A stretch of DNA of 64,000 nt, taken from assembly GCF_024714495.1 (NCBI RefSeq), contig NZ_JAMZMJ010000003.1, forward strand, positions 248,001 through 312,000. Direction: 5' to 3'. The notes beneath the pieces are model-generated. The model did not search any database. It was not told the origin of the DNA and saw nothing but the letters and a program-made list of their open reading frames with translations. The DNA comes from Marinoscillum pacificum (GTDB lineage Bacteria; Bacteroidota; Bacteroidia; Cytophagales; Cyclobacteriaceae). Made by a program: the position numbers and the translations under genes. The first letter of the stretch is position 1; each line of letters opens with the position of its first letter. Positions 1-64,000 of this stretch are shown here, one piece after another.

Positions 1-2
1 TT

Positions 3-398
3 ACGATTTACTCATGGTGTCTTATGAGTAATCATCTTCATTTGATTGTCAGAGCAAATGAAGGATTTAGACTATCCGACATCATTCGTGATTTGAAAAA
101 GTTTACTGCGAAACGAATAATAGATCGAATAGAAAATGAACTTGAAAGCAGGAGAGAATGGATGTTGAATCAATTTCGTTTTGCTGGACGTAATCTTAAG
201 CGAATTACAAATTTTAAATTCTGGAAAGATGATAATCATGTCATTGAACTTACAAGTGGTATGATCGATGGTAGATTAGATTATATCCATCAAAATCCAG
301 TAAAAGCTATGATAGTAGAAGAGCCTGAGCATTATTTGTTTAGTTCTGCCAGGGACTATTCAGGAGTGAAGGGGTTGGTTAAAATTGAATTTATTTAG
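3..398 (+). CDS. REP-associated tyrosine transposase (RAYT, Y1_Tnp family), 5'-truncated by the window edge
   Basis: The reading frame is open from base 3, so the true start lies upstream of the window; the ATG at 24 is internal to the conserved 'CLMSNHLHLIV' segment. That segment holds the HxH-type (HLH) metal-binding motif of the Y1/HUH transposase family. Downstream come the basic helix (DLKKFTAKRI) and the closing 'YIHQNPVKAMIVEEPEHYLFSSARDY' region (quoted in part: YIHQNPVKA, SSARDY), both typical of REP-associated transposases. In other bacteria these domesticated single-copy enzymes nick single-stranded DNA at REP hairpins. Two tandem REP-like units start right after the stop codon, which supports the RAYT assignment over an ordinary IS200. 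The catalytic Tyr is expected in the helix after this region (Y in DYIHQNP is a candidate). Confidence 0.85.
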   Translation, partial: TIYSWCLMSNHLHLIVRANEGFRLSDIIRDLKKFTAKRIIDRIENELESRREWMLNQFRFAGRNLKRITNFKFWKDDNHVIELTSGMIDGRLDYIHQNPVKAMIVEEPEHYLFSSARDYSGVKGLVKIEFI

Positions 399-401
399 TC
401 A

Positions 402-505
402 AGTTACAAACTTGAAAGTTTATCAATCCGCGTTGTAAACGCGGATTAGAGAAAGTTACAAACTTCAGAGTTTAGTAGTCCGCGATGCAAACACGAACTA
501 GCGAT
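402..505. repeat. Two tandem REP-like units (52-bp period)
   Basis: AGTTACAAACTT starts at 402 and again at 454, giving two 52-bp units. The first contains a perfect 10-bp stem AATCCGCGTT/AACGCGGATT (425-434 and 438-447) with a 3-nt loop. The second contains a degenerate version (about 476-500). They lie immediately 3' of the RAYT gene, and related hairpins recur at 34439, 34579, 35653 and 36192. Confidence 0.8.
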
Positions 506-511
506 GATTAG

Positions 512-1069
512 TTATTTTTGAGCTTTTATGATTTCGTAGAGTTTCTTATCATGTTGCTTAGTTCGAAGTTCGTTGCTCAGAATCCACCACATTGCAGTTG
601 AGTAGCCAACCCCTACAATTACGCTAGTCCAATGGAATCGAAGAAAGGAGATAACCACTAGAAATATGAAAGTTAGGATGATATGAATTGAATAATTTTT
701 CTTCTGATCCAATCTACGTTGAATGATCATCTTGTTTCCTCTTCCTTTTCCGATTCGCTCCTTCGTTTTCTTTACGAACTGATCCACAGAGTAGAATCGG
801 TCTTGGTCAGAAAGGGTAAAACAGATCCCAAATGTTAGTTCTACGTCTTCAAAGAATCTATAATACCGTTTAACTCCTTTAAACGAGTTCTTGATATTGT
901 TCTTTGATGTTGGAGGAGTTAATAAAAAGTCGAGAAACCTAGACTCATTAAATTCTGCATTCGGAGTTTGTCTGTTCCGTTGAAATATTTCTAATGTTTG
1001 ATATTTCAGTTCTTCAGGTGTCATTTGCGAATGGGAACAATTACCTACAATTTCCGGATATGTGACCAT
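512..1069 (-). CDS. Hypothetical membrane protein, 185 aa
   Basis: I do not recognise a family. The first ~125 residues are soluble and charged, with a basic patch (KKTKERIGKGRG). Two hydrophobic segments follow at about residues 128-145 and 148-165, and a charged tail ends the protein. It is probably an inner-membrane protein with both ends in the cytoplasm. It is monocistronic and points back toward the RAYT/REP element. The start codon at 1069 is the only reasonable ATG. There is no clue to function in the sequence or the neighbours. Confidence 0.55.
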   Translation of the reverse strand: MVTYPEIVGNCSHSQMTPEELKYQTLEIFQRNRQTPNAEFNESRFLDFLLTPPTSKNNIKNSFKGVKRYYRFFEDVELTFGICFTLSDQDRFYSVDQFVKKTKERIGKGRGNKMIIQRRLDQKKNYSIHIILTFIFLVVISFLRFHWTSVIVGVGYSTAMWWILSNELRTKQHDKKLYEIIKAQK

Positions 1070-1247
1070 GTCGCTTATCCGCCTTATAATTTGACCTATT
1101 CATTTGTATTAATGTTTGTAAATGGATAACCCTTTTTTTAACTACCTCCAAAATAACGGAATCTTTTCCAAATCGCAAGGTTAGTATCTGATCGGCATAT
1201 TCCCCTTCAAAACTTCCGATCAGCCGAACTAAATTGTTAATTTCAGT

Positions 1248-1292
1248 GTAACAATTGTTACGATCCAGACCAGCAGCTAATCCGTATCTTTA
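1248..1292 (+). promoter_or_regulatory. Promoter with GTAAC-N4-GTTAC box and -7 element (site A)
   Basis: GTAACAATTGTTAC (1248-1261) is a perfect 14-bp palindrome. A -7 element TATCTTTA (1285-1292; consensus TAnnTTTG, 7/8) starts 30.5 bp from the box centre. It precedes the hydroxylase-DsrE-Crp/Fnr operon, so the regulator gene may be autoregulated. Confidence 0.7.
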
Positions 1293-1313
1293 TCCAGTAA
1301 ATGACGCATAAAG

Positions 1314-2207
1314 ATGAAAGAGTTCATAGATGAAATCATCAATGGGTATGTAGGCTATGCCAATTACCTGTGGCAGGAAATCACACACCCTGCCTGGCAC
1401 AATTACTTCTATTGGTTAGTAGGAGTATCGTTGTTCTTTTTGATGCTGGAGTGGGCCAAGCCATGGCGTAAAGATCAGGCCAGGTTCAGAAAGGATTTCT
1501 GGTTGGACTTCTTCTATATGTTCTTTAATTTCTTCTTGTTCTCCCTGATCATTTACAATGCAGCTTCCAATTTGGTGGTACATTTCTTCAATGATTTGTT
1601 AGCATCTATCGGCATCCAAAACCTGGTAGCCTTTGAAGTGATGAGCTGGCCGATTTGGGCACACTTGTTAGTTGGGTTTGTGGTTCGAGATTTTGTGCAG
1701 TGGTGGACCCATAGATTATTGCATACTAGCCCGAGACTATGGGAGTTTCACAAAGTACACCACTCGGTAGAGGAGATGGGTTTTGCGGCGCATTTAAGAT
1801 ACCATTGGATGGAAACCATTGTCTATCGTTCTATCGAATATATTCCTTTAGCACTAATAGGTATTGGACTAAGAGACTTCTTTATCATCCACATTTTTAC
1901 ATTGGCAGTAGGTCATTTTAATCATTCAAACATCAAAGTGAACTTGGGCTTTTTAAAATACATTTTCAATAACCCACAAATGCACATCTGGCATCATGCT
2001 CACAACATGCCGGAGAGTCATAAAAACGGAGTGAATTTTGGGATTACCTTGAGTATCTGGGACTATTTGTTTCGTACGGATTACATTCCCTATGAAGGGC
2101 GAGATATCAAACTTGGCTTTCCTGGTGTAGAGAAGTTTCCTAAAGGTTTTATAGGGCAAAACCTTCATGGTTTTGGTAAGGACAAACCCGAAGAAACTGA
2201 GCGTTAA
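1314..2207 (+). CDS. Sterol desaturase / fatty acid hydroxylase family protein
   Basis: This is an integral-membrane di-iron oxygenase of the fatty-acid-hydroxylase superfamily. Histidine clusters that bind the metals are visible: HRLLH (133-137), HKVHH (146-150), HFNH (201-204) and HIWHH (224-228). Hydrophobic segments occur near residues 30-48, 62-88, 112-130 and 170-200. The family hydroxylates or desaturates lipids or sterol-like molecules; the substrate here is unknown. It is the first gene after operator box A and is followed 26 bp later by a DsrE protein and then a Crp/Fnr regulator. An O2- and iron-dependent membrane enzyme therefore appears to be co-expressed with sulfur genes. In Bacteroidota, relatives often sit beside sulfur-handling genes, but a direct link is inference. 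Confidence 0.88.
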   Translation: MKEFIDEIINGYVGYANYLWQEITHPAWHNYFYWLVGVSLFFLMLEWAKPWRKDQARFRKDFWLDFFYMFFNFFLFSLIIYNAASNLVVHFFNDLLASIGIQNLVAFEVMSWPIWAHLLVGFVVRDFVQWWTHRLLHTSPRLWEFHKVHHSVEEMGFAAHLRYHWMETIVYRSIEYIPLALIGIGLRDFFIIHIFTLAVGHFNHSNIKVNLGFLKYIFNNPQMHIWHHAHNMPESHKNGVNFGITLSIWDYLFRTDYIPYEGRDIKLGFPGVEKFPKGFIGQNLHGFGKDKPEETER

Positions 2208-2233
2208 TAGCTCAAAATCTTTTACATTTAGAT

Positions 2234-2755
2234 ATGCGAACACTTTTCATTTTTGCATTGACTTTGGTCAGTATCTCGGCAATAGCACAAGAGTTGGAGT
2301 ATCCTGTTATCAAAGGATATGGAGGAGTGGTAAGGGCTCCGGAAGCAATAATGCCCACGGAAGGAGGTAAAATCATTATTGATATAGCCAGTGACCAAAC
2401 AACAGGAGAAGGAACTAATAAATCGTTAGACCGTGTTGCCAGATTGATCAACCTTTATGGTTTGGCTGGTATACAGCCATCACAGTTGGATGTAGCAGTG
2501 ATTGTGCACGGAGGTGCTACCAAGACGGTGATTAGCAATGCTGGGTTCAATGAAAAGTATGGGACGGATAATCCTGATTTGCTGTTGATCAAGGCATTGA
2601 AAGAGCAAGGAGTCAAAGTAATGGTATGTAGTCAGGCGCTACTGAGACGTGGATTTAAACAGGAATGGCTCAATGAAGAGGTAGACCTGACACTATCAGC
2701 TATTACTACCCTGGTAGAGTATCAGCAAAAGGGCTACAGCACCCTTATTTACTAG
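2234..2755 (+). CDS. Periplasmic DsrE/DsrF-like family protein
   Basis: A signal peptide (MRTLFIFALTLVSISAIAQ) is followed by a DsrE-like domain (residues ~45-170). The domain carries the hallmark 'AVIVHGGATK' strand-loop and a conserved single cysteine, C132, in 'VMVCSQALLRRG', the usual position for the persulfide-carrying Cys. DsrE-family proteins carry or transfer sulfane sulfur. Export puts this one in the periplasm, unlike the cytoplasmic DsrEFH complex. It lies 26 bp after the hydroxylase gene and 7 bp before the Crp/Fnr gene, so these three are almost certainly one transcript. Its role in periplasmic persulfide handling is inferred. Confidence 0.85.
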   Translation: MRTLFIFALTLVSISAIAQELEYPVIKGYGGVVRAPEAIMPTEGGKIIIDIASDQTTGEGTNKSLDRVARLINLYGLAGIQPSQLDVAVIVHGGATKTVISNAGFNEKYGTDNPDLLLIKALKEQGVKVMVCSQALLRRGFKQEWLNEEVDLTLSAITTLVEYQQKGYSTLIY

Positions 2756-2762
2756 AAAAACT

Positions 2763-3392
2763 ATGCAAGAACTTGTAAATAAAGTACTCAATAACTCTCA
2801 GCTTGAACCTAAACTGGCTGATGAGATCATGACAATTGGCCGTCTGAAAAAGGTGAAGGCTGGGGGAGTGGTCATTAGTCCGGAGAGTGACAGTAATGAA
2901 ATGCCTATTGTGCTCGAAGGTTTGCTGAAAGTGATGAGAAGAGACCCTAATGGCAATGAAGTGTTTCTTTACTTTCTTGAGGGTGGTGAAACATGCGCCA
3001 TGTCCATTACCTGTTGCATAGAGGGTAAGAAGAAAGCCTTTAATGTGATCGCTGAGGAGGACTCAGTACTTTGGATGATTCCAATGGGGCATATCGATAG
3101 TTGGGTAGTAAAATACCCTTCATTCAGAAAATTCGTTTTTGATGCCTATCAGACACGTTTTGATGAGATGCTCAACACGATAGATAGTGTGGTGTTTTTG
3201 AAAATGGATGAGCGTCTTTACAAATACCTGCTCGATAAGAAGCAAGCGTCTGGATCGTTTGTAATCAATAAGACGCATGAGCAAATAGCTAATGAATTGA
3301 ATACATCCAGAGTGGTTGTGTCCCGATTATTGAAGCAATTGGAGAAAGAAGAGAAAATTGAACAGCATCGTAATAGAATAGAGATTCTCTGA
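2763..3392 (+). CDS. Crp/Fnr family transcriptional regulator with a CxxxxxCC cluster; candidate sulfur sensor
   Basis: The 209 residues comprise a cNMP-binding-fold sensor (about 20-125), a dimer helix (125-150) and a winged helix-turn-helix (150-205, with recognition segment NELNTSRVVVSRLLKQLE). Its only three cysteines, C78, C84 and C85, cluster in 'GGETCAMSITCCIEGKK', where Crp has its cAMP phosphate-binding cassette. There is no N-terminal Fe-S cysteine set as in Fnr and no intact cAMP-binding motif. The Crp glutamate that reads TGTGA is a Val here, so a different half-site is expected. It is embedded among sulfur genes whose promoters share GTAAC-N4-GTTAC boxes, one of them upstream of its own operon. 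I infer that it senses reactive sulfur by cysteine chemistry and activates this regulon. Confidence 0.88.
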   Translation: MQELVNKVLNNSQLEPKLADEIMTIGRLKKVKAGGVVISPESDSNEMPIVLEGLLKVMRRDPNGNEVFLYFLEGGETCAMSITCCIEGKKKAFNVIAEEDSVLWMIPMGHIDSWVVKYPSFRKFVFDAYQTRFDEMLNTIDSVVFLKMDERLYKYLLDKKQASGSFVINKTHEQIANELNTSRVVVSRLLKQLEKEEKIEQHRNRIEIL

Positions 3393-3398
3393 TCGTGT

Positions 3399-3442
3399 GT
3401 GACAAATGTTACATCGGACGAGACAGTCAAGGTCTAGTTTTG
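3399..3442 (+). promoter_or_regulatory. Promoter with GTGAC-N4-GTTAC box and -7 element (site B)
   Basis: GTGACAAATGTTAC (3399-3412; 9/10 half-site matches) is followed by TAGTTTTG (3435-3442), a full TAnnTTTG match starting 29.5 bp from the box centre. TAAATTTG at 3449-3456 is a second candidate -7. It precedes the SulP-DUF202 genes and begins 7 bp after the Crp/Fnr stop codon. Confidence 0.7.
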
Positions 3443-3469
3443 AGCTTGTAAATTTGAAGATGTAACTAC

Positions 3470-5194
3470 ATGAACATAATCCAAAAAATACTACCCATTG
3501 CCAGCTGGCTACCGGCCTATAAAAAGGAAGATTTGAGCGGAGATGTCTTTGCTGGTATTACGGTGGGAATCATGTTAATACCACAAGGTATGGCCTATGC
3601 ATTGATCGCCGGCATGCCTCCTGTGTATGGTTTATACGCCTCTATAGTACCTCAGCTCATCTACGCGATATTTGGCACCTCTCGTCAGCTGTCAGTGGCT
3701 CCCGTGGCTATGGACTCTCTCTTAGTAGCGGCAGGAGTTTCTGTACTGGCTACAGAAGGAACGGATGCTTATATTGGTTTTGCTATTTTGCTGGCATTTT
3801 TCATGGGGTTATTTCAATTGCTCCTGGGAGTGGCCCGTTTGGGTTTCATTACCAATTTACTCGCCAAGCCTGTAATTAGTGGGTTCACCTCAGCAGCAGC
3901 CCTGATTATTGGTCTCAACCAACTCAAATACCTACTGGGAGTAGAGCTCGATAAAAGCAATAAAGTATATGAAATCCTGTGGAGTGCTATCCAGAGTGTG
4001 GAGCAAACGCATGTCATCACACTCATTATTGGAGTGTTGGGGATTGTGATTATTAAGGGTGTCAATAAAATCAATAACAAAATACCAGGAGCATTGCTGG
4101 CGGTGGCTTTGGGAACTATGCTGGTTTATTTCATGAAGTTAGACCAGTCTGGGGTAAGTATTGTGAAAACCATTCCCGATGGACTGCCAGCGTTCAAAAT
4201 GCCTCAGTTTAGTCTTGGACAGCTTGGAGAACTGGTGCCGCTGGCCCTGACCATTTCGGTGGTGGCATTCATGGAGGCTTTTTCAGTATCCAAAGCTATC
4301 GAGGCGAAGAAGAGAAACTATAAAATCATTCCCAATCAGGAGTTAATTGCCTTGGGAGCATCCAATTTGGTAGGGTCGTTTTTTCAAAGTTTTCCGGTGA
4401 CAGGAGGATTTTCCAGGTCAGCAGTAAATTATCAATCGGGGGCCAATACTCCTCTTTCTTCTATTATCAGTGCGGTATTGGTAGGCTTGACTTTGATATT
4501 TCTTACTCCATTGTTTTATTTCTTACCGACAGCAATTCTTGCATCTGTGATCATGGTTGCGGTGGTTGGATTGGTTGATTGGGTATATGCCAAACAACTT
4601 TGGAAAGATAGTAAAGTGGAATTTGCGCTGTTGATGGTCACTTTTTTAGTGACTTTGAATTTTAGCATGGTCCCGGGTATTGTGTCGGGTATTGTATTGT
4701 CAATTTTGATTTTGCTGTACAAGTTGGCATATCCACATATTGCTCAGTTGGGTCGGGTAAAAGGACATCATGAGTTTAGAAATATTAAGCGCTTTAAAGA
4801 TCTGGAAAAATGGGAGGGAGTGATGATACTGCGAATGGATGGTCCACTCACTTTTATCAACATTCAGTATTTTAAAGAATACATTGAAGATAGCGTGGAG
4901 GAATCCAATGGTCAATTAAAAACCATTATTTTGGATGCAGGTCCAGTGAGTTATTTGGATGCTACAGCAGCGTTGGGATTAAGAGAATTGTTGGTCTATC
5001 TGAATGAAAAGAAGGTGGAGCTACTTATTTGTGATTTGATAGGACCAGTACGAGATACACTGAAACGTACTGGTTTGAAAGAAATTCTGAATGAGAACAA
5101 TGTCTTCTTTGATCTAAGCGAGGCAGTTAAGTTTGTGCAAACGCACCAACACGGCGATTATAAAGAGTATGCATTGCAATCAAATGAAGTTTAA
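3470..5194 (+). CDS. SulP family inorganic anion transporter (sulfate permease-like) with STAS domain
   Basis: At 574 residues this has the usual SulP length. A 12-14-helix transport domain (about 12-430) opens with the family signature 'AGITVGIMLIPQGMAYALIAGMPPVYGLY' (key parts GITVG, PQGMAYA, GMPPVYGLY) and includes 'NLVGSFFQSFPVTGGFSRSAVN'. A cytoplasmic STAS domain follows (about 440-555, with 'DAGPVSYLDATAALGL'). SulP proteins move sulfate, bicarbonate or other anions. The operator box in its promoter and its place in the sulfur island suggest export or import of sulfate, sulfite or thiosulfate as the end or start of the pathway, but anion specificity cannot be read from sequence. DUF202 follows after 6 bp. 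Confidence 0.92.
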   Translation: MNIIQKILPIASWLPAYKKEDLSGDVFAGITVGIMLIPQGMAYALIAGMPPVYGLYASIVPQLIYAIFGTSRQLSVAPVAMDSLLVAAGVSVLATEGTDAYIGFAILLAFFMGLFQLLLGVARLGFITNLLAKPVISGFTSAAALIIGLNQLKYLLGVELDKSNKVYEILWSAIQSVEQTHVITLIIGVLGIVIIKGVNKINNKIPGALLAVALGTMLVYFMKLDQSGVSIVKTIPDGLPAFKMPQFSLGQLGELVPLALTISVVAFMEAFSVSKAIEAKKRNYKIIPNQELIALGASNLVGSFFQSFPVTGGFSRSAVNYQSGANTPLSSIISAVLVGLTLIFLTPLFYFLPTAILASVIMVAVVGLVDWVYAKQLWKDSKVEFALLMVTFLVTLNFSMVPGIVSGIVLSILILLYKLAYPHIAQLGRVKGHHEFRNIKRFKDLEKWEGVMILRMDGPLTFINIQYFKEYIEDSVEESNGQLKTIILDAGPVSYLDATAALGLRELLVYLNEKKVELLICDLIGPVRDTLKRTGLKEILNENNVFFDLSEAVKFVQTHQHGDYKEYALQSNEV

Positions 5195-5200
5195 TTAGTT

Positions 5201-5479
5201 ATGATATTAAGAGATCATTTAGCATTAGATAGAACAAAGCTTGCAAATCAGCGAACCGTTCTTTCATTTATTAGAACCAGTTTATATTTAGTTATATCTG
5301 GTATTGCATTAATGAAAGTGGAGGCTTTGGCAGGTATCAGTTGGTTGGGTTATGGAGTTCTGGGGATTAGCCTGGTCGTTTTAATAATTGGTATTTCCAA
5401 TTATTTGATATTTAGAAATAAAATCAAAAACGGATATCAGGAGGCAGATGAATTTCAGCAATTAAAAGAGGGTAACTAA
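5201..5479 (+). CDS. DUF202 (YidH-like) small membrane protein
   Basis: This 92-residue protein begins with 'DHLALDRTKLANQRTVLSFIRT', whose LALDRT.LANERT..L..IRT-type pattern defines DUF202. Two transmembrane segments follow at about 28-47 and 51-71. The molecular function of the family is unknown. It starts 6 bp after the SulP gene, so it is co-transcribed with it. Its last codon and stop overlap the left half of the next operator box (GTAAC at 5472-5476), showing how compact this cluster is. Confidence 0.85.
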   Translation: MILRDHLALDRTKLANQRTVLSFIRTSLYLVISGIALMKVEALAGISWLGYGVLGISLVVLIIGISNYLIFRNKIKNGYQEADEFQQLKEGN

Positions 5480-5515
5480 TGTTACAATCCTAATCATCTG
5501 AACATCGTAATTTTG
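5472..5515 (+). promoter_or_regulatory. Promoter with GTAAC-N4-GTTAC box and -7 element (site C)
   Basis: GTAACTAATGTTAC (5472-5485) is a perfect half-site pair, followed by TAATTTTG (5508-5515), a full TAnnTTTG match starting 29.5 bp from the box centre. The box overlaps the DUF202 stop codon and drives the first persulfide-dioxygenase-like gene. Confidence 0.75.
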
Positions 5516-5561
5516 TATCAGTATTACTTAATAAGATCAGTATAGAGCAAAAATATAGAAC

Positions 5562-6971
5562 ATGAAAGTAGAACAAATATATACAGGCTGTCTTGCTCAA
5601 GGCGCATATTATATAGAGAGCAATGGTGAAGCGGCCATTGTAGATCCATTGAGAGAATCACAGCCATATATTGAAAAAGCGGAGAAGGAAGGAGCTAAGA
5701 TTAAATACATTTTTGAAACACACTTCCATGCTGATTTCGTGTCAGGCCATGTAGATCTTGCAGCTAAAACTGATGCTACGATCGTTTATGGTCCCAATGC
5801 TAAAACCGAGTTCGATATGGTGGAAGCTAAAGATGGACAGGTGTTCGAACTTGGCAAGGTGAAAATCAAAGTGCTGCATACTCCAGGACATACCATGGAA
5901 AGTACCACTTTCTTGTTAATTGATGAAGAAGGTAAGGAGCATGCCATTTTCAGTGGCGACACGTTGTTTATAGGAGACGTAGGTCGTCCAGACCTTGCAC
6001 AGAAAGGATCTTTGACTCAAGATGATTTGGCAGGTTATCTATATGATAGTCTTAGAACCAAAATCATGACATTGCCTGATGAGGTCATAGTCTATCCAGC
6101 ACACGGTGCAGGTTCTGCTTGTGGTAAAAACATGAGTAAGGAGACTACAGATCTTTTGGGTAATCAAAAGAAAACGAATTACGCTTTGAGAGCGAACATG
6201 ACTAAGGAAGAATTTATTCAAGAGGTGACAGATGGTCTTTTACCACCACCTCAGTACTTTGCTCAAAATGTAGCTATGAATAAGTCTGGAGCAGTTGGTT
6301 TGGATGAGATTCTGGAGAAGGGAAATGTTCCATTGGATGTAGATACGTTTGAAGCAATGGCCAATCATGAAGGTGCGTTAGTGCTGGATACAAGAAAGGC
6401 AGTTCAGTTTGCTGAAGCGCATGTGCCAAATTCTATTTTCATCGGTATAGATGGAAGCTTTGCTCCCTGGGTAGGTGCATTGATTCCTGATCTTCAGCAG
6501 CCAATAGTATTCATCGCAGATGAAGGAAGGGAAGAAGAGATCGTTACGCGTCTATCAAGAGTTGGGTATGATAATACACTTGGTTTCTTGAAAGGTGGAC
6601 TTGACGCGTGGAAAGCAGCTGGTAAAGAAGTTGATTCTGTGAAGTCTATTCCTGCTACTGAGTTTGCTGAAGAAATGAAGGCTGGAGACCTGAAAGTGTT
6701 AGACGTTAGAAAGCCAGGCGAATTCCAGGCTGAGCATGTAGAAGATGCACAATCACTTCCATTGGATTTTATTAGTGAAAACATGGATAAAGTGAGTAAA
6801 AATGAGACGTATCACGTACACTGTGCTGGAGGTTATCGATCTATGATCGCTTCCTCCATTTTGAAGTCTCGTGGCTTTCACAATATAGTTGATATTGCAG
6901 GAGGTTTCAAAGCTATTTCTGAAACAGATATTCCTACTACGGACTATGTGTGTCCTAGTACATTAAAATAA
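5562..6971 (+). CDS. MBL-fold persulfide dioxygenase-like protein fused to two rhodanese domains (copy 1)
   Basis: The 469 residues comprise a metallo-beta-lactamase domain (1-~230) with THFHADFVSGH at 53-63, H110 (HTPGH) and D133 (SGDTLF). The spacing H54-H110-D133 fits the iron-binding His-His-Asp triad of ETHE1-type persulfide dioxygenases. Rhodanese domain 1 (~265-350) lacks the catalytic cysteine (IADEGREEE). Rhodanese domain 2 (~365-455) has the active loop CAGGYRS with C421. This is the layout of CstB/ETHE1-rhodanese fusions, which oxidise persulfide to sulfite and thiosulfate in the cytoplasm. Operator box C precedes it. A same-length paralogue lies at 15797. The exact products are inference. 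Confidence 0.9.
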   Translation: MKVEQIYTGCLAQGAYYIESNGEAAIVDPLRESQPYIEKAEKEGAKIKYIFETHFHADFVSGHVDLAAKTDATIVYGPNAKTEFDMVEAKDGQVFELGKVKIKVLHTPGHTMESTTFLLIDEEGKEHAIFSGDTLFIGDVGRPDLAQKGSLTQDDLAGYLYDSLRTKIMTLPDEVIVYPAHGAGSACGKNMSKETTDLLGNQKKTNYALRANMTKEEFIQEVTDGLLPPPQYFAQNVAMNKSGAVGLDEILEKGNVPLDVDTFEAMANHEGALVLDTRKAVQFAEAHVPNSIFIGIDGSFAPWVGALIPDLQQPIVFIADEGREEEIVTRLSRVGYDNTLGFLKGGLDAWKAAGKEVDSVKSIPATEFAEEMKAGDLKVLDVRKPGEFQAEHVEDAQSLPLDFISENMDKVSKNETYHVHCAGGYRSMIASSILKSRGFHNIVDIAGGFKAISETDIPTTDYVCPSTLK

Positions 6972-7023
6972 TTTTCATTCGTACCCTGGTGTAAAAGTCC
7001 AGGGAGACTTTTCAAAGTTGAGT

Positions 7024-7057
7024 AAAAGCGCTGGCCATTGGTCGGCGCTTTTTTATT
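7024..7057 (+). terminator. Rho-independent terminator after MBL-rhodanese copy 1
   Basis: AAAAGCGC (7024-7031) pairs with GCGCTTTT-type sequence ending near 7052, with an inner GGCC/GGTC pairing, and runs into TTTTTTATTTTT. It lies about 55 bp after the stop. Confidence 0.8.
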
Positions 7058-7127
7058 TTTTATTGATGCGCAATTAAACCTTGGTGTGTAATTGGAATCT
7101 AAGGACCAAACGCAACAATAAATAAAC

Positions 7128-7874
7128 ATGAAACAAATCAAACTCATCACAAAACTAATAGCAGTATTAACCATCTTCTTTCTAGCATCATGTAGTCAGG
7201 AAGATGACTCTACAGAAGAAGTTGTAACGGAACTTGAATCCGCTGAAGATATTGGAGCCACTTTATCAGAGGATCTTTTGCCTATAGTTGATGATGCCGA
7301 TGAATTGTCTGATAAGGCATCAGATAATGGTAGGTCTTACGAAGTAAAGGCATGTGGAGTGTCTTATGATACCGCATTTACCAGAGAATATGAAGGGGTT
7401 TATGTGACAAGTAATGCATCTTTTTCCTACGCATACGAACTGGTCTGTAATGGTGCAATTCCTACTACATTAAATCTGGACGCTACTTCTAGTGGAACCA
7501 GAACAACTCAAAGGTTGACTTCTCAAGGAAGTATTACCTCTGAACAGGTTGTGACAGGCATTCAGCCTGGAAGCACCTCTTATGTGGTAAACGGTTTGCT
7601 TGAAAGAACTGGTTCAGTAACAGGAGAGAGTAAATCATTTAGCAGCACAATTAACTTGACCATCACTGATTTGACTGTCACAAAGTCAAATCAGCAAATA
7701 GCGAGTGGGACCGCTACTGTGACTTATGAAGGAACAACCTCTGCTGGTAATTCGATCAGTAGAACTGCTAATGTGAGTTTCCTGGGAGGAGGAGAAGCTG
7801 AATTGACGCTGAATAGTGGAAGAAAATTCCTCGTAAACCTTAGAACTGGTGAAGTAACTGAAATAGAGGATTAA
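7128..7874 (+). CDS. Hypothetical lipoprotein, 248 aa
   Basis: The signal peptide ends in a lipobox FLASC with lipidated C22. An acidic linker follows (SQEDDSTEEVVTELESAED), then a beta-rich Ser/Thr-rich domain (~70-248) with many alternating polar/hydrophobic strands and no detectable catalytic motif. It is probably attached to the outer membrane and possibly surface-exposed, because the acidic run after the Cys resembles a Bacteroidota lipoprotein export signal. It has its own terminator and is the only gene in the plus-strand island here without a GTAAC box, so it may be unrelated to sulfur. I do not recognise the family. Confidence 0.7.
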   Translation: MKQIKLITKLIAVLTIFFLASCSQEDDSTEEVVTELESAEDIGATLSEDLLPIVDDADELSDKASDNGRSYEVKACGVSYDTAFTREYEGVYVTSNASFSYAYELVCNGAIPTTLNLDATSSGTRTTQRLTSQGSITSEQVVTGIQPGSTSYVVNGLLERTGSVTGESKSFSSTINLTITDLTVTKSNQQIASGTATVTYEGTTSAGNSISRTANVSFLGGGEAELTLNSGRKFLVNLRTGEVTEIED

Positions 7875-7905
7875 AATTTAGTTAGTTGGATTAGGTTAGG
7901 CAACG

Positions 7906-7935
7906 ACGCCAGCTCTTTTGGGCTGGCGTTTTTTA
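7906..7935 (+). terminator. Rho-independent terminator after the lipoprotein gene
   Basis: A perfect 8-bp stem ACGCCAGC/GCTGGCGT (7906-7913 and 7922-7929) is followed by a T-run to 7934. Confidence 0.9.
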
Positions 7936-7964
7936 TGATGTCACCCTGATCTCGAAAGCTGGCC

Positions 7965-8249
7965 TTATCTATACCTTTGAGATAATTCTGGAAGTAGATG
8001 CCATTGACGATTAATCAAAGCTTCTTTTTTTGCTCTTCTCCAGCCTTTTACTTGCTTTTCGAAAGCTATTGCTTGATTAACATCTTGGAAGTGTTCTTGA
8101 ATGACCAATTTCAATGGTCTTCTTCTATAAGTGTATGCTTGATGATCGATACCTGATTGATGTTCCCAAAGTCTTCTATCTATATCATTTGTAACACCTA
8201 CATAATAGGACATATCCGCACACTCAAGAATGTAAACTGTATAGAGCAT
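7965..8249 (-). CDS. GIY-YIG nuclease family protein
   Basis: This 94-residue protein matches the stand-alone GIY-YIG domain (UPF0213/YhbQ-like): 'YTVYILECADMSYYVGVTNDIDRRLWEHQSG'. The GIY and YIG equivalents appear as YTVYIL and YYVGVT, the catalytic Arg as R26/R27 and the metal-binding Glu in 'AIAFEKQVKGWRR'. Genes of this type are often scattered in Bacteroidota genomes beside short palindromes that start GTCACCCTGA. Such sequences flank this gene at 7940, 8270-8308 and 8401-8449. A role as a nuclease acting on those repeats is plausible but unproven. Confidence 0.88.
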   Translation of the reverse strand: MLYTVYILECADMSYYVGVTNDIDRRLWEHQSGIDHQAYTYRRRPLKLVIQEHFQDVNQAIAFEKQVKGWRRAKKEALINRQWHLLPELSQRYR

Positions 8250-8269
8250 CCCGATAAATATAGTCTACT

Positions 8270-8308
8270 ATTTTGTCTTATGCTTCGAGAGCCTCAGCAT
8301 GACAAAAT
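8270..8308. repeat. Palindromic repeat next to the GIY-YIG gene
   Basis: ATTTTGTC (8270-8277) and GACAAAAT (8301-8308) form a perfect 8-bp inverted repeat around a 23-bp interior containing 'TCGAGAGCCTCAGCATGAC'. The same GTC...GAC layout recurs at 8401-8449. Confidence 0.65.
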
Positions 8309-8400
8309 AGGGTTAGTGTTTTTAGAGAGGGTTAATTTCTTCGATCAGCATTAAATAATGCATGCCCGCTAGATAACAAAATTGTCAAAGCAGTTATCGA

Positions 8401-8449
8401 AATTGTCACCCTGATCCCGATGGCTAACGGGATCGAAGGGTAGACAATT
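8401..8449. repeat. Long palindromic repeat (GTCACCCTGATCCCG type)
   Basis: Nested arms pair in order: AATTGTC/GACAATT, CCCT/AGGG and ATCCCG/CGGGAT, enclosing an 8-nt loop. A partial copy (GTCACCCTGATCTCGA) starts at 7940 on the other side of the GIY-YIG gene. It also lies just beyond the 3' end of the TonB_C-like gene, so it could serve as a terminator-like structure for it. Confidence 0.75.
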
Positions 8450-8456
8450 TCTGATC

Positions 8457-8900
8457 TCAAAAACTAAGTGGTTGATATAAGATGACGACTCTTGTGCGAA
8501 CGTATTTACCATCTAGCATACCGGGTTTCCATTGAGGCATTCTCGCGACTAACTTTTTTATAGCTATGCCGGTATTGTCTTCATTGTCTTCCAGAATTTT
8601 TATGCCGCTTAAACATCCAGAGCGCTCTACAACGGCTGAAATTTTGACGGGATCGGCAATGTCGGTTTTAAGGTTACTTCGTAAATAATTTAAGACGTTA
8701 GTGTCAGTACATTCGTATGAGAAGGTGCTGTCATGATCCCACATGGTGAGCTCGGTACATAAGCCAAAGACTGGAGGTTGGTTCACTACGGAATAGATTT
8801 CTCCAGATGGGATAGGATCATTACAATTGGTAAGCGCCACCTGAGCAGATGCTATTTGACTGGTTAGCCAGATGATACTTATTAGGATTAAGATTCTCAT
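8457..8900 (-). CDS. Secreted TonB C-terminal-domain-like protein
   Basis: A signal peptide (MRILILISIIWLTSQIASAQ) is followed by one small domain of about 125 residues. The domain ends 'VARMPQWKPGMLDGKYVRTRVVILYQPLSF', matching the TonB_C pattern MP.W.PG...GK.V..R...I..F; 'VSAVVERSGC-SGIKIL' is the preceding strand pair. There is no N-terminal TM helix or Pro-rich linker, so it is a stand-alone periplasmic TonB_C-fold domain, not an energy transducer. Several cysteines (in NCND, GLCTE, YECTD, GCLSG) could form disulfides. It lies 14 bp downstream of cydB on the same strand and may be co-transcribed with it. Confidence 0.75.
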   Translation of the reverse strand: MRILILISIIWLTSQIASAQVALTNCNDPIPSGEIYSVVNQPPVFGLCTELTMWDHDSTFSYECTDTNVLNYLRSNLKTDIADPVKISAVVERSGCLSGIKILEDNEDNTGIAIKKLVARMPQWKPGMLDGKYVRTRVVILYQPLSF

Positions 8901-8914
8901 TTTAGATTGGGTAC

Positions 8915-9949
8915 TTAATAACTCAATTCATCCATTTGAACTTTGCCTCTAAACGTCCAGAATACGAATGTAGTATATGCTGCAACTAGTGGAGTCCCAA
9001 TAGCTGCAATGACCAACATGATGCCGAGGGTCTTTTCTGATGCAGCACCATTGTAAACTGTGATGTTAAACTCCGGATTACCTTTCGAAATAATAATGAC
9101 AGGGTACAATTCAATGGCCACCACCATGAGTAACATCGCGATAGATAAACTGGAGAAGAAGAAAGCAAAATTGTACTTCTTCTTGTGAATGAGTCTTGGA
9201 ATATTGGCAATACTCAAAAATGCCAGTAATGGAACAATGAATAATACCGGAGTTTCCTTGAATCGGTCTGATAAATGTGGAAAGTAGATCAACGTATAAA
9301 CGGTAGTAATAGCAAAACTTACGATGAAGAAGATCATCGCTTCTTTTACATGTCTGGTCATTTTATCAAACTGCTTGCCTTCAGTTTTCATGATGAGGTA
9401 GATGGCTCCATGCATCATGAAAATGGCCAGCGTACATACAGCAACCATTATCGCATACGGATTGATGAATTCTAACCAACTTCCGGCAAATTCCATATCT
9501 GCATCTAGAGGCATTCCTTGAAGGACGTTGCCAAGCACAACTCCTAGCAAAATAGCCAAAAACGCGCTGGATAAACTATAAGCAACATCCCACATGTTTC
9601 GCCACCATTTCATAGGTTCTTTACTTCTAAATTCAATAGAAATCGCTCTAAAAATCAAGAAGGTTAAGAAGAGCATGAAAGGGATATACATTGCTGAAAA
9701 CACCGTGGCATATACAATGGGGAAACCAGCGAATAGAGCTCCACCACCAATTACCAACCAAACTTCGTTTCCATCCCATACCGGGCCAATTGCATTTAAG
9801 GCAACTCTTCTACTTTTTTCGTCTTTGAAAAATAGATGCCAGGCACCAGCTCCCAGGTCAAATCCATCCAATATGGCATAACCAGAAAACACTGCACCTA
9901 CTACCAGGTACCACAACGTTGCATAATCAATTCCTAAAAATGTCGCCAT
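8915..9949 (-). CDS. cydB: Cytochrome bd oxidase subunit II
   Basis: This 344-residue polytopic membrane protein has the CydB signature near its N-terminus: 'YAILDGFDLGAGAWHLF' and 'AIGPVWDGNEVWLVIGGGALFAGFP'. About eight to nine transmembrane helices follow. With CydA it forms the quinol-oxidising, O2-reducing terminal oxidase of the inner membrane. Its start overlaps the cydA stop by one base (TAATG), the classic translationally coupled arrangement. Cytochrome bd is known to be resistant to sulfide, so its position within a sulfur island makes sense physiologically. The conserved operator was not found in a convincing position for this operon. Confidence 0.96.
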   Translation of the reverse strand: MATFLGIDYATLWYLVVGAVFSGYAILDGFDLGAGAWHLFFKDEKSRRVALNAIGPVWDGNEVWLVIGGGALFAGFPIVYATVFSAMYIPFMLFLTFLIFRAISIEFRSKEPMKWWRNMWDVAYSLSSAFLAILLGVVLGNVLQGMPLDADMEFAGSWLEFINPYAIMVAVCTLAIFMMHGAIYLIMKTEGKQFDKMTRHVKEAMIFFIVSFAITTVYTLIYFPHLSDRFKETPVLFIVPLLAFLSIANIPRLIHKKKYNFAFFFSSLSIAMLLMVVAIELYPVIIISKGNPEFNITVYNGAASEKTLGIMLVIAAIGTPLVAAYTTFVFWTFRGKVQMDELSY

Positions 9950-11331
9950 TATGAATGTGTGTTTAAAGCTTCAACCATTTCTTTTTGCTTCGGACGTTGA
10001 TCAATCATCGGACTGTCATCTGGCCCGTGCTTAATCTTCTTATTGAGTAGGTACACAAAGAGTGTGAAGAGCAAACAATAGATTGCCGTGAAAAGTACCA
10101 GTGAAAATATCACCTGATTTGCAGTAACTACTTTAGAGAGCGCATCAGATGTTCTTAAGAGGCCATAGACCACCCATGGTTGACGTCCCATCTCAGCAGC
10201 AAACCAGCCTGCCTGATTAGCTATTTGTGGGAGCAATACTGCAGCTACCATTACTTGCAAGTACCATTTGTGATCAAAGAGTTTGCCGCGCCACCATAAG
10301 AAAGCTCCAAGTAGTGTTAAACCAATTAATGTCATGCCAATAGCCACCATGATGTGGTAAAATTGGAATACTGCATTGACCTGACCAGGAATATCTTCTT
10401 TTGGGAAATGATTTAACCCTTTTACAGGCTCATTAAAGTCTTGGTGAATTAAGAAGGAAAGGCCATTTGGAATTTTAATACCAGTTACTTCCTGGTTGTC
10501 ATGGTCTACCCATCCCATGATGTACATATCTGCAGCCTGCAAACTGTCGTAATGACCCTCCATTGCAGCAAGTTTAGCTGGCTGATTAATGGCAACTCCA
10601 TCTGCGGATCGGTGTCCAGTAAATAGTTGGGATAAAGAAGCGACTAACGCTACAACTAGCGCTATTTTAAAAGCTCGTTTGGAAACCTCAATATGTCTGT
10701 TCTTTAGTAAGTAATACGCATGAACACTTATGATCAAAAATGCTCCTGCTAAGAATGAGCCGATCCAAACGTGGCTCAACCGATCTACACTGGAAGGATT
10801 GAAGACCATTGCCCAAAAATCTGTAACCTCTGCTCTGGCTTCCAGCCCTTCTCCTACAATGTGATATCCAGCAGGAGTTTGCTGCCATGAGTTTGCCACT
10901 ACTATCCAAACAGCAGAGAACATGGATCCAAACCAAACGCCCAAAGTGGCTATGAAATGCACTCGTGGACTTACTCGATTCCAACCAAATAAAAGGATTC
11001 CTAAAAATCCGCTTTCCAGAGCGAATGCAAAAATTCCTTCCGCAGCTAAGGCACTTCCGAAAATGTCTCCTACATACCTGGAGTAGGTTGCCCAGTTGGT
11101 GCCAAACTCAAATTCCATGACGATACCCGTGGCTACTCCAATACCAAAAGTAAGAGCGAAAATCTTTGTCCAAAATCTTGCTAATCGTTCATATTCGATG
11201 TTGCCAGTTTTCAGATAACTCGCTTCGAATATCACCATGATCAGACCCAATCCAATGCTGAGTGGAGGGTATATGTAATGAAATGAGACAGTTAGCGCGA
11301 ACTGTATGCGGGATAGGATTTCTACATCCAT
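9949..11331 (-). CDS. cydA: Cytochrome bd oxidase subunit I
   Basis: The 460 residues contain haem ligands H18 (SFHYIYPPL; b595), H187 (SHVWIGSF) and M381 (EMGRQPW; b558), plus the quinol-binding residues K253 and E258 in 'QPAKLAAMEG'. The Q-loop between helices 6 and 7 is short compared with the 522-residue E. coli protein, so this is the short-Q-loop class. GRQPW is the family signature. It precedes cydB with a 1-bp overlap. The 182-bp gap upstream is shared divergently with the YeeE operon and contains operator box D. No separate CydX-like small subunit is visible. Confidence 0.96.
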   Translation of the reverse strand: MDVEILSRIQFALTVSFHYIYPPLSIGLGLIMVIFEASYLKTGNIEYERLARFWTKIFALTFGIGVATGIVMEFEFGTNWATYSRYVGDIFGSALAAEGIFAFALESGFLGILLFGWNRVSPRVHFIATLGVWFGSMFSAVWIVVANSWQQTPAGYHIVGEGLEARAEVTDFWAMVFNPSSVDRLSHVWIGSFLAGAFLIISVHAYYLLKNRHIEVSKRAFKIALVVALVASLSQLFTGHRSADGVAINQPAKLAAMEGHYDSLQAADMYIMGWVDHDNQEVTGIKIPNGLSFLIHQDFNEPVKGLNHFPKEDIPGQVNAVFQFYHIMVAIGMTLIGLTLLGAFLWWRGKLFDHKWYLQVMVAAVLLPQIANQAGWFAAEMGRQPWVVYGLLRTSDALSKVVTANQVIFSLVLFTAIYCLLFTLFVYLLNKKIKHGPDDSPMIDQRPKQKEMVEALNTHS

Positions 11332-11438
11332 TTTTTTTTGGAAAGTTAATAACCGATCGCCAGAATCTCGAATGAAATTGGGATTGGTTGTACTTAAGAA
11401 ATTTTGCCTGAATAGAGCTAATCTTTCTCACTTGCTGT

Positions 11439-11482
11439 GTAACAAATGTTACTTCAAGCGGTAAGTGAAAAATCTACTTTTG
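11439..11482 (+). promoter_or_regulatory. Promoter with GTAAC-N4-GTTAC box and -7 element (site D)
   Basis: GTAACAAATGTTAC (11439-11452) has both half-sites intact, and TACTTTTG (11475-11482) is a full TAnnTTTG match starting 29.5 bp from the box centre. It drives the YeeE-TsdA-porin operon. A search on the opposite strand found no CAAAnnTA at the matching distance for cydA. Confidence 0.75.
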
Positions 11483-11513
11483 AGGCTGAATCACTTGAAA
11501 TTTTTATCATCAC

Positions 11514-12089
11514 ATGAATGAAGTCATAGCGTTTATCAGTCAACCATGGCCATGGTATGTGGCAGGCCCCATCATTTCTTTAGTAATGATCAGCCTCATA
11601 TTATTCGGTAACTCCTTCGGAATATCCGCAAACCTAAGAACCATGTGCTCTATAGTAGGTGCGGGTAAGAATTGTGAGTTTTTTGACTTTAATTGGAAAA
11701 GTCAAATCTGGAATCTGGTATTCGCATTAGGGTTGGTTATTGGAGGTGTTATTGCTCATTTATATTTGACACCAAGTACTGAAGTGAATCTATCTGCTCA
11801 AACCATTGAAGACCTGAAAGCATTAGGAATAGAACAACCAGGAACACATCTGGTACCAATGGATGTGTTCTCATGGCAGTCATTATTCACCGTTCGAGGT
11901 TTCATTATCCTTGTTGTCGGAGGTTTTTTAATCGGTTTTGGGACAAGGTATGCAGGTGGATGTACATCTGGTCACGCTATCAGTGGATTGAGTGACTTGC
12001 AGTTGCCATCACTTATTGCAGTGATTGGATTCTTTATTGGAGGTCTGTTGGTGACCTACCTTGTTCTCCCATTCCTTTATACATTGTAA
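11514..12089 (+). CDS. YeeE/YedE family transporter, larger half
   Basis: This 191-residue membrane protein has about five hydrophobic segments. The central signature 'GFGTRYAGGCTSGHAISGLS' is typical of the YeeE/YedE (SufT/TsuA-type) family, whose cysteines pass thiosulfate or sulfane sulfur across the inner membrane. It is about half the length of TsuA, and the next gene encodes the matching second half (GACPGP motif), a split arrangement common in proteobacteria and Bacteroidota. It is the first gene after operator box D. Transport of thiosulfate or polysulfide-type sulfur is inferred from the family and from the TsdA-like cytochrome downstream. Confidence 0.88.
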   Translation: MNEVIAFISQPWPWYVAGPIISLVMISLILFGNSFGISANLRTMCSIVGAGKNCEFFDFNWKSQIWNLVFALGLVIGGVIAHLYLTPSTEVNLSAQTIEDLKALGIEQPGTHLVPMDVFSWQSLFTVRGFIILVVGGFLIGFGTRYAGGCTSGHAISGLSDLQLPSLIAVIGFFIGGLLVTYLVLPFLYTL

Positions 12090-12102
12090 AACATAGGATA
12101 AA

Positions 12103-12516
12103 ATGAAGTTTTTAAGATATATAGTTATAGGAATTGTTTTTGGAATCACATTAGCCAAAGCTGAAGTGGTATCCTGGTATAGAATTTATGAAATGTTCAA
12201 GTTTGAATCATTTCATATGTATGGAATCATTGGATCTGCAGTTGTCATTGGAATTGTTGCTATACAAATCATTAAACGATTCAAGATCAAGTCAATAGAT
12301 GGACAGCCAATTCACATTCACCCAAAGCAGTTTAGCATTCCAAGATATCTGATAGGAGGTATTGTTTTCGGATTGGGCTGGGCGATGACAGGAGCATGTC
12401 CAGGTCCAATGTTCATTTTGCTAGGCAACGGAGTAGGTGTTATTTTAGTTGTAATAGGAGCTGCAGTGTTAGGTACGTATACCTATGGACGTCTGCGAAA
12501 CAAGCTTCCGCATTAA
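12103..12516 (+). CDS. YeeE/YedE family transporter, smaller half (DUF6691-type)
   Basis: The 137 residues span about four transmembrane segments and carry the motif 'FGLGWAMTGACPGPMFILLGNG', in which the cysteine before PGP is the family's conserved sulfur-relay residue. It follows the larger half by 13 bp and is likely to assemble with it into a full transporter. The start ATG at 12103 follows an AGGATAAA stretch that acts as a weak ribosome site. The next gene starts 4 bp after its stop, indicating tight coupling. Confidence 0.86.
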   Translation: MKFLRYIVIGIVFGITLAKAEVVSWYRIYEMFKFESFHMYGIIGSAVVIGIVAIQIIKRFKIKSIDGQPIHIHPKQFSIPRYLIGGIVFGLGWAMTGACPGPMFILLGNGVGVILVVIGAAVLGTYTYGRLRNKLPH

Positions 12517-12520
12517 GAAA

Positions 12521-13534
12521 ATGAATACCCAAAAAGCAATCAACACCCTGGTGCAAGCTTCTCTTTTGCTGGTAGTTTCGGTTCTGGTGATTTTCGGATC
12601 ATTGATGGTTTATTTCATCAATCCAGAATTGTTTCAGACCCAAGAAGTCGCATGGCATGTACCAAATATCAAAACAGAATTGCCAACGGGAAGAGTTGGT
12701 GATCAAGTTAAATATGGATATGCACTGGTAACTGAAACTTCCAAGTGGATTGGACCAATGGCGCCTGATGGCAAGCAATATGCTGGCAATAATCTGAATT
12801 GCCAGAGTTGTCATCTGGATGCAGGTACTAAAAGAGGGTCTGCATCGTGGATTGGTGTGGTGCAACGATTTCCTCAGTTTGGAGGTCGAGAGAATAAAAT
12901 CGAAACGATCGAAGATCGAGTGAATGGATGCATGGAGCGAAGCATGGATGGTACAGCATTACCGATTGAGTCCAAAGAGATGCAGGCAATCATTGCTTAC
13001 ATGAACTGGTTAGGGGATGGGATTCCTGAAGACACACTGGATTATTTCAAGGGTTTTGCTAAACTGGAGATACCAGATGAAGCTGCTAGTCCAATAAAAG
13101 GTGCTGTGATCTATGAGCAAGAATGTAAAGTTTGCCATGGAGAAAATGGTGCAGGTGTATGGAAGGCAGATTCATCAGGATATCAGTATCCAGCACTTTG
13201 GGGAAAAGACACCTACAATCACGGAGCAGGAATGCATAGAGTGTTGACTGCTGCACAGTTTGTAAAAGGAAATATGCCCTGGGGAGTCGCTACGATTGAT
13301 AACCCTAAACTATCCGATGAGGAAGCGTATCATGTTGCAGCTTATATCAATAGTTTTGAGAGACCTCAAAAGAGCAACACCGATGAAGATTTTCCTAATA
13401 GGAAGTTGAAGCCAATGTCTACTCCTTATGGACCTTATGATGATGACTTTTCACAAGAGCAGCATAAGTATGGGCCATTTCAACCTATTGCCAGCTATTA
13501 CAAAGAGACTTACGATATTAAGAAAAGCAAATGA
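12521..13534 (+). CDS. TsdA-like diheme cytochrome c (thiosulfate dehydrogenase / tetrathionate reductase family)
   Basis: I prefer the ATG at 12521 (337 aa) over the upstream 12485, because 12485 lies inside the preceding gene. A TM anchor (~8-33) is followed by two cytochrome c domains with C94-C97-H98 (NCQSCH) and C202-C205-H206 (CKVCHG). 'NGCMERSMDG' (C137) matches the TsdA motif in which a Cys is the second axial ligand of haem 1. K249 and M252 (KGNMPWG) are candidates for the haem 2 ligand switch. TsdA interconverts thiosulfate and tetrathionate in the periplasm. The GTAAC-controlled operon with YeeE supports a sulfur substrate. Reaction direction cannot be told. Confidence 0.85.
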   Translation: MNTQKAINTLVQASLLLVVSVLVIFGSLMVYFINPELFQTQEVAWHVPNIKTELPTGRVGDQVKYGYALVTETSKWIGPMAPDGKQYAGNNLNCQSCHLDAGTKRGSASWIGVVQRFPQFGGRENKIETIEDRVNGCMERSMDGTALPIESKEMQAIIAYMNWLGDGIPEDTLDYFKGFAKLEIPDEAASPIKGAVIYEQECKVCHGENGAGVWKADSSGYQYPALWGKDTYNHGAGMHRVLTAAQFVKGNMPWGVATIDNPKLSDEEAYHVAAYINSFERPQKSNTDEDFPNRKLKPMSTPYGPYDDDFSQEQHKYGPFQPIASYYKETYDIKKSK

Positions 13535-14865
13535 GATACTTTGGAATCATCGGCTTGTCAATAGTACTAATTGCTAATCTGAAAGCACAGGGCAAATACT
13601 GGGGTAAGGTGTCTGGGCAATGGCGCAACTATTACATGGCATCTTGGAACAAAGAAGATTTGAAAGACTTTCAGACTCTTGCAACAGGAGGTAAGCTGAA
13701 GTATGAATATAACTTCAAAGAGAAACCCTGGAAAGTGGGAGGAGCTATCTACACAAGTATCAATTTGGGATTGCAGGATTTAGATGTCCCAGATCCGATT
13801 ACTGGCAAGTACAGCAGATATGAAACTGGGATGTATAATGGTAATAATTTGTCCGATCGATTTATTCTGTTTCCTGGTGAGCTTTATTTGAATTATTCCA
13901 AAGGTGGACACATGCTAACACTAGGTAGGATGAAGTTTGTTTCACCTTTTCTAAATCCAGAAGACGGAAGGATGATTGCGACGCTTGAACAAGGATTAAC
14001 TTATAAGTATTCTAACAAAGGTTTTGGATCTTTTCAATTTGGAGCATTCAATGCGATAGCAGCCCGTTCATCAGACGGGTTTTATGGCATCGGAGAAACC
14101 ATCGGTTTTTATCCAATAGGTAGAGGTGTGGATGGAAAGGAGGTAAACTATGCCGGGAGTACAGAATCCGATTTTTTATTGACTGGAAACCTGGACTGGA
14201 ATGTCACTGAAAAAATCAAAATCAATGTTTGGGAGTACTATGCAGACAATGTATTCAATACAACCTATATCAAACCAACATTAAGTTTATCAGACGAGTT
14301 GGCCATTGCGGGTGAATGGTTGCATCAGTTTAGAGTAGGAGATGGAGGCAATCAATATGATTCATTAAGATATTTTGCTGATAGAACTTCAAATGTTTTA
14401 GGTGCTGAAGTGAGTTGGAAAGCTGCTAAGAAATCCAAGTTTTCCATAGGATACGATCGTATACTTGATGGAGGGAGATTTCTGTTTCCTCGTGAGTGGG
14501 GTAGGGAGTTTTTGTTCAGCTTCCAGAAGAGAGAGCGGAGTGAAGGTAGTTCAGACAATCATGCACTGGTTTTTACCTATGATCAACAAATCAAGTTGGG
14601 TAACTCCAATCTTAGAAGTATCGCAAGTGTAGGAAGGCATTGGAAAGCTGACTTGACCAACGCAGCAGACAACAAATATGCCGTGCCTGACTATACACAC
14701 TTTAATTTGGATTTATTCTACACCCACGAAAAATTGAAGTCATTGAAGCCAGAACTACTTCTAGTCTATAAAATGGCGAACGGTACTGTGCCAGATAATC
14801 CTAACTTTTACTTCAACAAAGTGGATATGTTTCAAATCAATTTTGTGGTGAATTATAACTTCTAG
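13531..14865 (+). CDS. Outer-membrane beta-barrel (porin-like) protein
   Basis: A signal peptide (cleaved after about ...NLKAQ) leads into a 420-residue protein of alternating beta strands rich in Tyr, Trp and Gly, ending 'DMFQINFVVNYNF' with the terminal Phe required for barrel assembly. It resembles porins of the OprD/OprP/alginate-export size class, although I cannot name the exact family. The start overlaps the cytochrome stop by 4 bp (ATGA), so it is translated with the TsdA/YeeE genes. A role as the outer-membrane pore that lets thiosulfate or tetrathionate reach the periplasmic cytochrome is inference. Confidence 0.8.
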   Translation: MRYFGIIGLSIVLIANLKAQGKYWGKVSGQWRNYYMASWNKEDLKDFQTLATGGKLKYEYNFKEKPWKVGGAIYTSINLGLQDLDVPDPITGKYSRYETGMYNGNNLSDRFILFPGELYLNYSKGGHMLTLGRMKFVSPFLNPEDGRMIATLEQGLTYKYSNKGFGSFQFGAFNAIAARSSDGFYGIGETIGFYPIGRGVDGKEVNYAGSTESDFLLTGNLDWNVTEKIKINVWEYYADNVFNTTYIKPTLSLSDELAIAGEWLHQFRVGDGGNQYDSLRYFADRTSNVLGAEVSWKAAKKSKFSIGYDRILDGGRFLFPREWGREFLFSFQKRERSEGSSDNHALVFTYDQQIKLGNSNLRSIASVGRHWKADLTNAADNKYAVPDYTHFNLDLFYTHEKLKSLKPELLLVYKMANGTVPDNPNFYFNKVDMFQINFVVNYNF

Positions 14866-14998
14866 ATTTTGCCTTTTCTCGTAATATATGGACCCTAAAG
14901 AGGCATAACTGCAATCAATCTGCGGGTAGGAAATTGGCCCATTTATCTGTTTTAATATTAAAAGAGTCTTGTTGTGGAAAGGTTTAAAGGAAAAGGAT

Positions 14999-15391
14999 AT
15001 GAGAGCATTATACAACCAAATATCAGGTTTCGCGCTTATGATTGCTTGCATTATAGTTGGGCTTATTCAAATTCAAGCGAATGCTAAAGCCGGAATAGAA
15101 TCCAATAGCGTGCTCAGGCAGTACCCATTTGTAGGTGGAGAAGACATGAAGAGTTTGGGGATTTATCCAAACCCAGCACATTCATTAGTCCATATTGAAG
15201 TTGAAAAACTACTGGATGGGGTAAGCTTACGGGTGATGAACTTAAGTGGCGTTGAAGTAATGCATCAAAACTTTGCTACCTATAACTCATACGAGATAGA
15301 TTGTTCTAAGTGGTCTAATGGAATTTACATTGTCAATATTCGTGACTCCAATAATACATTATACACAGGTAAATTATTGGTTCATAATTGA
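14999..15391 (+). CDS. Small secreted protein made almost only of a T9SS type A sorting domain
   Basis: The ATG at 14999 has an AAGGAAAAGG ribosome site; an upstream in-frame start at 14969 is less likely. A signal peptide/TM segment (~10-30) is followed by a ~30-residue linker and then a 75-residue T9SS C-terminal domain. The domain starts 'LGIYPNPAHSLVHIEVE', continues 'VMNLSGVEV' and ends 'NGIYIVNIRDSNN...GKLLVHN'. There is no cargo domain between signal and sorting domain, which is unusual because such domains normally follow an enzyme or adhesin. It could be a remnant, a decoy substrate or a tiny surface protein. It lacks an upstream GTAAC box. Confidence 0.8.
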   Translation: MRALYNQISGFALMIACIIVGLIQIQANAKAGIESNSVLRQYPFVGGEDMKSLGIYPNPAHSLVHIEVEKLLDGVSLRVMNLSGVEVMHQNFATYNSYEIDCSKWSNGIYIVNIRDSNNTLYTGKLLVHN

Positions 15392-15563
15392 CGATAAATA
15401 AAGGTGATGCATGCAAGTGATGCAAAGTAGCACATGGGTACATGCTAATGAGTAATTAAAATATTTTCAAAAAAATCATTTAGCTCGGTAGGAATTATTG
15501 AGACATGCCTGTTTTATAGTTGTCGAGTTATTAAAAATATTTATAACTGATGTTAACCGAACT

Positions 15564-15623
15564 ACACCGTTCCGCATTCATTCATACACGGAATGCGCAT
15601 AAGTAATCCCTACTTAACGGTGT
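15564..15623 (+). ncRNA. Candidate structured RNA with three-way-junction potential
   Basis: Three nested perfect stems fit together in 60 bp: P1 ACACCGTT/AACGGTGT (15564-15571 with 15616-15623), P2 CGCATTC/GAATGCG (15573-15579 with 15591-15597) and P3 AAGTA/TACTT (15601-15605 with 15611-15615). A strong terminator follows 16 bp later. The region is not coding on either strand. A DNA recombination or replication structure is the alternative. Confidence 0.45.
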
Positions 15624-15638
15624 GTATTTAAGCTGGAG

Positions 15639-15667
15639 GCCCTGATTTTACCGTCAGGGCTTTTTTT
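15639..15667 (+). terminator. Rho-independent terminator
   Basis: GCCCTGA (15639-15645) pairs with TCAGGGC (15654-15660), followed by seven Ts. It ends whatever is transcribed from the structured region or the small T9SS gene. Confidence 0.92.
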
Positions 15668-15722
15668 ATGGCTTATCAATGATTTTCCTCATTAACTAGC
15701 TTGATCCATGTCAGGATTTTGG

Positions 15723-15767
15723 GTAACATAAGTAACAGGAATACAGTTCGTTACATCCGTATTTTAC
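15723..15767 (+). promoter_or_regulatory. Promoter with near-match GTAAC box (site E)
   Basis: GTAACATAAGTAAC (15723-15736) matches 9 of 10 half-site bases (right half GTAAC instead of GTTAC). TATTTTAC (15760-15767) lies 30.5 bp from the centre but matches TAnnTTTG poorly (6/8). This is the weakest of the six sites and precedes the second persulfide-dioxygenase-like gene. Confidence 0.55.
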
Positions 15768-15796
15768 CATGTGGTTTAACAAATAATATTAATCTC

Positions 15797-17206
15797 ATGA
15801 AAGTAGAACAATTATATACTGGATGTCTGGCAGAAGCCGCTTATTACATTGAATCGGATGGAGAAGTTGCGATCATCGATCCTTTGAGAGAGGTGGAGCC
15901 TTATATTCAGAAAGCTGAAGAAAATGGAGCAAAGATCAAGTATGTGTTGGAGACTCATTTCCATGCAGATTTTGTTTCAGGACATATAGATCTTGCGAAG
16001 AAAACTGGAGCCAGCATTGTTTACGGACCAACAGCTCAGCCCGGTTTTGAAGCCCATGTAGCCACAGATGGAGAGATCCTTCAATTGGGAAGAGTAAAAA
16101 TCAAAGTATTACACACCCCAGGACATACCATGGAATCTTCCACTTTCTTACTGGTGAATGAAGAAGGAGAGGAAGTAGCCATATTCACAGGTGATACTTT
16201 ATTCATTGGTGATGTAGGAAGACCAGATTTAGCAGTAAAAACGGATTTAACCAGAGAAGATTTAGCTGGATATTTGTTCGATTCATTACGAAATAAGATC
16301 ATGACCTTACCAGATGAAGTGATCGTCTATCCAGGTCATGGAGCTGGTTCTGCTTGTGGTAAGAACATGAGCAAAGAAACTACCGATACATTGGGTAATC
16401 AGAAAGAGTTCAATTATGCTTTACGTGCTGATATGAGTAAGGAAGAGTTCATCGGAGAAGTAACTAAAGGCCTGGTACAGCCTCCACAATATTTCCCAAA
16501 AAATGCGGTGATGAATAAGCAAGGATATGAGTCCATAGATGAGGTGCTACAAAGAGGAGTCATTGGCCTTGAACTAAAGGAATTTGAAGATGTAGTAGCA
16601 AGAGATAAAGCGCTTATTCTGGATACTCGTCCAAAAGAGGACTTTGTCAAAGGGTTTATTCCGGGATCATTGTGGGTTGGTATAGATGATAATTTTGCTC
16701 CTTGGGTGGGAGCCTTGATCAAAGATTTGAATCAGCCAATTGTGTTCTTGTCACTTCCTGGAAGAGAAGAAGAAGTAGTTACTCGATTGAGTAGGGTAGG
16801 ATATGATCACGCTCTAGGCTTCTTGGATGGAGGTATCGCCAGTTGGATTGGTGGAGGAAAAGAAGTTGCTACCGTTCAGGAAATCGGACCACACGATTTT
16901 ACCAATATCTACGACACAGAAGTGTTGGATGTATTGGATGTTCGTAAGGAAAGCGAGTTTGAATCTCAGCACATCAAAGGAGCGAAGAATTTCCCATTAG
17001 ACTTCATCTATGATAATCTGGATCAACTGGACAAAGACGGAGAATACTACGTGCATTGCCAGGGAGGTTATCGATCAGTCATTGCAACATCTATTTTATT
17101 AGCTGCAGGCTTCAAAGAAGTCATCAATATTCAAGGTGGATTTAATGAAATCAAGAAATCCTGCATCAAGGTGACGGCCTATCATGCGCCGGAAACCATG
17201 CTGTAG
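15797..17206 (+). CDS. MBL-fold persulfide dioxygenase-like protein fused to two rhodanese domains (copy 2)
   Basis: The start at 15797 gives MKVEQLYTGCL..., collinear with copy 1 and also 469 residues; the in-frame start at 15701 would add 32 residues that overlap the promoter, so I reject it. The MBL motif THFHADFVSGH, the HTPGH histidine and the TGDTLF aspartate are all present. Rhodanese 1 lacks its cysteine (SLPGREEE), while rhodanese 2 keeps it in HCQGGYRS. It should oxidise persulfides like copy 1. The two copies differ along most of the sequence, so the duplication is old. Its operator E is weaker than that of copy 1, which suggests a different induction threshold. Confidence 0.9.
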   Translation: MKVEQLYTGCLAEAAYYIESDGEVAIIDPLREVEPYIQKAEENGAKIKYVLETHFHADFVSGHIDLAKKTGASIVYGPTAQPGFEAHVATDGEILQLGRVKIKVLHTPGHTMESSTFLLVNEEGEEVAIFTGDTLFIGDVGRPDLAVKTDLTREDLAGYLFDSLRNKIMTLPDEVIVYPGHGAGSACGKNMSKETTDTLGNQKEFNYALRADMSKEEFIGEVTKGLVQPPQYFPKNAVMNKQGYESIDEVLQRGVIGLELKEFEDVVARDKALILDTRPKEDFVKGFIPGSLWVGIDDNFAPWVGALIKDLNQPIVFLSLPGREEEVVTRLSRVGYDHALGFLDGGIASWIGGGKEVATVQEIGPHDFTNIYDTEVLDVLDVRKESEFESQHIKGAKNFPLDFIYDNLDQLDKDGEYYVHCQGGYRSVIATSILLAAGFKEVINIQGGFNEIKKSCIKVTAYHAPETML

Positions 17207-17244
17207 GTAATAGGTTGGTTAGCTTTAGACCGATTGTCGGTTCG

Positions 17245-17276
17245 GGAGGTTGGTTTGTGGTGAGCCAACCTCCTTT
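17245..17276 (+). terminator. Rho-independent terminator after MBL-rhodanese copy 2
   Basis: GGAGGTTGG (17245-17253) pairs with CCAACCTCC (17265-17273) around an 11-nt loop, followed by a short T-rich tract (TTTGTTTT). Confidence 0.85.
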
Positions 17277-17301
17277 GTTTTATGAGTTAAAATCATAGTA
17301 C

Positions 17302-17331
17302 TTTGAAATGCAAAGTAAATTCGTATCTTTG
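17302..17331 (+). promoter_or_regulatory. Bacteroidota-type promoter
   Basis: TTTG (17302-17305) and TATCTTTG (17324-17331) fit the TTTG ... TAnnTTTG consensus with 18 bp between them. The start codon of the small membrane protein lies 20 bp downstream. There is no GTAAC box. Confidence 0.65.
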
Positions 17332-17351
17332 TTTTATTAAATGATAAGAAT

Positions 17352-17648
17352 ATGATAATGACTTTTCAAAACAAGCGAATATTAGGAATAGGATTGGCCA
17401 TCGTATTGTTGCTGATGATTCCTCTGGTTGCTATGCAGTTTTCAGATGAAGTGGCCTGGTCAGCATTCGACTTTCTACTCATGGGAGGTTTATTAACGGC
17501 CGTTGGTCTTGCTGTAGAAATTTCTCTCCGTATTCTAAAAACATCTACTCAAAGACTGATAGCCATCGCTGTAGTGTTTATTCTGTTTTTAGTCGTTTGG
17601 ATAGAGCTGGCAGTTGGTGTTTTTGGTACTCCATTTGCAGGCAGCTGA
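17352..17648 (+). CDS. Small membrane protein, 98 aa, three predicted TM helices
   Basis: Hydrophobic segments occur at about residues 9-28, 37-57 and 66-90, joined by short polar loops. I do not recognise a characterised family; similar three-helix proteins of about 100 residues are common in Bacteroidota. It has its own promoter between the terminator of the MBL gene and operator box F, so it seems to be a monocistronic insertion within the sulfur island. The start ATG ATA ATG has an alternative ATG two codons later. No function can be assigned. Confidence 0.65.
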   Translation: MIMTFQNKRILGIGLAIVLLLMIPLVAMQFSDEVAWSAFDFLLMGGLLTAVGLAVEISLRILKTSTQRLIAIAVVFILFLVVWIELAVGVFGTPFAGS

Positions 17649-17663
17649 TTTAAGATGGTCTGT

Positions 17664-17707
17664 GTAACTATTGTTACGCACCAAACCTGTGCAATTGCGT
17701 TTCTTTG
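17664..17707 (+). promoter_or_regulatory. Promoter with GTAAC-N4-GTTAC box and -7 element (site F)
   Basis: GTAACTATTGTTAC (17664-17677) has both half-sites intact. TTTCTTTG (17700-17707; 7/8 to TAnnTTTG) starts 29.5 bp from the box centre. It drives the two-rhodanese operon. Confidence 0.7.
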
Positions 17708-17748
17708 ATTAATTGAATTTGTAAAACAATCATTTAAAGAAATATAAC

Positions 17749-18081
17749 ATGTTTGGTCTATTTAAATCTAAGCCTAAGGCCTATCAAAGTGTGAATGTGG
17801 ATGAATTTAAATCCTTGAAAAAGCAGCCAAAAACGGTTGTTTTGGATGTGAGAACTCCACAGGAAAAAGCGGAAGGAGCTGTGCCTGGTGCTCAACAGAT
17901 GAATTTTTTCAATCCAAACTTCAAGTCACAAATTGCTAAATTAGATAAGTCCAAGACTTATTTGGTGTACTGCAGAAGTGGTAATAGAAGTAAGAAAGCG
18001 TGTGCTACTATGGGAAGTATGGGCTTTGAAAAGATCTATAACTTGTCTGGTGGTATCATCGCATGGAACCTTGAAAACTAA
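17749..18081 (+). CDS. Cytoplasmic single-domain rhodanese
   Basis: This 110-residue protein is one rhodanese domain: the 'VVLDVRTPQEKAEGAVPGA' strand-helix, then the active-site loop C75-RSGNRS and the closing 'IYNLSGGIIAWN'. A six-residue loop starting with Cys and ending Arg-Ser is typical for sulfane-sulfur transferases. There is no signal peptide, so it acts in the cytoplasm, possibly passing sulfur to or from the persulfide dioxygenases. It is the first gene after operator box F, and the exported rhodanese follows 13 bp later. The pair gives one enzyme on each side of the inner membrane. Confidence 0.92.
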   Translation: MFGLFKSKPKAYQSVNVDEFKSLKKQPKTVVLDVRTPQEKAEGAVPGAQQMNFFNPNFKSQIAKLDKSKTYLVYCRSGNRSKKACATMGSMGFEKIYNLSGGIIAWNLEN

Positions 18082-18094
18082 ACTAGAGAAGCTG

Positions 18095-18487
18095 ATGAAA
18101 CTATTGAAATTTGCCTGGATAGCGGTTATTGCAGTGGCTTGTTCTTCTACCTCAACCGAGGCACAGGATTATTCTCGAATAGATAATGCTAAACTTGAAG
18201 AATTACTTAAGGATCCCGAGTTGCAGCTCGTAGACGTACGAACTCCAGAGGAGGTAAAAGCCGGATACATAGCTGGTGCAGCGCATATTGATATCTATGA
18301 TCCTCAATTCATTGATAAGGTTAGTAAACTAGTTAAAACCAAGCCGGTTGCAGTATACTGTGCTGTGGGAGGTAGAAGTGCTAATGCTGGTAGAAAACTT
18401 CAGGAACTAGGCTTTACGCAGGTATATGATTTGGCGGAAGGCTATAGAGGATGGGTAAGAGCAGGTAAACCAATTAAAAAAGACTAG
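18095..18487 (+). CDS. Periplasmic rhodanese (probable lipoprotein)
   Basis: I choose the ATG at 18095; the longer frame from 17978 would overlap the preceding gene by over 100 bp. The N-terminus MKLLKFAWIAVIAVACSS is a signal peptide with a probable lipobox at C16. The mature protein is a single rhodanese domain with 'LQLVDVRTPEEVKAGYIAGA' (key part LVDVRTPEE), catalytic C89 in CAVGGRS and 'VYDLAEGYRGW'. It would bind sulfane sulfur in the periplasm, perhaps exchanging with the exported DsrE protein. It is co-transcribed with the cytoplasmic rhodanese, and the next gene begins 3 bp later. Confidence 0.9.
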   Translation: MKLLKFAWIAVIAVACSSTSTEAQDYSRIDNAKLEELLKDPELQLVDVRTPEEVKAGYIAGAAHIDIYDPQFIDKVSKLVKTKPVAVYCAVGGRSANAGRKLQELGFTQVYDLAEGYRGWVRAGKPIKKD

Positions 18488-18489
18488 TG

Positions 18490-18729
18490 ATGACGAGTAA
18501 AACAGAAACTACAGCAGATTCTAAGAAATTGGTTTTTGCTTTTATGTTCGCCATGACTTTGGGTTTGGCACCTTTCGTTCCTGAACCTCATATCTGGGGA
18601 AAAATCAAATGGGTGATGGGAGGAGCTGTAGGCATGCAGCCTATGGACTGGTTTGATTTGGTCCTTCATGGCGCACCCTGGGTAAACTTGATTATTCAAT
18701 TAGTGCTATATATTAAGAGGCGTTTTTAA
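18490..18729 (+). CDS. Small two-TM membrane protein, 79 aa
   Basis: The ATG at 18490 is preferred, although a GTG at 18487 is in frame. The middle region 'FVPEPHIWGKIKWVMGGAVGMQPMDWFDLVLHGAPW' (key parts PEPHIWGK, GMQPMDWFD, HGAPW) is strongly patterned and recurs in short proteins often labelled 'RND transporter' in Bacteroidota and proteobacteria. That label is not justified by the sequence, which has only two hydrophobic stretches (~14-28 and ~58-74). It ends the box-F operon after two rhodaneses, so a membrane role linked to sulfur or metal stress is possible. Its last codons form the left arm of the terminator. Confidence 0.75.
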   Translation: MTSKTETTADSKKLVFAFMFAMTLGLAPFVPEPHIWGKIKWVMGGAVGMQPMDWFDLVLHGAPWVNLIIQLVLYIKRRF

Positions 18730-18742
18730 AACGCCTTTTTTA
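18718..18742 (+). terminator. Rho-independent terminator overlapping a stop codon
   Basis: AGGCGTTTT (18718-18726) pairs with AAAACGCCT (18728-18736), followed by a T-run. The TAA stop (18727-18729) sits in the loop. Confidence 0.92.
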
Positions 18743-18828
18743 TTGTTCTATTGAACCTTGATGTATAAATTAACTAACTTAATTTAATACATTTATACTT
18801 AATGTTGAGAGTTTAGGATTTTAATATT

Positions 18829-19206
18829 CTACAGCGAAAGACTCACATAACATTTTTCAAAAACGGCTTTTTTCGAGTTGTCTCCTACAATCCACTTCGT
18901 GCCATCTGGATCTACAATGCCGATTGAACTATCCAATACTTCACAATTACCCTGGAAGCTGGCGATTGATCTGAACCGGCTCATTCGTTTGTTTATAGCT
19001 TCCAATTCTAGTTTGTCAGAGATCTGAAGATGCAGAGTCTGCTCATCCTGCTCCACTTCATGTGATTCTTTGATTTCTAATTGGAAATCATCGAGGTGAA
19101 ATTGGATATAAAATGGGGTGATTACCTGAGGCATTTTATTGAATAGTGACCTATAAAAGACCAGGCTATTGCTGAGGTTAGTGCTGTTTATTTGGTGTAG
19201 AGTCAT
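18829..19206 (-). CDS. VOC-family protein resembling ArsI/CadI
   Basis: The 125 residues form a single vicinal-oxygen-chelate domain. The opening 'SLVFYRSLFNKMPQVITPFYIQFHLDDFQLEI' (key parts LVFYRSLF, FHLDDFQLEI) matches the ArsI/CadI subgroup pattern FY..LFG..P.......FA....PL.L, and 'GIVDPDGTKWIVG' is the usual penultimate strand. Unlike ArsI C-As lyases, the vicinal cysteine pair before the end is absent; only two isolated cysteines (NCEV, KCYV) remain. It is therefore probably not an organoarsenical lyase. It lies alone on the minus strand between the sulfur island and the TolB/AraC regulator. Confidence 0.65.
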   Translation of the reverse strand: MTLHQINSTNLSNSLVFYRSLFNKMPQVITPFYIQFHLDDFQLEIKESHEVEQDEQTLHLQISDKLELEAINKRMSRFRSIASFQGNCEVLDSSIGIVDPDGTKWIVGDNSKKAVFEKCYVSLSL

Positions 19207-19376
19207 GGCGAATGATATTCTATAGTAGGATTACGCTACATTGTATTTTATGTTGTACTATTTTCAGAATATTTTTTGTTTTGAGGGAGTGCAAAGTTCT
19301 TGATGCCATAGATTCTTTGTTTTTTAAAGAGTGAAATGTTGTGGAATCCTTGGCAAGAAGGAAGTCTGGAGTTTTA

Positions 19377-21227
19377 ATGTTGGATTACGCACCGGAAAAC
19401 AATAGTTTTAGCTTTCAATCAACCGAATTAGTTCTGAAACCGCCGATTACCTCCATAGTAGTTCTTCCTTTTGTAAACCGTAGTGCAGATGCTGCCAATG
19501 AATACTTCTGCGATGGGATGACCGAAGAGATCATTACCGCTTTGGCCAAAGTGGATCAATTGAAGGTGATTTCCCGAACGTCAAGTTTTGTTTTCAAAGG
19601 GCAGAATCTCCCTATTTCAGAAATCGCTGCTCAATTGAAGGTAGACGTGGTTTTGGAAGGTAGTGTGCGCATAGGTGGAGATACCCTTCGTGTTTCAGCA
19701 CAGCTGATCAATGTTGCCGATGATACTCATTTCTGGTCAGAATCGTGGGATCGAAAGATGGACAACTTGTTTGCCGTTCAGGATGAAATCAGCGTGTTGA
19801 TTGCCGAGAAACTAAGAGAACATGTTGGTCACATGGACATTTCGGATCACCTGGTTCAAAGCCCTACTCATAACCTGGCAGCTTATGAGCATTATTTGAA
19901 AGGGCGATTTCACTTGAATAAATGGAACCCGGCTGATATCAATATCGCCATTGATCAGTTTGAATTGGCTATTAAGCAAGATGAAGAACTGATCGAAGCA
20001 CTATTAGGTCTTGCCGATGCTTACAGCTTTTTGGCTGTTGCTGGATTTGCGCCAAGAGAGGCTTCCTGGATGAAATCTATGGAGGCAGTTGGTAAGGCGA
20101 AGAGTTTAGATCCGGATCACGCCGGTCTCAATTACATGCTGGCCAATCAAGCTTTTTTCACTGAAGCTGATTATGCTCAGGCAATGATATATGCATTGAA
20201 ATCGGTGAAACATCGTCCTAACTATCCGGAGGCGCAGCAATACTTGTCGTTCCTTTTTGGGATAAAAGGGGAGATGGAGAAGTCGAAAGAGCATTTGTTG
20301 TTTGCCAAGTCCATCGATCCATTGAATCCTGAAACCCGCTTTTATGAAGCGTATTATCTGTATCGAATGAGAGAGTTTCATCAGTCAACGGTGATATTGA
20401 AAGATCTGCTTGCTCAAAATGATAAGAACCTGCCGGCCATGTTTGTCTATATCTACATTCTGATAAAGACAGGAAGATTGAAAGAGGCTAGCGAACAATT
20501 AGCAGCTACTTCTGATACACTAATGGCTCCTGATGAGCGATTGGGTATGGCATGTTTGATTTCTGTGCTTTCTGGTGAAATGAATGCAGACGATTTCCAG
20601 AAATTGGAAGCATATGGTGATGATCCATCAGCGCATCGGGCACATTCTTATTTGTTTATGGTGTGTGTAGCCAAAAAGGATTTTGATGCAGCCTTTGCGG
20701 TATTGGATAAGATCTTTACAGCCAAGTCATCTGTATTGTTACTGACTTTTACTGATCCATTGGCGGATGATATTCAATCGGATGAACGATTTGAAGATTA
20801 TCATCAACGTATTTATGCACTTGAATCACTTCCTCAAGAACCAATTAAGAAATCGACTGCTGGACCAACCGAACAGGAAGGAAAACAATTATTGGAAAAA
20901 CTGAAAACCTTCATCAATGAAGAGAAACCTTATTTGAATCCTTCATTGACACTTAGGTCTCTGGCAGAGCAAAATGAGATGCATCCCAATCAATTGTCCT
21001 GGCTAATCAATGAATATATAGGCCAGAATTACAATGAATACATCAACACTCAACGCGTAGAACATTTCAAGCAATTGGTTGTGGATCCGGCCAACGCCCA
21101 TATTTCCCTGGTGGGTTTGGGTTTTGAAAGTGGGTTTAACTCCAAGACTGTTTTCAATACCGCATTTAAGAAAATCACGGGCATGACGCCCAAAGCCTAC
21201 CAGAAAAGTCAGTCGCAGGAAGAGTAA
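19377..21227 (+). CDS. One-component regulator: TolB-like N-domain, TPR array and AraC-type DNA-binding domain
   Basis: The ATG at 19377, with GGAG eight bases upstream, is preferred; a GTG at 19341 is in frame. Residues ~20-140 are the TolB_N-like domain seen in adenylate-cyclase-associated proteins ('IVVLPFVNRSADAANEYFCDGMTEEI', key part FCDGMTEEI, then 'LEGSVRIGGDTLRVSAQLI'). Residues ~150-450 are TPR repeats. Residues ~505-612 are an AraC HTH pair ending 'SLVGLGFESGFNSKTVFNTAFKKITGMTPKAY' (key part FKKITGMTP). There is no membrane segment, so it is cytoplasmic. Its layout resembles other Bacteroidota TPR-AraC regulators. It probably controls the MDR-DUF4386-amidohydrolase genes 100 bp downstream. 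Confidence 0.88.
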   Translation: MLDYAPENNSFSFQSTELVLKPPITSIVVLPFVNRSADAANEYFCDGMTEEIITALAKVDQLKVISRTSSFVFKGQNLPISEIAAQLKVDVVLEGSVRIGGDTLRVSAQLINVADDTHFWSESWDRKMDNLFAVQDEISVLIAEKLREHVGHMDISDHLVQSPTHNLAAYEHYLKGRFHLNKWNPADINIAIDQFELAIKQDEELIEALLGLADAYSFLAVAGFAPREASWMKSMEAVGKAKSLDPDHAGLNYMLANQAFFTEADYAQAMIYALKSVKHRPNYPEAQQYLSFLFGIKGEMEKSKEHLLFAKSIDPLNPETRFYEAYYLYRMREFHQSTVILKDLLAQNDKNLPAMFVYIYILIKTGRLKEASEQLAATSDTLMAPDERLGMACLISVLSGEMNADDFQKLEAYGDDPSAHRAHSYLFMVCVAKKDFDAAFAVLDKIFTAKSSVLLLTFTDPLADDIQSDERFEDYHQRIYALESLPQEPIKKSTAGPTEQEGKQLLEKLKTFINEEKPYLNPSLTLRSLAEQNEMHPNQLSWLINEYIGQNYNEYINTQRVEHFKQLVVDPANAHISLVGLGFESGFNSKTVFNTAFKKITGMTPKAYQKSQSQEE

Positions 21228-21326
21228 TAAGTTCGGATTTATAATTCCGAACTTCTCCGTTGACATTCCGAACATTCACATTCTTGCTTTTCATTCCCTT
21301 TGTCATGAATCTAAAATCAAAAACTC

Positions 21327-22316
21327 ATGACTACTCAGACAATGAAAGCAATTACCGCAACAGGATACGGATCTCCTGAAGTATTTCAATTCACAGAAGT
21401 GGCAAGACCAGAACCAAAAGCAGATCAAATTTTGGTGAAAGTGGTGGTGTCCTCCGCCACCACGGCAGATACCATGATGCGAACAGGAAAGCCGTACATC
21501 GGTCGTTTATTCACCGGGATTAGCAAACCGAAATTCCCAATACCAGGTACTGGTTTTGCTGGAGTAGTGGAAGCAGTAGGTGCTGACGTGACTACCTTCC
21601 AGGTGGGAGATCGCGTATTCGGAGAATCCAAATTAGGATTTAGTGCCAATGCCGAGTTCGTTGCTATTCCTGAATCTGGTGTGGTTTTAAAAATGCCGGA
21701 TAACATGGAGTTTACAGAGGCTGCTAGTTTTGCTGATGGTCATCTTACTTCTTACCATTTCTTGCATGAGATTGCCAAAGTAAGCCCAGGCCAAAAGGTA
21801 TTGATCAATGGCGCTTCGGGTGCTTTAGGTGTTTCGGCTATTCAACTGGCGAAGTACTTTGGAGCAGAGGTAACTGCTGTTTGTAGTCAAAAGAATAGTG
21901 GGTTGGTGAAGTCGCTTGGAGCAGATTATGTCATCGATTACCAGGTGAATGATTTTACTATAGCTGATAAGCAATATGACTTCATTTATGATACCATAGG
22001 GAAGAGTTCTTTTAAAGCATGTCAGTCAGTATTGACTCCTACAGGTACTTATCTTTCACCAGTTTTGGGTTTTGGTTTATTGCTGGATATGCTCAAGTCT
22101 TCATTCGGAAAAGGACAGAAAGCCAGGTTTGAAGCAACCGGAGCTAATACGTCTGAAGTTCTGCTTCCTATGCTCCAGGATGTGTTGGAGATATTCAGAG
22201 AAGGACGCTTGAAGACTGTAATCGACCGTCAGTTTCCTTTAGAAAAATTGGCTGATGCGCACCGTTACATCGATACGGGTCGCAAAAAAGGAAATGTAAT
22301 CATCGTTCACGCCTAA
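21327..22316 (+). CDS. Zinc-free medium-chain dehydrogenase/reductase (quinone oxidoreductase-like)
   Basis: The 329 residues include a GroES-like domain (~1-125 with 'GTGFAGVVEAVGADVTTFQVGDRVFG', key part FQVGDRVFG) and a Rossmann domain carrying the NADPH motif 'NGASGALGVSAIQLAKYFGAEVTAV' (key part GASGALG). The catalytic-zinc Cys/His ligands of alcohol dehydrogenases are absent, as in QOR/zeta-crystallin-type reductases that reduce enones or quinones. It starts 100 bp after the AraC regulator and 10 bp before a DUF4386 gene. The substrate is unknown. Confidence 0.9.
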   Translation: MTTQTMKAITATGYGSPEVFQFTEVARPEPKADQILVKVVVSSATTADTMMRTGKPYIGRLFTGISKPKFPIPGTGFAGVVEAVGADVTTFQVGDRVFGESKLGFSANAEFVAIPESGVVLKMPDNMEFTEAASFADGHLTSYHFLHEIAKVSPGQKVLINGASGALGVSAIQLAKYFGAEVTAVCSQKNSGLVKSLGADYVIDYQVNDFTIADKQYDFIYDTIGKSSFKACQSVLTPTGTYLSPVLGFGLLLDMLKSSFGKGQKARFEATGANTSEVLLPMLQDVLEIFREGRLKTVIDRQFPLEKLADAHRYIDTGRKKGNVIIVHA

Positions 22317-22326
22317 ACTTACGATC

Positions 22327-22989
22327 ATGACCTTAACCAATAGAAAATATGCAATCATAGCCGGTGCTGCTTTGATGCTCATGGCAGTCGCCGCGGGATA
22401 TGCTTACGCGTTTGTTTACAGCAGCCTGATTATTGCAGATGACACTCAGCAGACTATCACCAACCTTCAGCAGGAAACAGGTATGTTCCGAAATGGGATC
22501 ATTGCCTGGGGCTGGATTTTCCTTCTTGATATCATAGTAGCCTGGTCTTGTTATAAGTTTTTTCAGGATACGAACAAAGGCCTATCGATGATGACGGCTA
22601 TTGCCAGAACTGTTTACACCATATTTCTAGGAGTCGGAATCCTGCAATTGGTGAAAGTGATGGTGCTTTTACCGGCTAGTGATCCACAGGAAATCATGTT
22701 TGCGCTTCGCTCTTTTGAGGTGATCTGGTCTTTGGGTTTAATTATATTCGGTGTGCATCTCATCGGACTAGGGAAGCTGGTATTGACAGCCGATTTTATT
22801 GCGAATATCTTCGGATGGTTGCTTTTATTTTCAGGATTTTGCTATTTGGGAATCCATTCTGCCAAAGCAGTATTGCCATCCATGGAGGAGGGAATCGCCA
22901 AATTGGAAATGATTTTAAGCTTACCCATGGCAATTGGTGAATTAGGATTCGGAGTATGGCTTCTGATTAAAGGGGGAAAGAACAACTAA
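22327..22989 (+). CDS. DUF4386 family membrane protein
   Basis: The 220 residues span six hydrophobic segments. Features typical of DUF4386 are the opening 'RKYAIIAGAALMLMAVAAGYAYAFVYSS' (key part AIIAGAALM), the conserved 'NGIIAWGWIFLLDIIVAWSCYKFF' (key part LLDIIVAW) and the late 'GLGKLVLTADFIANIFGWLL' (key part LIGLGKLV). The biochemical role of the family is unknown; members are often found beside TPR or AraC regulators and oxidoreductases in Bacteroidota. It is co-transcribed with the flanking oxidoreductase (10-bp gap) and amidohydrolase (4-bp gap). Confidence 0.85.
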   Translation: MTLTNRKYAIIAGAALMLMAVAAGYAYAFVYSSLIIADDTQQTITNLQQETGMFRNGIIAWGWIFLLDIIVAWSCYKFFQDTNKGLSMMTAIARTVYTIFLGVGILQLVKVMVLLPASDPQEIMFALRSFEVIWSLGLIIFGVHLIGLGKLVLTADFIANIFGWLLLFSGFCYLGIHSAKAVLPSMEEGIAKLEMILSLPMAIGELGFGVWLLIKGGKNN

Positions 22990-22993
22990 CAAC

Positions 22994-24424
22994 ATGAAAA
23001 TACTCAAATACATAGGAATTGGACTTGGATTAATTGTACTATTGATCGTGTTGACGCTAGGAGTACTAATCATTATTGATGATCTATCCACTAGTTATCT
23101 GGAAGTGGATGCCTTGCCTTCTCAAAACAGGAGCTATCTGATCGAACATGTGAATGTAGTACCAATGACATCCGACACAGTATTGCTGAATTATTCAGTA
23201 AAAGTAGAGAATGGTGTTATTACAGAAGTTGGTCAACAACTAGCTGATAATGGACTGGAAGTCATTGATGGTGAAGGTCAATATTTATCTCCAGGGCTCA
23301 TTGATATGCACGTACATGTGTGGGATGAATATGAACTGGGTTTGTATTTGAGCAATGGCGTTACAGCCGTACGGAATCTTTGGGGACAGCCCATGCACTT
23401 GCGTATGAAACAAGCCATCAATGAAGGTAAGCTGGTAGCACCGGCATTTTATACAGCAGGACCTAAGTTGACAGGGCCGGAATTCATAGGTGATGACAAT
23501 CTGCAGTTATTCACTCCAGAAGCTGCTAAGGCTAAGATTATTGAGTATCACGATCGTGGGTATGATCTGATTAAAACCTATTACGGGCTGACTCCTGAGA
23601 TTTATAATGCAGTGATCGAGCAATGTGATAAAGAGGGTATGGATATTGCTGCTCATCCTAGTCAAAAAGTGCCTTATGGCTATCACTTTCAGCCTCAGAT
23701 TAAGACGATTGAGCATGCAGAGGATATTGTGCAGCTGGCGCTGGGTTACCAACTGGATAGTGCTGGACTGGAAGAAGTGGTGAAACTGTATGCGGACCAT
23801 CCTCAGTCTGCTCTGTGTCCCACAACAGTGGTGTATTACAACATTTATCGGTTGCTCACCGAAGAGGGCGTGTTGTCTACCGAAGAAATGGATGGCATCA
23901 ATCCGTTGATCCGTATGGTCGATAGTCAAGCACAGCTAGATCGCTGGCAAGGGACTAAAAGATATGACTCTACCATAGTGAGTAAGATATTGGCGCAGCA
24001 CAATTTTCAGGTTATGGCGGTGCAGAAACTCCATGAAGCTGGAGTGAATATTGTGTGCGGAACTGATGCTGGAATTGGGGTAACTCCTGCTGGATATACC
24101 ATTCACCAGGAACTTCAGTTTTATAAAAATGCAGGTATGAACAATTACGAAGCTTTGAAGACTGCTACTGTAAACGCATCGATAATTCATTCTTTTTTAT
24201 CAGATCTCGGAACAATTGAATCAGGTAAACGAGCCAATTTTAATTTATCAAAGGAGAACCCATTGGTTAATCTTCAAACATTGCGTAAGCCGAATGTTGT
24301 ATTCGTTAATGGATTGATGTTGCAAAGAGCAACTCTTGATGAATATGAGATCACAGCCAAAAACAGGTCTAACTTGATCGTATCAGGATTACGCTATTTG
24401 GAGAATCTTTTGGTAGAAAAGTAA
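22994..24424 (+). CDS. Membrane-anchored amidohydrolase family protein
   Basis: An N-terminal TM segment (~8-28) tethers a periplasmic amidohydrolase barrel. Visible metal-site elements are HVH (H106, H108) in 'PGLIDMHVHVW', a candidate carbamylated Lys in 'DLIKTYYG', His in 'DIAAHPSQ' and 'KTIEHAED', and the catalytic Asp in 'VCGTDAGIG'. This is the binuclear imidazolonepropionase/prolidase-like arrangement, so it would hydrolyse a cyclic amide, ester or imidopeptide. The C-terminal 'GTIESGKRANFNLSKENPL' is the usual beta-sandwich closing piece. It ends the operon that begins with the MDR reductase. The substrate is unknown. Confidence 0.88.
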   Translation: MKILKYIGIGLGLIVLLIVLTLGVLIIIDDLSTSYLEVDALPSQNRSYLIEHVNVVPMTSDTVLLNYSVKVENGVITEVGQQLADNGLEVIDGEGQYLSPGLIDMHVHVWDEYELGLYLSNGVTAVRNLWGQPMHLRMKQAINEGKLVAPAFYTAGPKLTGPEFIGDDNLQLFTPEAAKAKIIEYHDRGYDLIKTYYGLTPEIYNAVIEQCDKEGMDIAAHPSQKVPYGYHFQPQIKTIEHAEDIVQLALGYQLDSAGLEEVVKLYADHPQSALCPTTVVYYNIYRLLTEEGVLSTEEMDGINPLIRMVDSQAQLDRWQGTKRYDSTIVSKILAQHNFQVMAVQKLHEAGVNIVCGTDAGIGVTPAGYTIHQELQFYKNAGMNNYEALKTATVNASIIHSFLSDLGTIESGKRANFNLSKENPLVNLQTLRKPNVVFVNGLMLQRATLDEYEITAKNRSNLIVSGLRYLENLLVEK

Positions 24425-24472
24425 AAAGTAACTTTTTTAGTGATCTAGACATAATCAACTATCACAAGCCAT

Positions 24473-24904
24473 ATGAAACTTATTCCCTATACCTATATAA
24501 TTGGAGGAATCATTTTTACGATAATCTTCTTACTTAAGATTGACTTTCCTGTAGGTCTGGAAGGCTACTTTCAGCGCACCTATTATATGCAATTTGGAGG
24601 AGTAGCACTGGCCGTCGAAATGGGTCTTGCGGGGTATTATTTGCTCCGATTAAGCAAACGAGCCAATTTCATGTTAGCTCTATTCGGATTTTCGGTAGTG
24701 CTCGATATCGTTTTTGGTTTGATTGGTGTGTTCTCCAGTATTCTGTCAGGAGTTAATTTTTGGGTTTTTGGACTAATTGCCTTTGAGTCCTTCGTTATTG
24801 CATTTTCTAATCAATATAACACTGGGAAAATTGCTGTTTCCAAAGTAGTCATCAGTTTTTTGTTAGGTACTGCTTTCGAGTTATTCTTCAATTATTACTT
24901 ATAG
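24473..24904 (+). CDS. Hypothetical membrane protein, 143 aa
   Basis: Four hydrophobic segments lie at about residues 5-22, 38-56, 65-90 and 95-140 with few charged residues between them. I see no motif I can name. It lies 48 bp after the amidohydrolase on the same strand and could be the last gene of that operon, because no terminator separates them. The start codon at 24473 has no strong ribosome site, which is normal for Bacteroidota. Confidence 0.6.
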   Translation: MKLIPYTYIIGGIIFTIIFLLKIDFPVGLEGYFQRTYYMQFGGVALAVEMGLAGYYLLRLSKRANFMLALFGFSVVLDIVFGLIGVFSSILSGVNFWVFGLIAFESFVIAFSNQYNTGKIAVSKVVISFLLGTAFELFFNYYL

Positions 24905-24972
24905 TCGGCACGACTCTTACTTGGTGTTTTTCTCTTCGAAAAACTGTATCTTGAGGGAAACACAAACCTTTA

Positions 24973-26667
24973 ATGATGCAAGATCAATCGAATACCAACT
25001 ATTATGATGCGATAGTGGTGGGTTCCGGAATTAGTGGCGGTTGGGCTACCAAAATTCTCGCAGAAGGCGGTATGAAAACCCTGATGCTGGAGCGCGGTAG
25101 AATGCTGCGACATGGGGAATACCCCACAGCTGGACTCGATCCCTGGGACATGCCCAATCGTGGCGTCCTCACCCCGGAGCAAAATCAAGAATACAACAAA
25201 CAGACACGTACAGGCTGGATCAGCTTTGACAATAAGGATATGTTCGTCAAGGATGTGAACAATCCGTATGACGAGGACAAGCGCTTTGACTGGATACGAG
25301 GCTATCAGGTAGGTGGTAGGTCCATTACCTGGGGCCGACAAACGTATCGGTTGAGCGATTTGGATTTTGAAGCCAATGCCAAAGAAGGAATAGGAGTGGA
25401 TTGGCCTATTCGGTACAAGGATCTTGCTCCATGGTATGATTATGTGGAGAAATATGTTGGGATCAGTGGGCAGGCGATGGGTTTGCCACATCTTCCGGAT
25501 GGACAGTTTTTGCCACCGATGGAGCTCAACTGTGTAGAGCAACATACCAAAGAAATAATTGAATCCACTTTTGATAGCCGCTATCTGACTATAGGTCGGG
25601 TAACCAACCTTACCCAGCAGCACAATGGTCGTGGACCTTGTCAATACCGAAATCGATGCATTAGGGGATGTCCTTATTCAGGATATTTCAGTAGCTTGTC
25701 TTCGACCATTCCAGATGCAGAAAAATCTGGAAACCTAACGATCAGAGCCAATTCTGTTGTTCTTTCGGTGATCTATGACGAATCTACAGGCAAAGCGTCC
25801 GGTGTACGAATCGTAGACGCGGAGACCAAAGAGACTCATGAGTTCTTTGCCAAAGTGATTTTCCTTAACGCCTCGGCCATTGGGTCAACTTCCATTTTGA
25901 TGAATTCGATATCGGATCGCTTCCCGAACGGAATGGGTAACGATAGTGATCAGCTTGGTCGCAATTTGATGGATCATCATTACCGGGTAGGAGCGATGGG
26001 CTTTATCGATGGATTTGAGGATAAATACTACAAAGGTCGTCGCCCGAATGGTATTTACATCCCAAGGTTTAGAAACCTGGATGAAGCCACCAAACGCGAT
26101 GATTACCTGAGAGGGTTTGGTTATCAGGGTGGAGCAGGCAGAGCTGGATTTGATCAATCTGCTTACACGGATGGTTATGGTGCTGAATATAAGGAGCAAC
26201 TCATGAAACCAGGTCCATGGAGCATGTCGTTGGTTGGTTTTGGAGAGATGTTGCCAGACCCATCTAATCGAGTGTACTTAAATCATGACAAAAAAGATCC
26301 GTATGGCATGCCAACAGTGACTTTTGACTGTGAGTTTAAAGACAATGAGCTGGCGATGAGAAAAGACATGAAAACTTCTGCCGCAGAAATGCTCGAAGCT
26401 GCAGGCTTTAGAGACGTACGTGAATACGATGACCTGGGAGCTCCAGGATTGGGAATCCATGAAATGGGTACTGCTAGAATGGGCCATGACCCGAAAACTT
26501 CAGTACTCAACAAATGGAATCAGGTACATGGTGCAGAGAATGTCTTCGTGACAGATGGAGCGGCTATGACGTCTTCTGCATGTCAGAATCCATCATTAAC
26601 ATACATGGCACTGACGGCTAGAGCTGCGCATTATGCACTGGATCAAGTAAAAAAGAAAAATCTATAA
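24973..26667 (+). CDS. GMC family oxidoreductase (gluconate 2-dehydrogenase/sorbitol dehydrogenase-like flavoprotein subunit)
   Basis: The 564 residues begin with the FAD-binding Rossmann motif 'AIVVGSGISGGWATKILAEGG' in part (GSGISGGW). The GMC C-terminal signature includes 'GIHEMGTARMGHDP', 'VFVTDGAAMTSSACQNPSLTYMAL' (key part ACQNPSLTYM). Members oxidise sugars, polyols or sugar acids and pass electrons to a cytochrome. The Cys pattern CQYRNRCIRGCPYSG in the middle may bind an extra cofactor or form a structural cluster; it is common in this subgroup. The partner subunit 3 gene begins 2 bp after its stop, so both are made together. No cytochrome subunit lies beside them. Confidence 0.93.
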   Translation: MMQDQSNTNYYDAIVVGSGISGGWATKILAEGGMKTLMLERGRMLRHGEYPTAGLDPWDMPNRGVLTPEQNQEYNKQTRTGWISFDNKDMFVKDVNNPYDEDKRFDWIRGYQVGGRSITWGRQTYRLSDLDFEANAKEGIGVDWPIRYKDLAPWYDYVEKYVGISGQAMGLPHLPDGQFLPPMELNCVEQHTKEIIESTFDSRYLTIGRVTNLTQQHNGRGPCQYRNRCIRGCPYSGYFSSLSSTIPDAEKSGNLTIRANSVVLSVIYDESTGKASGVRIVDAETKETHEFFAKVIFLNASAIGSTSILMNSISDRFPNGMGNDSDQLGRNLMDHHYRVGAMGFIDGFEDKYYKGRRPNGIYIPRFRNLDEATKRDDYLRGFGYQGGAGRAGFDQSAYTDGYGAEYKEQLMKPGPWSMSLVGFGEMLPDPSNRVYLNHDKKDPYGMPTVTFDCEFKDNELAMRKDMKTSAAEMLEAAGFRDVREYDDLGAPGLGIHEMGTARMGHDPKTSVLNKWNQVHGAENVFVTDGAAMTSSACQNPSLTYMALTARAAHYALDQVKKKNL

Positions 26668-26669
26668 CC

Positions 26670-27266
26670 ATGGAAAGAAGAGAAGCAATGAAAAACATGG
26701 CTTTGGCCATGGGTTATACTTTGTCAGCTAGCACTCTGGCTAGCTTAATGACTAGTTGTGGGGAGCAAGTGACCCTGGACTGGCCACCGAAGAATTTTAG
26801 CAAGGAGCAAGCTTTGAATGTAGAGACCTTGTGCGATGCGATCATACCTAAAACAGATACTCCAGGAGCGAAAGAACTCGGTGTTCCACAGTTTCTGGAT
26901 TCGTTTATCGGTGAAGTGATGACAGAAGCTGATCGGGCCGCTTATTTGAAAGAGCTGGATGCGTTCATACAGCTGTGTGTAGACTCGCAAGGAAAACAGC
27001 TTTATGCCTGTGATGAAGCGGAGAAAAAAGCCTTTTTGGATGAGCAGAATGCCCAAAACAAAATGAAGTATCCAGGCATCTGGGGAGCGGATATGGTGAA
27101 AGCGGATATGCGCAATTTCTTTGGGAAGTTTAAGGATACGCTGGTCTGGGTGTTTTTTACGACGAAAGTAGCAGGAGAGGAGATCTTGCCGTATGATCCG
27201 GTACCTGGTGGATATGATGCCTGCTTTACCATTACGCCAGATACCAAGTCCTGGTCATTGGGATAA
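26670..27266 (+). CDS. Gluconate 2-dehydrogenase subunit 3 family protein
   Basis: This 198-residue protein has an N-terminal segment 'MERREAMKNMALAMGYTLS' with the double-Arg 'RR' and 'LMTSCGEQ', so it could be exported by Tat or Sec and possibly lipidated at the Cys. The mature part contains 'LCDAIIPKTDTPGAKELGVPQFLDSF' (key parts CDAIIPKTDTPGA, VPQFLD), the hallmark of the subunit-3 family, and closes 'ILPYDPVPGGYDAC'. This subunit escorts the GMC flavoprotein to the periplasm in related systems. The gene pair forms a self-contained two-subunit dehydrogenase. Confidence 0.92.
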   Translation: MERREAMKNMALAMGYTLSASTLASLMTSCGEQVTLDWPPKNFSKEQALNVETLCDAIIPKTDTPGAKELGVPQFLDSFIGEVMTEADRAAYLKELDAFIQLCVDSQGKQLYACDEAEKKAFLDEQNAQNKMKYPGIWGADMVKADMRNFFGKFKDTLVWVFFTTKVAGEEILPYDPVPGGYDACFTITPDTKSWSLG

Positions 27267-27298
27267 AAGAGACTTGTTTACTTATTGATTGATAGGAG

Positions 27299-27320
27299 AG
27301 GTCGCAGTAGCGGCCTTTTT
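27299..27320 (+). terminator. Rho-independent terminator after the GMC operon
   Basis: AGGTCGC (27299-27305) pairs with GCGGCCT (27310-27316, one T-G wobble) with a 4-nt loop, followed by five Ts. Confidence 0.8.
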
Positions 27321-27362
27321 GGGTTTTATTAATGGATTGAAAGGGTATATTTGAGTATCTGA

Positions 27363-27383
27363 TAACGTGCACGGTGCTCGTTA
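27363..27383. repeat. Near-perfect 21-bp palindrome upstream of a lipoprotein gene
   Basis: TAACG (27363-27367) and CGTTA (27379-27383) flank an inner GCAC/GTGC pair around a single central base; only one T-T pair is mismatched. The edges look like the AAC...GTT cores of attC-type sites, but no partner follows the gene. Confidence 0.5.
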
Positions 27384-27405
27384 GCCGGATGTTGTACACC
27401 ATCAA

Positions 27406-28125
27406 ATGAAGCACGCAAAATACCTTTTAGCCGTTTTAATTCTCTCCTGCTCTGGTATTAACAGCAAGGAGCTTGCTTTGGAACTGAGTGGAAGGTCATA
27501 CACGTGGAACATTCAACTAGAAGACTCTGTGATAACTCAACAGCTGTATTTTATCAATGACAGTCTTTTTACATTGGTGACTCAAGGTGAAGAACAGAAA
27601 TATGCACAATTTGGAAGTTGGAGAGTCACAGGTGACCTGTTTCATGCCTATTTAAATCTAACCGATCCTTTTGGTGAACCCTCATTTCAGGTGAATTCTT
27701 GGAACAAGAAAACCTTGAATCTTTCTAATGGCAAGTATTCATACCAAGCTGTCGAGATGAACTATGAAGAATCGACTTTAACTCAAGATATTATCGGTAC
27801 TTGGATAGAACCATTGGACAGTTTTCCCAGAACATTTCCGGAATTTGAAGAAAGTGGTGAATTTCTAATGAATCCAATTTTCAAATTTAGCATCGACTCT
27901 TTCAATATTCGAACAGAAGACTTTAGAAGAAGCGGAACTCTAAAAGTAATTGACGGAACAACCCAACAATTGATTTTGGAATCCGAATCTAATTACATGG
28001 ACAACAAAATCATTATAGTAGAACAACACTCTCGAAAATTGTTGGAACTCCGATTAAAGAACGACATGGGGCAATGGGATCTCTATAAACTTGAAAACAT
28101 AAACAGTGTACAACAGGCGCTATGA
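27406..28125 (+). CDS. Hypothetical lipoprotein, 239 aa
   Basis: The signal sequence MKHAKYLLAVLILSCSG places the lipidated Cys at residue 15. The mature protein is beta-rich and polar, with repeated 'G.W' segments ('FGSWRVTGDLFHAYLNLTD', 'GTWIEPLDSFPRTF'), which suggests a lipocalin-like or repeated-barrel fold of the kind seen in Bacteroidota lipoproteins. I cannot name a family. It follows a palindrome with attC-like ends and has no strand-mates on either side, so it looks like an independent insertion. The base composition is more AT-rich than the preceding GMC operon. Confidence 0.6.
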   Translation: MKHAKYLLAVLILSCSGINSKELALELSGRSYTWNIQLEDSVITQQLYFINDSLFTLVTQGEEQKYAQFGSWRVTGDLFHAYLNLTDPFGEPSFQVNSWNKKTLNLSNGKYSYQAVEMNYEESTLTQDIIGTWIEPLDSFPRTFPEFEESGEFLMNPIFKFSIDSFNIRTEDFRRSGTLKVIDGTTQQLILESESNYMDNKIIIVEQHSRKLLELRLKNDMGQWDLYKLENINSVQQAL

Positions 28126-28267
28126 ATGAATGAGGTTTCATCGGTAAGGATATTCTCGTGGGGTTTGGAAAGTCCGCCAAACTGCCTCCTTATGATTTTT
28201 GGTGAGGTTCTACTTTGTTAAGTCCTTAAACTATCAATCAATTTATTCTATTGACAGATCATTGATA

Positions 28268-29563
28268 CTAACTCACAGCCGCTTCCACTTGATCTTTTGC
28301 AGGAACCTTGATGTGGAAAGAGGTGCCTTCTCCTAAAGTGGATTTCAAAGTAATTTCACCAAGGAGCTTGTGGACTGATTCCTTCACTGTAAACAAGCCA
28401 AGTCCAGATCCTCCAGCGGAATTGGAAGCTCTGAAGAACATTTCAAAGACTTTTTCCTGATATTCTGGATCAATGCCACTGCCATTGTCTTCAATGGATA
28501 GATGAAGCCAATCGTCTTCTATACCCCCAGATATTTTGATGAATTGGTTGCTCTTGGAATTGTCGTGGTAGCGAATAGAGTTGGTGATGAGATTGTTACA
28601 TATACCAATCAATCTGCGTTTGTCACTTTCTACTTTCAGTTCTTTTGGGATGTCTAAGATCATTTCTATTCCCTGAGCCTCAGGAGCGTGTCGCAGTAGT
28701 TCCCAAATGATCGCAATGGTTTCAGATAAATCAAATTCCTCGTATTTTAATTCGAAGTTTCTATTTCTTGCTTGCTCGGTGACATCTTCAATTAGACCCC
28801 ATAAGTTTTGAAAACTGTCTCTGATCGTTTCGAGATAATGATCAAAGTTGGTGTGATCAACATTGGGTAAATGAATCAATCTCAGCATGGAGTGAATAGG
28901 ACCCTTCAAATCATGAGTAATCGTATACGAGTATTTGTCTAATTCATTGTTCAATCGCTGAAGTTCTTCGTTGGTTTTTGTGCGTTGGTTGATGATTTCT
29001 TGTAGGTAATCAATCAGTAATTTGATAGTCAAAATGATGGAAATAACGCAGATTACAAAGTCTACCGTTTTGTTAACCTGAAGTGTAGCTTCATCATAAA
29101 GTCTAGTTGGTAATAATGAGTATTCTACATAGGCATCCACAAAGTAGAGTCCAAAACTGAGTGTCAAAAGAGCAATTAACCTTGCTCTATTTTCGTGGCC
29201 TAAAAGGACATATTCTACTACGATAATGCCCACATAGAAAATTGCAGACATGGAATCCTCAGGTATGCTGGACATCACGATGTAGATGAAGAAATTGAGA
29301 GCGACCAGCAAGACTAATAGACCTGCGTTGTGTTTCTCATTTCGAAGTAGGTGCAAAGCAAAACCGAATATCACCACAAAAGGTGTATAGACCCATAGAC
29401 TATTCGGATAGCCCAAATAGATATCATAAGCTAAGAAGATCAGTGAGCAAATGGTGATTATAACTATAGTGCTAGCTGCAAAGAGAATTCTAGATCGTTC
29501 AATATCCGATACAACACGAATATCGCCTAGAAGGAATTTGTGAAACCGATCTTTTTTGAGCAT
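28268..29563 (-). CDS. Membrane sensor histidine kinase
   Basis: The 431 residues have six hydrophobic helices in the first ~190, which act as the sensor. A coiled-coil linker (~190-210) leads to a HisKA domain with the phospho-acceptor in 'YSYTITHDLKGPIHSM' and a HATPase_c domain with N box 'GICNNLITNSIRYHD', G1 'IEDNGSGIDP' and G2 'SAGGSGLGLFTVKE'. There is no receiver or response regulator in the immediate neighbourhood; the lone receiver at 35784 is a possible partner. The membrane part resembles 6-TM sensors without a recognisable ligand domain. It is monocistronic. Confidence 0.9.
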   Translation of the reverse strand: MLKKDRFHKFLLGDIRVVSDIERSRILFAASTIVIITICSLIFLAYDIYLGYPNSLWVYTPFVVIFGFALHLLRNEKHNAGLLVLLVALNFFIYIVMSSIPEDSMSAIFYVGIIVVEYVLLGHENRARLIALLTLSFGLYFVDAYVEYSLLPTRLYDEATLQVNKTVDFVICVISIILTIKLLIDYLQEIINQRTKTNEELQRLNNELDKYSYTITHDLKGPIHSMLRLIHLPNVDHTNFDHYLETIRDSFQNLWGLIEDVTEQARNRNFELKYEEFDLSETIAIIWELLRHAPEAQGIEMILDIPKELKVESDKRRLIGICNNLITNSIRYHDNSKSNQFIKISGGIEDDWLHLSIEDNGSGIDPEYQEKVFEMFFRASNSAGGSGLGLFTVKESVHKLLGEITLKSTLGEGTSFHIKVPAKDQVEAAVS

Positions 29564-29748
29564 TTAAAATGGCTGACAATTGCTGAATAAATCTATACAA
29601 AGATTTTAACTATTGAGGTCTGACTCGACGAATCCAGCTGTCTAGCATGCCATAACCATGAATTTGACTATGAAAAATTGATATGATGCGAAGTAAAATC
29701 CGTTAAATGGAAAGTATAAAATAGGTATAGTAAATAACTGAATTGTAG

Positions 29749-30477
29749 TTATTTAGCCAATAGCAGCTTGTATCTGGTGATGTTGCCATATACTTCTTTC
29801 ATTTTAAGTACTTTGTGGGTTGTTTGATCGATCCAAAAGTCCGCGCTACTATTCTCTGAATACTTTATGGTCAATATCCAGCAAGTTCGTGCTTCATGAT
29901 TAAACGTAACATGGCTTTCACTTGTAACCGAATACATATAGTACTGAGGTGGAGTGGATGATCCAGGATGGTAAAAGGAGATTGCAAATTGTTTGTTGTT
30001 TTCCAGCGGAAGTAAGGCAAAGGTCTCCAGATCCAATTCCCAATTGAATGAGTGCTTTAAATCAGCAATGTGAGTCGGTTCCCCATTGTGGTGACTGGTA
30101 TCTGCATGTGAGCGCATTTGATTTTCGACGTATATAAAGTGCTTTTTGTTAGAATTACCATGATCAATAATTTCTTCAATAGGCTCCAGCGTTTTGGCAT
30201 CTACTGAGATATCATATTGGTATAAGGTTTTGCCTTCTCCGGATCGATTCCATTGTACATTCAATTGATTATCAGCTTTGGAAACGGTTCTGTCCCAGAT
30301 TTCCATATTGAATTTTGCTTCGCTTTGATCATTTTGAAAATAAACCAAGTAAGAATTAGTCTCGTTGGTGATTCGGTTCATTATCAACTTATTGTTCTGC
30401 GTGTTGATCGTCTCGATTTGCGCTGAGCACAAGGTGCTGATAAGGAGAATGGATAAAATGATGAATAGTGATTTCAT
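29749..30477 (-). CDS. Secreted protein of unknown function (DUF3108-like), candidate LytTR target
   Basis: A signal peptide (MKSLFIILSILLISTLCSAQ) precedes 220 residues with a beta-rich pattern and the closing 'DFWIDQTTHKVLKMKEVYGN', which resembles the end of DUF3108-type periplasmic proteins ('W.D..T..VLK'). The family role is unknown. The gene diverges from the LytS/LytTR operon across a 186-bp gap that holds two oppositely oriented direct-repeat pairs, so the response regulator probably controls it. That makes it the most likely output of this two-component system. Confidence 0.65.
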   Translation of the reverse strand: MKSLFIILSILLISTLCSAQIETINTQNNKLIMNRITNETNSYLVYFQNDQSEAKFNMEIWDRTVSKADNQLNVQWNRSGEGKTLYQYDISVDAKTLEPIEEIIDHGNSNKKHFIYVENQMRSHADTSHHNGEPTHIADLKHSFNWELDLETFALLPLENNKQFAISFYHPGSSTPPQYYMYSVTSESHVTFNHEARTCWILTIKYSENSSADFWIDQTTHKVLKMKEVYGNITRYKLLLAK

Positions 30478-30552
30478 GATTTTGATTTGTTGATTTGATA
30501 CAACATTAGCTGGTCGAGAGATTCAGATTAAATCTTTTAAATCCATTAGCCC

Positions 30553-30626
30553 ATATATTCAATGGTTGATGAGATCTATTCATCAACTTGAGTTATTGAA
30601 TATATCCGGCGAACTGTTGAATATAT
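30553..30626. promoter_or_regulatory. Divergent LytTR-type operator: four half-sites in two direct-repeat pairs
   Basis: On the plus strand TTGAATATAT occurs at 30596-30605 and again at 30617-30626, exactly 21 bp apart. The reverse orientation ATATATTCAA occurs at 30553-30562 with an 8/10 copy, ATCTATTCAT, at 30574-30583, also 21 bp apart. Repeats of about 10 bp spaced two helical turns apart are what LytTR-domain regulators bind. One pair faces the LytS/LytTR operon and the other the secreted-protein gene. Confidence 0.7.
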
Positions 30627-30663
30627 TTTTGCATGAAGTGATGTATTTCTATTTTGCCAATCG

Positions 30664-31689
30664 ATGTATTCATTAAGTGAAAAGAGACTATTCATACAAG
30701 TTCAGATAGGAGCATGGCTGCTGTTACTGCTTGGCTTTTTTGTTTTTTACTGGGCAGAATATCAGGATTACACCAAAAGTCTCTCGCTTGCAGTTCTTAA
30801 TGTAGGATTCCAAATGCTGGTGATATACAGCGCCTATTGGTACTTAATTCCACTTTTCCTGAAAACCAGGTATCGGATAATTGTGGCCGGCGGAATCGTA
30901 ATTATTCTGCTTCTGTTGGCTTTTGTTTGGCATGAAATGACCATGTGGCTATATCACCTATTGATGGAAACCAATACGTCTTCCTCTCCATGGTTTATGT
31001 ATTTATATCGCTTTATTTCTGTTGTATCGATGTTTGCATTCAGTATTTTACTCCAATACACCAGTAGCTATTTTTCTCTTCGTCAGGTACAGCAGGAGCA
31101 AGAGTTAGCGCAAAGAAATGCCGAGCTAGATCGATTGAAAATTCATATTCAGCCACATTTTTTGTTCAATACGCTTAATAACATCTACTACATCACCGAG
31201 AGCGAATCTCCCAGGTCTGCAGAAATGCTTAGTCGACTTTCAGATATGATGCGGTTTTTTATGGATGAGAGTCAGAAACAAATGATACCCATCAGTGCAG
31301 AACTGGCTTTTATTGATAACTACATTGATCTGGAGAATGTGCGTATGAGATTTCCTCTAAAGGTTGAGAAAAACATTTCTATTGACAGGTCGATTAAGGT
31401 TGCTCCAATGCTTTTGATTCCGTTTGTTGAAAATGTATTCAAACATGGAATTCAAAAGAATCGGGAAGAGAATTTGCTGAAAATGGAGCTTGTGGAGCAG
31501 GATGATAAGATGTGTTATCGTGTGGTTAATATGCAAACCAATGGGTCTAATGCAAATGAAGGCGGGTTTGGGTTGATCAACTTAAGGCGTAGATTAGAAC
31601 TTCTTTTCGGAGAGGCCTTTGTACTTTCGACTCGCCAAACAACTGAACAATATGAAGCCTATCTAGAAATTCCACTGACTTATGATTAA
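30664..31689 (+). CDS. LytS-like sensor histidine kinase (His_kinase family)
   Basis: The 341 residues have four TM helices (~12-32, 42-65, 73-95, 112-135), a coiled linker and the His_kinase domain with phospho-acceptor 'IHIQPHFLFNTLNNIYYI'. It closes with a HATPase lobe including 'PFVENVFKHGI' and 'GGFGLINLRRRLELLFG'. This subclass always pairs with LytTR response regulators, and the partner gene overlaps its last 8 bp. There is no obvious sensor domain beyond the membrane bundle. Regulation by its own partner is suggested by the operator at 30596-30626. Confidence 0.93.
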   Translation: MYSLSEKRLFIQVQIGAWLLLLLGFFVFYWAEYQDYTKSLSLAVLNVGFQMLVIYSAYWYLIPLFLKTRYRIIVAGGIVIILLLLAFVWHEMTMWLYHLLMETNTSSSPWFMYLYRFISVVSMFAFSILLQYTSSYFSLRQVQQEQELAQRNAELDRLKIHIQPHFLFNTLNNIYYITESESPRSAEMLSRLSDMMRFFMDESQKQMIPISAELAFIDNYIDLENVRMRFPLKVEKNISIDRSIKVAPMLLIPFVENVFKHGIQKNREENLLKMELVEQDDKMCYRVVNMQTNGSNANEGGFGLINLRRRLELLFGEAFVLSTRQTTEQYEAYLEIPLTYD

Positions 31690-32368
31690 ATGTATAATCG
31701 TAGATGATGAGCCTAATGCGGTTGCTCTACTGGAAAAGTACATAGCTCGTTTCGATGAATTGGCGCTGGTAGGGAGCTGTTATGATGGTGTGGAGGCGCT
31801 TAGTTTGTTGCGTAATCATACAATAGATGTGGTCTTTTTGGATATCAATATGCCAGAAATCAATGGTATGGAATTGGTGAAGATGCTCTCTCCTAAGCAG
31901 CGTGTGGTGTTTACTACAGCCTATTCGGAATACGCCGTGGAGAGCTATGAATACAAGGCGCTGGACTACTTACTTAAACCAATTACGTTTGTGCGGTTCA
32001 CAGCAGCGGTTCAGAAAATATTGGAAACTGCTCAAGAATCTATTTCGCCGAAGAGCAAGCCGAATTGGTTGTTGATTAAATCCGGAACAGAATTATTGCG
32101 ACTCAACCCTAAAGACATTCGGTGGATAAAAGGCGAGCGTGAATATGTGAGTATACATGTTGATGGTAAAAAGCACCTGATGTACAAGAGAATGAAAGAG
32201 TTGGTTTCGGAGTTGCCAAATACGTTTGTCAGAGTACATCATTCTTATATTATCAACATTGAGAAAATAGAGAAAATCATTGATCACAAGGTGTTTATAG
32301 AAGGGGAAGCTATCCCAATCAGCCAGACCTATCGTTCTGAATTCATGAAAATGATCAATAAAGACTAA
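31682..32368 (+). CDS. LytTR family response regulator
   Basis: The 228 residues comprise a receiver domain (1-~120, with acidic pocket 'IIVDDEPNA', phospho-acceptor Asp in 'DVVFLDINMPEING' and Lys in 'YLLKPITF') and a LytTR DNA-binding domain (~128-228, with 'LLRLNPKDIRWIKGEREYVSIHV' in part, and 'FVRVHHSYIINIEKIEKI'). LytTR domains bind pairs of short direct repeats about 21 bp apart; such repeats lie upstream of this operon. The start overlaps the kinase stop by 8 bp, so the proteins are translationally coupled. Confidence 0.94.
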   Translation: MIKCIIVDDEPNAVALLEKYIARFDELALVGSCYDGVEALSLLRNHTIDVVFLDINMPEINGMELVKMLSPKQRVVFTTAYSEYAVESYEYKALDYLLKPITFVRFTAAVQKILETAQESISPKSKPNWLLIKSGTELLRLNPKDIRWIKGEREYVSIHVDGKKHLMYKRMKELVSELPNTFVRVHHSYIINIEKIEKIIDHKVFIEGEAIPISQTYRSEFMKMINKD

Positions 32369-32528
32369 CCATTCAGCTCCTATTTGAATGATGAAATAGG
32401 TTGGTGTTCATGAGCTATTGCAAACCTATTTATTTTTTGTTGCTGAGAAGATCATGTAAATATGGTGTTGATGTTTGGAGCGCTGGTTATTTTAGCAACA
32501 TTCCCATATGTTAACTAATATATAAAGT

Positions 32529-34349
32529 ATGCGTTTTGCCATCTTCAGCATTGCCTGTTCCCTTTTGCTATCTAACTTATTGTGTGCTCAATCATCCAAG
32601 CCGCTCAAGGCTGACGACTATTTGAATACACTTAATAATTCTCGAGATGCTCTTTTTGATCAAATTATTGAGGATTATGAAGGTTATTTAGCTAAAAATC
32701 CATCAGATGTAGAGATTCGAATTGAACACTGCGAGTTTATCAGGCAAGCTTTTTACGATAGCTATGATGATTACAATCCACTGGAGGAAGAATACGAAGA
32801 GAGCGTGAGACTATTGCTTGCTGATTTTCCCACCAATCATCAAGTGTTACTGTATCAATTAGATAATTGTTGGGGAGATTCAGCTATTAGAGTAGGTACT
32901 AAGATATTAGATATGAATCTTGAGAACCCGGGAGAATGGGCTGATCATGACCTGGCAATCGTTCATAAACGCCTGGCGAATACATACGATTATCAAGGTA
33001 CTCCGGAGCAAGTACTTGAACACGCTATGAAGGCCCAGCGATTAAATGATACTCTTGACTTAACCTATCTGGAGGCTCAGCAATATGAAGAAAAGAACCT
33101 TTATTCAAAAGCGGTGGAAATTCTTTTGAGTAATGTGGACTCCACAGGAGATGCACAAAACAATTACAGAAAAGCAAGGATGTTGCTGGAGCTTGGTCAG
33201 GATAGAGAAGCCTTGCAACTTTTCGAACTGGTGAAAAATGATACATCGGTATACATGGACAATGGAGAGTTGGCTCAGGCACTTATTGTTAATGAAAAAT
33301 TTACCGAGGCACGGGAGTATTTGTTGCGAGATCTTGAATCTTCATATAACAAGTCGGTAGTGCTTCATGATTTGATTGCATTCGACTTCAAGCATAGTCC
33401 AAATGACACATTGGTTTCAACTTATGAACGGCTCATGGATGAAAGTTTTCACAATGACACCTTTGGAATGTATCGGTTTTTATTGCTGTTCAAAGCACCG
33501 TTTCAAGGTTGGCGTTGGAATGATTTGTTGAAACTACTCTATTTCCTTGTATTAATAGTTGTTGTGTGCTCTTTGCCTTATCTCTATGTATTGCCCATAG
33601 ACTTTCTTTCCAGAAGGTTTGGCATTAATCATGATAACACAGCTTTGTCATCAGCACCATGGACCCTTACTGATTTTTGGATTATATCCGCCTTGTTTAT
33701 TCTTATTGACGTGTTCACCTGGATGCTGTTTAGTTATCCGAACCTACTGGCCAGCTTTTTCAGTGACATGTATATAGCAGAAGACAATAAGATTAGTATT
33801 GATCAGGCCAATGAAGCCATTGTGTTCTTCTTGATGATGTTCATCATGGTTGTTGGGTATTTGAAAAAAACAGATTATCAATTTCTACTTTCAAAGCATT
33901 GGAAGGTAGGAAAAAGCATTGGTTTAGGGGTTTTATGTGCGTTCTTACTGCGGACCATTTATTTCGCACTATCACGTAAAGGAATTTTGCCAGGTATAGA
34001 AATGACGATGTTGAGTAGCGTGATGGATTATTTGAAGTCTATCAATCAATACTATCATCCCGCACTGGCTTTTTTGTTTGCGGTGATTCTGGTGCCTTTC
34101 TATGAAGAATACATTTTTAGAGGCATTTTCTTAAATAGTATGGATCGTCGAATCAAGTTTATTGCGGCTAATGTGATTCAGTCTGTTTTGTTTGCTTTAG
34201 TTCATGAGAATTGGTCGCTTTTCCTTTTTTACTTCTTTACCGGTTTAATTACTGGATACCTGGTGAAAAAATCAAACAGCCTTCTACCGGCTTTGAGTAT
34301 GCACGCCACCAACAATTTGTTGGCCTTCATTGCCATAATGAGGATGTGA
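32529..34349 (+). CDS. TPR-containing CPBP family intramembrane protease
   Basis: The 606-residue protein has a signal peptide (~1-20), an exported TPR-like helical region (~25-310) and a membrane bundle of about eight helices. The CPBP (Rce1/Abi) motifs are all present: EExxxR as 'EEYIFRG' near residue 527, FxxxH as 'FALVHEN' near 558, and 'HATNN' near 591. CPBP proteins are glutamate/histidine intramembrane proteases or, in some cases, maturation factors. Fusion to an exported TPR region is uncommon and suggests that it selects protein substrates in the periplasm. It follows the LytTR gene by 160 bp with no terminator. Confidence 0.88.
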   Translation: MRFAIFSIACSLLLSNLLCAQSSKPLKADDYLNTLNNSRDALFDQIIEDYEGYLAKNPSDVEIRIEHCEFIRQAFYDSYDDYNPLEEEYEESVRLLLADFPTNHQVLLYQLDNCWGDSAIRVGTKILDMNLENPGEWADHDLAIVHKRLANTYDYQGTPEQVLEHAMKAQRLNDTLDLTYLEAQQYEEKNLYSKAVEILLSNVDSTGDAQNNYRKARMLLELGQDREALQLFELVKNDTSVYMDNGELAQALIVNEKFTEAREYLLRDLESSYNKSVVLHDLIAFDFKHSPNDTLVSTYERLMDESFHNDTFGMYRFLLLFKAPFQGWRWNDLLKLLYFLVLIVVVCSLPYLYVLPIDFLSRRFGINHDNTALSSAPWTLTDFWIISALFILIDVFTWMLFSYPNLLASFFSDMYIAEDNKISIDQANEAIVFFLMMFIMVVGYLKKTDYQFLLSKHWKVGKSIGLGVLCAFLLRTIYFALSRKGILPGIEMTMLSSVMDYLKSINQYYHPALAFLFAVILVPFYEEYIFRGIFLNSMDRRIKFIAANVIQSVLFALVHENWSLFLFYFFTGLITGYLVKKSNSLLPALSMHATNNLLAFIAIMRM

Positions 34350-34438
34350 TTATGAATGTCGAAGGATTAAATTTCAGGGGAGTTTCCACCTTTGATGGAG
34401 TTGTATCCAACAAATCATGTCTCCTCACTTCTCCCCAC

Positions 34439-34463
34439 GAGTCCGCGTTTGCAACGCGGACTC
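34439..34463. repeat. REP-like hairpin (GAGTCCGCGTT type)
   Basis: A perfect 11-bp stem GAGTCCGCGTT/AACGCGGACTC surrounds a TGC loop. Its core CCGCGTT...AACGCGG is the same as in the tandem units beside the RAYT gene at 402-505. Confidence 0.85.
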
Positions 34464-34549
34464 TTAGATCATCAAGTTTGAATCTTGAATATTTAACCCA
34501 TAATAGCTCCATTCTGTTTTCAGGGTAATTTAATGTCACTTTAAGTATC

Positions 34550-34601
34550 GGTGTGCATTACAAATGCTGAGGTTTAACCATCCTTGTTGCAAACGAGGAT
34601 G
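34550..34601. repeat. REP-like unit with hairpin
   Basis: A shared lead 'GCATTACAAATGCTGAGG' (starting near 34555) is followed by the stem CATCCTTGTT/AACGAGGATG (34579-34588 and 34592-34601, one mismatch) with a GCA loop. The same lead plus hairpin recurs at 36213-36272. The rest of the 360-bp gap around it (34350-34709) contains no gene I can support. Confidence 0.8.
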
Positions 34602-34709
34602 AGCATAACTTCTGTACAATTCACTAATTGCAAGCTGTCAATCAAATACTTAAAGTGTTACTTTTTAGCCCTTTCTGCATAATATATATGTATAGATATT
34701 AAGTAAGTC

Positions 34710-35645
34710 ATGAAAAATCCGTTTTTAACTGTTAATACTCTAGCTTTTCTAGCTGCAGTATTATTTTCCTGCTCAGAGGCAGACGAAATTTTGGTAGATG
34801 AAGAAGTTGATACCAGTAACCTTATTGCCATCACAAGTGATTACTACCAGGATGACTACCTATACTTCTCAGAAACAACGAACTTCTTAGATAGGAAACC
34901 GGTCACTATTACATATAGTGATAAAAGTTATGACAGTATGTTTTACGCAGGAGAAATGGTTACTAAAATTTTAGAGTTTGATTCAAATAAAAATCTGGAA
35001 TGGACAACATTATATGATTATGACCATCTTGATAGAATATCTCTAAAAAAAGTAATGCCTGGTCCAAACAATCCCATTACTGATGTAAGTCGACAAAAAA
35101 GTATTTCTTATGATGAGAGTGTTATTAGATCCGAAATCTCTTGGAGTGATGGTGGGTCACATAAAAATACCATTGTTCTAAACGATGAAAGCTTTATGGT
35201 TGAAGACAGAATGGAGAAGACTGACAATTCACTTATTAATCGAAACATTTTTGAATATGTAAATGGCAATCTTCTTAAGCATGTTATAAAAGATCATAAT
35301 GGCGAAGCTATTTACGAACAGACATTTGAATATTTAAATAAGAAAGCATCAAAGCCATATCAGTATAATGCATTTTTATTTGGTAAAGAGTGGCAGAATA
35401 ATAGTTCGCTTAATAGGCAATTTGGCTTAGGTCAATTTAAATCTTACGAAATAAGTGAAAATTATATATCCCGGTATAATTCTTACTCTTCTGGAACTGG
35501 GATTTCTATTTCAAGGACCTTTGCCTACGAATTTGATTCAGATGAAAGAATAACAAAGCAGACTGAAAATATCAGCTGGTCTAGTGGTGAAAAGTATACG
35601 ATTATCACATCTTACTTCTATGAAAACTCTAAAGGATTGAAATAA
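34710..35645 (+). CDS. Hypothetical lipoprotein, 311 aa
   Basis: The signal peptide ends at a lipobox LFSC (C21), followed by a short acidic stretch (SEADEILVDEEVD) that resembles the Bacteroidota surface-export signal. The mature protein has repeated strand pairs around 'Y.YD.L.R' ('LYDYDHLDRISLKK', 'FEYVNGNLLKHVI', 'FAYEFDSDERITKQ'), like the RHS/YD-repeat-type lipoproteins of this phylum (DUF4595-like). A surface-exposed, non-enzymatic protein is likely. The gene is AT-rich and lies between two REP clusters, so its neighbourhood is prone to rearrangement. Confidence 0.65.
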   Translation: MKNPFLTVNTLAFLAAVLFSCSEADEILVDEEVDTSNLIAITSDYYQDDYLYFSETTNFLDRKPVTITYSDKSYDSMFYAGEMVTKILEFDSNKNLEWTTLYDYDHLDRISLKKVMPGPNNPITDVSRQKSISYDESVIRSEISWSDGGSHKNTIVLNDESFMVEDRMEKTDNSLINRNIFEYVNGNLLKHVIKDHNGEAIYEQTFEYLNKKASKPYQYNAFLFGKEWQNNSSLNRQFGLGQFKSYEISENYISRYNSYSSGTGISISRTFAYEFDSDERITKQTENISWSSGEKYTIITSYFYENSKGLK

Positions 35646-35652
35646 CCTCCAC

Positions 35653-35679
35653 TTGTCTGCATTTACAAAGCGGATATAT
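35653..35679. repeat. Degenerate REP-like hairpin
   Basis: GTCTGCATTTACAAAGCGGAT resembles in part the GTCCGCGTT-TGC-AACGCGGAC hairpins (shared GTCTGC and GCGGA arms) but has lost several pairs. It starts just after the lipoprotein stop. Confidence 0.45.
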
Positions 35680-35783
35680 AAATTATCAGGTTTGTAGTTA
35701 GTCTACCTACATCATAGGAATTGTAAGCCGCATGCTCATTTCCTGTTTTAAGCGTTATCTTTGAGGTAAATTCTCACCTCAGG

Positions 35784-36173
35784 ATGGATCGAATGACCTG
35801 TATTGCCATAGATGATGATTCGTTGTTCTTGCGTACGATCAAGTTGTACCTGGATCAGATGGATTGGGTTGTGCTAAAGGAAACGTTTACCAATCCCGTT
35901 CGTGCTGCAAAGGGCATTCTACAGTTACAGCCACAATTGATTTTGGTAGATTATGAGATGCCCTTAGTGGATGGGGATTATCTGATTGACTGGATCAAAC
36001 CCAAGCTCGATCTAATGAAAAGGAAACCGTTTATCGTATTACTTTCCGCAGTGGATGAACCTCCAAAAACACTTCTCAATAATGTGGATGGCTTCATCAA
36101 TAAGTCCATGGTTCGAGATATTGAAAGTCTGGAGGTGGTGTTGAAAGAGTTGGTACACCAGAAAATCGCCTGA
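35784..36173 (+). CDS. Stand-alone response-regulator receiver protein
   Basis: This 129-residue protein is a complete receiver domain and nothing more: acidic pocket 'CIAIDDDSLFLRT', phospho-acceptor D56 in 'LILVDYEMPLVDG', Ser/Thr in 'IVLLSAVDE' and the conserved Lys in 'GFINKSMV'. With no output domain it must act by protein contact, as CheY or phosphorelay intermediates do. The unpaired histidine kinase at 28268 is a possible donor, but the two are 6 kb apart. REP hairpins flank the gene on both sides. A second ATG three codons in is an alternative start. Confidence 0.9.
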   Translation: MDRMTCIAIDDDSLFLRTIKLYLDQMDWVVLKETFTNPVRAAKGILQLQPQLILVDYEMPLVDGDYLIDWIKPKLDLMKRKPFIVLLSAVDEPPKTLLNNVDGFINKSMVRDIESLEVVLKELVHQKIA

Positions 36174-36187
36174 ATCTTATCCTTCAT

Positions 36188-36272
36188 TAGTCTGCGTTTG
36201 CAACGTAGTATTGGTGCGCATTACAAATGCTGAGGCTGAGGTTTAACCCTCCTCGATGCCAACGAGGATGAG
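36188..36272. repeat. Pair of REP-like hairpins
   Basis: The first stem CTGCGTT/AACGTAG (36192-36198 and 36202-36208) has a TGC loop. A spacer shared with the 34550 copy (GCATTACAAATGCTGAGG) leads to the second stem TCCTCG/CGAGGA (36250-36255 and 36263-36268). This is a two-hairpin, BIME-like arrangement. Confidence 0.75.
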
Positions 36273-36405
36273 AGTGTATTCTCACTTGACCAATCACTTT
36301 TCTACACTCACCAAAACAAAAGTCCACCCCTTTTAAATTTTCCCTCATCAAGGATTCCTGAAGAATTCAGATAGTTTGCTTCCATCAATAAACGATTATT
36401 CAAAA

Positions 36406-37587
36406 ATGGAAGAAGTCTATATATTATCAGCTGTCAGAACACCCATTGGCAGCTTTGGTGGAGCGCTTGCAGGACTAAATGCAGTGGATTTAGGAGCCAT
36501 TGCCATTAAAGGCGCATTGCAAAAGTCAGGACTGGAAGCATCAGAGGTAGAAGAAGTGCTGATGGGTAACGTAATATCTGCAGGTCTGGGACAAGCGCCT
36601 GCTCGTCAGGCAGCAATCAAAGCAGGAATTGGAGATAATGTGCCTTGTACTACGGTCAACAAGGTTTGTTCCTCAGGCATGAAGACCATTATGTTGGCCG
36701 CACAGAGCATTGCACTTGGTCAGGCTGATGTGATTGTTGCTGGAGGAATGGAGAGCATGTCAAACGTGCCATACTACATTCCTAAAGCACGCTTTGGTTA
36801 CAAATATGGTCATGGTCAGTTGATTGATGGCTTGCAACATGATGGCCTATGGGAAGTTTACAATCAGTTCGCTATGGGTAATTGTGCAGATCATACGGCT
36901 AAGGAAATGGATATTTCTCGTGAAGCTCAGGATGAATACGCAATCAATTCGTACAAGCGAGTGACTTCTTCTTCAGAGGCAGGGAAATTCAAATCAGAGA
37001 TAGTTCCCGTGGAGATTCCACAGCGAAAAGGTGATCCAGTTGTAATGGATACGGATGAGGAGTTCACCAATGTTCGATTTGATAAAATCCCGGGTTTGCG
37101 TCCAGTTTTTAGTAAAGAAGGAACAGTAACGGCCGCCAATGCTTCTACAATCAATGATGGGGCTTCTGCGGTGGTTTTGATCAGCAAGAAGAAAGCTGAG
37201 GCATATGGATTGAAGCCACAGATGAAGATATTGGGTTATGCGGATGCTGCCAGAGATCCATTGTGGTTTACCACGGCACCATCTTTAGCGATTCCGAAGG
37301 CTATGAAAATGGCAGGAATTGATGCCTCTCATGTGGATTATTATGAAATCAATGAAGCATTTTCTGCTGTAGCGCTAGCGAATATGAAGATTTTGGATCT
37401 AGACCCAGCAAAAGTCAATGTCTACGGTGGAGCTGTGGCAATGGGGCATCCACTTGGTTGCTCTGGTGCTAGAATCGTCACCACGTTAAACTCAGTATTA
37501 AGTCAAGAAAATGCGCACATTGGAGTAGCTGGAATCTGTAATGGCGGAGGCGGTGCGTCTGCTATGGTCGTTGAGCGTGTGCTTTAA
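36406..37587 (+). CDS. Acetyl-CoA C-acetyltransferase (thiolase)
   Basis: I choose the ATG at 36406 (MEEVYILSAVRTPIG..., 393 aa), the normal thiolase start; a TTG at 36376 would add ten atypical residues. Catalytic residues are C88 (NKVCSSGMK), H348 (GHPLGCSG) and C378 (GICNGGGGA). The protein is full length for the biosynthetic/degradative thiolase II family, which interconverts two acetyl-CoA with acetoacetyl-CoA. Its position one gene away from a PHB-depolymerase-like esterase and an acetoacetyl-CoA-reductase-like SDR suggests a place in hydroxybutyrate metabolism. A strong terminator separates it from the minus-strand esterase. Confidence 0.94.
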   Translation: MEEVYILSAVRTPIGSFGGALAGLNAVDLGAIAIKGALQKSGLEASEVEEVLMGNVISAGLGQAPARQAAIKAGIGDNVPCTTVNKVCSSGMKTIMLAAQSIALGQADVIVAGGMESMSNVPYYIPKARFGYKYGHGQLIDGLQHDGLWEVYNQFAMGNCADHTAKEMDISREAQDEYAINSYKRVTSSSEAGKFKSEIVPVEIPQRKGDPVVMDTDEEFTNVRFDKIPGLRPVFSKEGTVTAANASTINDGASAVVLISKKKAEAYGLKPQMKILGYADAARDPLWFTTAPSLAIPKAMKMAGIDASHVDYYEINEAFSAVALANMKILDLDPAKVNVYGGAVAMGHPLGCSGARIVTTLNSVLSQENAHIGVAGICNGGGGASAMVVERVL

Positions 37588-37646
37588 TTCTGAACTAAAA
37601 AATATTCAAGTTACCGAATGCTTATGGGGTTTTAGTTAGTTGTGAT

Positions 37647-37680
37647 AACACCCTGACATATGTCGTCAGGGTGTTTTTTT
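37647..37680 (+). terminator. Rho-independent terminator after the thiolase gene
   Basis: ACACCCTGAC (37648-37657) pairs with GTCAGGGTGT (37665-37674), followed by seven Ts. Confidence 0.93.
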
Positions 37681-37712
37681 GATTTAAAGGACGGGCCTTA
37701 TTCATTTTAGAT

Positions 37713-37830
37713 TTATAATTTCTAAAAATCAGTAAAGAAATAAAAGCTGTTTGAGACCTAGGAAATCATCAAAAGTTGTGGTCCGAATGAGTTGGTCGAG
37801 TTCTTTTATTTCCTGATTTTGGAATTATAA
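37713..37830. repeat. Large imperfect inverted repeat between convergent genes
   Basis: The arm TTATAATT..C.AAAAATCAG..GAAATAAAAG (37713-37746) is matched in reverse by CTTTTATTTCCTGATTTTGG followed by AATTATAA (37803-37830), with small bulges. The ~56-bp interior has no ORF. The rest of the 342-bp gap (37588-37929) holds only the thiolase terminator. It could be a degenerate MITE, a long bidirectional terminator or a structured RNA. Confidence 0.6.
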
Positions 37831-37929
37831 AGCGTTAATAAATGAATACAGCCCTAGATTTTTGCCTACTTTTCATCGATGGAAAAGTAGGGGAGATATT
37901 AAGGCTTGTAACTTTGATTGTCGGTAGCT

Positions 37930-39873
37930 CTATTTTATAGTTAGCTTAGTCTTAATGCACTGATTATCATATTTTATAATTGTTTGATAAACCCCACTTT
38001 GCAATTGTTTGACGTCAATCATCCCATTATCAATCTGTTGCTCAAGTACTTTTTTGCCATTCAAGTCATAAATGCTGATTTTGCCATCAGTTATTCCTTG
38101 AATGTGAATGCTCTCCGAAGTTGGGTTGGGGTAGATTGCAAACTTCACTTCATCAGTAACTTGATTTTGGATGGATGTTCTCGATCCTGAACTGGTTGTA
38201 CTGATGGATGCCGTAAACGGAATGTCAAACACCGAGTAATTGATGTTGTCATACCAAAGACTTCCTCCACTGTACACATTCGAATAGCTATACCTAAGCG
38301 AAGCATCAGTAAGTTGGAACGTGTAAACCTGATTGTCATCAATGGTTACAGGGGTGGTTAAGGTGATTTCTTGCCATCCAGAACCAACAGAAATACCCGT
38401 CTGTGAATAAATAGGGGTACCAGACACAGTATTGCCGGCATAGATATTTAAAGTTGAATTAGAAATAGCATAGACTAGCTTGACTTCCACTGAAACCAAT
38501 TCACCATCGGCAATGGAGGTGAAGCTTTGTCCCATATTATGAATTGATGTATAGGTCAAAATGCCATTTCCAGATGGTTGTTCGATAGTAACAATAGTTG
38601 GAGTTTCGCCACCTCCACCTGAGGATTGAGTAGTTGCATTGACTGTTGAGCTGGTTGCATTATTAGATCCATCGGTTGCTAAAACCTTATAATAGTATGT
38701 GGTTGATGCACTTAATCCTCCATCACTGTAGCTGGTACTATTTGCTGCAATAGTCGCTATGGTATTGAAAGATCCCGTGGATGAGTTTGATCGCTGAATG
38801 ATATAATTAGTTTCATTGGTGGAATTGTCTGTCCAACTTAAGTTGATTTGTGAAGTTGAAACGGAAGTGGCGGTGAGATTGGTTGGAGCAGCCAAAGTGC
38901 CACTACCTCCACCTCCTGAAGATCCATCTGTTATGCCGAAAAACTCGGCTGCCCAATACGAAGAGAAGAAGTTTACGTCTGTCGCATAAGATCCGGTGTT
39001 TCCTCCCTGGGTCTCACCAGTTCCAGGATCTATGGCAATTGCATGACCCATTCCATTAAAGCTATATGTAGCTACGATGGTCTCTCCTGATCCATTATGA
39101 TATTCTTTTTTGCTTACAGATGAGTTGCCTTGAAAGGCATTATCTGTAACATCAGCCGATTGGTCTACTCCATGGACATTGGTCCACTGTTCCATGATTT
39201 CGTTTTGATTCATGTAATAAACGGTGTAGTCCGAAGTGCCATGAAACACACCTACTTTTGGCCAGGAGCCTGAATGAGAAGAGGCATTTCTAACAAGATT
39301 ACCAAATTGAGTCGGGGTTTTGTTAATGTTTCCAAACATGGCCATAAATGCATCATTGCTGCTCGTAGCTACTTTATATGGAAGTCCTGACATCACAGCT
39401 CCTCCGGTAAACACATCTGGATATGCTGCTAGCATGACGGTAGTCATTCCTCCACCAGCAGAAAAACCAGTCACAAACACCTGACTGTTGTCAATGGAGT
39501 AGTTGTTTTTCATGTAGTCCGTCATGTTTTTTAGGGATGCTGCTTCACCATATCCACGGTTAATGTCTCCGGTTTCAAACCAGTTGAAGCACTGAGAAGA
39601 GTTATTGGCGCTTTTTTGTTCGGCATAGATGACATAGAAACCATATTCGTCCGCCAGACTGTTCCAATCGCTTTCTGAAGCATAAGAGCTTGCGGATTGT
39701 GTGCAGCCATGGAGTACCAATACCAATGGAGCATTAGTAGGCATGCTGCCAGGAATGTGAACATACATGTTCAGATTGCCCGGGTTAGATCCGAAGCTGG
39801 ATATCGGAGTTAATTGTGCGTGAATGAGGAAAGTCCATAGGCTTCCCAAAGTGAGTAATGCAAATTTTTTCAT
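37930..39873 (-). CDS. Extracellular PHB depolymerase-like esterase with fibronectin III and T9SS sorting domains
   Basis: After a signal peptide (1-20) comes an esterase domain (~25-312) with the oxyanion 'VLVLHGCTQ', nucleophile S138 in GFSAGG, D215 (GTSDYT) and H277 (GMGHAI), matching the LpqC/PHB-depolymerase family, which also contains feruloyl esterases. An FN3 domain (~328-415), a beta-sandwich region (~425-565) and a T9SS type A domain ('FAIYPNPTSESIHI' to the end) follow, so it is secreted to the cell surface. The 'PHB' label rests on family and neighbours (thiolase, SDR, ligase). Xylan or ferulate ester hydrolysis is the main alternative. Confidence 0.88.
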   Translation of the reverse strand: MKKFALLTLGSLWTFLIHAQLTPISSFGSNPGNLNMYVHIPGSMPTNAPLVLVLHGCTQSASSYASESDWNSLADEYGFYVIYAEQKSANNSSQCFNWFETGDINRGYGEAASLKNMTDYMKNNYSIDNSQVFVTGFSAGGGMTTVMLAAYPDVFTGGAVMSGLPYKVATSSNDAFMAMFGNINKTPTQFGNLVRNASSHSGSWPKVGVFHGTSDYTVYYMNQNEIMEQWTNVHGVDQSADVTDNAFQGNSSVSKKEYHNGSGETIVATYSFNGMGHAIAIDPGTGETQGGNTGSYATDVNFFSSYWAAEFFGITDGSSGGGGSGTLAAPTNLTATSVSTSQINLSWTDNSTNETNYIIQRSNSSTGSFNTIATIAANSTSYSDGGLSASTTYYYKVLATDGSNNATSSTVNATTQSSGGGGETPTIVTIEQPSGNGILTYTSIHNMGQSFTSIADGELVSVEVKLVYAISNSTLNIYAGNTVSGTPIYSQTGISVGSGWQEITLTTPVTIDDNQVYTFQLTDASLRYSYSNVYSGGSLWYDNINYSVFDIPFTASISTTSSGSRTSIQNQVTDEVKFAIYPNPTSESIHIQGITDGKISIYDLNGKKVLEQQIDNGMIDVKQLQSGVYQTIIKYDNQCIKTKLTIK

Positions 39874-40269
39874 AGGAATTCATTTTTGGTTTATTCCTAA
39901 GAAATTGATCAAATATTGGGTAATTGATTGATTTTCAGCTAAATGAGGGTGTGTGACTTTGATGAGAAGATGTCTTGAAATGCCGGTTATTACAATTAGG
40001 AAGACTTTTTTTGGTGTTTTGACTTTCGGGAAGGGATGTTGAAAAAATGTTAATCGCCTGTTTTTCAATTCTGATGAATAATTCAATAGTCATTAGTGAT
40101 TAAAAGTTGTTTTATTGATCTAAATCATTGTTTATGTTCAAAATCAATTTATAAAATGGTTAAAAGTCCATAGTCTATTATTTGGGATGATTTCTTAAGC
40201 GGTTTGACAAATTTCTATTTTTAGCCTAGTCAAATTTTAAAAATCGTAATCTGAATAATAGATATTCTA
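39874..40269. other. 396-bp intergenic region with divergent promoters
   Basis: This gap separates the minus-strand esterase from the plus-strand SDR operon. Apart from an Fnr-like inverted repeat at 40115-40128 I see no gene, hairpin or repeat in it. It is AT-rich, as expected for back-to-back promoters. Confidence 0.6.
40115..40128. promoter_or_regulatory. Fnr-like inverted repeat TTGAT-N4-ATCAT
   Basis: TTGATCTAAATCAT matches the Fnr/Crp-type consensus TTGAT-N4-ATCAA in 9 of 10 positions. It is distinct from the GTAAC boxes of the sulfur island and lies 142 bp before the SDR start. It suggests oxygen-linked control, but a single match may be chance. Confidence 0.4.
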
Positions 40270-41004
40270 ATGTTAAGACTAGAAAATAAAGTAGCAGTTA
40301 TCACCGGAGGGGCTGCAGGTATAGGAAAAGCTTCTGTAGAGAAGTTTGTCTCTGAAGGAGCGAAAGTCGCTATCTGGGATGTCAATGAAGAGGCTGGTCA
40401 GGCACTTGTTGCTAAATATCCTCATGCAACGATGTTCATCAAAGTAGATACTTCCAACCCTGTTTCTGTTGAAAAAGCAACAGCGGAGACTGTAGCGAAA
40501 TTTGGTACCATAGATATTTTGATCAACAATGCTGGAATCACGCGTGATGCTACCATCAAGAAGATGACTTTTGAGCAATGGGAGCAAGTGATTAGCATCA
40601 ATTTAACTGGTGTGTTCAACTGCATTAAGAATGTATCTCCGATTATGATTGAGAAAGAAGGTGGTCGAATTATCAATACTTCGTCCGTTGTTGGATTGTA
40701 TGGAAACTTTGGTCAAACCAATTATGCTGCTACAAAGTCAGGGGTAATTGGGATGAGTAAGACTTTAGCTAAAGAGCTTGGTAAGTATAAAATCACTGTC
40801 AATGCGGTAGCTCCTGGATTTATTGCTACAGATATGGTTCGTGCCATGCCTCAAAAAGTAATTGAAATGATGGAAGGAAAGACACCAATTGGTCGTCTTG
40901 GAGAGCCAGAAGATATCGCCAATGCCTATACCTTTTTAGCTTCTGATGAAGCATCATTTATCACTGGTTCCGTGCTGAGTGTAGACGGAGCTGTAACCCT
41001 ATAA
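40270..41004 (+). CDS. Short-chain dehydrogenase of the 3-oxoacyl-ACP / acetoacetyl-CoA reductase type
   Basis: The 244 residues are a classical SDR: NAD(P) motif 'TGGAAGIGK' (12-20), 'NNAG' (86-89), catalytic Ser at 138/139, Y152 and K156 (YAATK), and the closing 'ITGSVLSVDGAVTL'. The sequence fits FabG and PhbB equally well. It heads a five-gene operon rather than a fatty-acid synthesis cluster, and FabG-type reductases also act on acyl-CoA. In the reverse direction it could oxidise (R)-3-hydroxybutyryl-CoA to acetoacetyl-CoA for the thiolase at 36406. The next gene starts 9 bp after its stop. Confidence 0.9.
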   Translation: MLRLENKVAVITGGAAGIGKASVEKFVSEGAKVAIWDVNEEAGQALVAKYPHATMFIKVDTSNPVSVEKATAETVAKFGTIDILINNAGITRDATIKKMTFEQWEQVISINLTGVFNCIKNVSPIMIEKEGGRIINTSSVVGLYGNFGQTNYAATKSGVIGMSKTLAKELGKYKITVNAVAPGFIATDMVRAMPQKVIEMMEGKTPIGRLGEPEDIANAYTFLASDEASFITGSVLSVDGAVTL

Positions 41005-41013
41005 CCGACCCAG

Positions 41014-42000
41014 ATGAGAAGAGCAGCAATAACCGGGATCGGTGCGTATGCACCAGATCAAGAAATACCCAACAGTTACTTCAATGATACACTAGGGCAG
41101 GATGTAGATGCCTGGTTGCGTGAAAATGTGAACATTACTACCCGAAGATGGTGCACGGAAGATGAATCTGTGGCTGATCTATGTGAGCAAGCAGCTAACG
41201 AGGCGATTGCTGATGCTGGAGTGAAACCAGAGGACATTGATTTGATTATCGTTTCAACGGATACTCCAGAGTATATCTCACCTTCTACAGCATCAGTGTT
41301 GCAGGATCGCCTGGGATTAAAGAATGCTGGAACATTTGATTTGAATACCGCTTGTGCTGGATTTGTCACAGCAATGGATGTTGCTTCTAAGTATATAAGC
41401 TCTGATGAGCGCTACCAGCATGTGTTGGTGCTTGGAGGCTATGCGATGAGCAAATACCTCAATAAGACTGATAAGAAAACGGTAACTCTTTTTGCTGATG
41501 GAGCTGGAGCAATTGTGATGTCAGCTACTGAGCAGGACAAAGGCTTGTTGACTAGTGATCTGAAGACTGAAGGTCAATACAATAGCTGGATGGGGATTTA
41601 TGGTGGTGCAACCAAAATGCCAATCTCTGAAACGGTTCTTGAAAACCATGACCATCAATTGAAATTCGTTCACAAGTTTCCAAAGGAATTGAATCCAAAA
41701 ATGTGGACGGAGATGGCGAATGATATTTGTGATCGATTGGGTGTAAAACCTCAAGAGGTAGATCATTTCTTTATCACTCAGCTCAACTTCAATTCCATTA
41801 ATGAAACCATGGATAATCTGGAAGTGGATCGTTCCAAAGCACATATGGTGATGGATCAGTATGGTTATACAGGGTCGGCTTGTATCCCGATGGCTCTTCA
41901 TGATGCTTACAAAAAAGGCAAGGTGAAGGAAGGGGATCTTTCTATCTTTATTGGATCAGGTGGGGGATTGGCATTTGCTGCCGCAGCTGTAAGATTCTAA
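41014..42000 (+). CDS. KASIII (FabH)-like acyltransferase lacking the catalytic His and Asn
   Basis: The 328 residues align along their full length with 3-oxoacyl-ACP synthase III, with the nucleophile C114 in 'NTACAGF' and the C-terminal 'GSGGGLAFAAAAVRF'. At the position of FabH His244 (P-H-Q-A-N) this protein has T255 in 'FFITQLNFN', and at Asn274 (GNTSAAS) it has Y285 in 'YGYTGSAC'. The two residues that drive malonyl decarboxylation are therefore missing. It is more likely to transfer or hydrolyse an acyl group than to carry out a condensation. It is coupled to the SDR and a symporter, outside any fab cluster. Confidence 0.88.
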   Translation: MRRAAITGIGAYAPDQEIPNSYFNDTLGQDVDAWLRENVNITTRRWCTEDESVADLCEQAANEAIADAGVKPEDIDLIIVSTDTPEYISPSTASVLQDRLGLKNAGTFDLNTACAGFVTAMDVASKYISSDERYQHVLVLGGYAMSKYLNKTDKKTVTLFADGAGAIVMSATEQDKGLLTSDLKTEGQYNSWMGIYGGATKMPISETVLENHDHQLKFVHKFPKELNPKMWTEMANDICDRLGVKPQEVDHFFITQLNFNSINETMDNLEVDRSKAHMVMDQYGYTGSACIPMALHDAYKKGKVKEGDLSIFIGSGGGLAFAAAAVRF

Positions 42001-42003
42001 TCT

Positions 42004-43518
42004 ATGAATAGCCTAGCATCAACCGAGCAAATTACCGCAACTTGGGTAGTTGTTATTCTTTACATGGTCGTGATCTTGTTTTTCGTGGTGCGAGGGGCAT
42101 TGCGAGTAAAAAGCATCAGCGACTATGCATTGGGTAGCATTACCTTTTCACCTTTAGCCGTTGGTCTGGCACTAGCTGCCTCCATGACCAGCGCAGCGAC
42201 ATTCATCATCAATCCTGGATTTATCGCATTATATGGTTTGAGTGGTGTGCTGTCATTTGGAATAGTCATGCCATTGGCCATATTTGTTTCATTGACTTTG
42301 ATGACTAAACGGTTCCGAAAGTCAGGAAGCAATGTGAAGGCTTTGACCATGGCGCAATGGATGGGGAAAATGTACAATAGCAATGCCTACGCAATCTTCT
42401 TTGCTTTTCTATCGCTGTTATTGATCACGTTCATTGTGTTGATATGCGTGGGATTAACACAAGTCTTATCCAGCGCACTGAATCTTGAGCCATTTTGGGT
42501 GTTGTTGGGTGTAGTGGTGTTTGTGTTTGGCTACATGATGTTTGGTGGAGCTAATTCAATGGTCTATACCAATGCCATTCAAGCGACTTTGATGTTTATC
42601 GTGGCAATTGTGCTGCTTTCCTCCGGAACAGAGTTTTTTGATAATGGAATATCCGGATTCATGAGCGAATTGAAAGAAATTGGGCCTCACTATGCCAGCT
42701 GGACCAATCCGGATAGTTTCCTTTTTAGAGATTACTTTGAGATTATCTTTTGCCAGATTGTGATCGGAATCGCAATTGTTTGTCAACCGCACATCATCAC
42801 TAAGTCTTTGCTTTTGAAAGATGAAAAGGATGTCAACAAATACCTGATTTATGGAATTATCGTTTTAGCGGTGTTTTTTCAGGTAGTTGTTGTTGGTTTG
42901 TTTGCCAGATTGAAGTTTCCTGAACTTACGGTAAATGGTGCGGCTATACCAATGGATGGAATTGTTTCCGCTTATGTGGTAAGTGAGTTTTCGGTTTATG
43001 TGACCATTTTGGTGGTGCTGGGGTTGATCTCCGCAGGGCTTTCAACACTTGAGGGGTTGATTCAGTCATTGAGTACGACACTTACAGCAGACTTGATCAA
43101 ACCAATATTTGGAAAAAGCTTTAGTGCTGATGAAATCAAAAGGTCTAAACAAGAAATTCTTGTCAATAAACTGGTCATCGTATTTCTAGCGGTGGTAGGG
43201 TTTTTACTTTCATACCAGCAGATGGTTTCTCCGAATCTGAGTGTAGGGATTTTTGCTCAGAATGGTGTATATGCTTATTTCTCAGCGGCTTTCGTTCCAG
43301 TATTTTTTGGTATGTTTATCAAAGAAGCGAAGTTGTCTACCGTGTTCACGGCATCAGTCGTGGCGGTAGTCGTTCATTTCTCTGTTTATTATGGAAAATT
43401 CATGCCTTACATGAAAGAGACTGTTAATAATCCAGGAATTGCCAGCACTATTGCGCTTTTAGTTTCAGTTGCTGTGGGCTTGATTCTGCATTTTGGAAGG
43501 AGGAAGGCACATGTATAG
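42004..43518 (+). CDS. Sodium:solute symporter (SSF family)
   Basis: The 504 residues span about 13 TM helices in the SSF/LeuT-like layout. Conserved parts include the early 'GLALAASMTSAATFIINPGFI' in part (SMTSAATFI, the sodium-site helix), 'GGANSMVYTNAIQATLMF' and 'ISAGLSTLEGLIQSLSTTLTADLIK' in part (GLSTLEGLIQ). Members co-transport Na+ with monocarboxylates, sugars, amino acids or other solutes. The next gene is an acyl-CoA ligase whose start overlaps the symporter stop by 8 bp, so an organic acid is the natural candidate substrate. The start follows the KASIII-like stop by 3 bp. Confidence 0.92.
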   Translation: MNSLASTEQITATWVVVILYMVVILFFVVRGALRVKSISDYALGSITFSPLAVGLALAASMTSAATFIINPGFIALYGLSGVLSFGIVMPLAIFVSLTLMTKRFRKSGSNVKALTMAQWMGKMYNSNAYAIFFAFLSLLLITFIVLICVGLTQVLSSALNLEPFWVLLGVVVFVFGYMMFGGANSMVYTNAIQATLMFIVAIVLLSSGTEFFDNGISGFMSELKEIGPHYASWTNPDSFLFRDYFEIIFCQIVIGIAIVCQPHIITKSLLLKDEKDVNKYLIYGIIVLAVFFQVVVVGLFARLKFPELTVNGAAIPMDGIVSAYVVSEFSVYVTILVVLGLISAGLSTLEGLIQSLSTTLTADLIKPIFGKSFSADEIKRSKQEILVNKLVIVFLAVVGFLLSYQQMVSPNLSVGIFAQNGVYAYFSAAFVPVFFGMFIKEAKLSTVFTASVVAVVVHFSVYYGKFMPYMKETVNNPGIASTIALLVSVAVGLILHFGRRKAHV

Positions 43519-44980
43519 AAAGGATTGGATTGATAAATGGGCACAGTACAGTCCTGACAAAATTGCGCTGAAAGAATATGAGTCAGGGCTGGAAATAACC
43601 TACAAAGAATTAAACGAGCGAGCCAATTTCATATCTAATTGGCTGATCAACGAGAAAGGTTTCCAAAAAGGAGATCGTTTGATGGTCTTGGCTGAGCACA
43701 GCATAGAATATGTTGCATTGTTTGTCTGCTCGCAAAAGACTGGTATTATTCTCGTTCCTGTGAACTATCGATTGGCATCAGCAGAAGTTGATTATTTGGT
43801 CAAAGACTCAGAGCCTAAGTTTTTACTGGTAGAAAAGAAGTTTGAAAAGCTCATTGCTGGTACCTCTCAAGAAGTGCAACAGCAATGGATGGAAGAATTG
43901 CCAACAGGAAGTTTGGATGCTTTTGAATCTACGGAGTTGGCTGAAGAAGATGCGGTATTTATTCTCTACACATCTGGATCCACTGGATTCCCAAAAGGAG
44001 CGATTTATACGCATAAAATGCTGCTTTGGAACAGCTTGAATACTTCCCAGAGTCTCGAGTTAACACCTTCTGATCATACCATTAATTGCATGCCGCCATT
44101 TCATACCGGAGGTTGGAATGTATTGGTTACGCCGATGTTGCATCGCGGAGCATCGGTGGGTTTGTTAAAGAAATTTGATGCAGATCTTATTCTTCAATTG
44201 CTCGACGAAGAGCGGTGCAACTTGTTTATGGGAGTGCCGACCATGCTGAAGATGATGGCTGATAGTCCATATTTTAAAACTGCATCTCTGGAAACGATTA
44301 GATATTTCATCATAGGTGGAGAAGCATTGCCACTAAGCGTAATCAATACCTGGCACGGCAAAGGAGTGATGATGCGTCAAGGATATGGATTGACTGAAGT
44401 TGGGCCAAATCTTACTTCATTGCATCAAAAACATGCCGAACGAAAAATTGGCTCGATCGGAGTAACCAACTTTTATGTGGATCATGCGATACTGGATAAT
44501 GATGGGAAACCTGTTTCTGTTGGTGAAATCGGTGAATTTTGTCTTCGTGGACCTATGGTGACTCCCGGATACTGGAAAAATGAGGAGGCGACCAAAAAGA
44601 CAATAGTCAACGGGTATTTTCATACGGGAGATTTAGTGCGTCAGGACGAAGAAGGATTCATCTACGTGGTGGATCGAAAGAAGAGCATGTTCATCTCCGG
44701 AGGAGAAAATGTTTACCCTGCAGAAGTGGAAAGAGTGCTTCGTGAGCATCCGCAAGTAGACGAGGCAGCTGTGGTGGGTGTGTCTGATGCGAAATGGGGC
44801 GAAGTAGGGAAGGCTTATTTGTCTGTCAAGTCAGGGGTGAGTTGTACAGAAGCTGATGTGTTGGCACATTGCGTGAGTAAACTGGCCAAGTTCAAAGTAC
44901 CTAAGTACTTTGAGTTTATGGAAGAAATTCCAAAGAATGGAAGTGGTAAAATTGATCGTAAAAAACTCTCTTCACTATGA
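43511..44980 (+). CDS. AMP-dependent acyl-CoA ligase
   Basis: The ATG at 43511 has AGGAAGG five bases upstream and gives MYRKDWIDKWAQ; the earlier in-frame ATG at 43493 lies in the symporter gene. The 489 residues carry the adenylate-forming motif 'LYTSGSTGFPKGAIYTHKM' (~150-168), 'GYGLTEVGP', 'HTGDLVRQDEEGFIYVVDRKK' in part (YVVDRKK) and the C-terminal catalytic Lys in 'KNGSGKIDRKKL'. It activates a carboxylic acid to its CoA thioester. The chain length is not evident from sequence. In this operon it would act on the acid brought in by the SSF symporter. Confidence 0.92.
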   Translation: MYRKDWIDKWAQYSPDKIALKEYESGLEITYKELNERANFISNWLINEKGFQKGDRLMVLAEHSIEYVALFVCSQKTGIILVPVNYRLASAEVDYLVKDSEPKFLLVEKKFEKLIAGTSQEVQQQWMEELPTGSLDAFESTELAEEDAVFILYTSGSTGFPKGAIYTHKMLLWNSLNTSQSLELTPSDHTINCMPPFHTGGWNVLVTPMLHRGASVGLLKKFDADLILQLLDEERCNLFMGVPTMLKMMADSPYFKTASLETIRYFIIGGEALPLSVINTWHGKGVMMRQGYGLTEVGPNLTSLHQKHAERKIGSIGVTNFYVDHAILDNDGKPVSVGEIGEFCLRGPMVTPGYWKNEEATKKTIVNGYFHTGDLVRQDEEGFIYVVDRKKSMFISGGENVYPAEVERVLREHPQVDEAAVVGVSDAKWGEVGKAYLSVKSGVSCTEADVLAHCVSKLAKFKVPKYFEFMEEIPKNGSGKIDRKKLSSL

Positions 44981-45918
44981 ATACATTAGGTCTGCTTCTT
45001 GGTATATCATTACTCTTTTTAGGAGTAGTTGTGAGAAGTCAAAGCACTGTAAGTGAGGTGATTGCTTTATATAAATATGAGACTAAGACGCTACAGATTG
45101 ATGACTCCACTTCTGTTGCTTATATCGATGAAGGAGTTGGTGATAGAACTTTGATTATGATCCATGGTTTGGCGACTTATCTGCCTTCCTGGTATCCACA
45201 GTTCGATCATTTAATGAAGTCCAATCGATGCATTGTGTTGGATCTGCCAGGATATGGACGTTCTTCCAAAGGAAATTATCCGGCAACTATGTCATTTTAT
45301 GCCAATGTGATAAGAAATTTCATTACTGAACTTGAAATAGAGAATCCGGTTTTAGTAGGGCATAGTATGGGTGGTCAGATAGCGGTAACCACCGTTTTGG
45401 AATATCCTGAGTTGTTCAAAGAATTGATTCTTCTGGCTCCAGCAGGATTTGAGACTTTTACAGATCAGCATGCCACCTTACTAAAGTCTGCAACTACCGT
45501 TGATGTGATCTGTGGTGCAACAGATGATCAGGTACGAGCTAACTGGAAGCTGAACTTCTTTGATATGCCAGAGACAGTTGAGTTTATGATCCAGGACCGA
45601 TTAAAGATAAAAGAAGCTTCTGATTTCAGGCTTTATGGCCAATCTGTAGTGCGCAGTGTTAGTGGCATGTTAGATGAATCCATTTTTGAGCGATTAAAAG
45701 AGCTAAAAACAAGAACATTAGTGGCCTATGGTGCCAACGATGCCTTAATTCCCAATCGCTATTTGAATCCTCAGTTGACTACAAAATCTGTAGCAGAAAA
45801 GGGAGTGGAGCAAATACAAAATGCTTCATTAACGTTAGTGCCGGAGTGTGGTCATTTTATGACTTATGATCAGCCTGAGGTGGTTAATGAAATTATTGAT
45901 AGCTTTCTAGAAGAATAA
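44977..45918 (+). CDS. Exported alpha/beta hydrolase
   Basis: An N-terminal hydrophobic segment (3-20) is consistent with a signal peptide or anchor. The hydrolase fold (~40-313) shows oxyanion 'MIHGLATYLPSW', nucleophile S130 in 'GHSMGG', Asp in 'YGANDALIP' and His in 'ECGHFM'. The enzyme would act on ester or related bonds in the periplasm. Its start overlaps the acyl-CoA ligase stop by 4 bp (ATGA), so it belongs to the same operon. A job of cleaving small esters or dimers released by the secreted esterase, before uptake by the symporter, is an attractive inference. Confidence 0.87.
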   Translation: MNTLGLLLGISLLFLGVVVRSQSTVSEVIALYKYETKTLQIDDSTSVAYIDEGVGDRTLIMIHGLATYLPSWYPQFDHLMKSNRCIVLDLPGYGRSSKGNYPATMSFYANVIRNFITELEIENPVLVGHSMGGQIAVTTVLEYPELFKELILLAPAGFETFTDQHATLLKSATTVDVICGATDDQVRANWKLNFFDMPETVEFMIQDRLKIKEASDFRLYGQSVVRSVSGMLDESIFERLKELKTRTLVAYGANDALIPNRYLNPQLTTKSVAEKGVEQIQNASLTLVPECGHFMTYDQPEVVNEIIDSFLEE

Positions 45919-45929
45919 TCTGATTCGAC

Positions 45930-47366
45930 GTGGAAAAAATCAAACTGAAAAAATTTACAGCATTTGCTAAGGAGATCCTGCCTCATGAGGCAGATTATTT
46001 GCTTGGCATTGAGCAGTTTGAAGACGCCCAGAAAGTAGAAATTCTTAAAAGATTGCGTGATAACGCGCACCAGCAGCAAAATCAAACGGCATTCAATACA
46101 TCTATCAATAAGCGCAAATATTCTAGCTTGATGGACTGGATTCAGCGAAAGTTGGATGGAATTGATGTAGATAAATACTTCCAATGGATCAATGAGATGG
46201 ATCGTAAAGTGATTACGGATGCCATCAGCCATGAGGAGGAAAAGGTGTTGCTGCGTCGCATAAAGAACTACAAACACCCGATTCATAACTTCATGAAGTT
46301 CTTTGAATTGTCCATCAATTACAGGCATTACCTGTTGATTCGATTGCGACATAAGGACTATCAGGAAGTGAACCAATTCATTGAGAAATACCAGGTCCAG
46401 TACGATTATAGTAAGGAAGTTAATGCCAAACTACATCAGGCTACTGTAGATATTATCAATCAGTTCAAAGAGAAAAAAGGTGATTCCCTACACTGGGAAG
46501 ATTGGTTGTTAGGGCTGTTTGGTGATAGTCAGTTGGATGGATTTAATCGCTACATGGCGGTTGTTCGTTTAACATTTTTGTATTTCAACAGCCGAGAGTT
46601 CAATAAACTAAAGCAAGTTTACGATCAGTTGGACGTCCTTTTGGCTAAAGGGATGTTTTATACGCGTCGTATATTATACAACTACTATGCGAACCGCTTG
46701 ATGCTGCATAGTAAGTTTGATGTATTGCAGCAGGCTGAGGAGTATGGGTATTTATCCATTCGTCAGAAGAACTCTGATCATGTGCAGTATTTGAGCAACT
46801 TCAGTTCTATTCTAATTAGAAGAGGTAAGATTGAGGAGGCATTAAACCTGTTGAAAGAGTCATTCGCGGAAGTACAGAAGTCTAGTAATTTCTATCATAA
46901 AATTGGCTTTATCTCCTTCTATATCAAGTGTTTGAATCTGAATAACCAGTCTCAGCGAGGTGAGATGCTCGCTGATAGTTTCTTGCGTATACATTCAGAT
47001 GATATTTTGAATCAACGATGGTATTCCTTCTTTACTGCTTATATACAGGCGTTGATCAAACAGGAAAAGTATCAAAAGGTGCTTCAGACGTTCAAGAAAT
47101 ATGATCTGATCCTCCATGACGAAGAGGATAGTAAGAAGTCCATTTATCTCCCGACCATTCGTTGGTATTATGAAATTGCTCTTCTGAAGGTTGGAAAGAT
47201 CGAGTCCAAAGAATTGGTTGAATCTATCGTTCAGTTCTCTCAGGATTACCTGGATGATCCACACAAAACATTCATTTTGAATCAGGTTCTTTCTGAGCTT
47301 GAGACCTACGTACCGCGTACTGTGGTTATGGCCAAAACTCGCCTTTATCAAAAGGAAAAGGTCTAA
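45930..47366 (+). CDS. Cytoplasmic TPR-like helical protein, 478 aa
   Basis: The start is a GTG at 45930, 11 bp after the hydrolase stop; no ATG gives a better N-terminus. There is no signal peptide or TM segment. The sequence is almost wholly alpha-helical, with TPR-like pairs in the second half ('YLSNFSSILIRRGKIEEALNLLKESF', key parts SNFSSILIRRGKIEEAL). I do not recognise a named family; similar uncharacterised 450-500-residue proteins are common in Cytophagales. It is probably a scaffolding protein. Whether it belongs to the preceding operon or is simply close is unclear. Confidence 0.65.
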   Translation: MEKIKLKKFTAFAKEILPHEADYLLGIEQFEDAQKVEILKRLRDNAHQQQNQTAFNTSINKRKYSSLMDWIQRKLDGIDVDKYFQWINEMDRKVITDAISHEEEKVLLRRIKNYKHPIHNFMKFFELSINYRHYLLIRLRHKDYQEVNQFIEKYQVQYDYSKEVNAKLHQATVDIINQFKEKKGDSLHWEDWLLGLFGDSQLDGFNRYMAVVRLTFLYFNSREFNKLKQVYDQLDVLLAKGMFYTRRILYNYYANRLMLHSKFDVLQQAEEYGYLSIRQKNSDHVQYLSNFSSILIRRGKIEEALNLLKESFAEVQKSSNFYHKIGFISFYIKCLNLNNQSQRGEMLADSFLRIHSDDILNQRWYSFFTAYIQALIKQEKYQKVLQTFKKYDLILHDEEDSKKSIYLPTIRWYYEIALLKVGKIESKELVESIVQFSQDYLDDPHKTFILNQVLSELETYVPRTVVMAKTRLYQKEKV

Positions 47367-47728
47367 AAGTCCACCCATAGTTTTATGATATGCTTTAAAA
47401 GACTGATGGATTGTTCTGTTGGGTGAATTGTGTTATTGTCAAAATAATGCTCTTTTATTTATTTAAAAGCTATTATCATCTATTGATATTGGGTGGTTAT
47501 TGAGAATATTTTAGTGTTTGGATCGAATGAAAGTACTGAATCGTAGAAATAAAGTCCATCCCTTAAATATATAATGTAATCATTTGTTAATCAGTGATAT
47601 AGGGTTTTTGAGTTGTTATGATCTAAATAAAGTCAATAGCTTCTATTGTTGTGATATTTACATTTAGATCCATGCTTTTTCTAGGTTTATTGAATAAGAT
47701 TTAAAAAACAACCTAAAAACTTTCAAAA
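47367..47728. other. 362-bp intergenic region before the TonB receptor
   Basis: The region is very AT-rich. I see no ORF, repeat or hairpin that stands out. It holds the TonB receptor promoter. A degenerate 'TGATCTAAATAA' (near 47619-47630) faintly resembles the Fnr-like site at 40115. Confidence 0.5.
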
Positions 47729-50185
47729 ATGAAAAAGACCTTTACCATCTTAGTTGTAGGCATGTTATTTGTCTGCTTTCGGTCCTACAGCCAATCAGCT
47801 GTAAGCGGTTCAGTGATGGATATAGAGTCTGGCGATCCATTAATTGGTGCAACAGCCATGTTGAGCGGCACCTCAAAAGGAGCAACTACAGACGCTAGCG
47901 GAAAATTCACGATTCAGGGAGTGGAAGATGGTTCCTATACATTGACCATAACTTATGTCGGCTATGCCGAGTTTAGTAAAAAAATAACAGTATCAGGCGC
48001 AGACTTGAGCCTCGGAAACTTATCCTTGGAAGAAGCCATATTTGCTTTTGATCAGGTGGTTGTTTCTGGTACCAGACAAGCAGAAAAAGTAACAGAAACG
48101 CCTGCTACCATAGAGATTATATCTGCCAAAGACCTTGAAGAGTTACCATCATTTAACCCGGGTGAGTTATTAGCCCGCGTAAAAGGAGTGGATTTTGTTC
48201 GTGCAGGGGTAGTAGGTACAGGTATTAACATTAGAGGTTTCAATAGTAACTTCAACTCAAAGAACCTTCAGGTGAATGACGGTCGTTTTGCTACGTTAAT
48301 TGCGACTGGTCTTCCTATGGGTCCGTTGACCACTCAAGTTAAAGAAGATGTAGAGCGAGTAGAGGTGATTTTGGGTCCAAACGCAGCGCTTTATGGTCCA
48401 AATGCTCACAATGGGTTGGTGCATACTATTACTAAAGACCCTAGATCCTCTCAAGGAACGACTGTAGCAGTTGGCGCTGGTAATCAAAGCATGTTCACTG
48501 CTAGATTCCGTCATGCTCAGGTAGTTAATGATGTATTGTCTTTCAAAGTATCAGGGGAGTACACCAGAGCCGAGGAGTTTGATTTTGCGGATTCTGTATA
48601 CATCGATAGAGATGGTGATGGTGTTAAAGAAGGGTACGAAGAGTATAAATTGGATAATAGCATTGAGTTCTTAAGAGGAGAAGCAGCGGCCTATATCAGT
48701 TTACCAAATGCTTCTGATATCATCATCTCAGCAGGTGGAAGTAACAGTACGTATTTGTCACCAACCAACGTAGGTAGAAACCAAATTAAGGATTGGAAAA
48801 TTGGATATATCCACGCTAGGTACACATCTAATAGATTTTTTGCTCAAGTGTATAATACGACTAGTTATACTGATGGTACTTATGCGATTGATCAGCGTAC
48901 TAAAAACTACTACGCATTTATTGATGCAGGAATGAGTGAGGCGGAAGCTGAACAACAGTCATTGGATAAAGCTTATGGAGCACCATTTGACGATGAGTCT
49001 AAAAGACTAAACGCAGAGGTTCAGTATCACGAAAAATTTGGTTCTACAGGAGTTGTTGTAGGTGCGCAATATCAGCGTGACAATGCTAACAGTAAGGGGA
49101 CTTACTTATTAGATAATGACGGAAATGATCCAATCATCGTCAATCAATTAGGTGTTTATGGTCAAATTGAACAGGAATTGGGTGAGGCGTTCAAATTGAC
49201 GGCTGCTTTTAGAGGTGACAATCATGAGATCTATGGTTTCAACTTCATTCCTAAAGGAGGTATTGTATACAGTACAGACAAAGGTGCGGTACGTTTGACC
49301 TATGGAAAAGGTATTGCAGCTCCAACCATCATCAATATGTATGGTAACCTATTCAATGGTTTGATTTTAGGTAATGCAGAAGGATTTACATTAACAGATG
49401 GCTCAAAAGTCGAGAAGCAAAAAGTTGAAAAAATCCAATCGTTCGAAATTGGTTATAAAGGTGAGGTAGTTCCTCGAAAACTATTCCTTGATGCAAATGC
49501 TTACTACAACATTTCAGAAGATTTCCTTTCTCCGGTAACAGTTGTTGGGGTTGCTACAGAGCGTGGTGACGAGCCAATGTCTGAAGTACAGTCTGGTTAT
49601 GGTGCTTATGGAGGCTTAGTAGCCACCTATGTAAACTTTGGAAAAGTGAACACTTACGGATTTGACCTGGGTACCAACGTCTACTTCAATGATCAATTCA
49701 ACTGGACATTTAACTACTCGTTCTTTGACTATTCTTATGATGAAGATAACCTGGAAGAGAATGATTTCAATGGCGATGGCGTAGTGAATAAACTCGATGT
49801 ATTGGTGAATGCTCCAAAACACAAATTTGGAACTGGTCTATACTACAGAGGTAAGAAATTGTTTAGCAACATCTATGTGAGATGGGTGCAAGAGTATGAT
49901 TACTTCTCTAGCTATCAGATTGCAGCCAAAACTCAGGACCTTACCTGGAGAGGTACTCCTGTAGTAGAGAATGCCAGAAGCACTGATTCATGGAATTATG
50001 GTCCACTTGGAGGGTTCGTCAATGTAGATCTTGGTCTGGGATACAAAATCAACAGTGTCTTTACTGTGTCCGGTCAAGTAACGAACTTATTTGATGCTGA
50101 GTTTAGAGAGTTTACAGCCGCTCCATTTACTGGTAGACTTTACTCTTTGGAGTTGAAAGCGAAGCTTCCAGCTATTGGAAAGTAA
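47729..50185 (+). CDS. TonB-dependent receptor with CarboxypepD regulatory-like domain
   Basis: A signal peptide (~1-21) is followed by a carboxypeptidase-regulatory-like domain (~24-100, 'SGSVMDIESGDPLIGATAMLSGT' in part), a plug domain (~108-230, with 'VVVSGTRQAEKVTETPATIEII' in part) and a 22-strand barrel (~240-818). At 818 residues it is shorter than SusC proteins and has no SusD partner, so it is a classical TonB receptor for metal chelates, vitamins or similar rather than a polysaccharide system. It stands alone with its own terminator. The substrate is not evident. Confidence 0.93.
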   Translation: MKKTFTILVVGMLFVCFRSYSQSAVSGSVMDIESGDPLIGATAMLSGTSKGATTDASGKFTIQGVEDGSYTLTITYVGYAEFSKKITVSGADLSLGNLSLEEAIFAFDQVVVSGTRQAEKVTETPATIEIISAKDLEELPSFNPGELLARVKGVDFVRAGVVGTGINIRGFNSNFNSKNLQVNDGRFATLIATGLPMGPLTTQVKEDVERVEVILGPNAALYGPNAHNGLVHTITKDPRSSQGTTVAVGAGNQSMFTARFRHAQVVNDVLSFKVSGEYTRAEEFDFADSVYIDRDGDGVKEGYEEYKLDNSIEFLRGEAAAYISLPNASDIIISAGGSNSTYLSPTNVGRNQIKDWKIGYIHARYTSNRFFAQVYNTTSYTDGTYAIDQRTKNYYAFIDAGMSEAEAEQQSLDKAYGAPFDDESKRLNAEVQYHEKFGSTGVVVGAQYQRDNANSKGTYLLDNDGNDPIIVNQLGVYGQIEQELGEAFKLTAAFRGDNHEIYGFNFIPKGGIVYSTDKGAVRLTYGKGIAAPTIINMYGNLFNGLILGNAEGFTLTDGSKVEKQKVEKIQSFEIGYKGEVVPRKLFLDANAYYNISEDFLSPVTVVGVATERGDEPMSEVQSGYGAYGGLVATYVNFGKVNTYGFDLGTNVYFNDQFNWTFNYSFFDYSYDEDNLEENDFNGDGVVNKLDVLVNAPKHKFGTGLYYRGKKLFSNIYVRWVQEYDYFSSYQIAAKTQDLTWRGTPVVENARSTDSWNYGPLGGFVNVDLGLGYKINSVFTVSGQVTNLFDAEFREFTAAPFTGRLYSLELKAKLPAIGK

Positions 50186-50212
50186 TTAAAATACTTCTTC
50201 ATAATGCATTAA

Positions 50213-50246
50213 AAGGGGCTGTCTCAATAGGGCAGTCCCTTTTTTA
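50213..50246 (+). terminator. Rho-independent terminator after the TonB receptor
   Basis: AAGGGGCTG (50213-50221) pairs with CAGTCCCTT (50233-50241, one wobble), followed by five Ts. The loop contains TCTCAA, as in the adjacent MITE-like end. Confidence 0.8.
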
Positions 50247-50255
50247 TAAAAAGAA

Positions 50256-50404
50256 AGAGGCTGTCTCAAAAGTCTTGACCTATTGTCATTCTGAAACTCG
50301 CCGTTCGCATTCATTTCAGAATCTAATTATGAGTAAGAACTTTAAGGATCCTGACATTCCATGTGGAACAAGCTCAGGATGACTTAATAATTGCGACAGC
50401 CTCT
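50256..50404. mobile_element. MITE-like element, 149 bp
   Basis: Terminal inverted repeats AGAGGCTGTC (50256-50265) and GACAGCCTCT (50395-50404) match over 13 of 14 bases when extended (TCAA versus GCAA). Inside, GTCATTCTGAAA-type and TCAGGATGAC-type segments form an inner imperfect inverted repeat. There is no ORF. AGAGGCTGTCTCAA-like ends are seen on insertion sequences of Bacteroidota, so this is probably a non-autonomous derivative. Confidence 0.7.
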
Positions 50405-50411
50405 GTTTGGA

Positions 50412-51206
50412 TTAGTAATTATCACCATCTAGCAGTCGGCCAATTCCGCCAAGAACTGATCCTTCTCCTTTTTGATTTCCACCCACACTTGGTGCACTTC
50501 GGATTATTCTGTCAGCTAGTCTTGAGAATGGTAAGCTTTGCAGGTAGACCGTGCCAGTTCCTTGAAGTGTAGCTAAGAACATTCCTTCACCTCCGAAGAA
50601 CATGGATTTGAGGTTTCCTGATCGCTGAATGTCGTAATCAAGGCTAGGGGAGAACCCAACAATACATCCTGTATCAATTAGCAGCTTTTCATTTTTCAGC
50701 TCTTTCTTGACGATAGCTCCGCCGGCATGTAAAAATGCCATGCCATCTCCTCTGAGACGTTGAAGTATGAAGCCTTCTCCACCAAAGAATCCAGACCCCA
50801 GGCGTTTATTGAAGGCAATTGAAACCGAAGTTCCTAAAGCAGCACATAAGAAAGCATCCTTCTGACATAGAATTTCGCCTCCTATTTCTCTCAGGTCCAG
50901 AGGAATGATAGCTCCAGGATACGGAGCAGCAAATGCTACTTCTTTTTTACCAGAGCCGGTGTTAGTGAAGTGAGTGATGAAAATCGATTCCCCAGTCAGT
51001 GCTCTTTTTCCAGCATCCAGAAGTTTGCCAAAAAGTCCTTTGTCGGGCTCTGAACCATCACCCATTTTAGTTTCAAAAGATATATTGCTGTCCATCCAGT
51101 TCATGGTGCCAGCCTCAGCGATTACGGTTTCTCCAGGGTCGAGCTCGATCGCAACGGTTTGCATATCATTACCATGAATGACAAAATCTATCTCGTGTGA
51201 TTGCAT
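50412..51206 (-). CDS. AIM24 / TIGR00266 family protein
   Basis: The 264 residues match the family along their length: '[21 protein letters not shown]' in part ([15 protein letters not shown]), '[29 protein letters not shown]' in part ([14 protein letters not shown]), '[25 protein letters not shown]' in part ([12 protein letters not shown]) and '[24 protein letters not shown]' in part ([14 protein letters not shown]). The fold is a trefoil of beta-strands related to tryptophan-RNA-binding proteins. The mitochondrial member AIM24 organises membranes, but bacterial function is unknown. There is no signal peptide. It is monocistronic, beside the MITE-like element. Confidence 0.92.
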
Positions 51207-51442
51207 ATTGTGTTATTTTTTTATGAAATTAGGTAATTGACGGATGTAAATTTTGCAGATGCTTTGTAAGTTGTATTCGCCTTCGCCAATGGTCAACTAC
51301 ATTATTTACCTGCTCATCGGGCACATGATCTTGTTCATCAAAGAATTATGCTCGATAAGCTTATTTATATAGTTTATAAATGATCTTATTGAGAACTTAA
51401 CTTCTTCAAAAATTGACTAGCGAAACCAATCTAAACACTACA

Positions 51443-54400
51443 ATGAACCTTAAGTTACTGTTAAACGGCTTTTTGGCCACAGTGTTACTTTTTATCTATG
51501 TAGAATCGAGTGCACAGGACAGCACATCTACACAACGAAAAGGAGTAGACATCTTTATAACGCAATCTCCGAAAATTATTATATCACTTGATAATACTGT
51601 TGATAACAAATGTTATGGTGACAGTAAGGGTGCTATTAACATTACTCCAAAAGGAGGTTTTCCTCCTTACAAGTATTATTGGAGTCATGGTGCCACTACT
51701 CAAGATGTAGCAGACCTTGCTGCTGGATTTTATAAAGTAGCCGTTTATGACGGTTATAGTTGTAGTGATACATTGACAGTAGAGGTGAAGCAACCTGAGC
51801 CATTGAAGGGAGAGGTGATGAATACCAAGGATATCTTATGTTATGGATACAATCAGGGTATGATTGATATCGAGGTATCTGGTGGTGTTGCTCCTTATAC
51901 CTACAGCTGGAGTAATGGTGCTACTACCCAGGACTTGCAAGACGTAAAGTCTGGTGAGTACTCAGTATTGATTACAGATGCTAACAACTGTCAAGACATT
52001 GTCGTGGCCAGAATTGAAGAGAAACCGCTCATTGTCCGGTCCTTTGACGATCTCTCCAATATTAAGTGTTTTGGTGATGAAACAGGGAAAATAGATATTT
52101 CCATAGAAGGTGGTATTCCTCCTTACACCTTCCTTTGGAGCAATGGGGCTACAACGGAAGATATTTCTGGTCTGAAAGCTGGAAACTATGAAGTGACAGT
52201 TACTGATGCCGCAGGATGTACGGAAGTTTACGCTGCCAAAGTGAAACAACCGGATCAATTGACCTTAAATATTGACGAGGTTCGTAATGTAAGATGTTAT
52301 GGTGACGAGGGTGGAGCCATCAATATTGGTGTTTTAGGTGGTACTCCTCCATATAGTTATGAATGGAGTAATGGTATGACTACTCAGGATATTAACGGTG
52401 TTAAAGCTGGTAGATATTCTGTTACCGTGATAGATGCTTACGGATGTTCTGGAAGTATGGAGACTGAAATCACACAACCGGAGAACATGGTGGTGGAAAT
52501 GGTTTCAAGTTCTAATGTATCTCATTATGGTGGAACTGATGGAGCGATCGATATTCGAGTTTCAGGTGGTGTTGCACCATATAAGTTTAGATGGAATAAC
52601 GACGAAACAACAGAGGATATTTCGAATCTTCCTGCTGGAAACTACAATGCTAAAGTAACGGATGCTACAGGTTGTAGTAAATTCATTCAAGTTGCGATTG
52701 AGCAACCAGAACAATTAACTGCAGTAATCAACAGAGCGGTTAACATCAACTGTTTTGGCGATGAGTCAGGGGAATTAGCTGTTGCAATCAGAGGTGGTAT
52801 TAGACCTTATACAATCTTATGGAATACTGGTGCTACTACTTCAGAAATTACGGGATTGAAAGCCGGAGCTTACTCTGTGACGATAGAAGATGCTAATAAT
52901 CATTCTGTTCAAATAGATACAGTACTTACAGAGCCAGATGAGTTTATCGCTGAAGTAAAGCAAGTGACTAACATCCTTTGTTTTGGAGAGAAAGAAGGTG
53001 CTGTTGATGTAGAAGTTGTTGGTGGAGTTCCTCCATATAAATACTACTGGAGTAATGGTATGATTACTCAGGATATCATTGATGTTCCTGCTGGGAGCTA
53101 CTCAGTAAAAATATTAGACGCGAATCGTTGTGTGCAGAACCTTGAAGTTGAGATCACTCAACCAGAAGATTTGGGTATAGCGATGGAGTCTTTAGAAAAT
53201 GTTAAGTGTTTTGATGAAGCAACTGGTTCAATTAATGTGACGGTTACAGGAGGTGTAGAGCCTTATGACTTTACCTGGAGCAATGGAGCGACCACACAAA
53301 ACATCGCTGACCTAAAAGCTGGTAACTATAAATTGACTGTTCAGGATGCAAATGGTTGTGTGGAAGAGTTCTCCACCAGAATAACCCAGCCTGAATTGCT
53401 TGTAATCAGAGAAGAGCAAGTTGGTCATATTGACTGTTTTGGTAATACGAACGGATACATTCACTTGAATATATCAGGAGGTGCAGCTCCATATACCTAT
53501 GCATGGAACAATGGAGCAACTACTAAGAATGTGAATGACCTGGCAGCCGGTAGTTATAATGTTACCGTAACAGACGCTAATGGATGTCAGGCTACGTATG
53601 CGCAGGAGATCAAGACACCTGAAGAATTGGTAGCTACCATAGATGAAACAGTTGATAATGTTTGTGCTGGTGATCTGAAAGGCGAAATCAATATTTCAGT
53701 TGTAGGGGGTGTTGCTCCATATAGATATAGATGGTCTACAGGAGCCACTTCTCAAGATTTGGTGAATGTAAAGAGTGGTAAATACTCAGTTCAAATAACG
53801 GACGCCAATGGATGTATTGATACGTTGAGTGCCGAGATCAAAGAGCCACCAGTACTTGAAGTTAAAATCGAGTCTACTAATATTCTATGTTATGGAAGCA
53901 AGTCAGGTGCAATCAACCTGACTGTGACAGGAGGTACTAAGCCTTATTCTTTTGAATGGAGTAATGGAGCTAAAACAGAAGATGTATCAGCTCTTGGTGC
54001 TGGTGAATATTCTGTGATTATCAAAGATGCAAGTGGTTGTTCTAGAATTGAAGATGTAATGATCACTGAGCCTGCGAGATTCGTAGCTATTCTAGAGTCC
54101 GAGACACAGATCAAGTGTTACGGTCAAAATACAGGTGCTATCAGAGTTCGTGTGAGCGGTGGAGTAGAGCCTTATACTTATAAGTGGTCTAATGGAGCTA
54201 CGTCCAAAGATATTCTTGATATCCCGGCAGGGACTTACGACCTATTGGCTACGGATGCAAATGGTTGTACACAATCAATCAAGTCTACGATTACACAGCC
54301 TACAGTAGTTGAGTACTCCATCAATAGTGTGACTGATTTAACTTGTTTTGGTGATAATGGAGGTGCAATTGATATCTCTGTAATTGGTGGTATCGGCCCT

Positions 54401-57400
54401 TATGATTACTTGTGGAGTAATGGAGCTACCACTCAAGATTTGGTAAACGTTCCTGCAGGAAAGTATACTGTACAAATCAAAGAAGGAAATGGTTGTATGA
54501 ATACTTTGGAAGCTGAGATCAAGCAGCCAGAGTTGTTGATGTTGAAGCTAGATACAGTGGTCAATATCAATTGTTACGGAGACAATACAGGTTCAGTTGG
54601 AATTTCAGTAAAAGGTGGTGTTCCTCCTTATAAATACAGCTGGAGTAACGGCGCTACCACTGAGGATATTTCAAATCTAACTGCTGGAAATTATAGTGTT
54701 ACAGTAACTGACGCACATGGATGTGTGAAATCTGCTTCTACTGTGGTTAAAGAGCCAAATCCATTTGTTGCTACGATTATCGATCAGCAAAATGTGATGT
54801 GTAATGGAGATGCTACAGGTAGTATCAAGTTGAATGTAACAGGTGGAGTACAACCATATACTTTTAAATGGAACAATGGTGCAACTGCTCAGAATCTAAG
54901 TAATCTTACTGCTGGTAAATATTCAGTATTGATTACTGATGCAATGGGTTGTACTCAAAGTATTGAAACAGAAATTACACAGCCACCAGTGATGAAGGTA
55001 GAGTTGGTTGCTGTAGAAGATGTTTCATGTTCTGGTGGTTACAATGGTTCTATCAATATATCAGTAACAGGAGGTAAGACTCCATACAGATATAAGTGGA
55101 GCAATGGTGCTACATCTCAGGATTTAGAAAACATTCCTGCTGGTACTTACAAGTTGTATGTGATGGATGCTTATGGTTGTTCAGATGAAAACATCGAAGT
55201 AACTGTAGCTGAGCCAGAACCAATTACGGCGAGTATCACAAGTGTTACAAATATCAACTCTTACGGATTAAGTACTGGTGCTATTGACTTGTCAATCAGT
55301 GGTGGAGTTCAGCCTTATAAGTATAGCTGGAGTAATGGGTCGACTACACAAGACATAAGCCAGATTCCTGCAGGTAACTACTCAGTATTCATTGTAGATG
55401 CTAACGAGTGTGAAGTTTATCTGAATGCAACAGTTACTCAGCCACCACAATTGAACGTGTTGGTAGAATCTGTGCAGAACATCTTATGTAGTGGCAACAG
55501 TACAGGAGCTATTAGAGTATCCGTATCTGGAGGGGTTCAACCATATACTTTCGAATGGAGTAATGGAGATTCTACTCAAAACATAACTGACGTACCAGCT
55601 GGTGATTACTCATTGACTGTGACTGATGCAAACAACCATCGTAAGATCATCACCTCAAACATTTCAGAGCCTACTAACTTGAATGTCAATGTGGATCACA
55701 TTGAGCATGTGAAGATTTTTGGTCAGAAAACAGGTGCTGTTGATATCACCGTAACGGGTGGTGTGAGACCATATACTTATCAGTGGAATAATGGTTCATC
55801 TAGTCAGGATTTGAAGGAGATGGCAGCGGGTAGGTACGAGTTGTTATTGACAGATGCGAACGGCTGTACCGTAAATACCATTGCTCAAATAGAGGAGCCA
55901 CAGGAATTGGTAGCATCTATTTCAGATGTAACTAATGTGTTCTGTAATGGAGATAATAAAGGTGCGATTAGAGTTTCTGTATCAGGTGGTGTTACGCCAT
56001 ATCAGTTCAGATGGAGTAACGGTGAGCGTACTCAAGATATCGAAGATGTAATCGCTGGAGTTTATACTTTGAAAATCACTGATGCAAACGGAAGTGTTAA
56101 GAACCTTGAAGCAGAGATCAAGCAACCTTCTTCTTTGAATGCAAGCATTACTTCTCAAATTCATAATGACTGTTATGGTGAGCAGCAAGGAAGTATCGCT
56201 GTAAGTGTATCTGGTGGTGTTCCACCATACAGCTACTCCTGGAGTAATGGAGCTACAGCAAACAGTATTGAAAGCTTAGCGGCTGGAGATTACGATGTAA
56301 TCATTAGAGATTCAGTAGGATGTGAGCAGCGTTTAATGGCGACAATCGAACAGCCGGAAGAACTTGTTGCAAAAGTTGAGAGTATCAGAAATATTACTTG
56401 TAACGGTGAGGCTGAGGGTAAAATCGAAGTGGATGTCACTGGTGGTACTTCTCCATATAGATTCAAATGGAACAATGGTAGCGAGACTCGTAACTTGAAT
56501 CAGGTATTGGCTGGAGAATACAGTTTAGAAGTGTACGATGCTAATGACTGTTATGTGAAGTTAGATGCTGAAATTACGGAGCCTACATTGCTTACCGTTC
56601 AGCTTGATACGATCGTTCACAACTTGTGTAAGGATGACAAGCAAGGAATGGTTGAGATCTCTGTTAGTGGAGGTGTGACGCCTTATGAATATAGATGGAG
56701 TAATGGAGAGCGTTCTGAGGATCTCGTTGACGTAATTGCTGATACCTATACTGTAATTGTAAAAGATGCAAATGGATGTACTCAGGAGTTAACTGCTGAA
56801 GTATTGGAGCCACAACTTCTTTCTATTGTAGTAGATTCCATTTCACATGTTCCATGTAGTGGAGATGAGACAGGATACTTCAGTGTGCAAGCTGCAGGTG
56901 GTGTAGCACCATACAAGTTTAGCTGGAGCAATGGAGCTACTGGTAATGTTCTTCAAAATGTGAAAGCAGGCAAATACGAAGCGACTGTAACAGATGCCAA
57001 TGGATGTTCTGCAACCATCTCTGACTTCATCAATGAGCCACCAGCTCTTATCAGTGGAATTAGTGCAATTACCGATATTCAGTGTTATGGTGATAGTTCA
57101 GGTGCTATTTACATTACGGCACTTGAAGGCGTTGGCCCTTATGAGTTTGAGTGGAGCAACGGAGCTACTACTAAAGATATCACTGGATTGATGGCAGGAG
57201 ATTATCAGTTGAAAATCACACAGGGTAATGGTTGTGTTACGTTCCTTGAGGCAACTGTAAACCAGCCAGAGCCATTTGAACTGGAAGTTGTTAGTGTAGA
57301 CGATGTAACATGTTTCGGTGATCAAACTGGTAAAATTGATATCGAAGTATCAGGAGGTGTGGCACCATATACGTACTCTTGGAGTAACGGAGCTGAAACC

Positions 57401-58129
57401 CAGGATATAGCGGGAGTGAAAGCTGATAATTACTCAGTAATGGTAAGAGACGCCAATGGATGTTTGTTGACTACATCTCTTGATATCAATCAGCCGAAAG
57501 AGCTTTTACTTACTATCGACTCAGTTAGAAACGTAAAATGTTGTGGTGATACCAGTGGTGCGATCTTTATCTCTGTTACTGGTGGTGTTGCTCCTTATAA
57601 ATACAATTGGAGTAACGGAGCTACTACTCAGGATATCACGAACCTTCCTTTAGGTAAGTACACAGTGACGGTAACAGATGCTGTAGGTTGTGAGGTTTCA
57701 ACTATCGAAGCTGATGATCTTGATATCTACGAGCAAGTTCTTACAAAAGGTAAATTCGTTACCAACGCGATTCAGTTCGATGTTGCGAAAGCAACCATTC
57801 GTCCAGAGTCATTTAGTATTGTGAATAAGATTGCGACGATCATGAAAGAGTATCCGCAATTGACCTTCCGAATTGAAGGACATACGGATGCGGATGGTAC
57901 TGAGGCTTCAAACCTTGATTTGTCTAAGCGTAGAGCTGCAGCGATTAAAGAAGCATTAGTGAAATTTGGTATCTCTGAAAATAGACTTCAAACTGAAGGA
58001 TATGGAGAATCCAGACCAATTGCGACCAACTTAACTCAAGAAGGTAAGCAGTTAAACAGAAGGGTAGAGTTCATCTCCTTGACTGGTAACCTATCTGGAG
58101 AGTTTGAAAATCTAGAACAAGAAGAGTAA
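51443..58129 (+). CDS. Giant SprB-repeat surface protein with C-terminal OmpA-like domain (27 repeats)
   Basis: The ATG at 51443 gives a standard signal peptide (MNLKLLLNGFLATVLLFIYV...SSAQ) and 2228 residues; the in-frame TTG at 51413 adds ten odd residues. From residue ~50 to ~2105 there are 27 SprB repeats, each with PY.Y.WSNG, and the first cysteines of repeats 1 and 27 (57 and 2033) are exactly 26 x 76 residues apart. Residues ~2120-2220 are an OmpA-like peptidoglycan-binding domain ('IEGHTDADGT', 'SKRRAAAIKEAL', 'RRVEFI'). SprB is the gliding adhesin of Flavobacterium, but that protein ends in a T9SS domain and is encoded next to SprF; neither is present here. This is therefore probably a wall-anchored filament. 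Confidence 0.92.
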   Translation: MNLKLLLNGFLATVLLFIYVESSAQDSTSTQRKGVDIFITQSPKIIISLDNTVDNKCYGDSKGAINITPKGGFPPYKYYWSHGATTQDVADLAAGFYKVAVYDGYSCSDTLTVEVKQPEPLKGEVMNTKDILCYGYNQGMIDIEVSGGVAPYTYSWSNGATTQDLQDVKSGEYSVLITDANNCQDIVVARIEEKPLIVRSFDDLSNIKCFGDETGKIDISIEGGIPPYTFLWSNGATTEDISGLKAGNYEVTVTDAAGCTEVYAAKVKQPDQLTLNIDEVRNVRCYGDEGGAINIGVLGGTPPYSYEWSNGMTTQDINGVKAGRYSVTVIDAYGCSGSMETEITQPENMVVEMVSSSNVSHYGGTDGAIDIRVSGGVAPYKFRWNNDETTEDISNLPAGNYNAKVTDATGCSKFIQVAIEQPEQLTAVINRAVNINCFGDESGELAVAIRGGIRPYTILWNTGATTSEITGLKAGAYSVTIEDANNHSVQIDTVLTEPDEFIAEVKQVTNILCFGEKEGAVDVEVVGGVPPYKYYWSNGMITQDIIDVPAGSYSVKILDANRCVQNLEVEITQPEDLGIAMESLENVKCFDEATGSINVTVTGGVEPYDFTWSNGATTQNIADLKAGNYKLTVQDANGCVEEFSTRITQPELLVIREEQVGHIDCFGNTNGYIHLNISGGAAPYTYAWNNGATTKNVNDLAAGSYNVTVTDANGCQATYAQEIKTPEELVATIDETVDNVCAGDLKGEINISVVGGVAPYRYRWSTGATSQDLVNVKSGKYSVQITDANGCIDTLSAEIKEPPVLEVKIESTNILCYGSKSGAINLTVTGGTKPYSFEWSNGAKTEDVSALGAGEYSVIIKDASGCSRIEDVMITEPARFVAILESETQIKCYGQNTGAIRVRVSGGVEPYTYKWSNGATSKDILDIPAGTYDLLATDANGCTQSIKSTITQPTVVEYSINSVTDLTCFGDNGGAIDISVIGGIGPYDYLWSNGATTQDLVNVPAGKYTVQIKEGNGCMNTLEAEIKQPELLMLKLDTVVNINCYGDNTGSVGISVKGGVPPYKYSWSNGATTEDISNLTAGNYSVTVTDAHGCVKSASTVVKEPNPFVATIIDQQNVMCNGDATGSIKLNVTGGVQPYTFKWNNGATAQNLSNLTAGKYSVLITDAMGCTQSIETEITQPPVMKVELVAVEDVSCSGGYNGSINISVTGGKTPYRYKWSNGATSQDLENIPAGTYKLYVMDAYGCSDENIEVTVAEPEPITASITSVTNINSYGLSTGAIDLSISGGVQPYKYSWSNGSTTQDISQIPAGNYSVFIVDANECEVYLNATVTQPPQLNVLVESVQNILCSGNSTGAIRVSVSGGVQPYTFEWSNGDSTQNITDVPAGDYSLTVTDANNHRKIITSNISEPTNLNVNVDHIEHVKIFGQKTGAVDITVTGGVRPYTYQWNNGSSSQDLKEMAAGRYELLLTDANGCTVNTIAQIEEPQELVASISDVTNVFCNGDNKGAIRVSVSGGVTPYQFRWSNGERTQDIEDVIAGVYTLKITDANGSVKNLEAEIKQPSSLNASITSQIHNDCYGEQQGSIAVSVSGGVPPYSYSWSNGATANSIESLAAGDYDVIIRDSVGCEQRLMATIEQPEELVAKVESIRNITCNGEAEGKIEVDVTGGTSPYRFKWNNGSETRNLNQVLAGEYSLEVYDANDCYVKLDAEITEPTLLTVQLDTIVHNLCKDDKQGMVEISVSGGVTPYEYRWSNGERSEDLVDVIADTYTVIVKDANGCTQELTAEVLEPQLLSIVVDSISHVPCSGDETGYFSVQAAGGVAPYKFSWSNGATGNVLQNVKAGKYEATVTDANGCSATISDFINEPPALISGISAITDIQCYGDSSGAIYITALEGVGPYEFEWSNGATTKDITGLMAGDYQLKITQGNGCVTFLEATVNQPEPFELEVVSVDDVTCFGDQTGKIDIEVSGGVAPYTYSWSNGAETQDIAGVKADNYSVMVRDANGCLLTTSLDINQPKELLLTIDSVRNVKCCGDTSGAIFISVTGGVAPYKYNWSNGATTQDITNLPLGKYTVTVTDAVGCEVSTIEADDLDIYEQVLTKGKFVTNAIQFDVAKATIRPESFSIVNKIATIMKEYPQLTFRIEGHTDADGTEASNLDLSKRRAAAIKEALVKFGISENRLQTEGYGESRPIATNLTQEGKQLNRRVEFISLTGNLSGEFENLEQEE
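51590..57710 (+). repeat. Array of 27 tandem SprB repeats (about 228 bp each)
   Basis: Each unit encodes about 76 residues with a first cysteine (C-x-G), GG..PY.Y.W.NG, an AG.Y.V strand and a second cysteine (DANGC) 50 residues after the first. The units are divergent at the DNA level, so the array is old rather than freshly amplified. The first cysteine is missing in repeats 5, 17 and 19 (residues 361 His, 1273 Ser, 1425 Ile). The second is missing in repeats 6, 18 and 20 (487 His, 1399 His, 1551 Ser). Confidence 0.93.
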
Positions 58130-58154
58130 GTAATAGTTCATCACGTTATATGAA

Positions 58155-58190
58155 AAGTCATCCTTGCGAAAGTGGGGATGACTTTTTTTT
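58155..58190 (+). terminator. Rho-independent terminator after the SprB-repeat gene
   Basis: AAGTCATCC (58155-58163) pairs with GGATGACTT (58176-58184), followed by a run of Ts. Confidence 0.92.
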
Positions 58191-58246
58191 ACAATTGGAA
58201 TCGGCTCATTTATTCAATGGTGCATATAGACGCATTGAAAAATCGC

Positions 58247-58254
58247 TAAATTTG
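58247..58254 (+). promoter_or_regulatory. -7 element of the LacI-type regulator gene
   Basis: TAAATTTG is a full match to the Bacteroidota -7 consensus TAnnTTTG, 30 bp before the start codon. A clear -33 TTTG is not present at the usual spacing. Confidence 0.5.
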
Positions 58255-58283
58255 CATTGATTTATCAATTTCCACCACCAGAA

Positions 58284-59270
58284 ATGTCTAAAGTAGCAAC
58301 CATTAAAGACGTAGCAAATGCGCTAGGCGTCTCCACATCTACTGTGTCTAGAATTCTCAATGGGAAAAATCAGAGCAATAAAGATCTGGTTGAGAAGGTT
58401 CAGGCTGTCGCTAAAGAATTAAACTATCAGGTAAACACCGTTGCCAGAGGACTTAGAACCAATAAGTCAGGTTTGATTGGCATCATAGTTCCGGATATCA
58501 GTGATGACTTCTTTGCTTCAGTTTTTGCTGGTATAGAAGAAGTCACGGAAGCAGAGGGTTATAACTTACTGATTTGTCAATCCAACGAACGTAAGGACAA
58601 GGAGGAGCAGCTTGTTCAGCAGTTGATTGCTTGTAATGTAGAAGGGCTAATGATCTCCGTTACTCAGGAAACAGACTCAGTTGATTTCCTTGATAATTTC
58701 GCTAGTATGGGCAAGAAGATTGTGATGTTTGATCGGGTAATTCGTCAGAACACCTATCCTACAATAGAAACCAATGACTATAATGGTACTTTCAATGCTG
58801 GCAAGCATCTAGTTAACTCAGGGAGCAAAAAGTTCTTATACATGGGGTTGTTTGAGAATCTGGAGAACAACCGTCAGCGTTTACATGGTTATGAAGATGC
58901 CCTCAAGGAGAACGGCTTGGTTTTGACTGGAAAAGCCTATGTTGAGGAGGTTCAAAATACTTCCAATATTCTGGATGCAAATTGGAATGCTTCCATTGAT
59001 ACTGTGATTTGCTACAATGATATGATTGCTGCAGAGACTTTGGCTTATTTCAATAGTAAGGGAATAATGGTGCCAGAGCAAGTTTCTGTTTGTGGGTTTG
59101 ATAATCGTCCACTATGCCGATATACGCAACCACCACTGACGAGTGTGGTTCAGCCAACTAAAAGACTTGGTGCTCTTACCACTCATACTTTGCTTGGCTT
59201 GATCAACGAAACGGATGTGGATCCTATGGAATTAGAAAATGATCTAATTCTCAGAGCGTCAACAAGATAA
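58284..59270 (+). CDS. LacI family transcriptional regulator
   Basis: The ATG at 58284 begins MSKVATIKDVANALGVSTSTVSRILNG, placing the LacI-type HTH at residues 4-25 and the hinge around 45-58; a TTG at 58257 would extend it without support. The 328-residue protein then carries the periplasmic-binding-like core ('GLIGIIVPDISDDFFASVFAGIE' in part, 'VSVCGFDN', 'LTSVVQPTKRLG'). Such proteins repress sugar or nucleoside genes until their ligand binds. No sugar operon lies beside it, so its targets are elsewhere or include the following gene. It is monocistronic. Confidence 0.94.
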   Translation: MSKVATIKDVANALGVSTSTVSRILNGKNQSNKDLVEKVQAVAKELNYQVNTVARGLRTNKSGLIGIIVPDISDDFFASVFAGIEEVTEAEGYNLLICQSNERKDKEEQLVQQLIACNVEGLMISVTQETDSVDFLDNFASMGKKIVMFDRVIRQNTYPTIETNDYNGTFNAGKHLVNSGSKKFLYMGLFENLENNRQRLHGYEDALKENGLVLTGKAYVEEVQNTSNILDANWNASIDTVICYNDMIAAETLAYFNSKGIMVPEQVSVCGFDNRPLCRYTQPPLTSVVQPTKRLGALTTHTLLGLINETDVDPMELENDLILRASTR

Positions 59271-59372
59271 TTTTCTTAAAGCCCGATAGCGTATAAAAGC
59301 ATTTGAAAAGTTGACTTGTTGATTTTGTATAGGTAATCCATTACTTTAATGATAAGTAATGGTTAACTGTAC

Positions 59373-60974
59373 ATGTCTGTATTTCAATTCATTATCGGTT
59401 TATTTAGTGTTCTAACCCCGTTCACGTTATTGGGTCAACAGCAAGACCTTGTTCAATTGTCAGACCTTGACTTCAGTTCATTAAATGAAAAGAACGTATT
59501 TGAAGATGTGGAAAAGGGCGATTTTGATGGGTTTGATCTGCTAATGGTCATGTCAGATGCTCCTTTAGAGTTAAAGCAGGAATGGCGAGAAAGTTATGAT
59601 ATCAAAGTACAGGATTTAAAAAGCCAGAGTCGGCCTAAAAGCAAATCAAGGAATGCTTACAAAGTATATGAATTTGTTCATGATCATTTTCTGAACGCAT
59701 ATCAACCATTTTCATATTTTGATGAAATATTTGAAAATGGTACATACAACTGTGTGTCATCGGTTGGGCTTTATGGACTCCTTTTTGAGGAACTAGAGGT
59801 GCCTTATGAAATCAAAGAAACTCCTACTCACGTTTATCTGGTAGTTCACCCTGAAAAAGAGAAGATTTTAATAGAAACAACAGACTCTGAAAGTGGCTTT
59901 AGGCGATTTAGTCACACCTTTAAAAAGTCTTTTATTAAAGATTTAATAGAAGTAGAAGCTATCAGTTTAACTGATCTGCAAGATGGTGTTAGCGCTATTT
60001 TTGATAAATATTATTTCACCGATAAGCAATTAGGAGTTAAGGAGTTAGCGGGAATGCAGTATTATAATAGGAGTGTGACCTTTTTAATGGAATATGATTA
60101 TCGTGCTGCATTTAAAGATTTAAAGAAAGCATACTTCCTCCATCCATCTGAAAAGATCAAAACGATTTTATTGGAAACTGCTCTAATGTGTACGAATGAT
60201 TGTGATTATTCAGAGCCAGAAGATGTGGCCTTATTGACCATTCTATCTAATTCAGAAACTAAAGCATTTGACAAGCAAGACTTAATTGCTGAGTTTATGC
60301 ATTTGCTAGAAGTGCAGTTGGCTGAGTTAAACCATACTGACAAAGTTGCTAGTTATTTTCAAATGTTGAGTTCAGAGTTGAAGGACAGTGCATCGGTTTC
60401 TCAGATCAGTTTTTACTACCATTTCGAAAGAGGTAGATTATTATACAATGCAGGGAAATACGAGGAGGCATTACCTTTTGTGCAAGCCGCGCTTAGTTTG
60501 CACCCGAATCAAATAGAAACACAGACATTAGTAGTGGCCAATTTTCATAATGCCCTTGTAACGAATGTTTGGGGAGTTGATCAATACATCGCTAACATGG
60601 AGAACATCTATGATCTATTTCCCCATTTAGAAAGTAATACGGCGTTGGGTACTCTGCGCGCGGAAGTTTATTTAGAAGGGATGAGTGATTGCTATCGAAA
60701 TGGAAGTGTTGATAAAGCAGATGATTATCGAGGACGATTTGAACAGTTGATGGCCAGACAACAGGATCTCTTAATCGATGACTGGAAAGTAGCTAAAGCA
60801 TATTCTCAAGCCGTTTTATTCTATTTTAATAATGAGGAATATAGTTCTGCAAGACAGGTGCTGAGCTCTGGATTGAAGTATTTCCCTGATAATCAGGAGT
60901 TGCAGCGAAGAAAGAATTATCTCAATAAGTATGACGATTTAAGTTACCATCGAGTTGAAAACTCGGAAAACTAA
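59373..60974 (+). CDS. Secreted transglutaminase-like protein with TPR region
   Basis: The signal peptide (~1-20) is followed by a transglutaminase-like domain (~90-200) with Cys in 'GTYNCVSSVGLYGLLFEEL' in part (YNCVSSVGLY), His in 'TPTHVYLVV' and Asp in 'IETTDSESG', the usual Cys-His-Asp triad order. Helical TPR-like repeats occupy ~230-520 ('YFHFERGRLLYNAGKYEEALPFVQAAL' in part, GRLLYNAGKYEEALPF). The combination suggests a periplasmic protease or transferase that recognises peptides or proteins. It is convergent with the nuclease gene and shares a bidirectional terminator. No named family could be assigned beyond the transglutaminase-like core. Confidence 0.72.
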   Translation: MSVFQFIIGLFSVLTPFTLLGQQQDLVQLSDLDFSSLNEKNVFEDVEKGDFDGFDLLMVMSDAPLELKQEWRESYDIKVQDLKSQSRPKSKSRNAYKVYEFVHDHFLNAYQPFSYFDEIFENGTYNCVSSVGLYGLLFEELEVPYEIKETPTHVYLVVHPEKEKILIETTDSESGFRRFSHTFKKSFIKDLIEVEAISLTDLQDGVSAIFDKYYFTDKQLGVKELAGMQYYNRSVTFLMEYDYRAAFKDLKKAYFLHPSEKIKTILLETALMCTNDCDYSEPEDVALLTILSNSETKAFDKQDLIAEFMHLLEVQLAELNHTDKVASYFQMLSSELKDSASVSQISFYYHFERGRLLYNAGKYEEALPFVQAALSLHPNQIETQTLVVANFHNALVTNVWGVDQYIANMENIYDLFPHLESNTALGTLRAEVYLEGMSDCYRNGSVDKADDYRGRFEQLMARQQDLLIDDWKVAKAYSQAVLFYFNNEEYSSARQVLSSGLKYFPDNQELQRRKNYLNKYDDLSYHRVENSEN

Positions 60975-60997
60975 AAAGCCCGCAAATGCGGGCTTTT
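60974..60997. terminator. Bidirectional rho-independent terminator
   Basis: A perfect 10-bp stem AAAAGCCCGC/GCGGGCTTTT (60974-60983 and 60988-60997) with a 4-nt loop lies between the convergent TPR and nuclease genes. A and T tracts on both sides let it serve each strand. Confidence 0.93.
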
Positions 60998-61023
60998 CCA
61001 TTGTATTTGATTGTATCAACTCC

Positions 61024-63417
61024 TTAGTTGACTATTAATTTGCTTTCATAACTCTGGCCATTTCCTGAGATTTTCAAGAAGTACAGCCCGCTTTCATGGT
61101 TCGACAATTGAATCTCACCTCTTAGTGTGTTTCTGTTAGATTTAGCTTCAGATTGCCACATTACTTTTCCATTAAGATCCAGTAGTCTAATTTGGTAAAT
61201 GCCATCTTGTTTCACTTTCAAATTAAGGTTTACAAAATCTAAAGCCGGATTAGGGTAGATCTCCGTAGTTAATTGAATTGCTGCATTCGTCTTAGCGATG
61301 CTATTTGCAATTCGAGCTCCTGAACCAACTATTTCCACCGCATAATCTTCTACTTCACCATAACTGAAGCTTTCACATGAGGTAGGAGAGCCATTGTATT
61401 TCATACTTACGCGCATTTTAGTAATGCCTTCTGATGCTGACGATGGAATCGTGATGCTTCCGCTAATGGTAGATTGGAATGCTCCGCTGCTATAAAGCTG
61501 CTCGCCAGAGTCCGCAAAGTCTCCATCTCTGTTTAGATCAATCCAGATTCTAAGGTATTCATTGTATGCTCCTGAAGGGAAAGCTGGAGTTAATGAGAAG
61601 CTGTAGCTGGAACCTTTAGCAACATTCGTTGAAATGGAAGTGTAATCACCATAACCGCCATCATTTCCACTCGAATTACTAATAGAACCCAGTGAGAAGC
61701 TTGAAATATACTCGTAGGAGGAGTTGTTACCTTGTGAACTGCAATAACCTGTTGGCATTGAAGAGCCACCGCCTGAGCCTCCACCGCCACCAGTAGATCC
61801 GCTAGTTAATGAACCTAAATTGTCAAAGCTATCTTGAGCTTGTGAAGTCCATTGACTGGCCGAATAAGAACTAGATGGTCCAGTAACTGAACTGTTTCTC
61901 TGTAACGTTACATTCTGGGCAAAATTGGATGATCCTCCATTGAAGGTACCGACTATGTCTGACAGGACATTATTTTCAAATAAGCCAACTGGATCGTTAC
62001 CATTGAAAGTCATTACAGAGCTACCAGTTGTCAAATCTGCCTTTGCAAGAAGTGTTGAGCTTGCAGAAGAATAAACAATCACATAGGTGGATTGCGCAGC
62101 AAGTGTTCCTGAAAGGCTTAGCGCAGTGCTCCATGATCCAGCTCCATTTGTCTGCTTTTTCAAAGAATATGCCGAAAGACTGACAGAAGAAGATCCAATA
62201 TTTGCTATTTCAATAGCCTTGTTGTTGGATGATCCCTCTACATATTCAGAAATGATAACATTGCCAGTGGTGCCACCACCACCGCCTCCGCCACCACCAG
62301 ACGAGCCAATAGTGAAGGACTGAGTTTCCGTTGAGCTGAATTGACCACCACTGATCAAGGTGCCACCACTGCTAGAGAATTCATATGAACCATTACCGTA
62401 TGAGCAGCAAATTCCATCACCATATTGATCATTGATGGTGAAATCGTAAGTGCCATTGGTAAGACAAAGCTCCTCCGTATACGTAGAGTTTGCGTTGCTA
62501 TATCCAGATCCTGAGGCAATAGTTGTGGATCCCTGTTTTAGTGTCCAGGACGTTTCAGCTGGATAGTTATCAGTCACAAGGGTGAAAGTTACTTCAGTGT
62601 CAGAGCAAGTGGTGCCTCCACCGCCTCCGCCACCACCTCCGGTGCCTGAGCCCCAGATAGCGTCTACGTATTCAGGATGGTCAATGAAAGGATTCCTGTT
62701 GCCCTGATAGCTATAAATGGCATTGTTTCGATTCATTTCTTCTGTAGATACCGGATCTGCAGCATGCCATGCTAGTAGTACGGATTCTACTCCATGATAT
62801 GGAGACTTGTCAGTGTTTGGTAGCACATCTTCTGTAAGCTCTAGATCTGGTTCTCCGTTTTCTCCTTCATAGCGCACTGCCATGTAAAGAATCATTCTGG
62901 CTACATCACCACGAACATTGTTCCCAGGATACCAACTATCAGAATCTGTGCTTGCTGGTGTACTTCCAGAGTAATTTCCTCCTGAATCAGTGTAAGGACT
63001 TCCTCCATTGTCGAAAGCTTTGTTGCTTCTAGCAGAGTTGGTAGTTACATCTTCTGCTCTGATATGGTGAAGGTCTGTTCCAGGCCCATTAGATGTTCCA
63101 AAGTCTCCACGAGACTTAGCCCAAACATGTTCCCGGTTCCAACCGGCACCACTCGCATACTCTGCAGCAGCGTTCATGGAGAATCGTGAATAGATACCTA
63201 CAACATTACTACTGTTATTTGGGTCTCTATCTGTTACTTTCAATAAGTCCCATAGATCGCCATAGCTGTATTCTGTATGGCCATCGATAATGTTGTTGAG
63301 TTCAGCTTTGAGCGCCTCTCCTGTGAGACCATTCGCTGAGTTGTAATACCCCGATGGGGCTTGTGCAAAAAGCACACCTTGCCCAAGCAAGGAGAGGATG
63401 AGTAAGAGTTTTTTCAT
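61024..63417 (-). CDS. Secreted endonuclease I with lamin-tail, GEVED and T9SS sorting domains
   Basis: A signal peptide (1-~19) precedes an endonuclease I domain (~22-260) with the active-site 'NREHVWAKSRGD' (H97) and 'LHHIRAED' (H117, H118) and 'SWYPGNNVRGDVARMI' in part (PGNNVRGD). A glycine-rich linker, a small beta domain (~268-375), a second Gly linker, a lamin-tail domain (~387-505, 'ISEYVEGSSNNKAIEI'), a third linker and a GEVED domain ('IWIDLNRDGDF', 'YGEVEDYAVEI') follow. A T9SS type A domain closes it ('IYPNPALDFVNL' to the end). It degrades extracellular DNA at the cell surface or after release, probably for nutrient (phosphate) supply. Confidence 0.92.
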   Translation of the reverse strand: MKKLLLILSLLGQGVLFAQAPSGYYNSANGLTGEALKAELNNIIDGHTEYSYGDLWDLLKVTDRDPNNSSNVVGIYSRFSMNAAAEYASGAGWNREHVWAKSRGDFGTSNGPGTDLHHIRAEDVTTNSARSNKAFDNGGSPYTDSGGNYSGSTPASTDSDSWYPGNNVRGDVARMILYMAVRYEGENGEPDLELTEDVLPNTDKSPYHGVESVLLAWHAADPVSTEEMNRNNAIYSYQGNRNPFIDHPEYVDAIWGSGTGGGGGGGGGTTCSDTEVTFTLVTDNYPAETSWTLKQGSTTIASGSGYSNANSTYTEELCLTNGTYDFTINDQYGDGICCSYGNGSYEFSSSGGTLISGGQFSSTETQSFTIGSSGGGGGGGGGTTGNVIISEYVEGSSNNKAIEIANIGSSSVSLSAYSLKKQTNGAGSWSTALSLSGTLAAQSTYVIVYSSASSTLLAKADLTTGSSVMTFNGNDPVGLFENNVLSDIVGTFNGGSSNFAQNVTLQRNSSVTGPSSSYSASQWTSQAQDSFDNLGSLTSGSTGGGGGSGGGSSMPTGYCSSQGNNSSYEYISSFSLGSISNSSGNDGGYGDYTSISTNVAKGSSYSFSLTPAFPSGAYNEYLRIWIDLNRDGDFADSGEQLYSSGAFQSTISGSITIPSSASEGITKMRVSMKYNGSPTSCESFSYGEVEDYAVEIVGSGARIANSIAKTNAAIQLTTEIYPNPALDFVNLNLKVKQDGIYQIRLLDLNGKVMWQSEAKSNRNTLRGEIQLSNHESGLYFLKISGNGQSYESKLIVN

Positions 63418-63660
63418 AGTGAAGTGTGAGTTTGTACAGTCGCTGACGAAAATAATGGATTGTTGTACGAATGAGAGATACAGTATTGACCCGTAGGTAA
63501 ACTCAATTTGGTCGTTATGAGATTTTCTTTCTGTTAATTATTTAGACTATTCGTTTTGATAAAAGAATTTTTGCTTAATTCGTGAGACTGTGAAACTTTC
63601 TGTATGCTAGGAAGATAGAACAGTTCGCCGCCTATAGTAAAGCCAATCCTGCAATATCGT

Positions 63661-64000
63661 ATGGATTTAATACGTGAAATGGCCATGGTCATTGAGCAAG
63701 ACCGACCTAAGTCGTTTAACCTGCTCATACCAAAAGGGTCGAAACTAAAGCGTCTTTACACATTGGCAATCCAGGAGGATTTTCAAGGTGATACCCATGC
63801 TTCCAGGGTGATCTACAACAGTGATCCCGGAGATAAGCGGTTCATCATGCTTAAGGGAAACTTAATCAATAAGCTTTCCGAACTGACATTAACAGCCAAT
63901 CACTCTGACATTAACAAAAGGAACTTCATTAAGGTCCAGTTTCAGTGCGAGCGTAATCTCTCTATTGCTAAGAAACTGTTGTTTGTCAATGTATATCACA
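63661..64000 (+). CDS. Unrecognised protein, 3'-truncated by the window edge
   Basis: An ATG at 63661 opens a frame that runs without a stop for 113 codons to the end of the window (MDLIREMAMVIEQDRPKSF...). The encoded segment is basic and soluble, with no signal peptide. It contains alternating helical and charged segments ('KGSKLKRLYTLAIQEDF', 'FIKVQFQCERNLSIAKKLL'). I see no family match. The 243-bp gap upstream separates it from the divergent nuclease gene. It is probably a real gene because of its length and its codon usage, which is like that of its neighbours. Confidence 0.6.
   Translation, partial: MDLIREMAMVIEQDRPKSFNLLIPKGSKLKRLYTLAIQEDFQGDTHASRVIYNSDPGDKRFIMLKGNLINKLSELTLTANHSDINKRNFIKVQFQCERNLSIAKKLLFVNVYH

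Follow-up and report, generated by a model that had tools for sequence, protein, structure and literature searches.

A putative Crp/Fnr operator at fixed promoter spacing ahead of sulfur oxidation genes in Marinoscillum pacificum and other Bacteroidota

Six palindromic boxes in a 64,000-nucleotide stretch of the Marinoscillum pacificum genome (the window) appear to be operators of the Crp/Fnr activator encoded among them, placed at class-II promoters of genes for sulfide and thiosulfate oxidation and detoxification, a reading to which we give a probability of about 0.82 in the absence of binding or expression data. All six boxes of the form GTAAC-N4-GTTAC that an earlier note had located were found on the forward strand, with starts at 1248, 3399, 5472, 11439, 15723 and 17664, and they divide as claimed there into four perfect copies and two with one mismatch (those at 3399 and 15723).

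The perfect box 1, GTAACAATTGTTAC (1248..1261), is followed after a gap of 23 bp by the -7 element TATCTTTA (1285-1292; 25.9 bits) and by genes, likewise all on the forward strand, for a fatty-acid hydroxylase family protein (1314..2207; PF04116, 99.5 bits), a DsrE family protein (2234..2755; PF02635, 57.6 bits) and the Crp/Fnr regulator proposed as the reader (2763..3392; PF00027, 42.6 bits, PF13545, 47.4 bits, and alignments). Box 2, GTGACAAATGTTAC (3399..3412), has GTGAC as its left half and TAGTTTTG at 3435-3442 (gap 22; 31.4 bits), ahead of a SulP-type anion transporter with a STAS domain (3470..5194; PF00916, PF01740). Box 3, GTAACTAATGTTAC (5472..5485), is perfect, overlaps the stop codon of a DUF202 gene (5201-5479) and has TAATTTTG at 5508-5515 (gap 22; 30.1 bits); it lies upstream of the first of two MBL-rhodanese fusions (5562..6971; PF00753, PF00581, with NCBIfam matches below cut-off), which is likely a persulfide dioxygenase. 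The likewise perfect box 4, GTAACAAATGTTAC (11439..11452), sits between divergent cydA and yeeE, with TACTTTTG at 11475-11482 (gap 22; 36.4 bits), and is followed by the two halves of a YeeE/YedE transporter (A, 11514..12089, PF04143; B, 12103..12516, PF20398 and PF04143), a TsdA/SoxA-like cytochrome c (12521..13534; PF21342, PF00034) and a weakly matched OprD-like porin (13531..14865; PF03573, 26.4 bits against a cut-off of 25). Box 5, GTAACATAAGTAAC (15723..15736), in which the right half reads GTAAC, precedes the second fusion (15800..17206), 63% identical to the first; here the box is good but the -7 element poor (TATTTTAC at 15760-15767, gap 23), and nearly all of the 17.0 bits come from the box. 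Box 6, GTAACTATTGTTAC (17664..17677), is perfect, with TTTCTTTG at 17700-17707 (gap 22; 26.0 bits), and stands ahead of rhodaneses A (17749..18081) and B (18096..18487, searched from the later start 18116), for both of which the rhodanese models score below cut-off.

These gaps, 22 bp at four sites and 23 bp at box 1, bear out the distance of 29.5 or 30.5 bp previously given from box centre to -7 start. Scored on its six specified bases, TAnnTTTG is matched 6/6 at 3399, 5472 and 11439, 5/6 at 1248 and 17664, and 4/6 at 15723; two sites are thus one base off and one is two off, as had been stated, whereas the full matches number three and not "three to four". According to the part of the source that was available, in F. 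psychrophilum TAnnTTTG occupies positions -12 to -5 (PMC9723704), and a 22-bp gap then puts the box centre at -41.5, which, with transcription starts unmapped in M. pacificum, implies from sequence the position of a class-II activator. A logo of 157 sites contains no TTTG near -33, while flanking positions that were not used in selection are also conserved in it (T-49, 73%; T-51, 65%). The proposal that the box replaces the -33 element at class-II promoters is thereby supported by the -7 spacing, the centre and the missing TTTG.

For the window, a composite site was defined as a box with at most one mismatch to GTRACN4GTYAC and a -7 element matching at least 5/6 at a gap of 22-23. Positions 1001-18000 contain five such sites, against a mean of 0.03 and a maximum of 1 in 300 dinucleotide shuffles, and none occurred in 400 kb sampled from the rest of the genome; boxes with up to two mismatches numbered 37 where 18.4 were expected. 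Taken alone across the whole genome, the box is not enriched, since the reversed patterns are more frequent than the box itself (42 against 18 perfect sites, and 73 against 21 for GTRACN4GTYAC). However, 5 of those 21 sites, found in 6.40 Mb, fall within a 16.4-kb part of the window, where an even spread would give about 0.05. The signal is the clustering and the combination of box and -7 element, not the box by itself. Beyond the window, the genome contains three promoter-like sites; a distant perfect box precedes a rhodanese-thioredoxin pair, and sites also stand ahead of DUF983 and RND pump genes.

The same arrangement recurs elsewhere in the phylum. In 100 sequences, comprising the window and 99 Crp loci (locus L024, a short contig carrying a 63% Crp, was left out), box and -7 element were found near homologues of the local Crp/Fnr gene in 83, mostly exactly 22 bp apart, and 17 had no site at the threshold used. 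Composite sites numbered 202, where the reversed sequence gave 12; for matching boxes with a full -7 element the count was 83, of which 74 had gap 22, and the control gave none. Sites of the lowest class, with one mismatch in the box, a -7 of 5/6 and gaps of 20-26, numbered 31 against 21 in the control, so that those not at gap 22 are close to chance level. Behind the sites are genes for MBL-rhodanese, YeeE, TauE, SulP, rhodanese, sulfide:quinone reductase and sulfite dehydrogenase. The fair labels are those taken from the window, and for these a composite site lay upstream of 44/66 and 1/6 genes under the MBL-rhodanese labels, 29/45 for YeeE_A and 16/29 for SulP; the rates were low for TsdA (1/6), the porin (1/10), DsrE (0/2) and DUF202 (0/4), and YeeE_B, the second gene of its pair, had none in 44. 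The labels TauE, SQR, SorA, DUF983, Prx, TolC, Trx and rhod_small were picked after the genes behind the boxes had been seen, and their rates therefore lean upward. Upstream of unlabelled genes the site was present in only 14 of 1156 cases. The earlier note would have been refuted by a motif equally frequent ahead of unrelated genes, which is not what is found, or by one not conserved upstream of orthologous sulfur genes; that conservation is seen in other genera and in higher groups.

It has to be noted that some sites precede cydA (3/7 in relatives), peroxiredoxin (2/5), TolC or RND genes, which makes the regulated set wider than sulfur. Together with DUF983 (3/8) and the sites outside the window described above, and with cysteines in the regulator that could sense disulfide stress, they would suit a general redox- or oxygen-responsive Crp/Fnr protein whose thiol or respiration response takes in the sulfur genes among others. 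Near the Crp gene, however, most labelled genes behind sites are sulfur genes, and bd oxidase and thioredoxin fit sulfide stress too, and we consider this broader role unlikely without excluding it.

As to what reads the boxes, 23 of the 44 MBL-rhodanese genes from genomes with this Crp carry a site, against 1 of 42 from genomes without it, or 16/24 against 1/29 when counted by genus. The comparison covers 86 listed genes in 85 genomes, out of 160 genomes with a match, with Crp counted as present at E below 1e-20; its p-values treat relatives as independent, which they are not, and of the 23 positive sites, 4 (all from genus g3) are some 480 bp ahead of their gene and the rest closer. Start positions of the 30 longer loci were checked a second time, which left the positions used in the test unchanged. 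The site also follows the type of Crp, being present at 82 of 94 loci with the C-x5-CC motif and at 1 of 6 without, four of these five siteless loci forming one clade. Another Crp/Fnr paralogue could read some boxes, because M. pacificum has 22 cNMP-binding matches, of which 20 proteins or domains are over cut-off, and the 21 of 44 MBL-rhodanese genes that lack a site in Crp-bearing genomes also leave room for a different or unrelated reader with the adjacent gene as a bystander. Given the co-occurrence of site and Crp, including its near absence with the C-x5-CC-less type, we regard this as improbable; the local Crp/Fnr protein, already proposed as the obvious reader, very probably reads the boxes, as judged from co-occurrence without binding data.

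That protein has a cNMP-binding-like domain followed by a Crp-type HTH, both over cut-off, and its predicted structure (pLDDT 87.5, pTM 0.63) has a CRP-like fold; among the 50 Foldseek matches listed, all carry a CRP-type regulator annotation or a title that suggests one. Alignments (A2 takes in 67 of 81 possible sequences) reveal conserved cysteines, Cys78, Cys84 and Cys85, in the ligand-pocket region, and the recognition helix TSRVVVSR. In FNR of the FeS type, an N-terminal cysteine cluster holds a [4Fe-4S] centre; in the alignments no such cluster is present, the conserved cysteines being those three. Residue 184 tracks the half-site, Val184 going with GTAAC and Glu184 with GTGAC. This link was rejected as independent evidence, as the tree gives it only 1-3 changes, with 1-2 pairs that are independent.

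The operator itself has been described before. In the portion of the 2005 report by Rodionov et al. that was available (PMC1274295), GTAACnnnnGTTAC is the HcpR2 consensus, Bacteroides included, with hcp as the core target and Pro at the specificity position. The earlier statement that no described Bacteroidota sulfur regulon with this operator was known thus stands only for the regulon: none using GTAACnnnnGTTAC was found in the literature searched, where the wording "Crp Fnr" misses the printed "Crp/Fnr", and nothing was found there on the control of Bacteroidota sulfide or thiosulfate oxidation. The boxes might then belong to an HcpR2-type nitrosative-stress regulon with sulfur genes as side targets; the consensus is identical, the hcp gene of one genome (G422, L182) has GTAACCTTGGTTAC with a full -7 element at gap 22, and P. 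gingivalis HcpR shares the fold (rank 26). Against this, the targets here are sulfur genes, hcp (TIGR01703) has no match in the M. pacificum genome and is present in only 59 of 247 phylum genomes, and among 30 hcp loci that were fetched, just one has such a box upstream. None of five hcp-bearing genomes has a close member of the Crp group, the highest profile score being 37 bits. Where CRP has Glu181 (numbered by our own alignment), M. pacificum has Val184 and its relatives Val or Glu, not Pro. Membership of the local protein in HcpR2 was not accepted, on the absence of hcp and the residue at 184; a tree without any verified HcpR2 sequence, in which the Crp homologues from hcp-bearing genomes lie outside on very long branches, does not enter into that decision. 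The HcpR2-type explanation is judged very improbable. A chance or composition artefact, favoured only by the unenriched box and by the 6 of 18 perfect genomic boxes that lie inside large reading frames, is rejected by the shuffles, the own-genome sample and the reversed-sequence control, besides the conservation across groups, and retains practically no weight.

In the activator model that we favour, the local Crp/Fnr protein would bind GTRAC-N4-GTYAC as a dimer, with the box centred some 41.5 bp ahead of the start (42.5 bp for box 1), take the place of the -33 element and aid the primary sigma factor at the TAnnTTTG element. In this way it would turn on the MBL-rhodaneses, the rhodaneses, YeeE with the TsdA-like cytochrome, SulP and the operon of DsrE and the regulator itself, to which sulfide:quinone reductase, TauE and sulfite dehydrogenase may be added in relatives. 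Box, spacing, gene set and co-occurrence with the Crp gene are established at the level of sequence alone; binding and activation are inferred, as is a signal consisting of reduced sulfur species, perhaps persulfide, which is suggested by the conserved cysteines in the ligand-pocket region. The Crp/Fnr family is known for cAMP, FeS and haem sensing. A more far-reaching hypothesis, tentative and given somewhat less than an even chance, is that this widespread Bacteroidota subfamily senses persulfide (sulfane sulfur) directly, with the three cysteines, placed where CRP binds cAMP, taking up sulfane sulfur and so making the protein a class-II activator of the sulfide and thiosulfate oxidation pathway. 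If true, it would represent a sulfur-sensing activator within the Crp/Fnr family and a main sulfur switch of a phylum abundant in many habitats. With a single operator at a fixed distance from the promoter, sulfur regulons could be read directly from many genomes, a large group of Crp/Fnr proteins still without a name would gain a function, and the conserved cysteine site is a testable candidate for sensing.

Among solved structures, the best match in both sequence and fold is the Eubacterium rectale Crp/Fnr protein 3dv8, of unknown function, which comes from another phylum and is only 25% identical in the fold match. The HcpR2 regulon, as far as the accessible part of its description goes (PMC1274295), shares with the M. 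pacificum sites a Crp/Fnr regulator and the operator GTAACnnnnGTTAC, and the G422 hcp promoter has the same spacing, whereas the M. pacificum set lacks hcp and comprises different genes, and its Crp group has Val or Glu in place of Pro; the same operator and spacing would thus serve both hcp and sulfur genes within one phylum, apparently through different Crp/Fnr readers. Class-II CRP- and FNR-dependent promoters carry a palindromic 14-bp operator near -41.5, with the activator beside the sigma-bound core element. The M. pacificum sites likewise have a 14-bp palindrome, with an inferred centre at about -41.5, but they differ in the Bacteroidota -7 element TAnnTTTG, the half-site GTAAC and the unknown ligand of their reader. 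CstR and FisR also control genes for the oxidation of sulfide, persulfide or thiosulfate, and are described as repressors of other families. BigR/SqrR and SoxR/sHdrR control such genes as well and, in what was accessible of the sources, are repressors from other families (SoxR and sHdrR of the ArsR type), in contrast to the Crp/Fnr protein of M. pacificum, which is placed as an activator.

The six palindromic boxes of the window are all found in place, starting at 1248, 3399, 5472, 11439, 15723 and 17664, four of them perfect and two with one mismatch. The earlier note had also assigned a TAnnTTTG-like -7 element to every box; at five boxes it matches in 5/6 or more positions, at a gap of 22 or 23 bp between the box end and the TA of the element, and at the box at 15723 in 4/6. 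A search for the composite site (box plus -7 element) gave 5 sites in window positions 1001-18000, where 300 dinucleotide shuffles averaged 0.03 and never exceeded 1; 20 sampled 20-kb stretches elsewhere in the genome gave none. The box pattern GTRACN4GTYAC has 21 sites in the 6.40-Mb genome, 5 of them inside the 16.4 kb spanned by the boxes; genome-wide the box alone is not enriched, and the pattern read backwards is commoner.

Class-II activators are centred at about -41.5. PMC9723704 places the sigma-A -7 box TAnnTTTG of F. psychrophilum at -12 to -5, and with a 22-bp gap the box centre is therefore inferred to fall at -41.5, in agreement with the proposed class-II position. A logo of 157 gap-22 sites displays conserved flanks outside the search pattern (T-49, 73%; T-51, 65%) and no TTTG near -33. 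That the box replaces the -33 element is compatible with this logo, but the lack of a -33 element is on its own weak evidence: according to PMC7366714, which cites TTTG near -33 together with TAnnTTTG at -7 for Bacteroides, no -33 motif was found in Flavobacterium johnsoniae.

The proposed reader, the Crp/Fnr protein encoded at 2763-3392, has a match in 107 of 194 genomes of the order, with 58-100% identity in seven genomes including its own and, among the matches listed, at most 52% in the rest (at most 47% over full length). In a scan of named genomes, of which the best 80 loci were kept, the top locus belonged to a Marinoscillum MAG (92%); going by their names, we take the genera of these loci to be Cytophagales, Flavobacteriia, Sphingobacteriia and others. 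When the window was scanned together with 99 loci (1.86 Mb in all), a threshold of at most one box mismatch to GTRACN4GTYAC, 5/6 or more of the -7 element matched and a gap of 21-24 gave 202 sites versus 12 in reversed sequences; matching boxes with a full -7 numbered 5, 74 and 4 at gaps of 21, 22 and 23, and 0 in the reversed control. At least one site was present in 83 of the 100 sequences. Among the 17 without one, a weaker box precedes Crp or a labelled sulfur gene in seven (L077, L085, L094, L095, L104, L131 and L167) and an unlabelled gene in two (L149 and L158), while in eight not even a weaker box was found; weak boxes also occur by chance. L095 comes from a Balneola sp., presumably, from its naming, of a lineage outside classical Bacteroidota; its Crp is 60% identical, and GTAACTAATGTTAC at 10676 precedes YeeE without a -7 match. 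L158, a short contig with no site at the main threshold, carries a tandem pair of Crp genes of this group (1458-2801).

The earlier note would have been refuted by a motif equally frequent before unrelated genes or not conserved upstream of sulfur-gene orthologues, and neither was observed. Unlabelled genes follow a site in 14 of 1156 cases, versus 44/66 and 1/6 for the two MBL-rhodanese labels, 29/45 for YeeE_A, 22/45 for TauE, 16/29 for SulP, 5/10 for sulfide:quinone reductase (SQR), 2/3 for sulfite dehydrogenase, 5/21 for the hydroxylase, 5/19 and 3/13 for the rhodanese labels, 3/7 for cydA, 3/8 for DUF983 and 2/5 for peroxiredoxin. Three genomes (L076, L150 and L178) have a DUF983 gene behind the box. 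The TauE, SQR, SorA-type and peroxiredoxin identities are drawn from representatives only; SQR and SorA scored 220-233 bits, under the cut-offs of 525 and 600. Only 3 of 102 Crp genes lie directly behind a site, so autoregulation is possible in the window via the box at 1248 but is not shown to be general.

Pfam and NCBIfam name the window genes as fatty-acid hydroxylase, DsrE, Crp/Fnr, SulP, MBL-rhodanese, a split YeeE/YedE pair, a TsdA/SoxA-like cytochrome c, a weakly OprD-like porin and rhodaneses. The MBL-rhodaneses are likely, though not certainly, persulfide dioxygenases, since their NCBIfam matches (Blh, hydroxyacylglutathione hydrolase) are far under the cut-offs. Both (5562-6971 and 15800-17206) contain THFHADFVSGH, in which Phe replaces the last His of the usual motif HxHxDH. 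The cydAB genes are divergent from the yeeE operon, with the box at 11439 between them (8915-11452 covers cydAB and the box); the bd oxidase may be a regulon member, given the sites before cydA in relatives. Elsewhere in the window, 51413-58129 is a 2238-aa reading frame with GGVxPYxYxWSNGATT-type repeats and, by eye, an OmpA-like end.

Inspection of all 18 perfect boxes of the genome placed six within large reading frames, as are two GTGAC/GTCAC sites on contigs C5 and C11. Three promoter-like sites lie outside the window: C2:155005 (26.3 bits), before a rhodanese-like gene, judged from its own sequence, and a thioredoxin, assigned by Pfam; C31:145781 (24.3 bits, -7 match 4/6), before DUF983; and C32:79797 on the minus strand (26.0 bits, perfect box and full -7), with a small protein and an RND-pump-like protein downstream, the latter named from its sequence without a family search. 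This arrangement, with its large pump-like protein (C32, about 74000-79800; L179, 4084-9947, minus strand), is unexpected in a sulfur regulon. The relatives' sulfide:quinone reductase has no close match in the genome (top score 24 bits).

Reading of the box by the local Crp/Fnr protein is supported by co-occurrence. For 86 MBL-rhodanese genes of the order, the sequence upstream was scored with a weight matrix from 130 sites of named loci; where the genome has the Crp protein (E below 1e-20), 23 of 44 genes reached at least 12 bits, versus 1 of 42 where it does not (Fisher p 8.6e-8), and by genus the counts were 16/24 versus 1/29 (p 6.7e-7), p-values that are optimistic because kinship is ignored and relatives are counted as independent. 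The one exception, G107 (assembly completeness 93%), belongs to a genus in which two other genomes, G121 and G052, carry the Crp together with a site. Crp proteins without a C-x5-CC motif have a site in 1/6 cases versus 82/94 with it (p 4e-4), four of the five negatives being one clade. In an alignment of 67 sequences Cys78 is invariant, and Cys84 and Cys85 are at least 90% conserved. The AlphaFold monomer (mean pLDDT 87.5, pTM 0.63) puts Cys78 immediately before a helix (79-87) that holds Cys84 and Cys85 and lies between strands 66-72 and 93-97, which we take to be the place of the CRP phosphate-binding cassette. A natural guess from the targets is that the signal is persulfide or another thiol-reactive species; sensing itself is inferred.

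The earlier note knew of no Bacteroidota sulfur regulon with this operator. No Bacteroidota or flavobacterial sulfur regulon with a Crp/Fnr protein was found in the open-access literature searched, although print elsewhere is not excluded; the operator, however, is published, as Rodionov et al. 2005 (PMC1274295), the sole such paper in that literature, prints GTAACnnnnGTTAC for HcpR2, a Crp/Fnr regulator with hcp as its core target. The same box and spacing precede hcp in 1 of 30 fetched hcp loci. In that locus (L182, about 3190-3203) hcp is preceded by GTAACCTTGGTTAC, with a gap of 22 to a full -7; no close member of the present Crp group was found in its genome, G422. Rodionov et al. also give a rule that recognition-helix residues follow the half-site. 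In line with it, albeit from few origins, loci with Val184 in the recognition helix have GTAAC 264 times and GTGAC 28 times, and Glu184 loci 18 and 24 times. The window system, for which the local Crp/Fnr remains the supported reader, differs from HcpR2 in that no hcp gene is found in its genome and in that residue 184 is not Pro.
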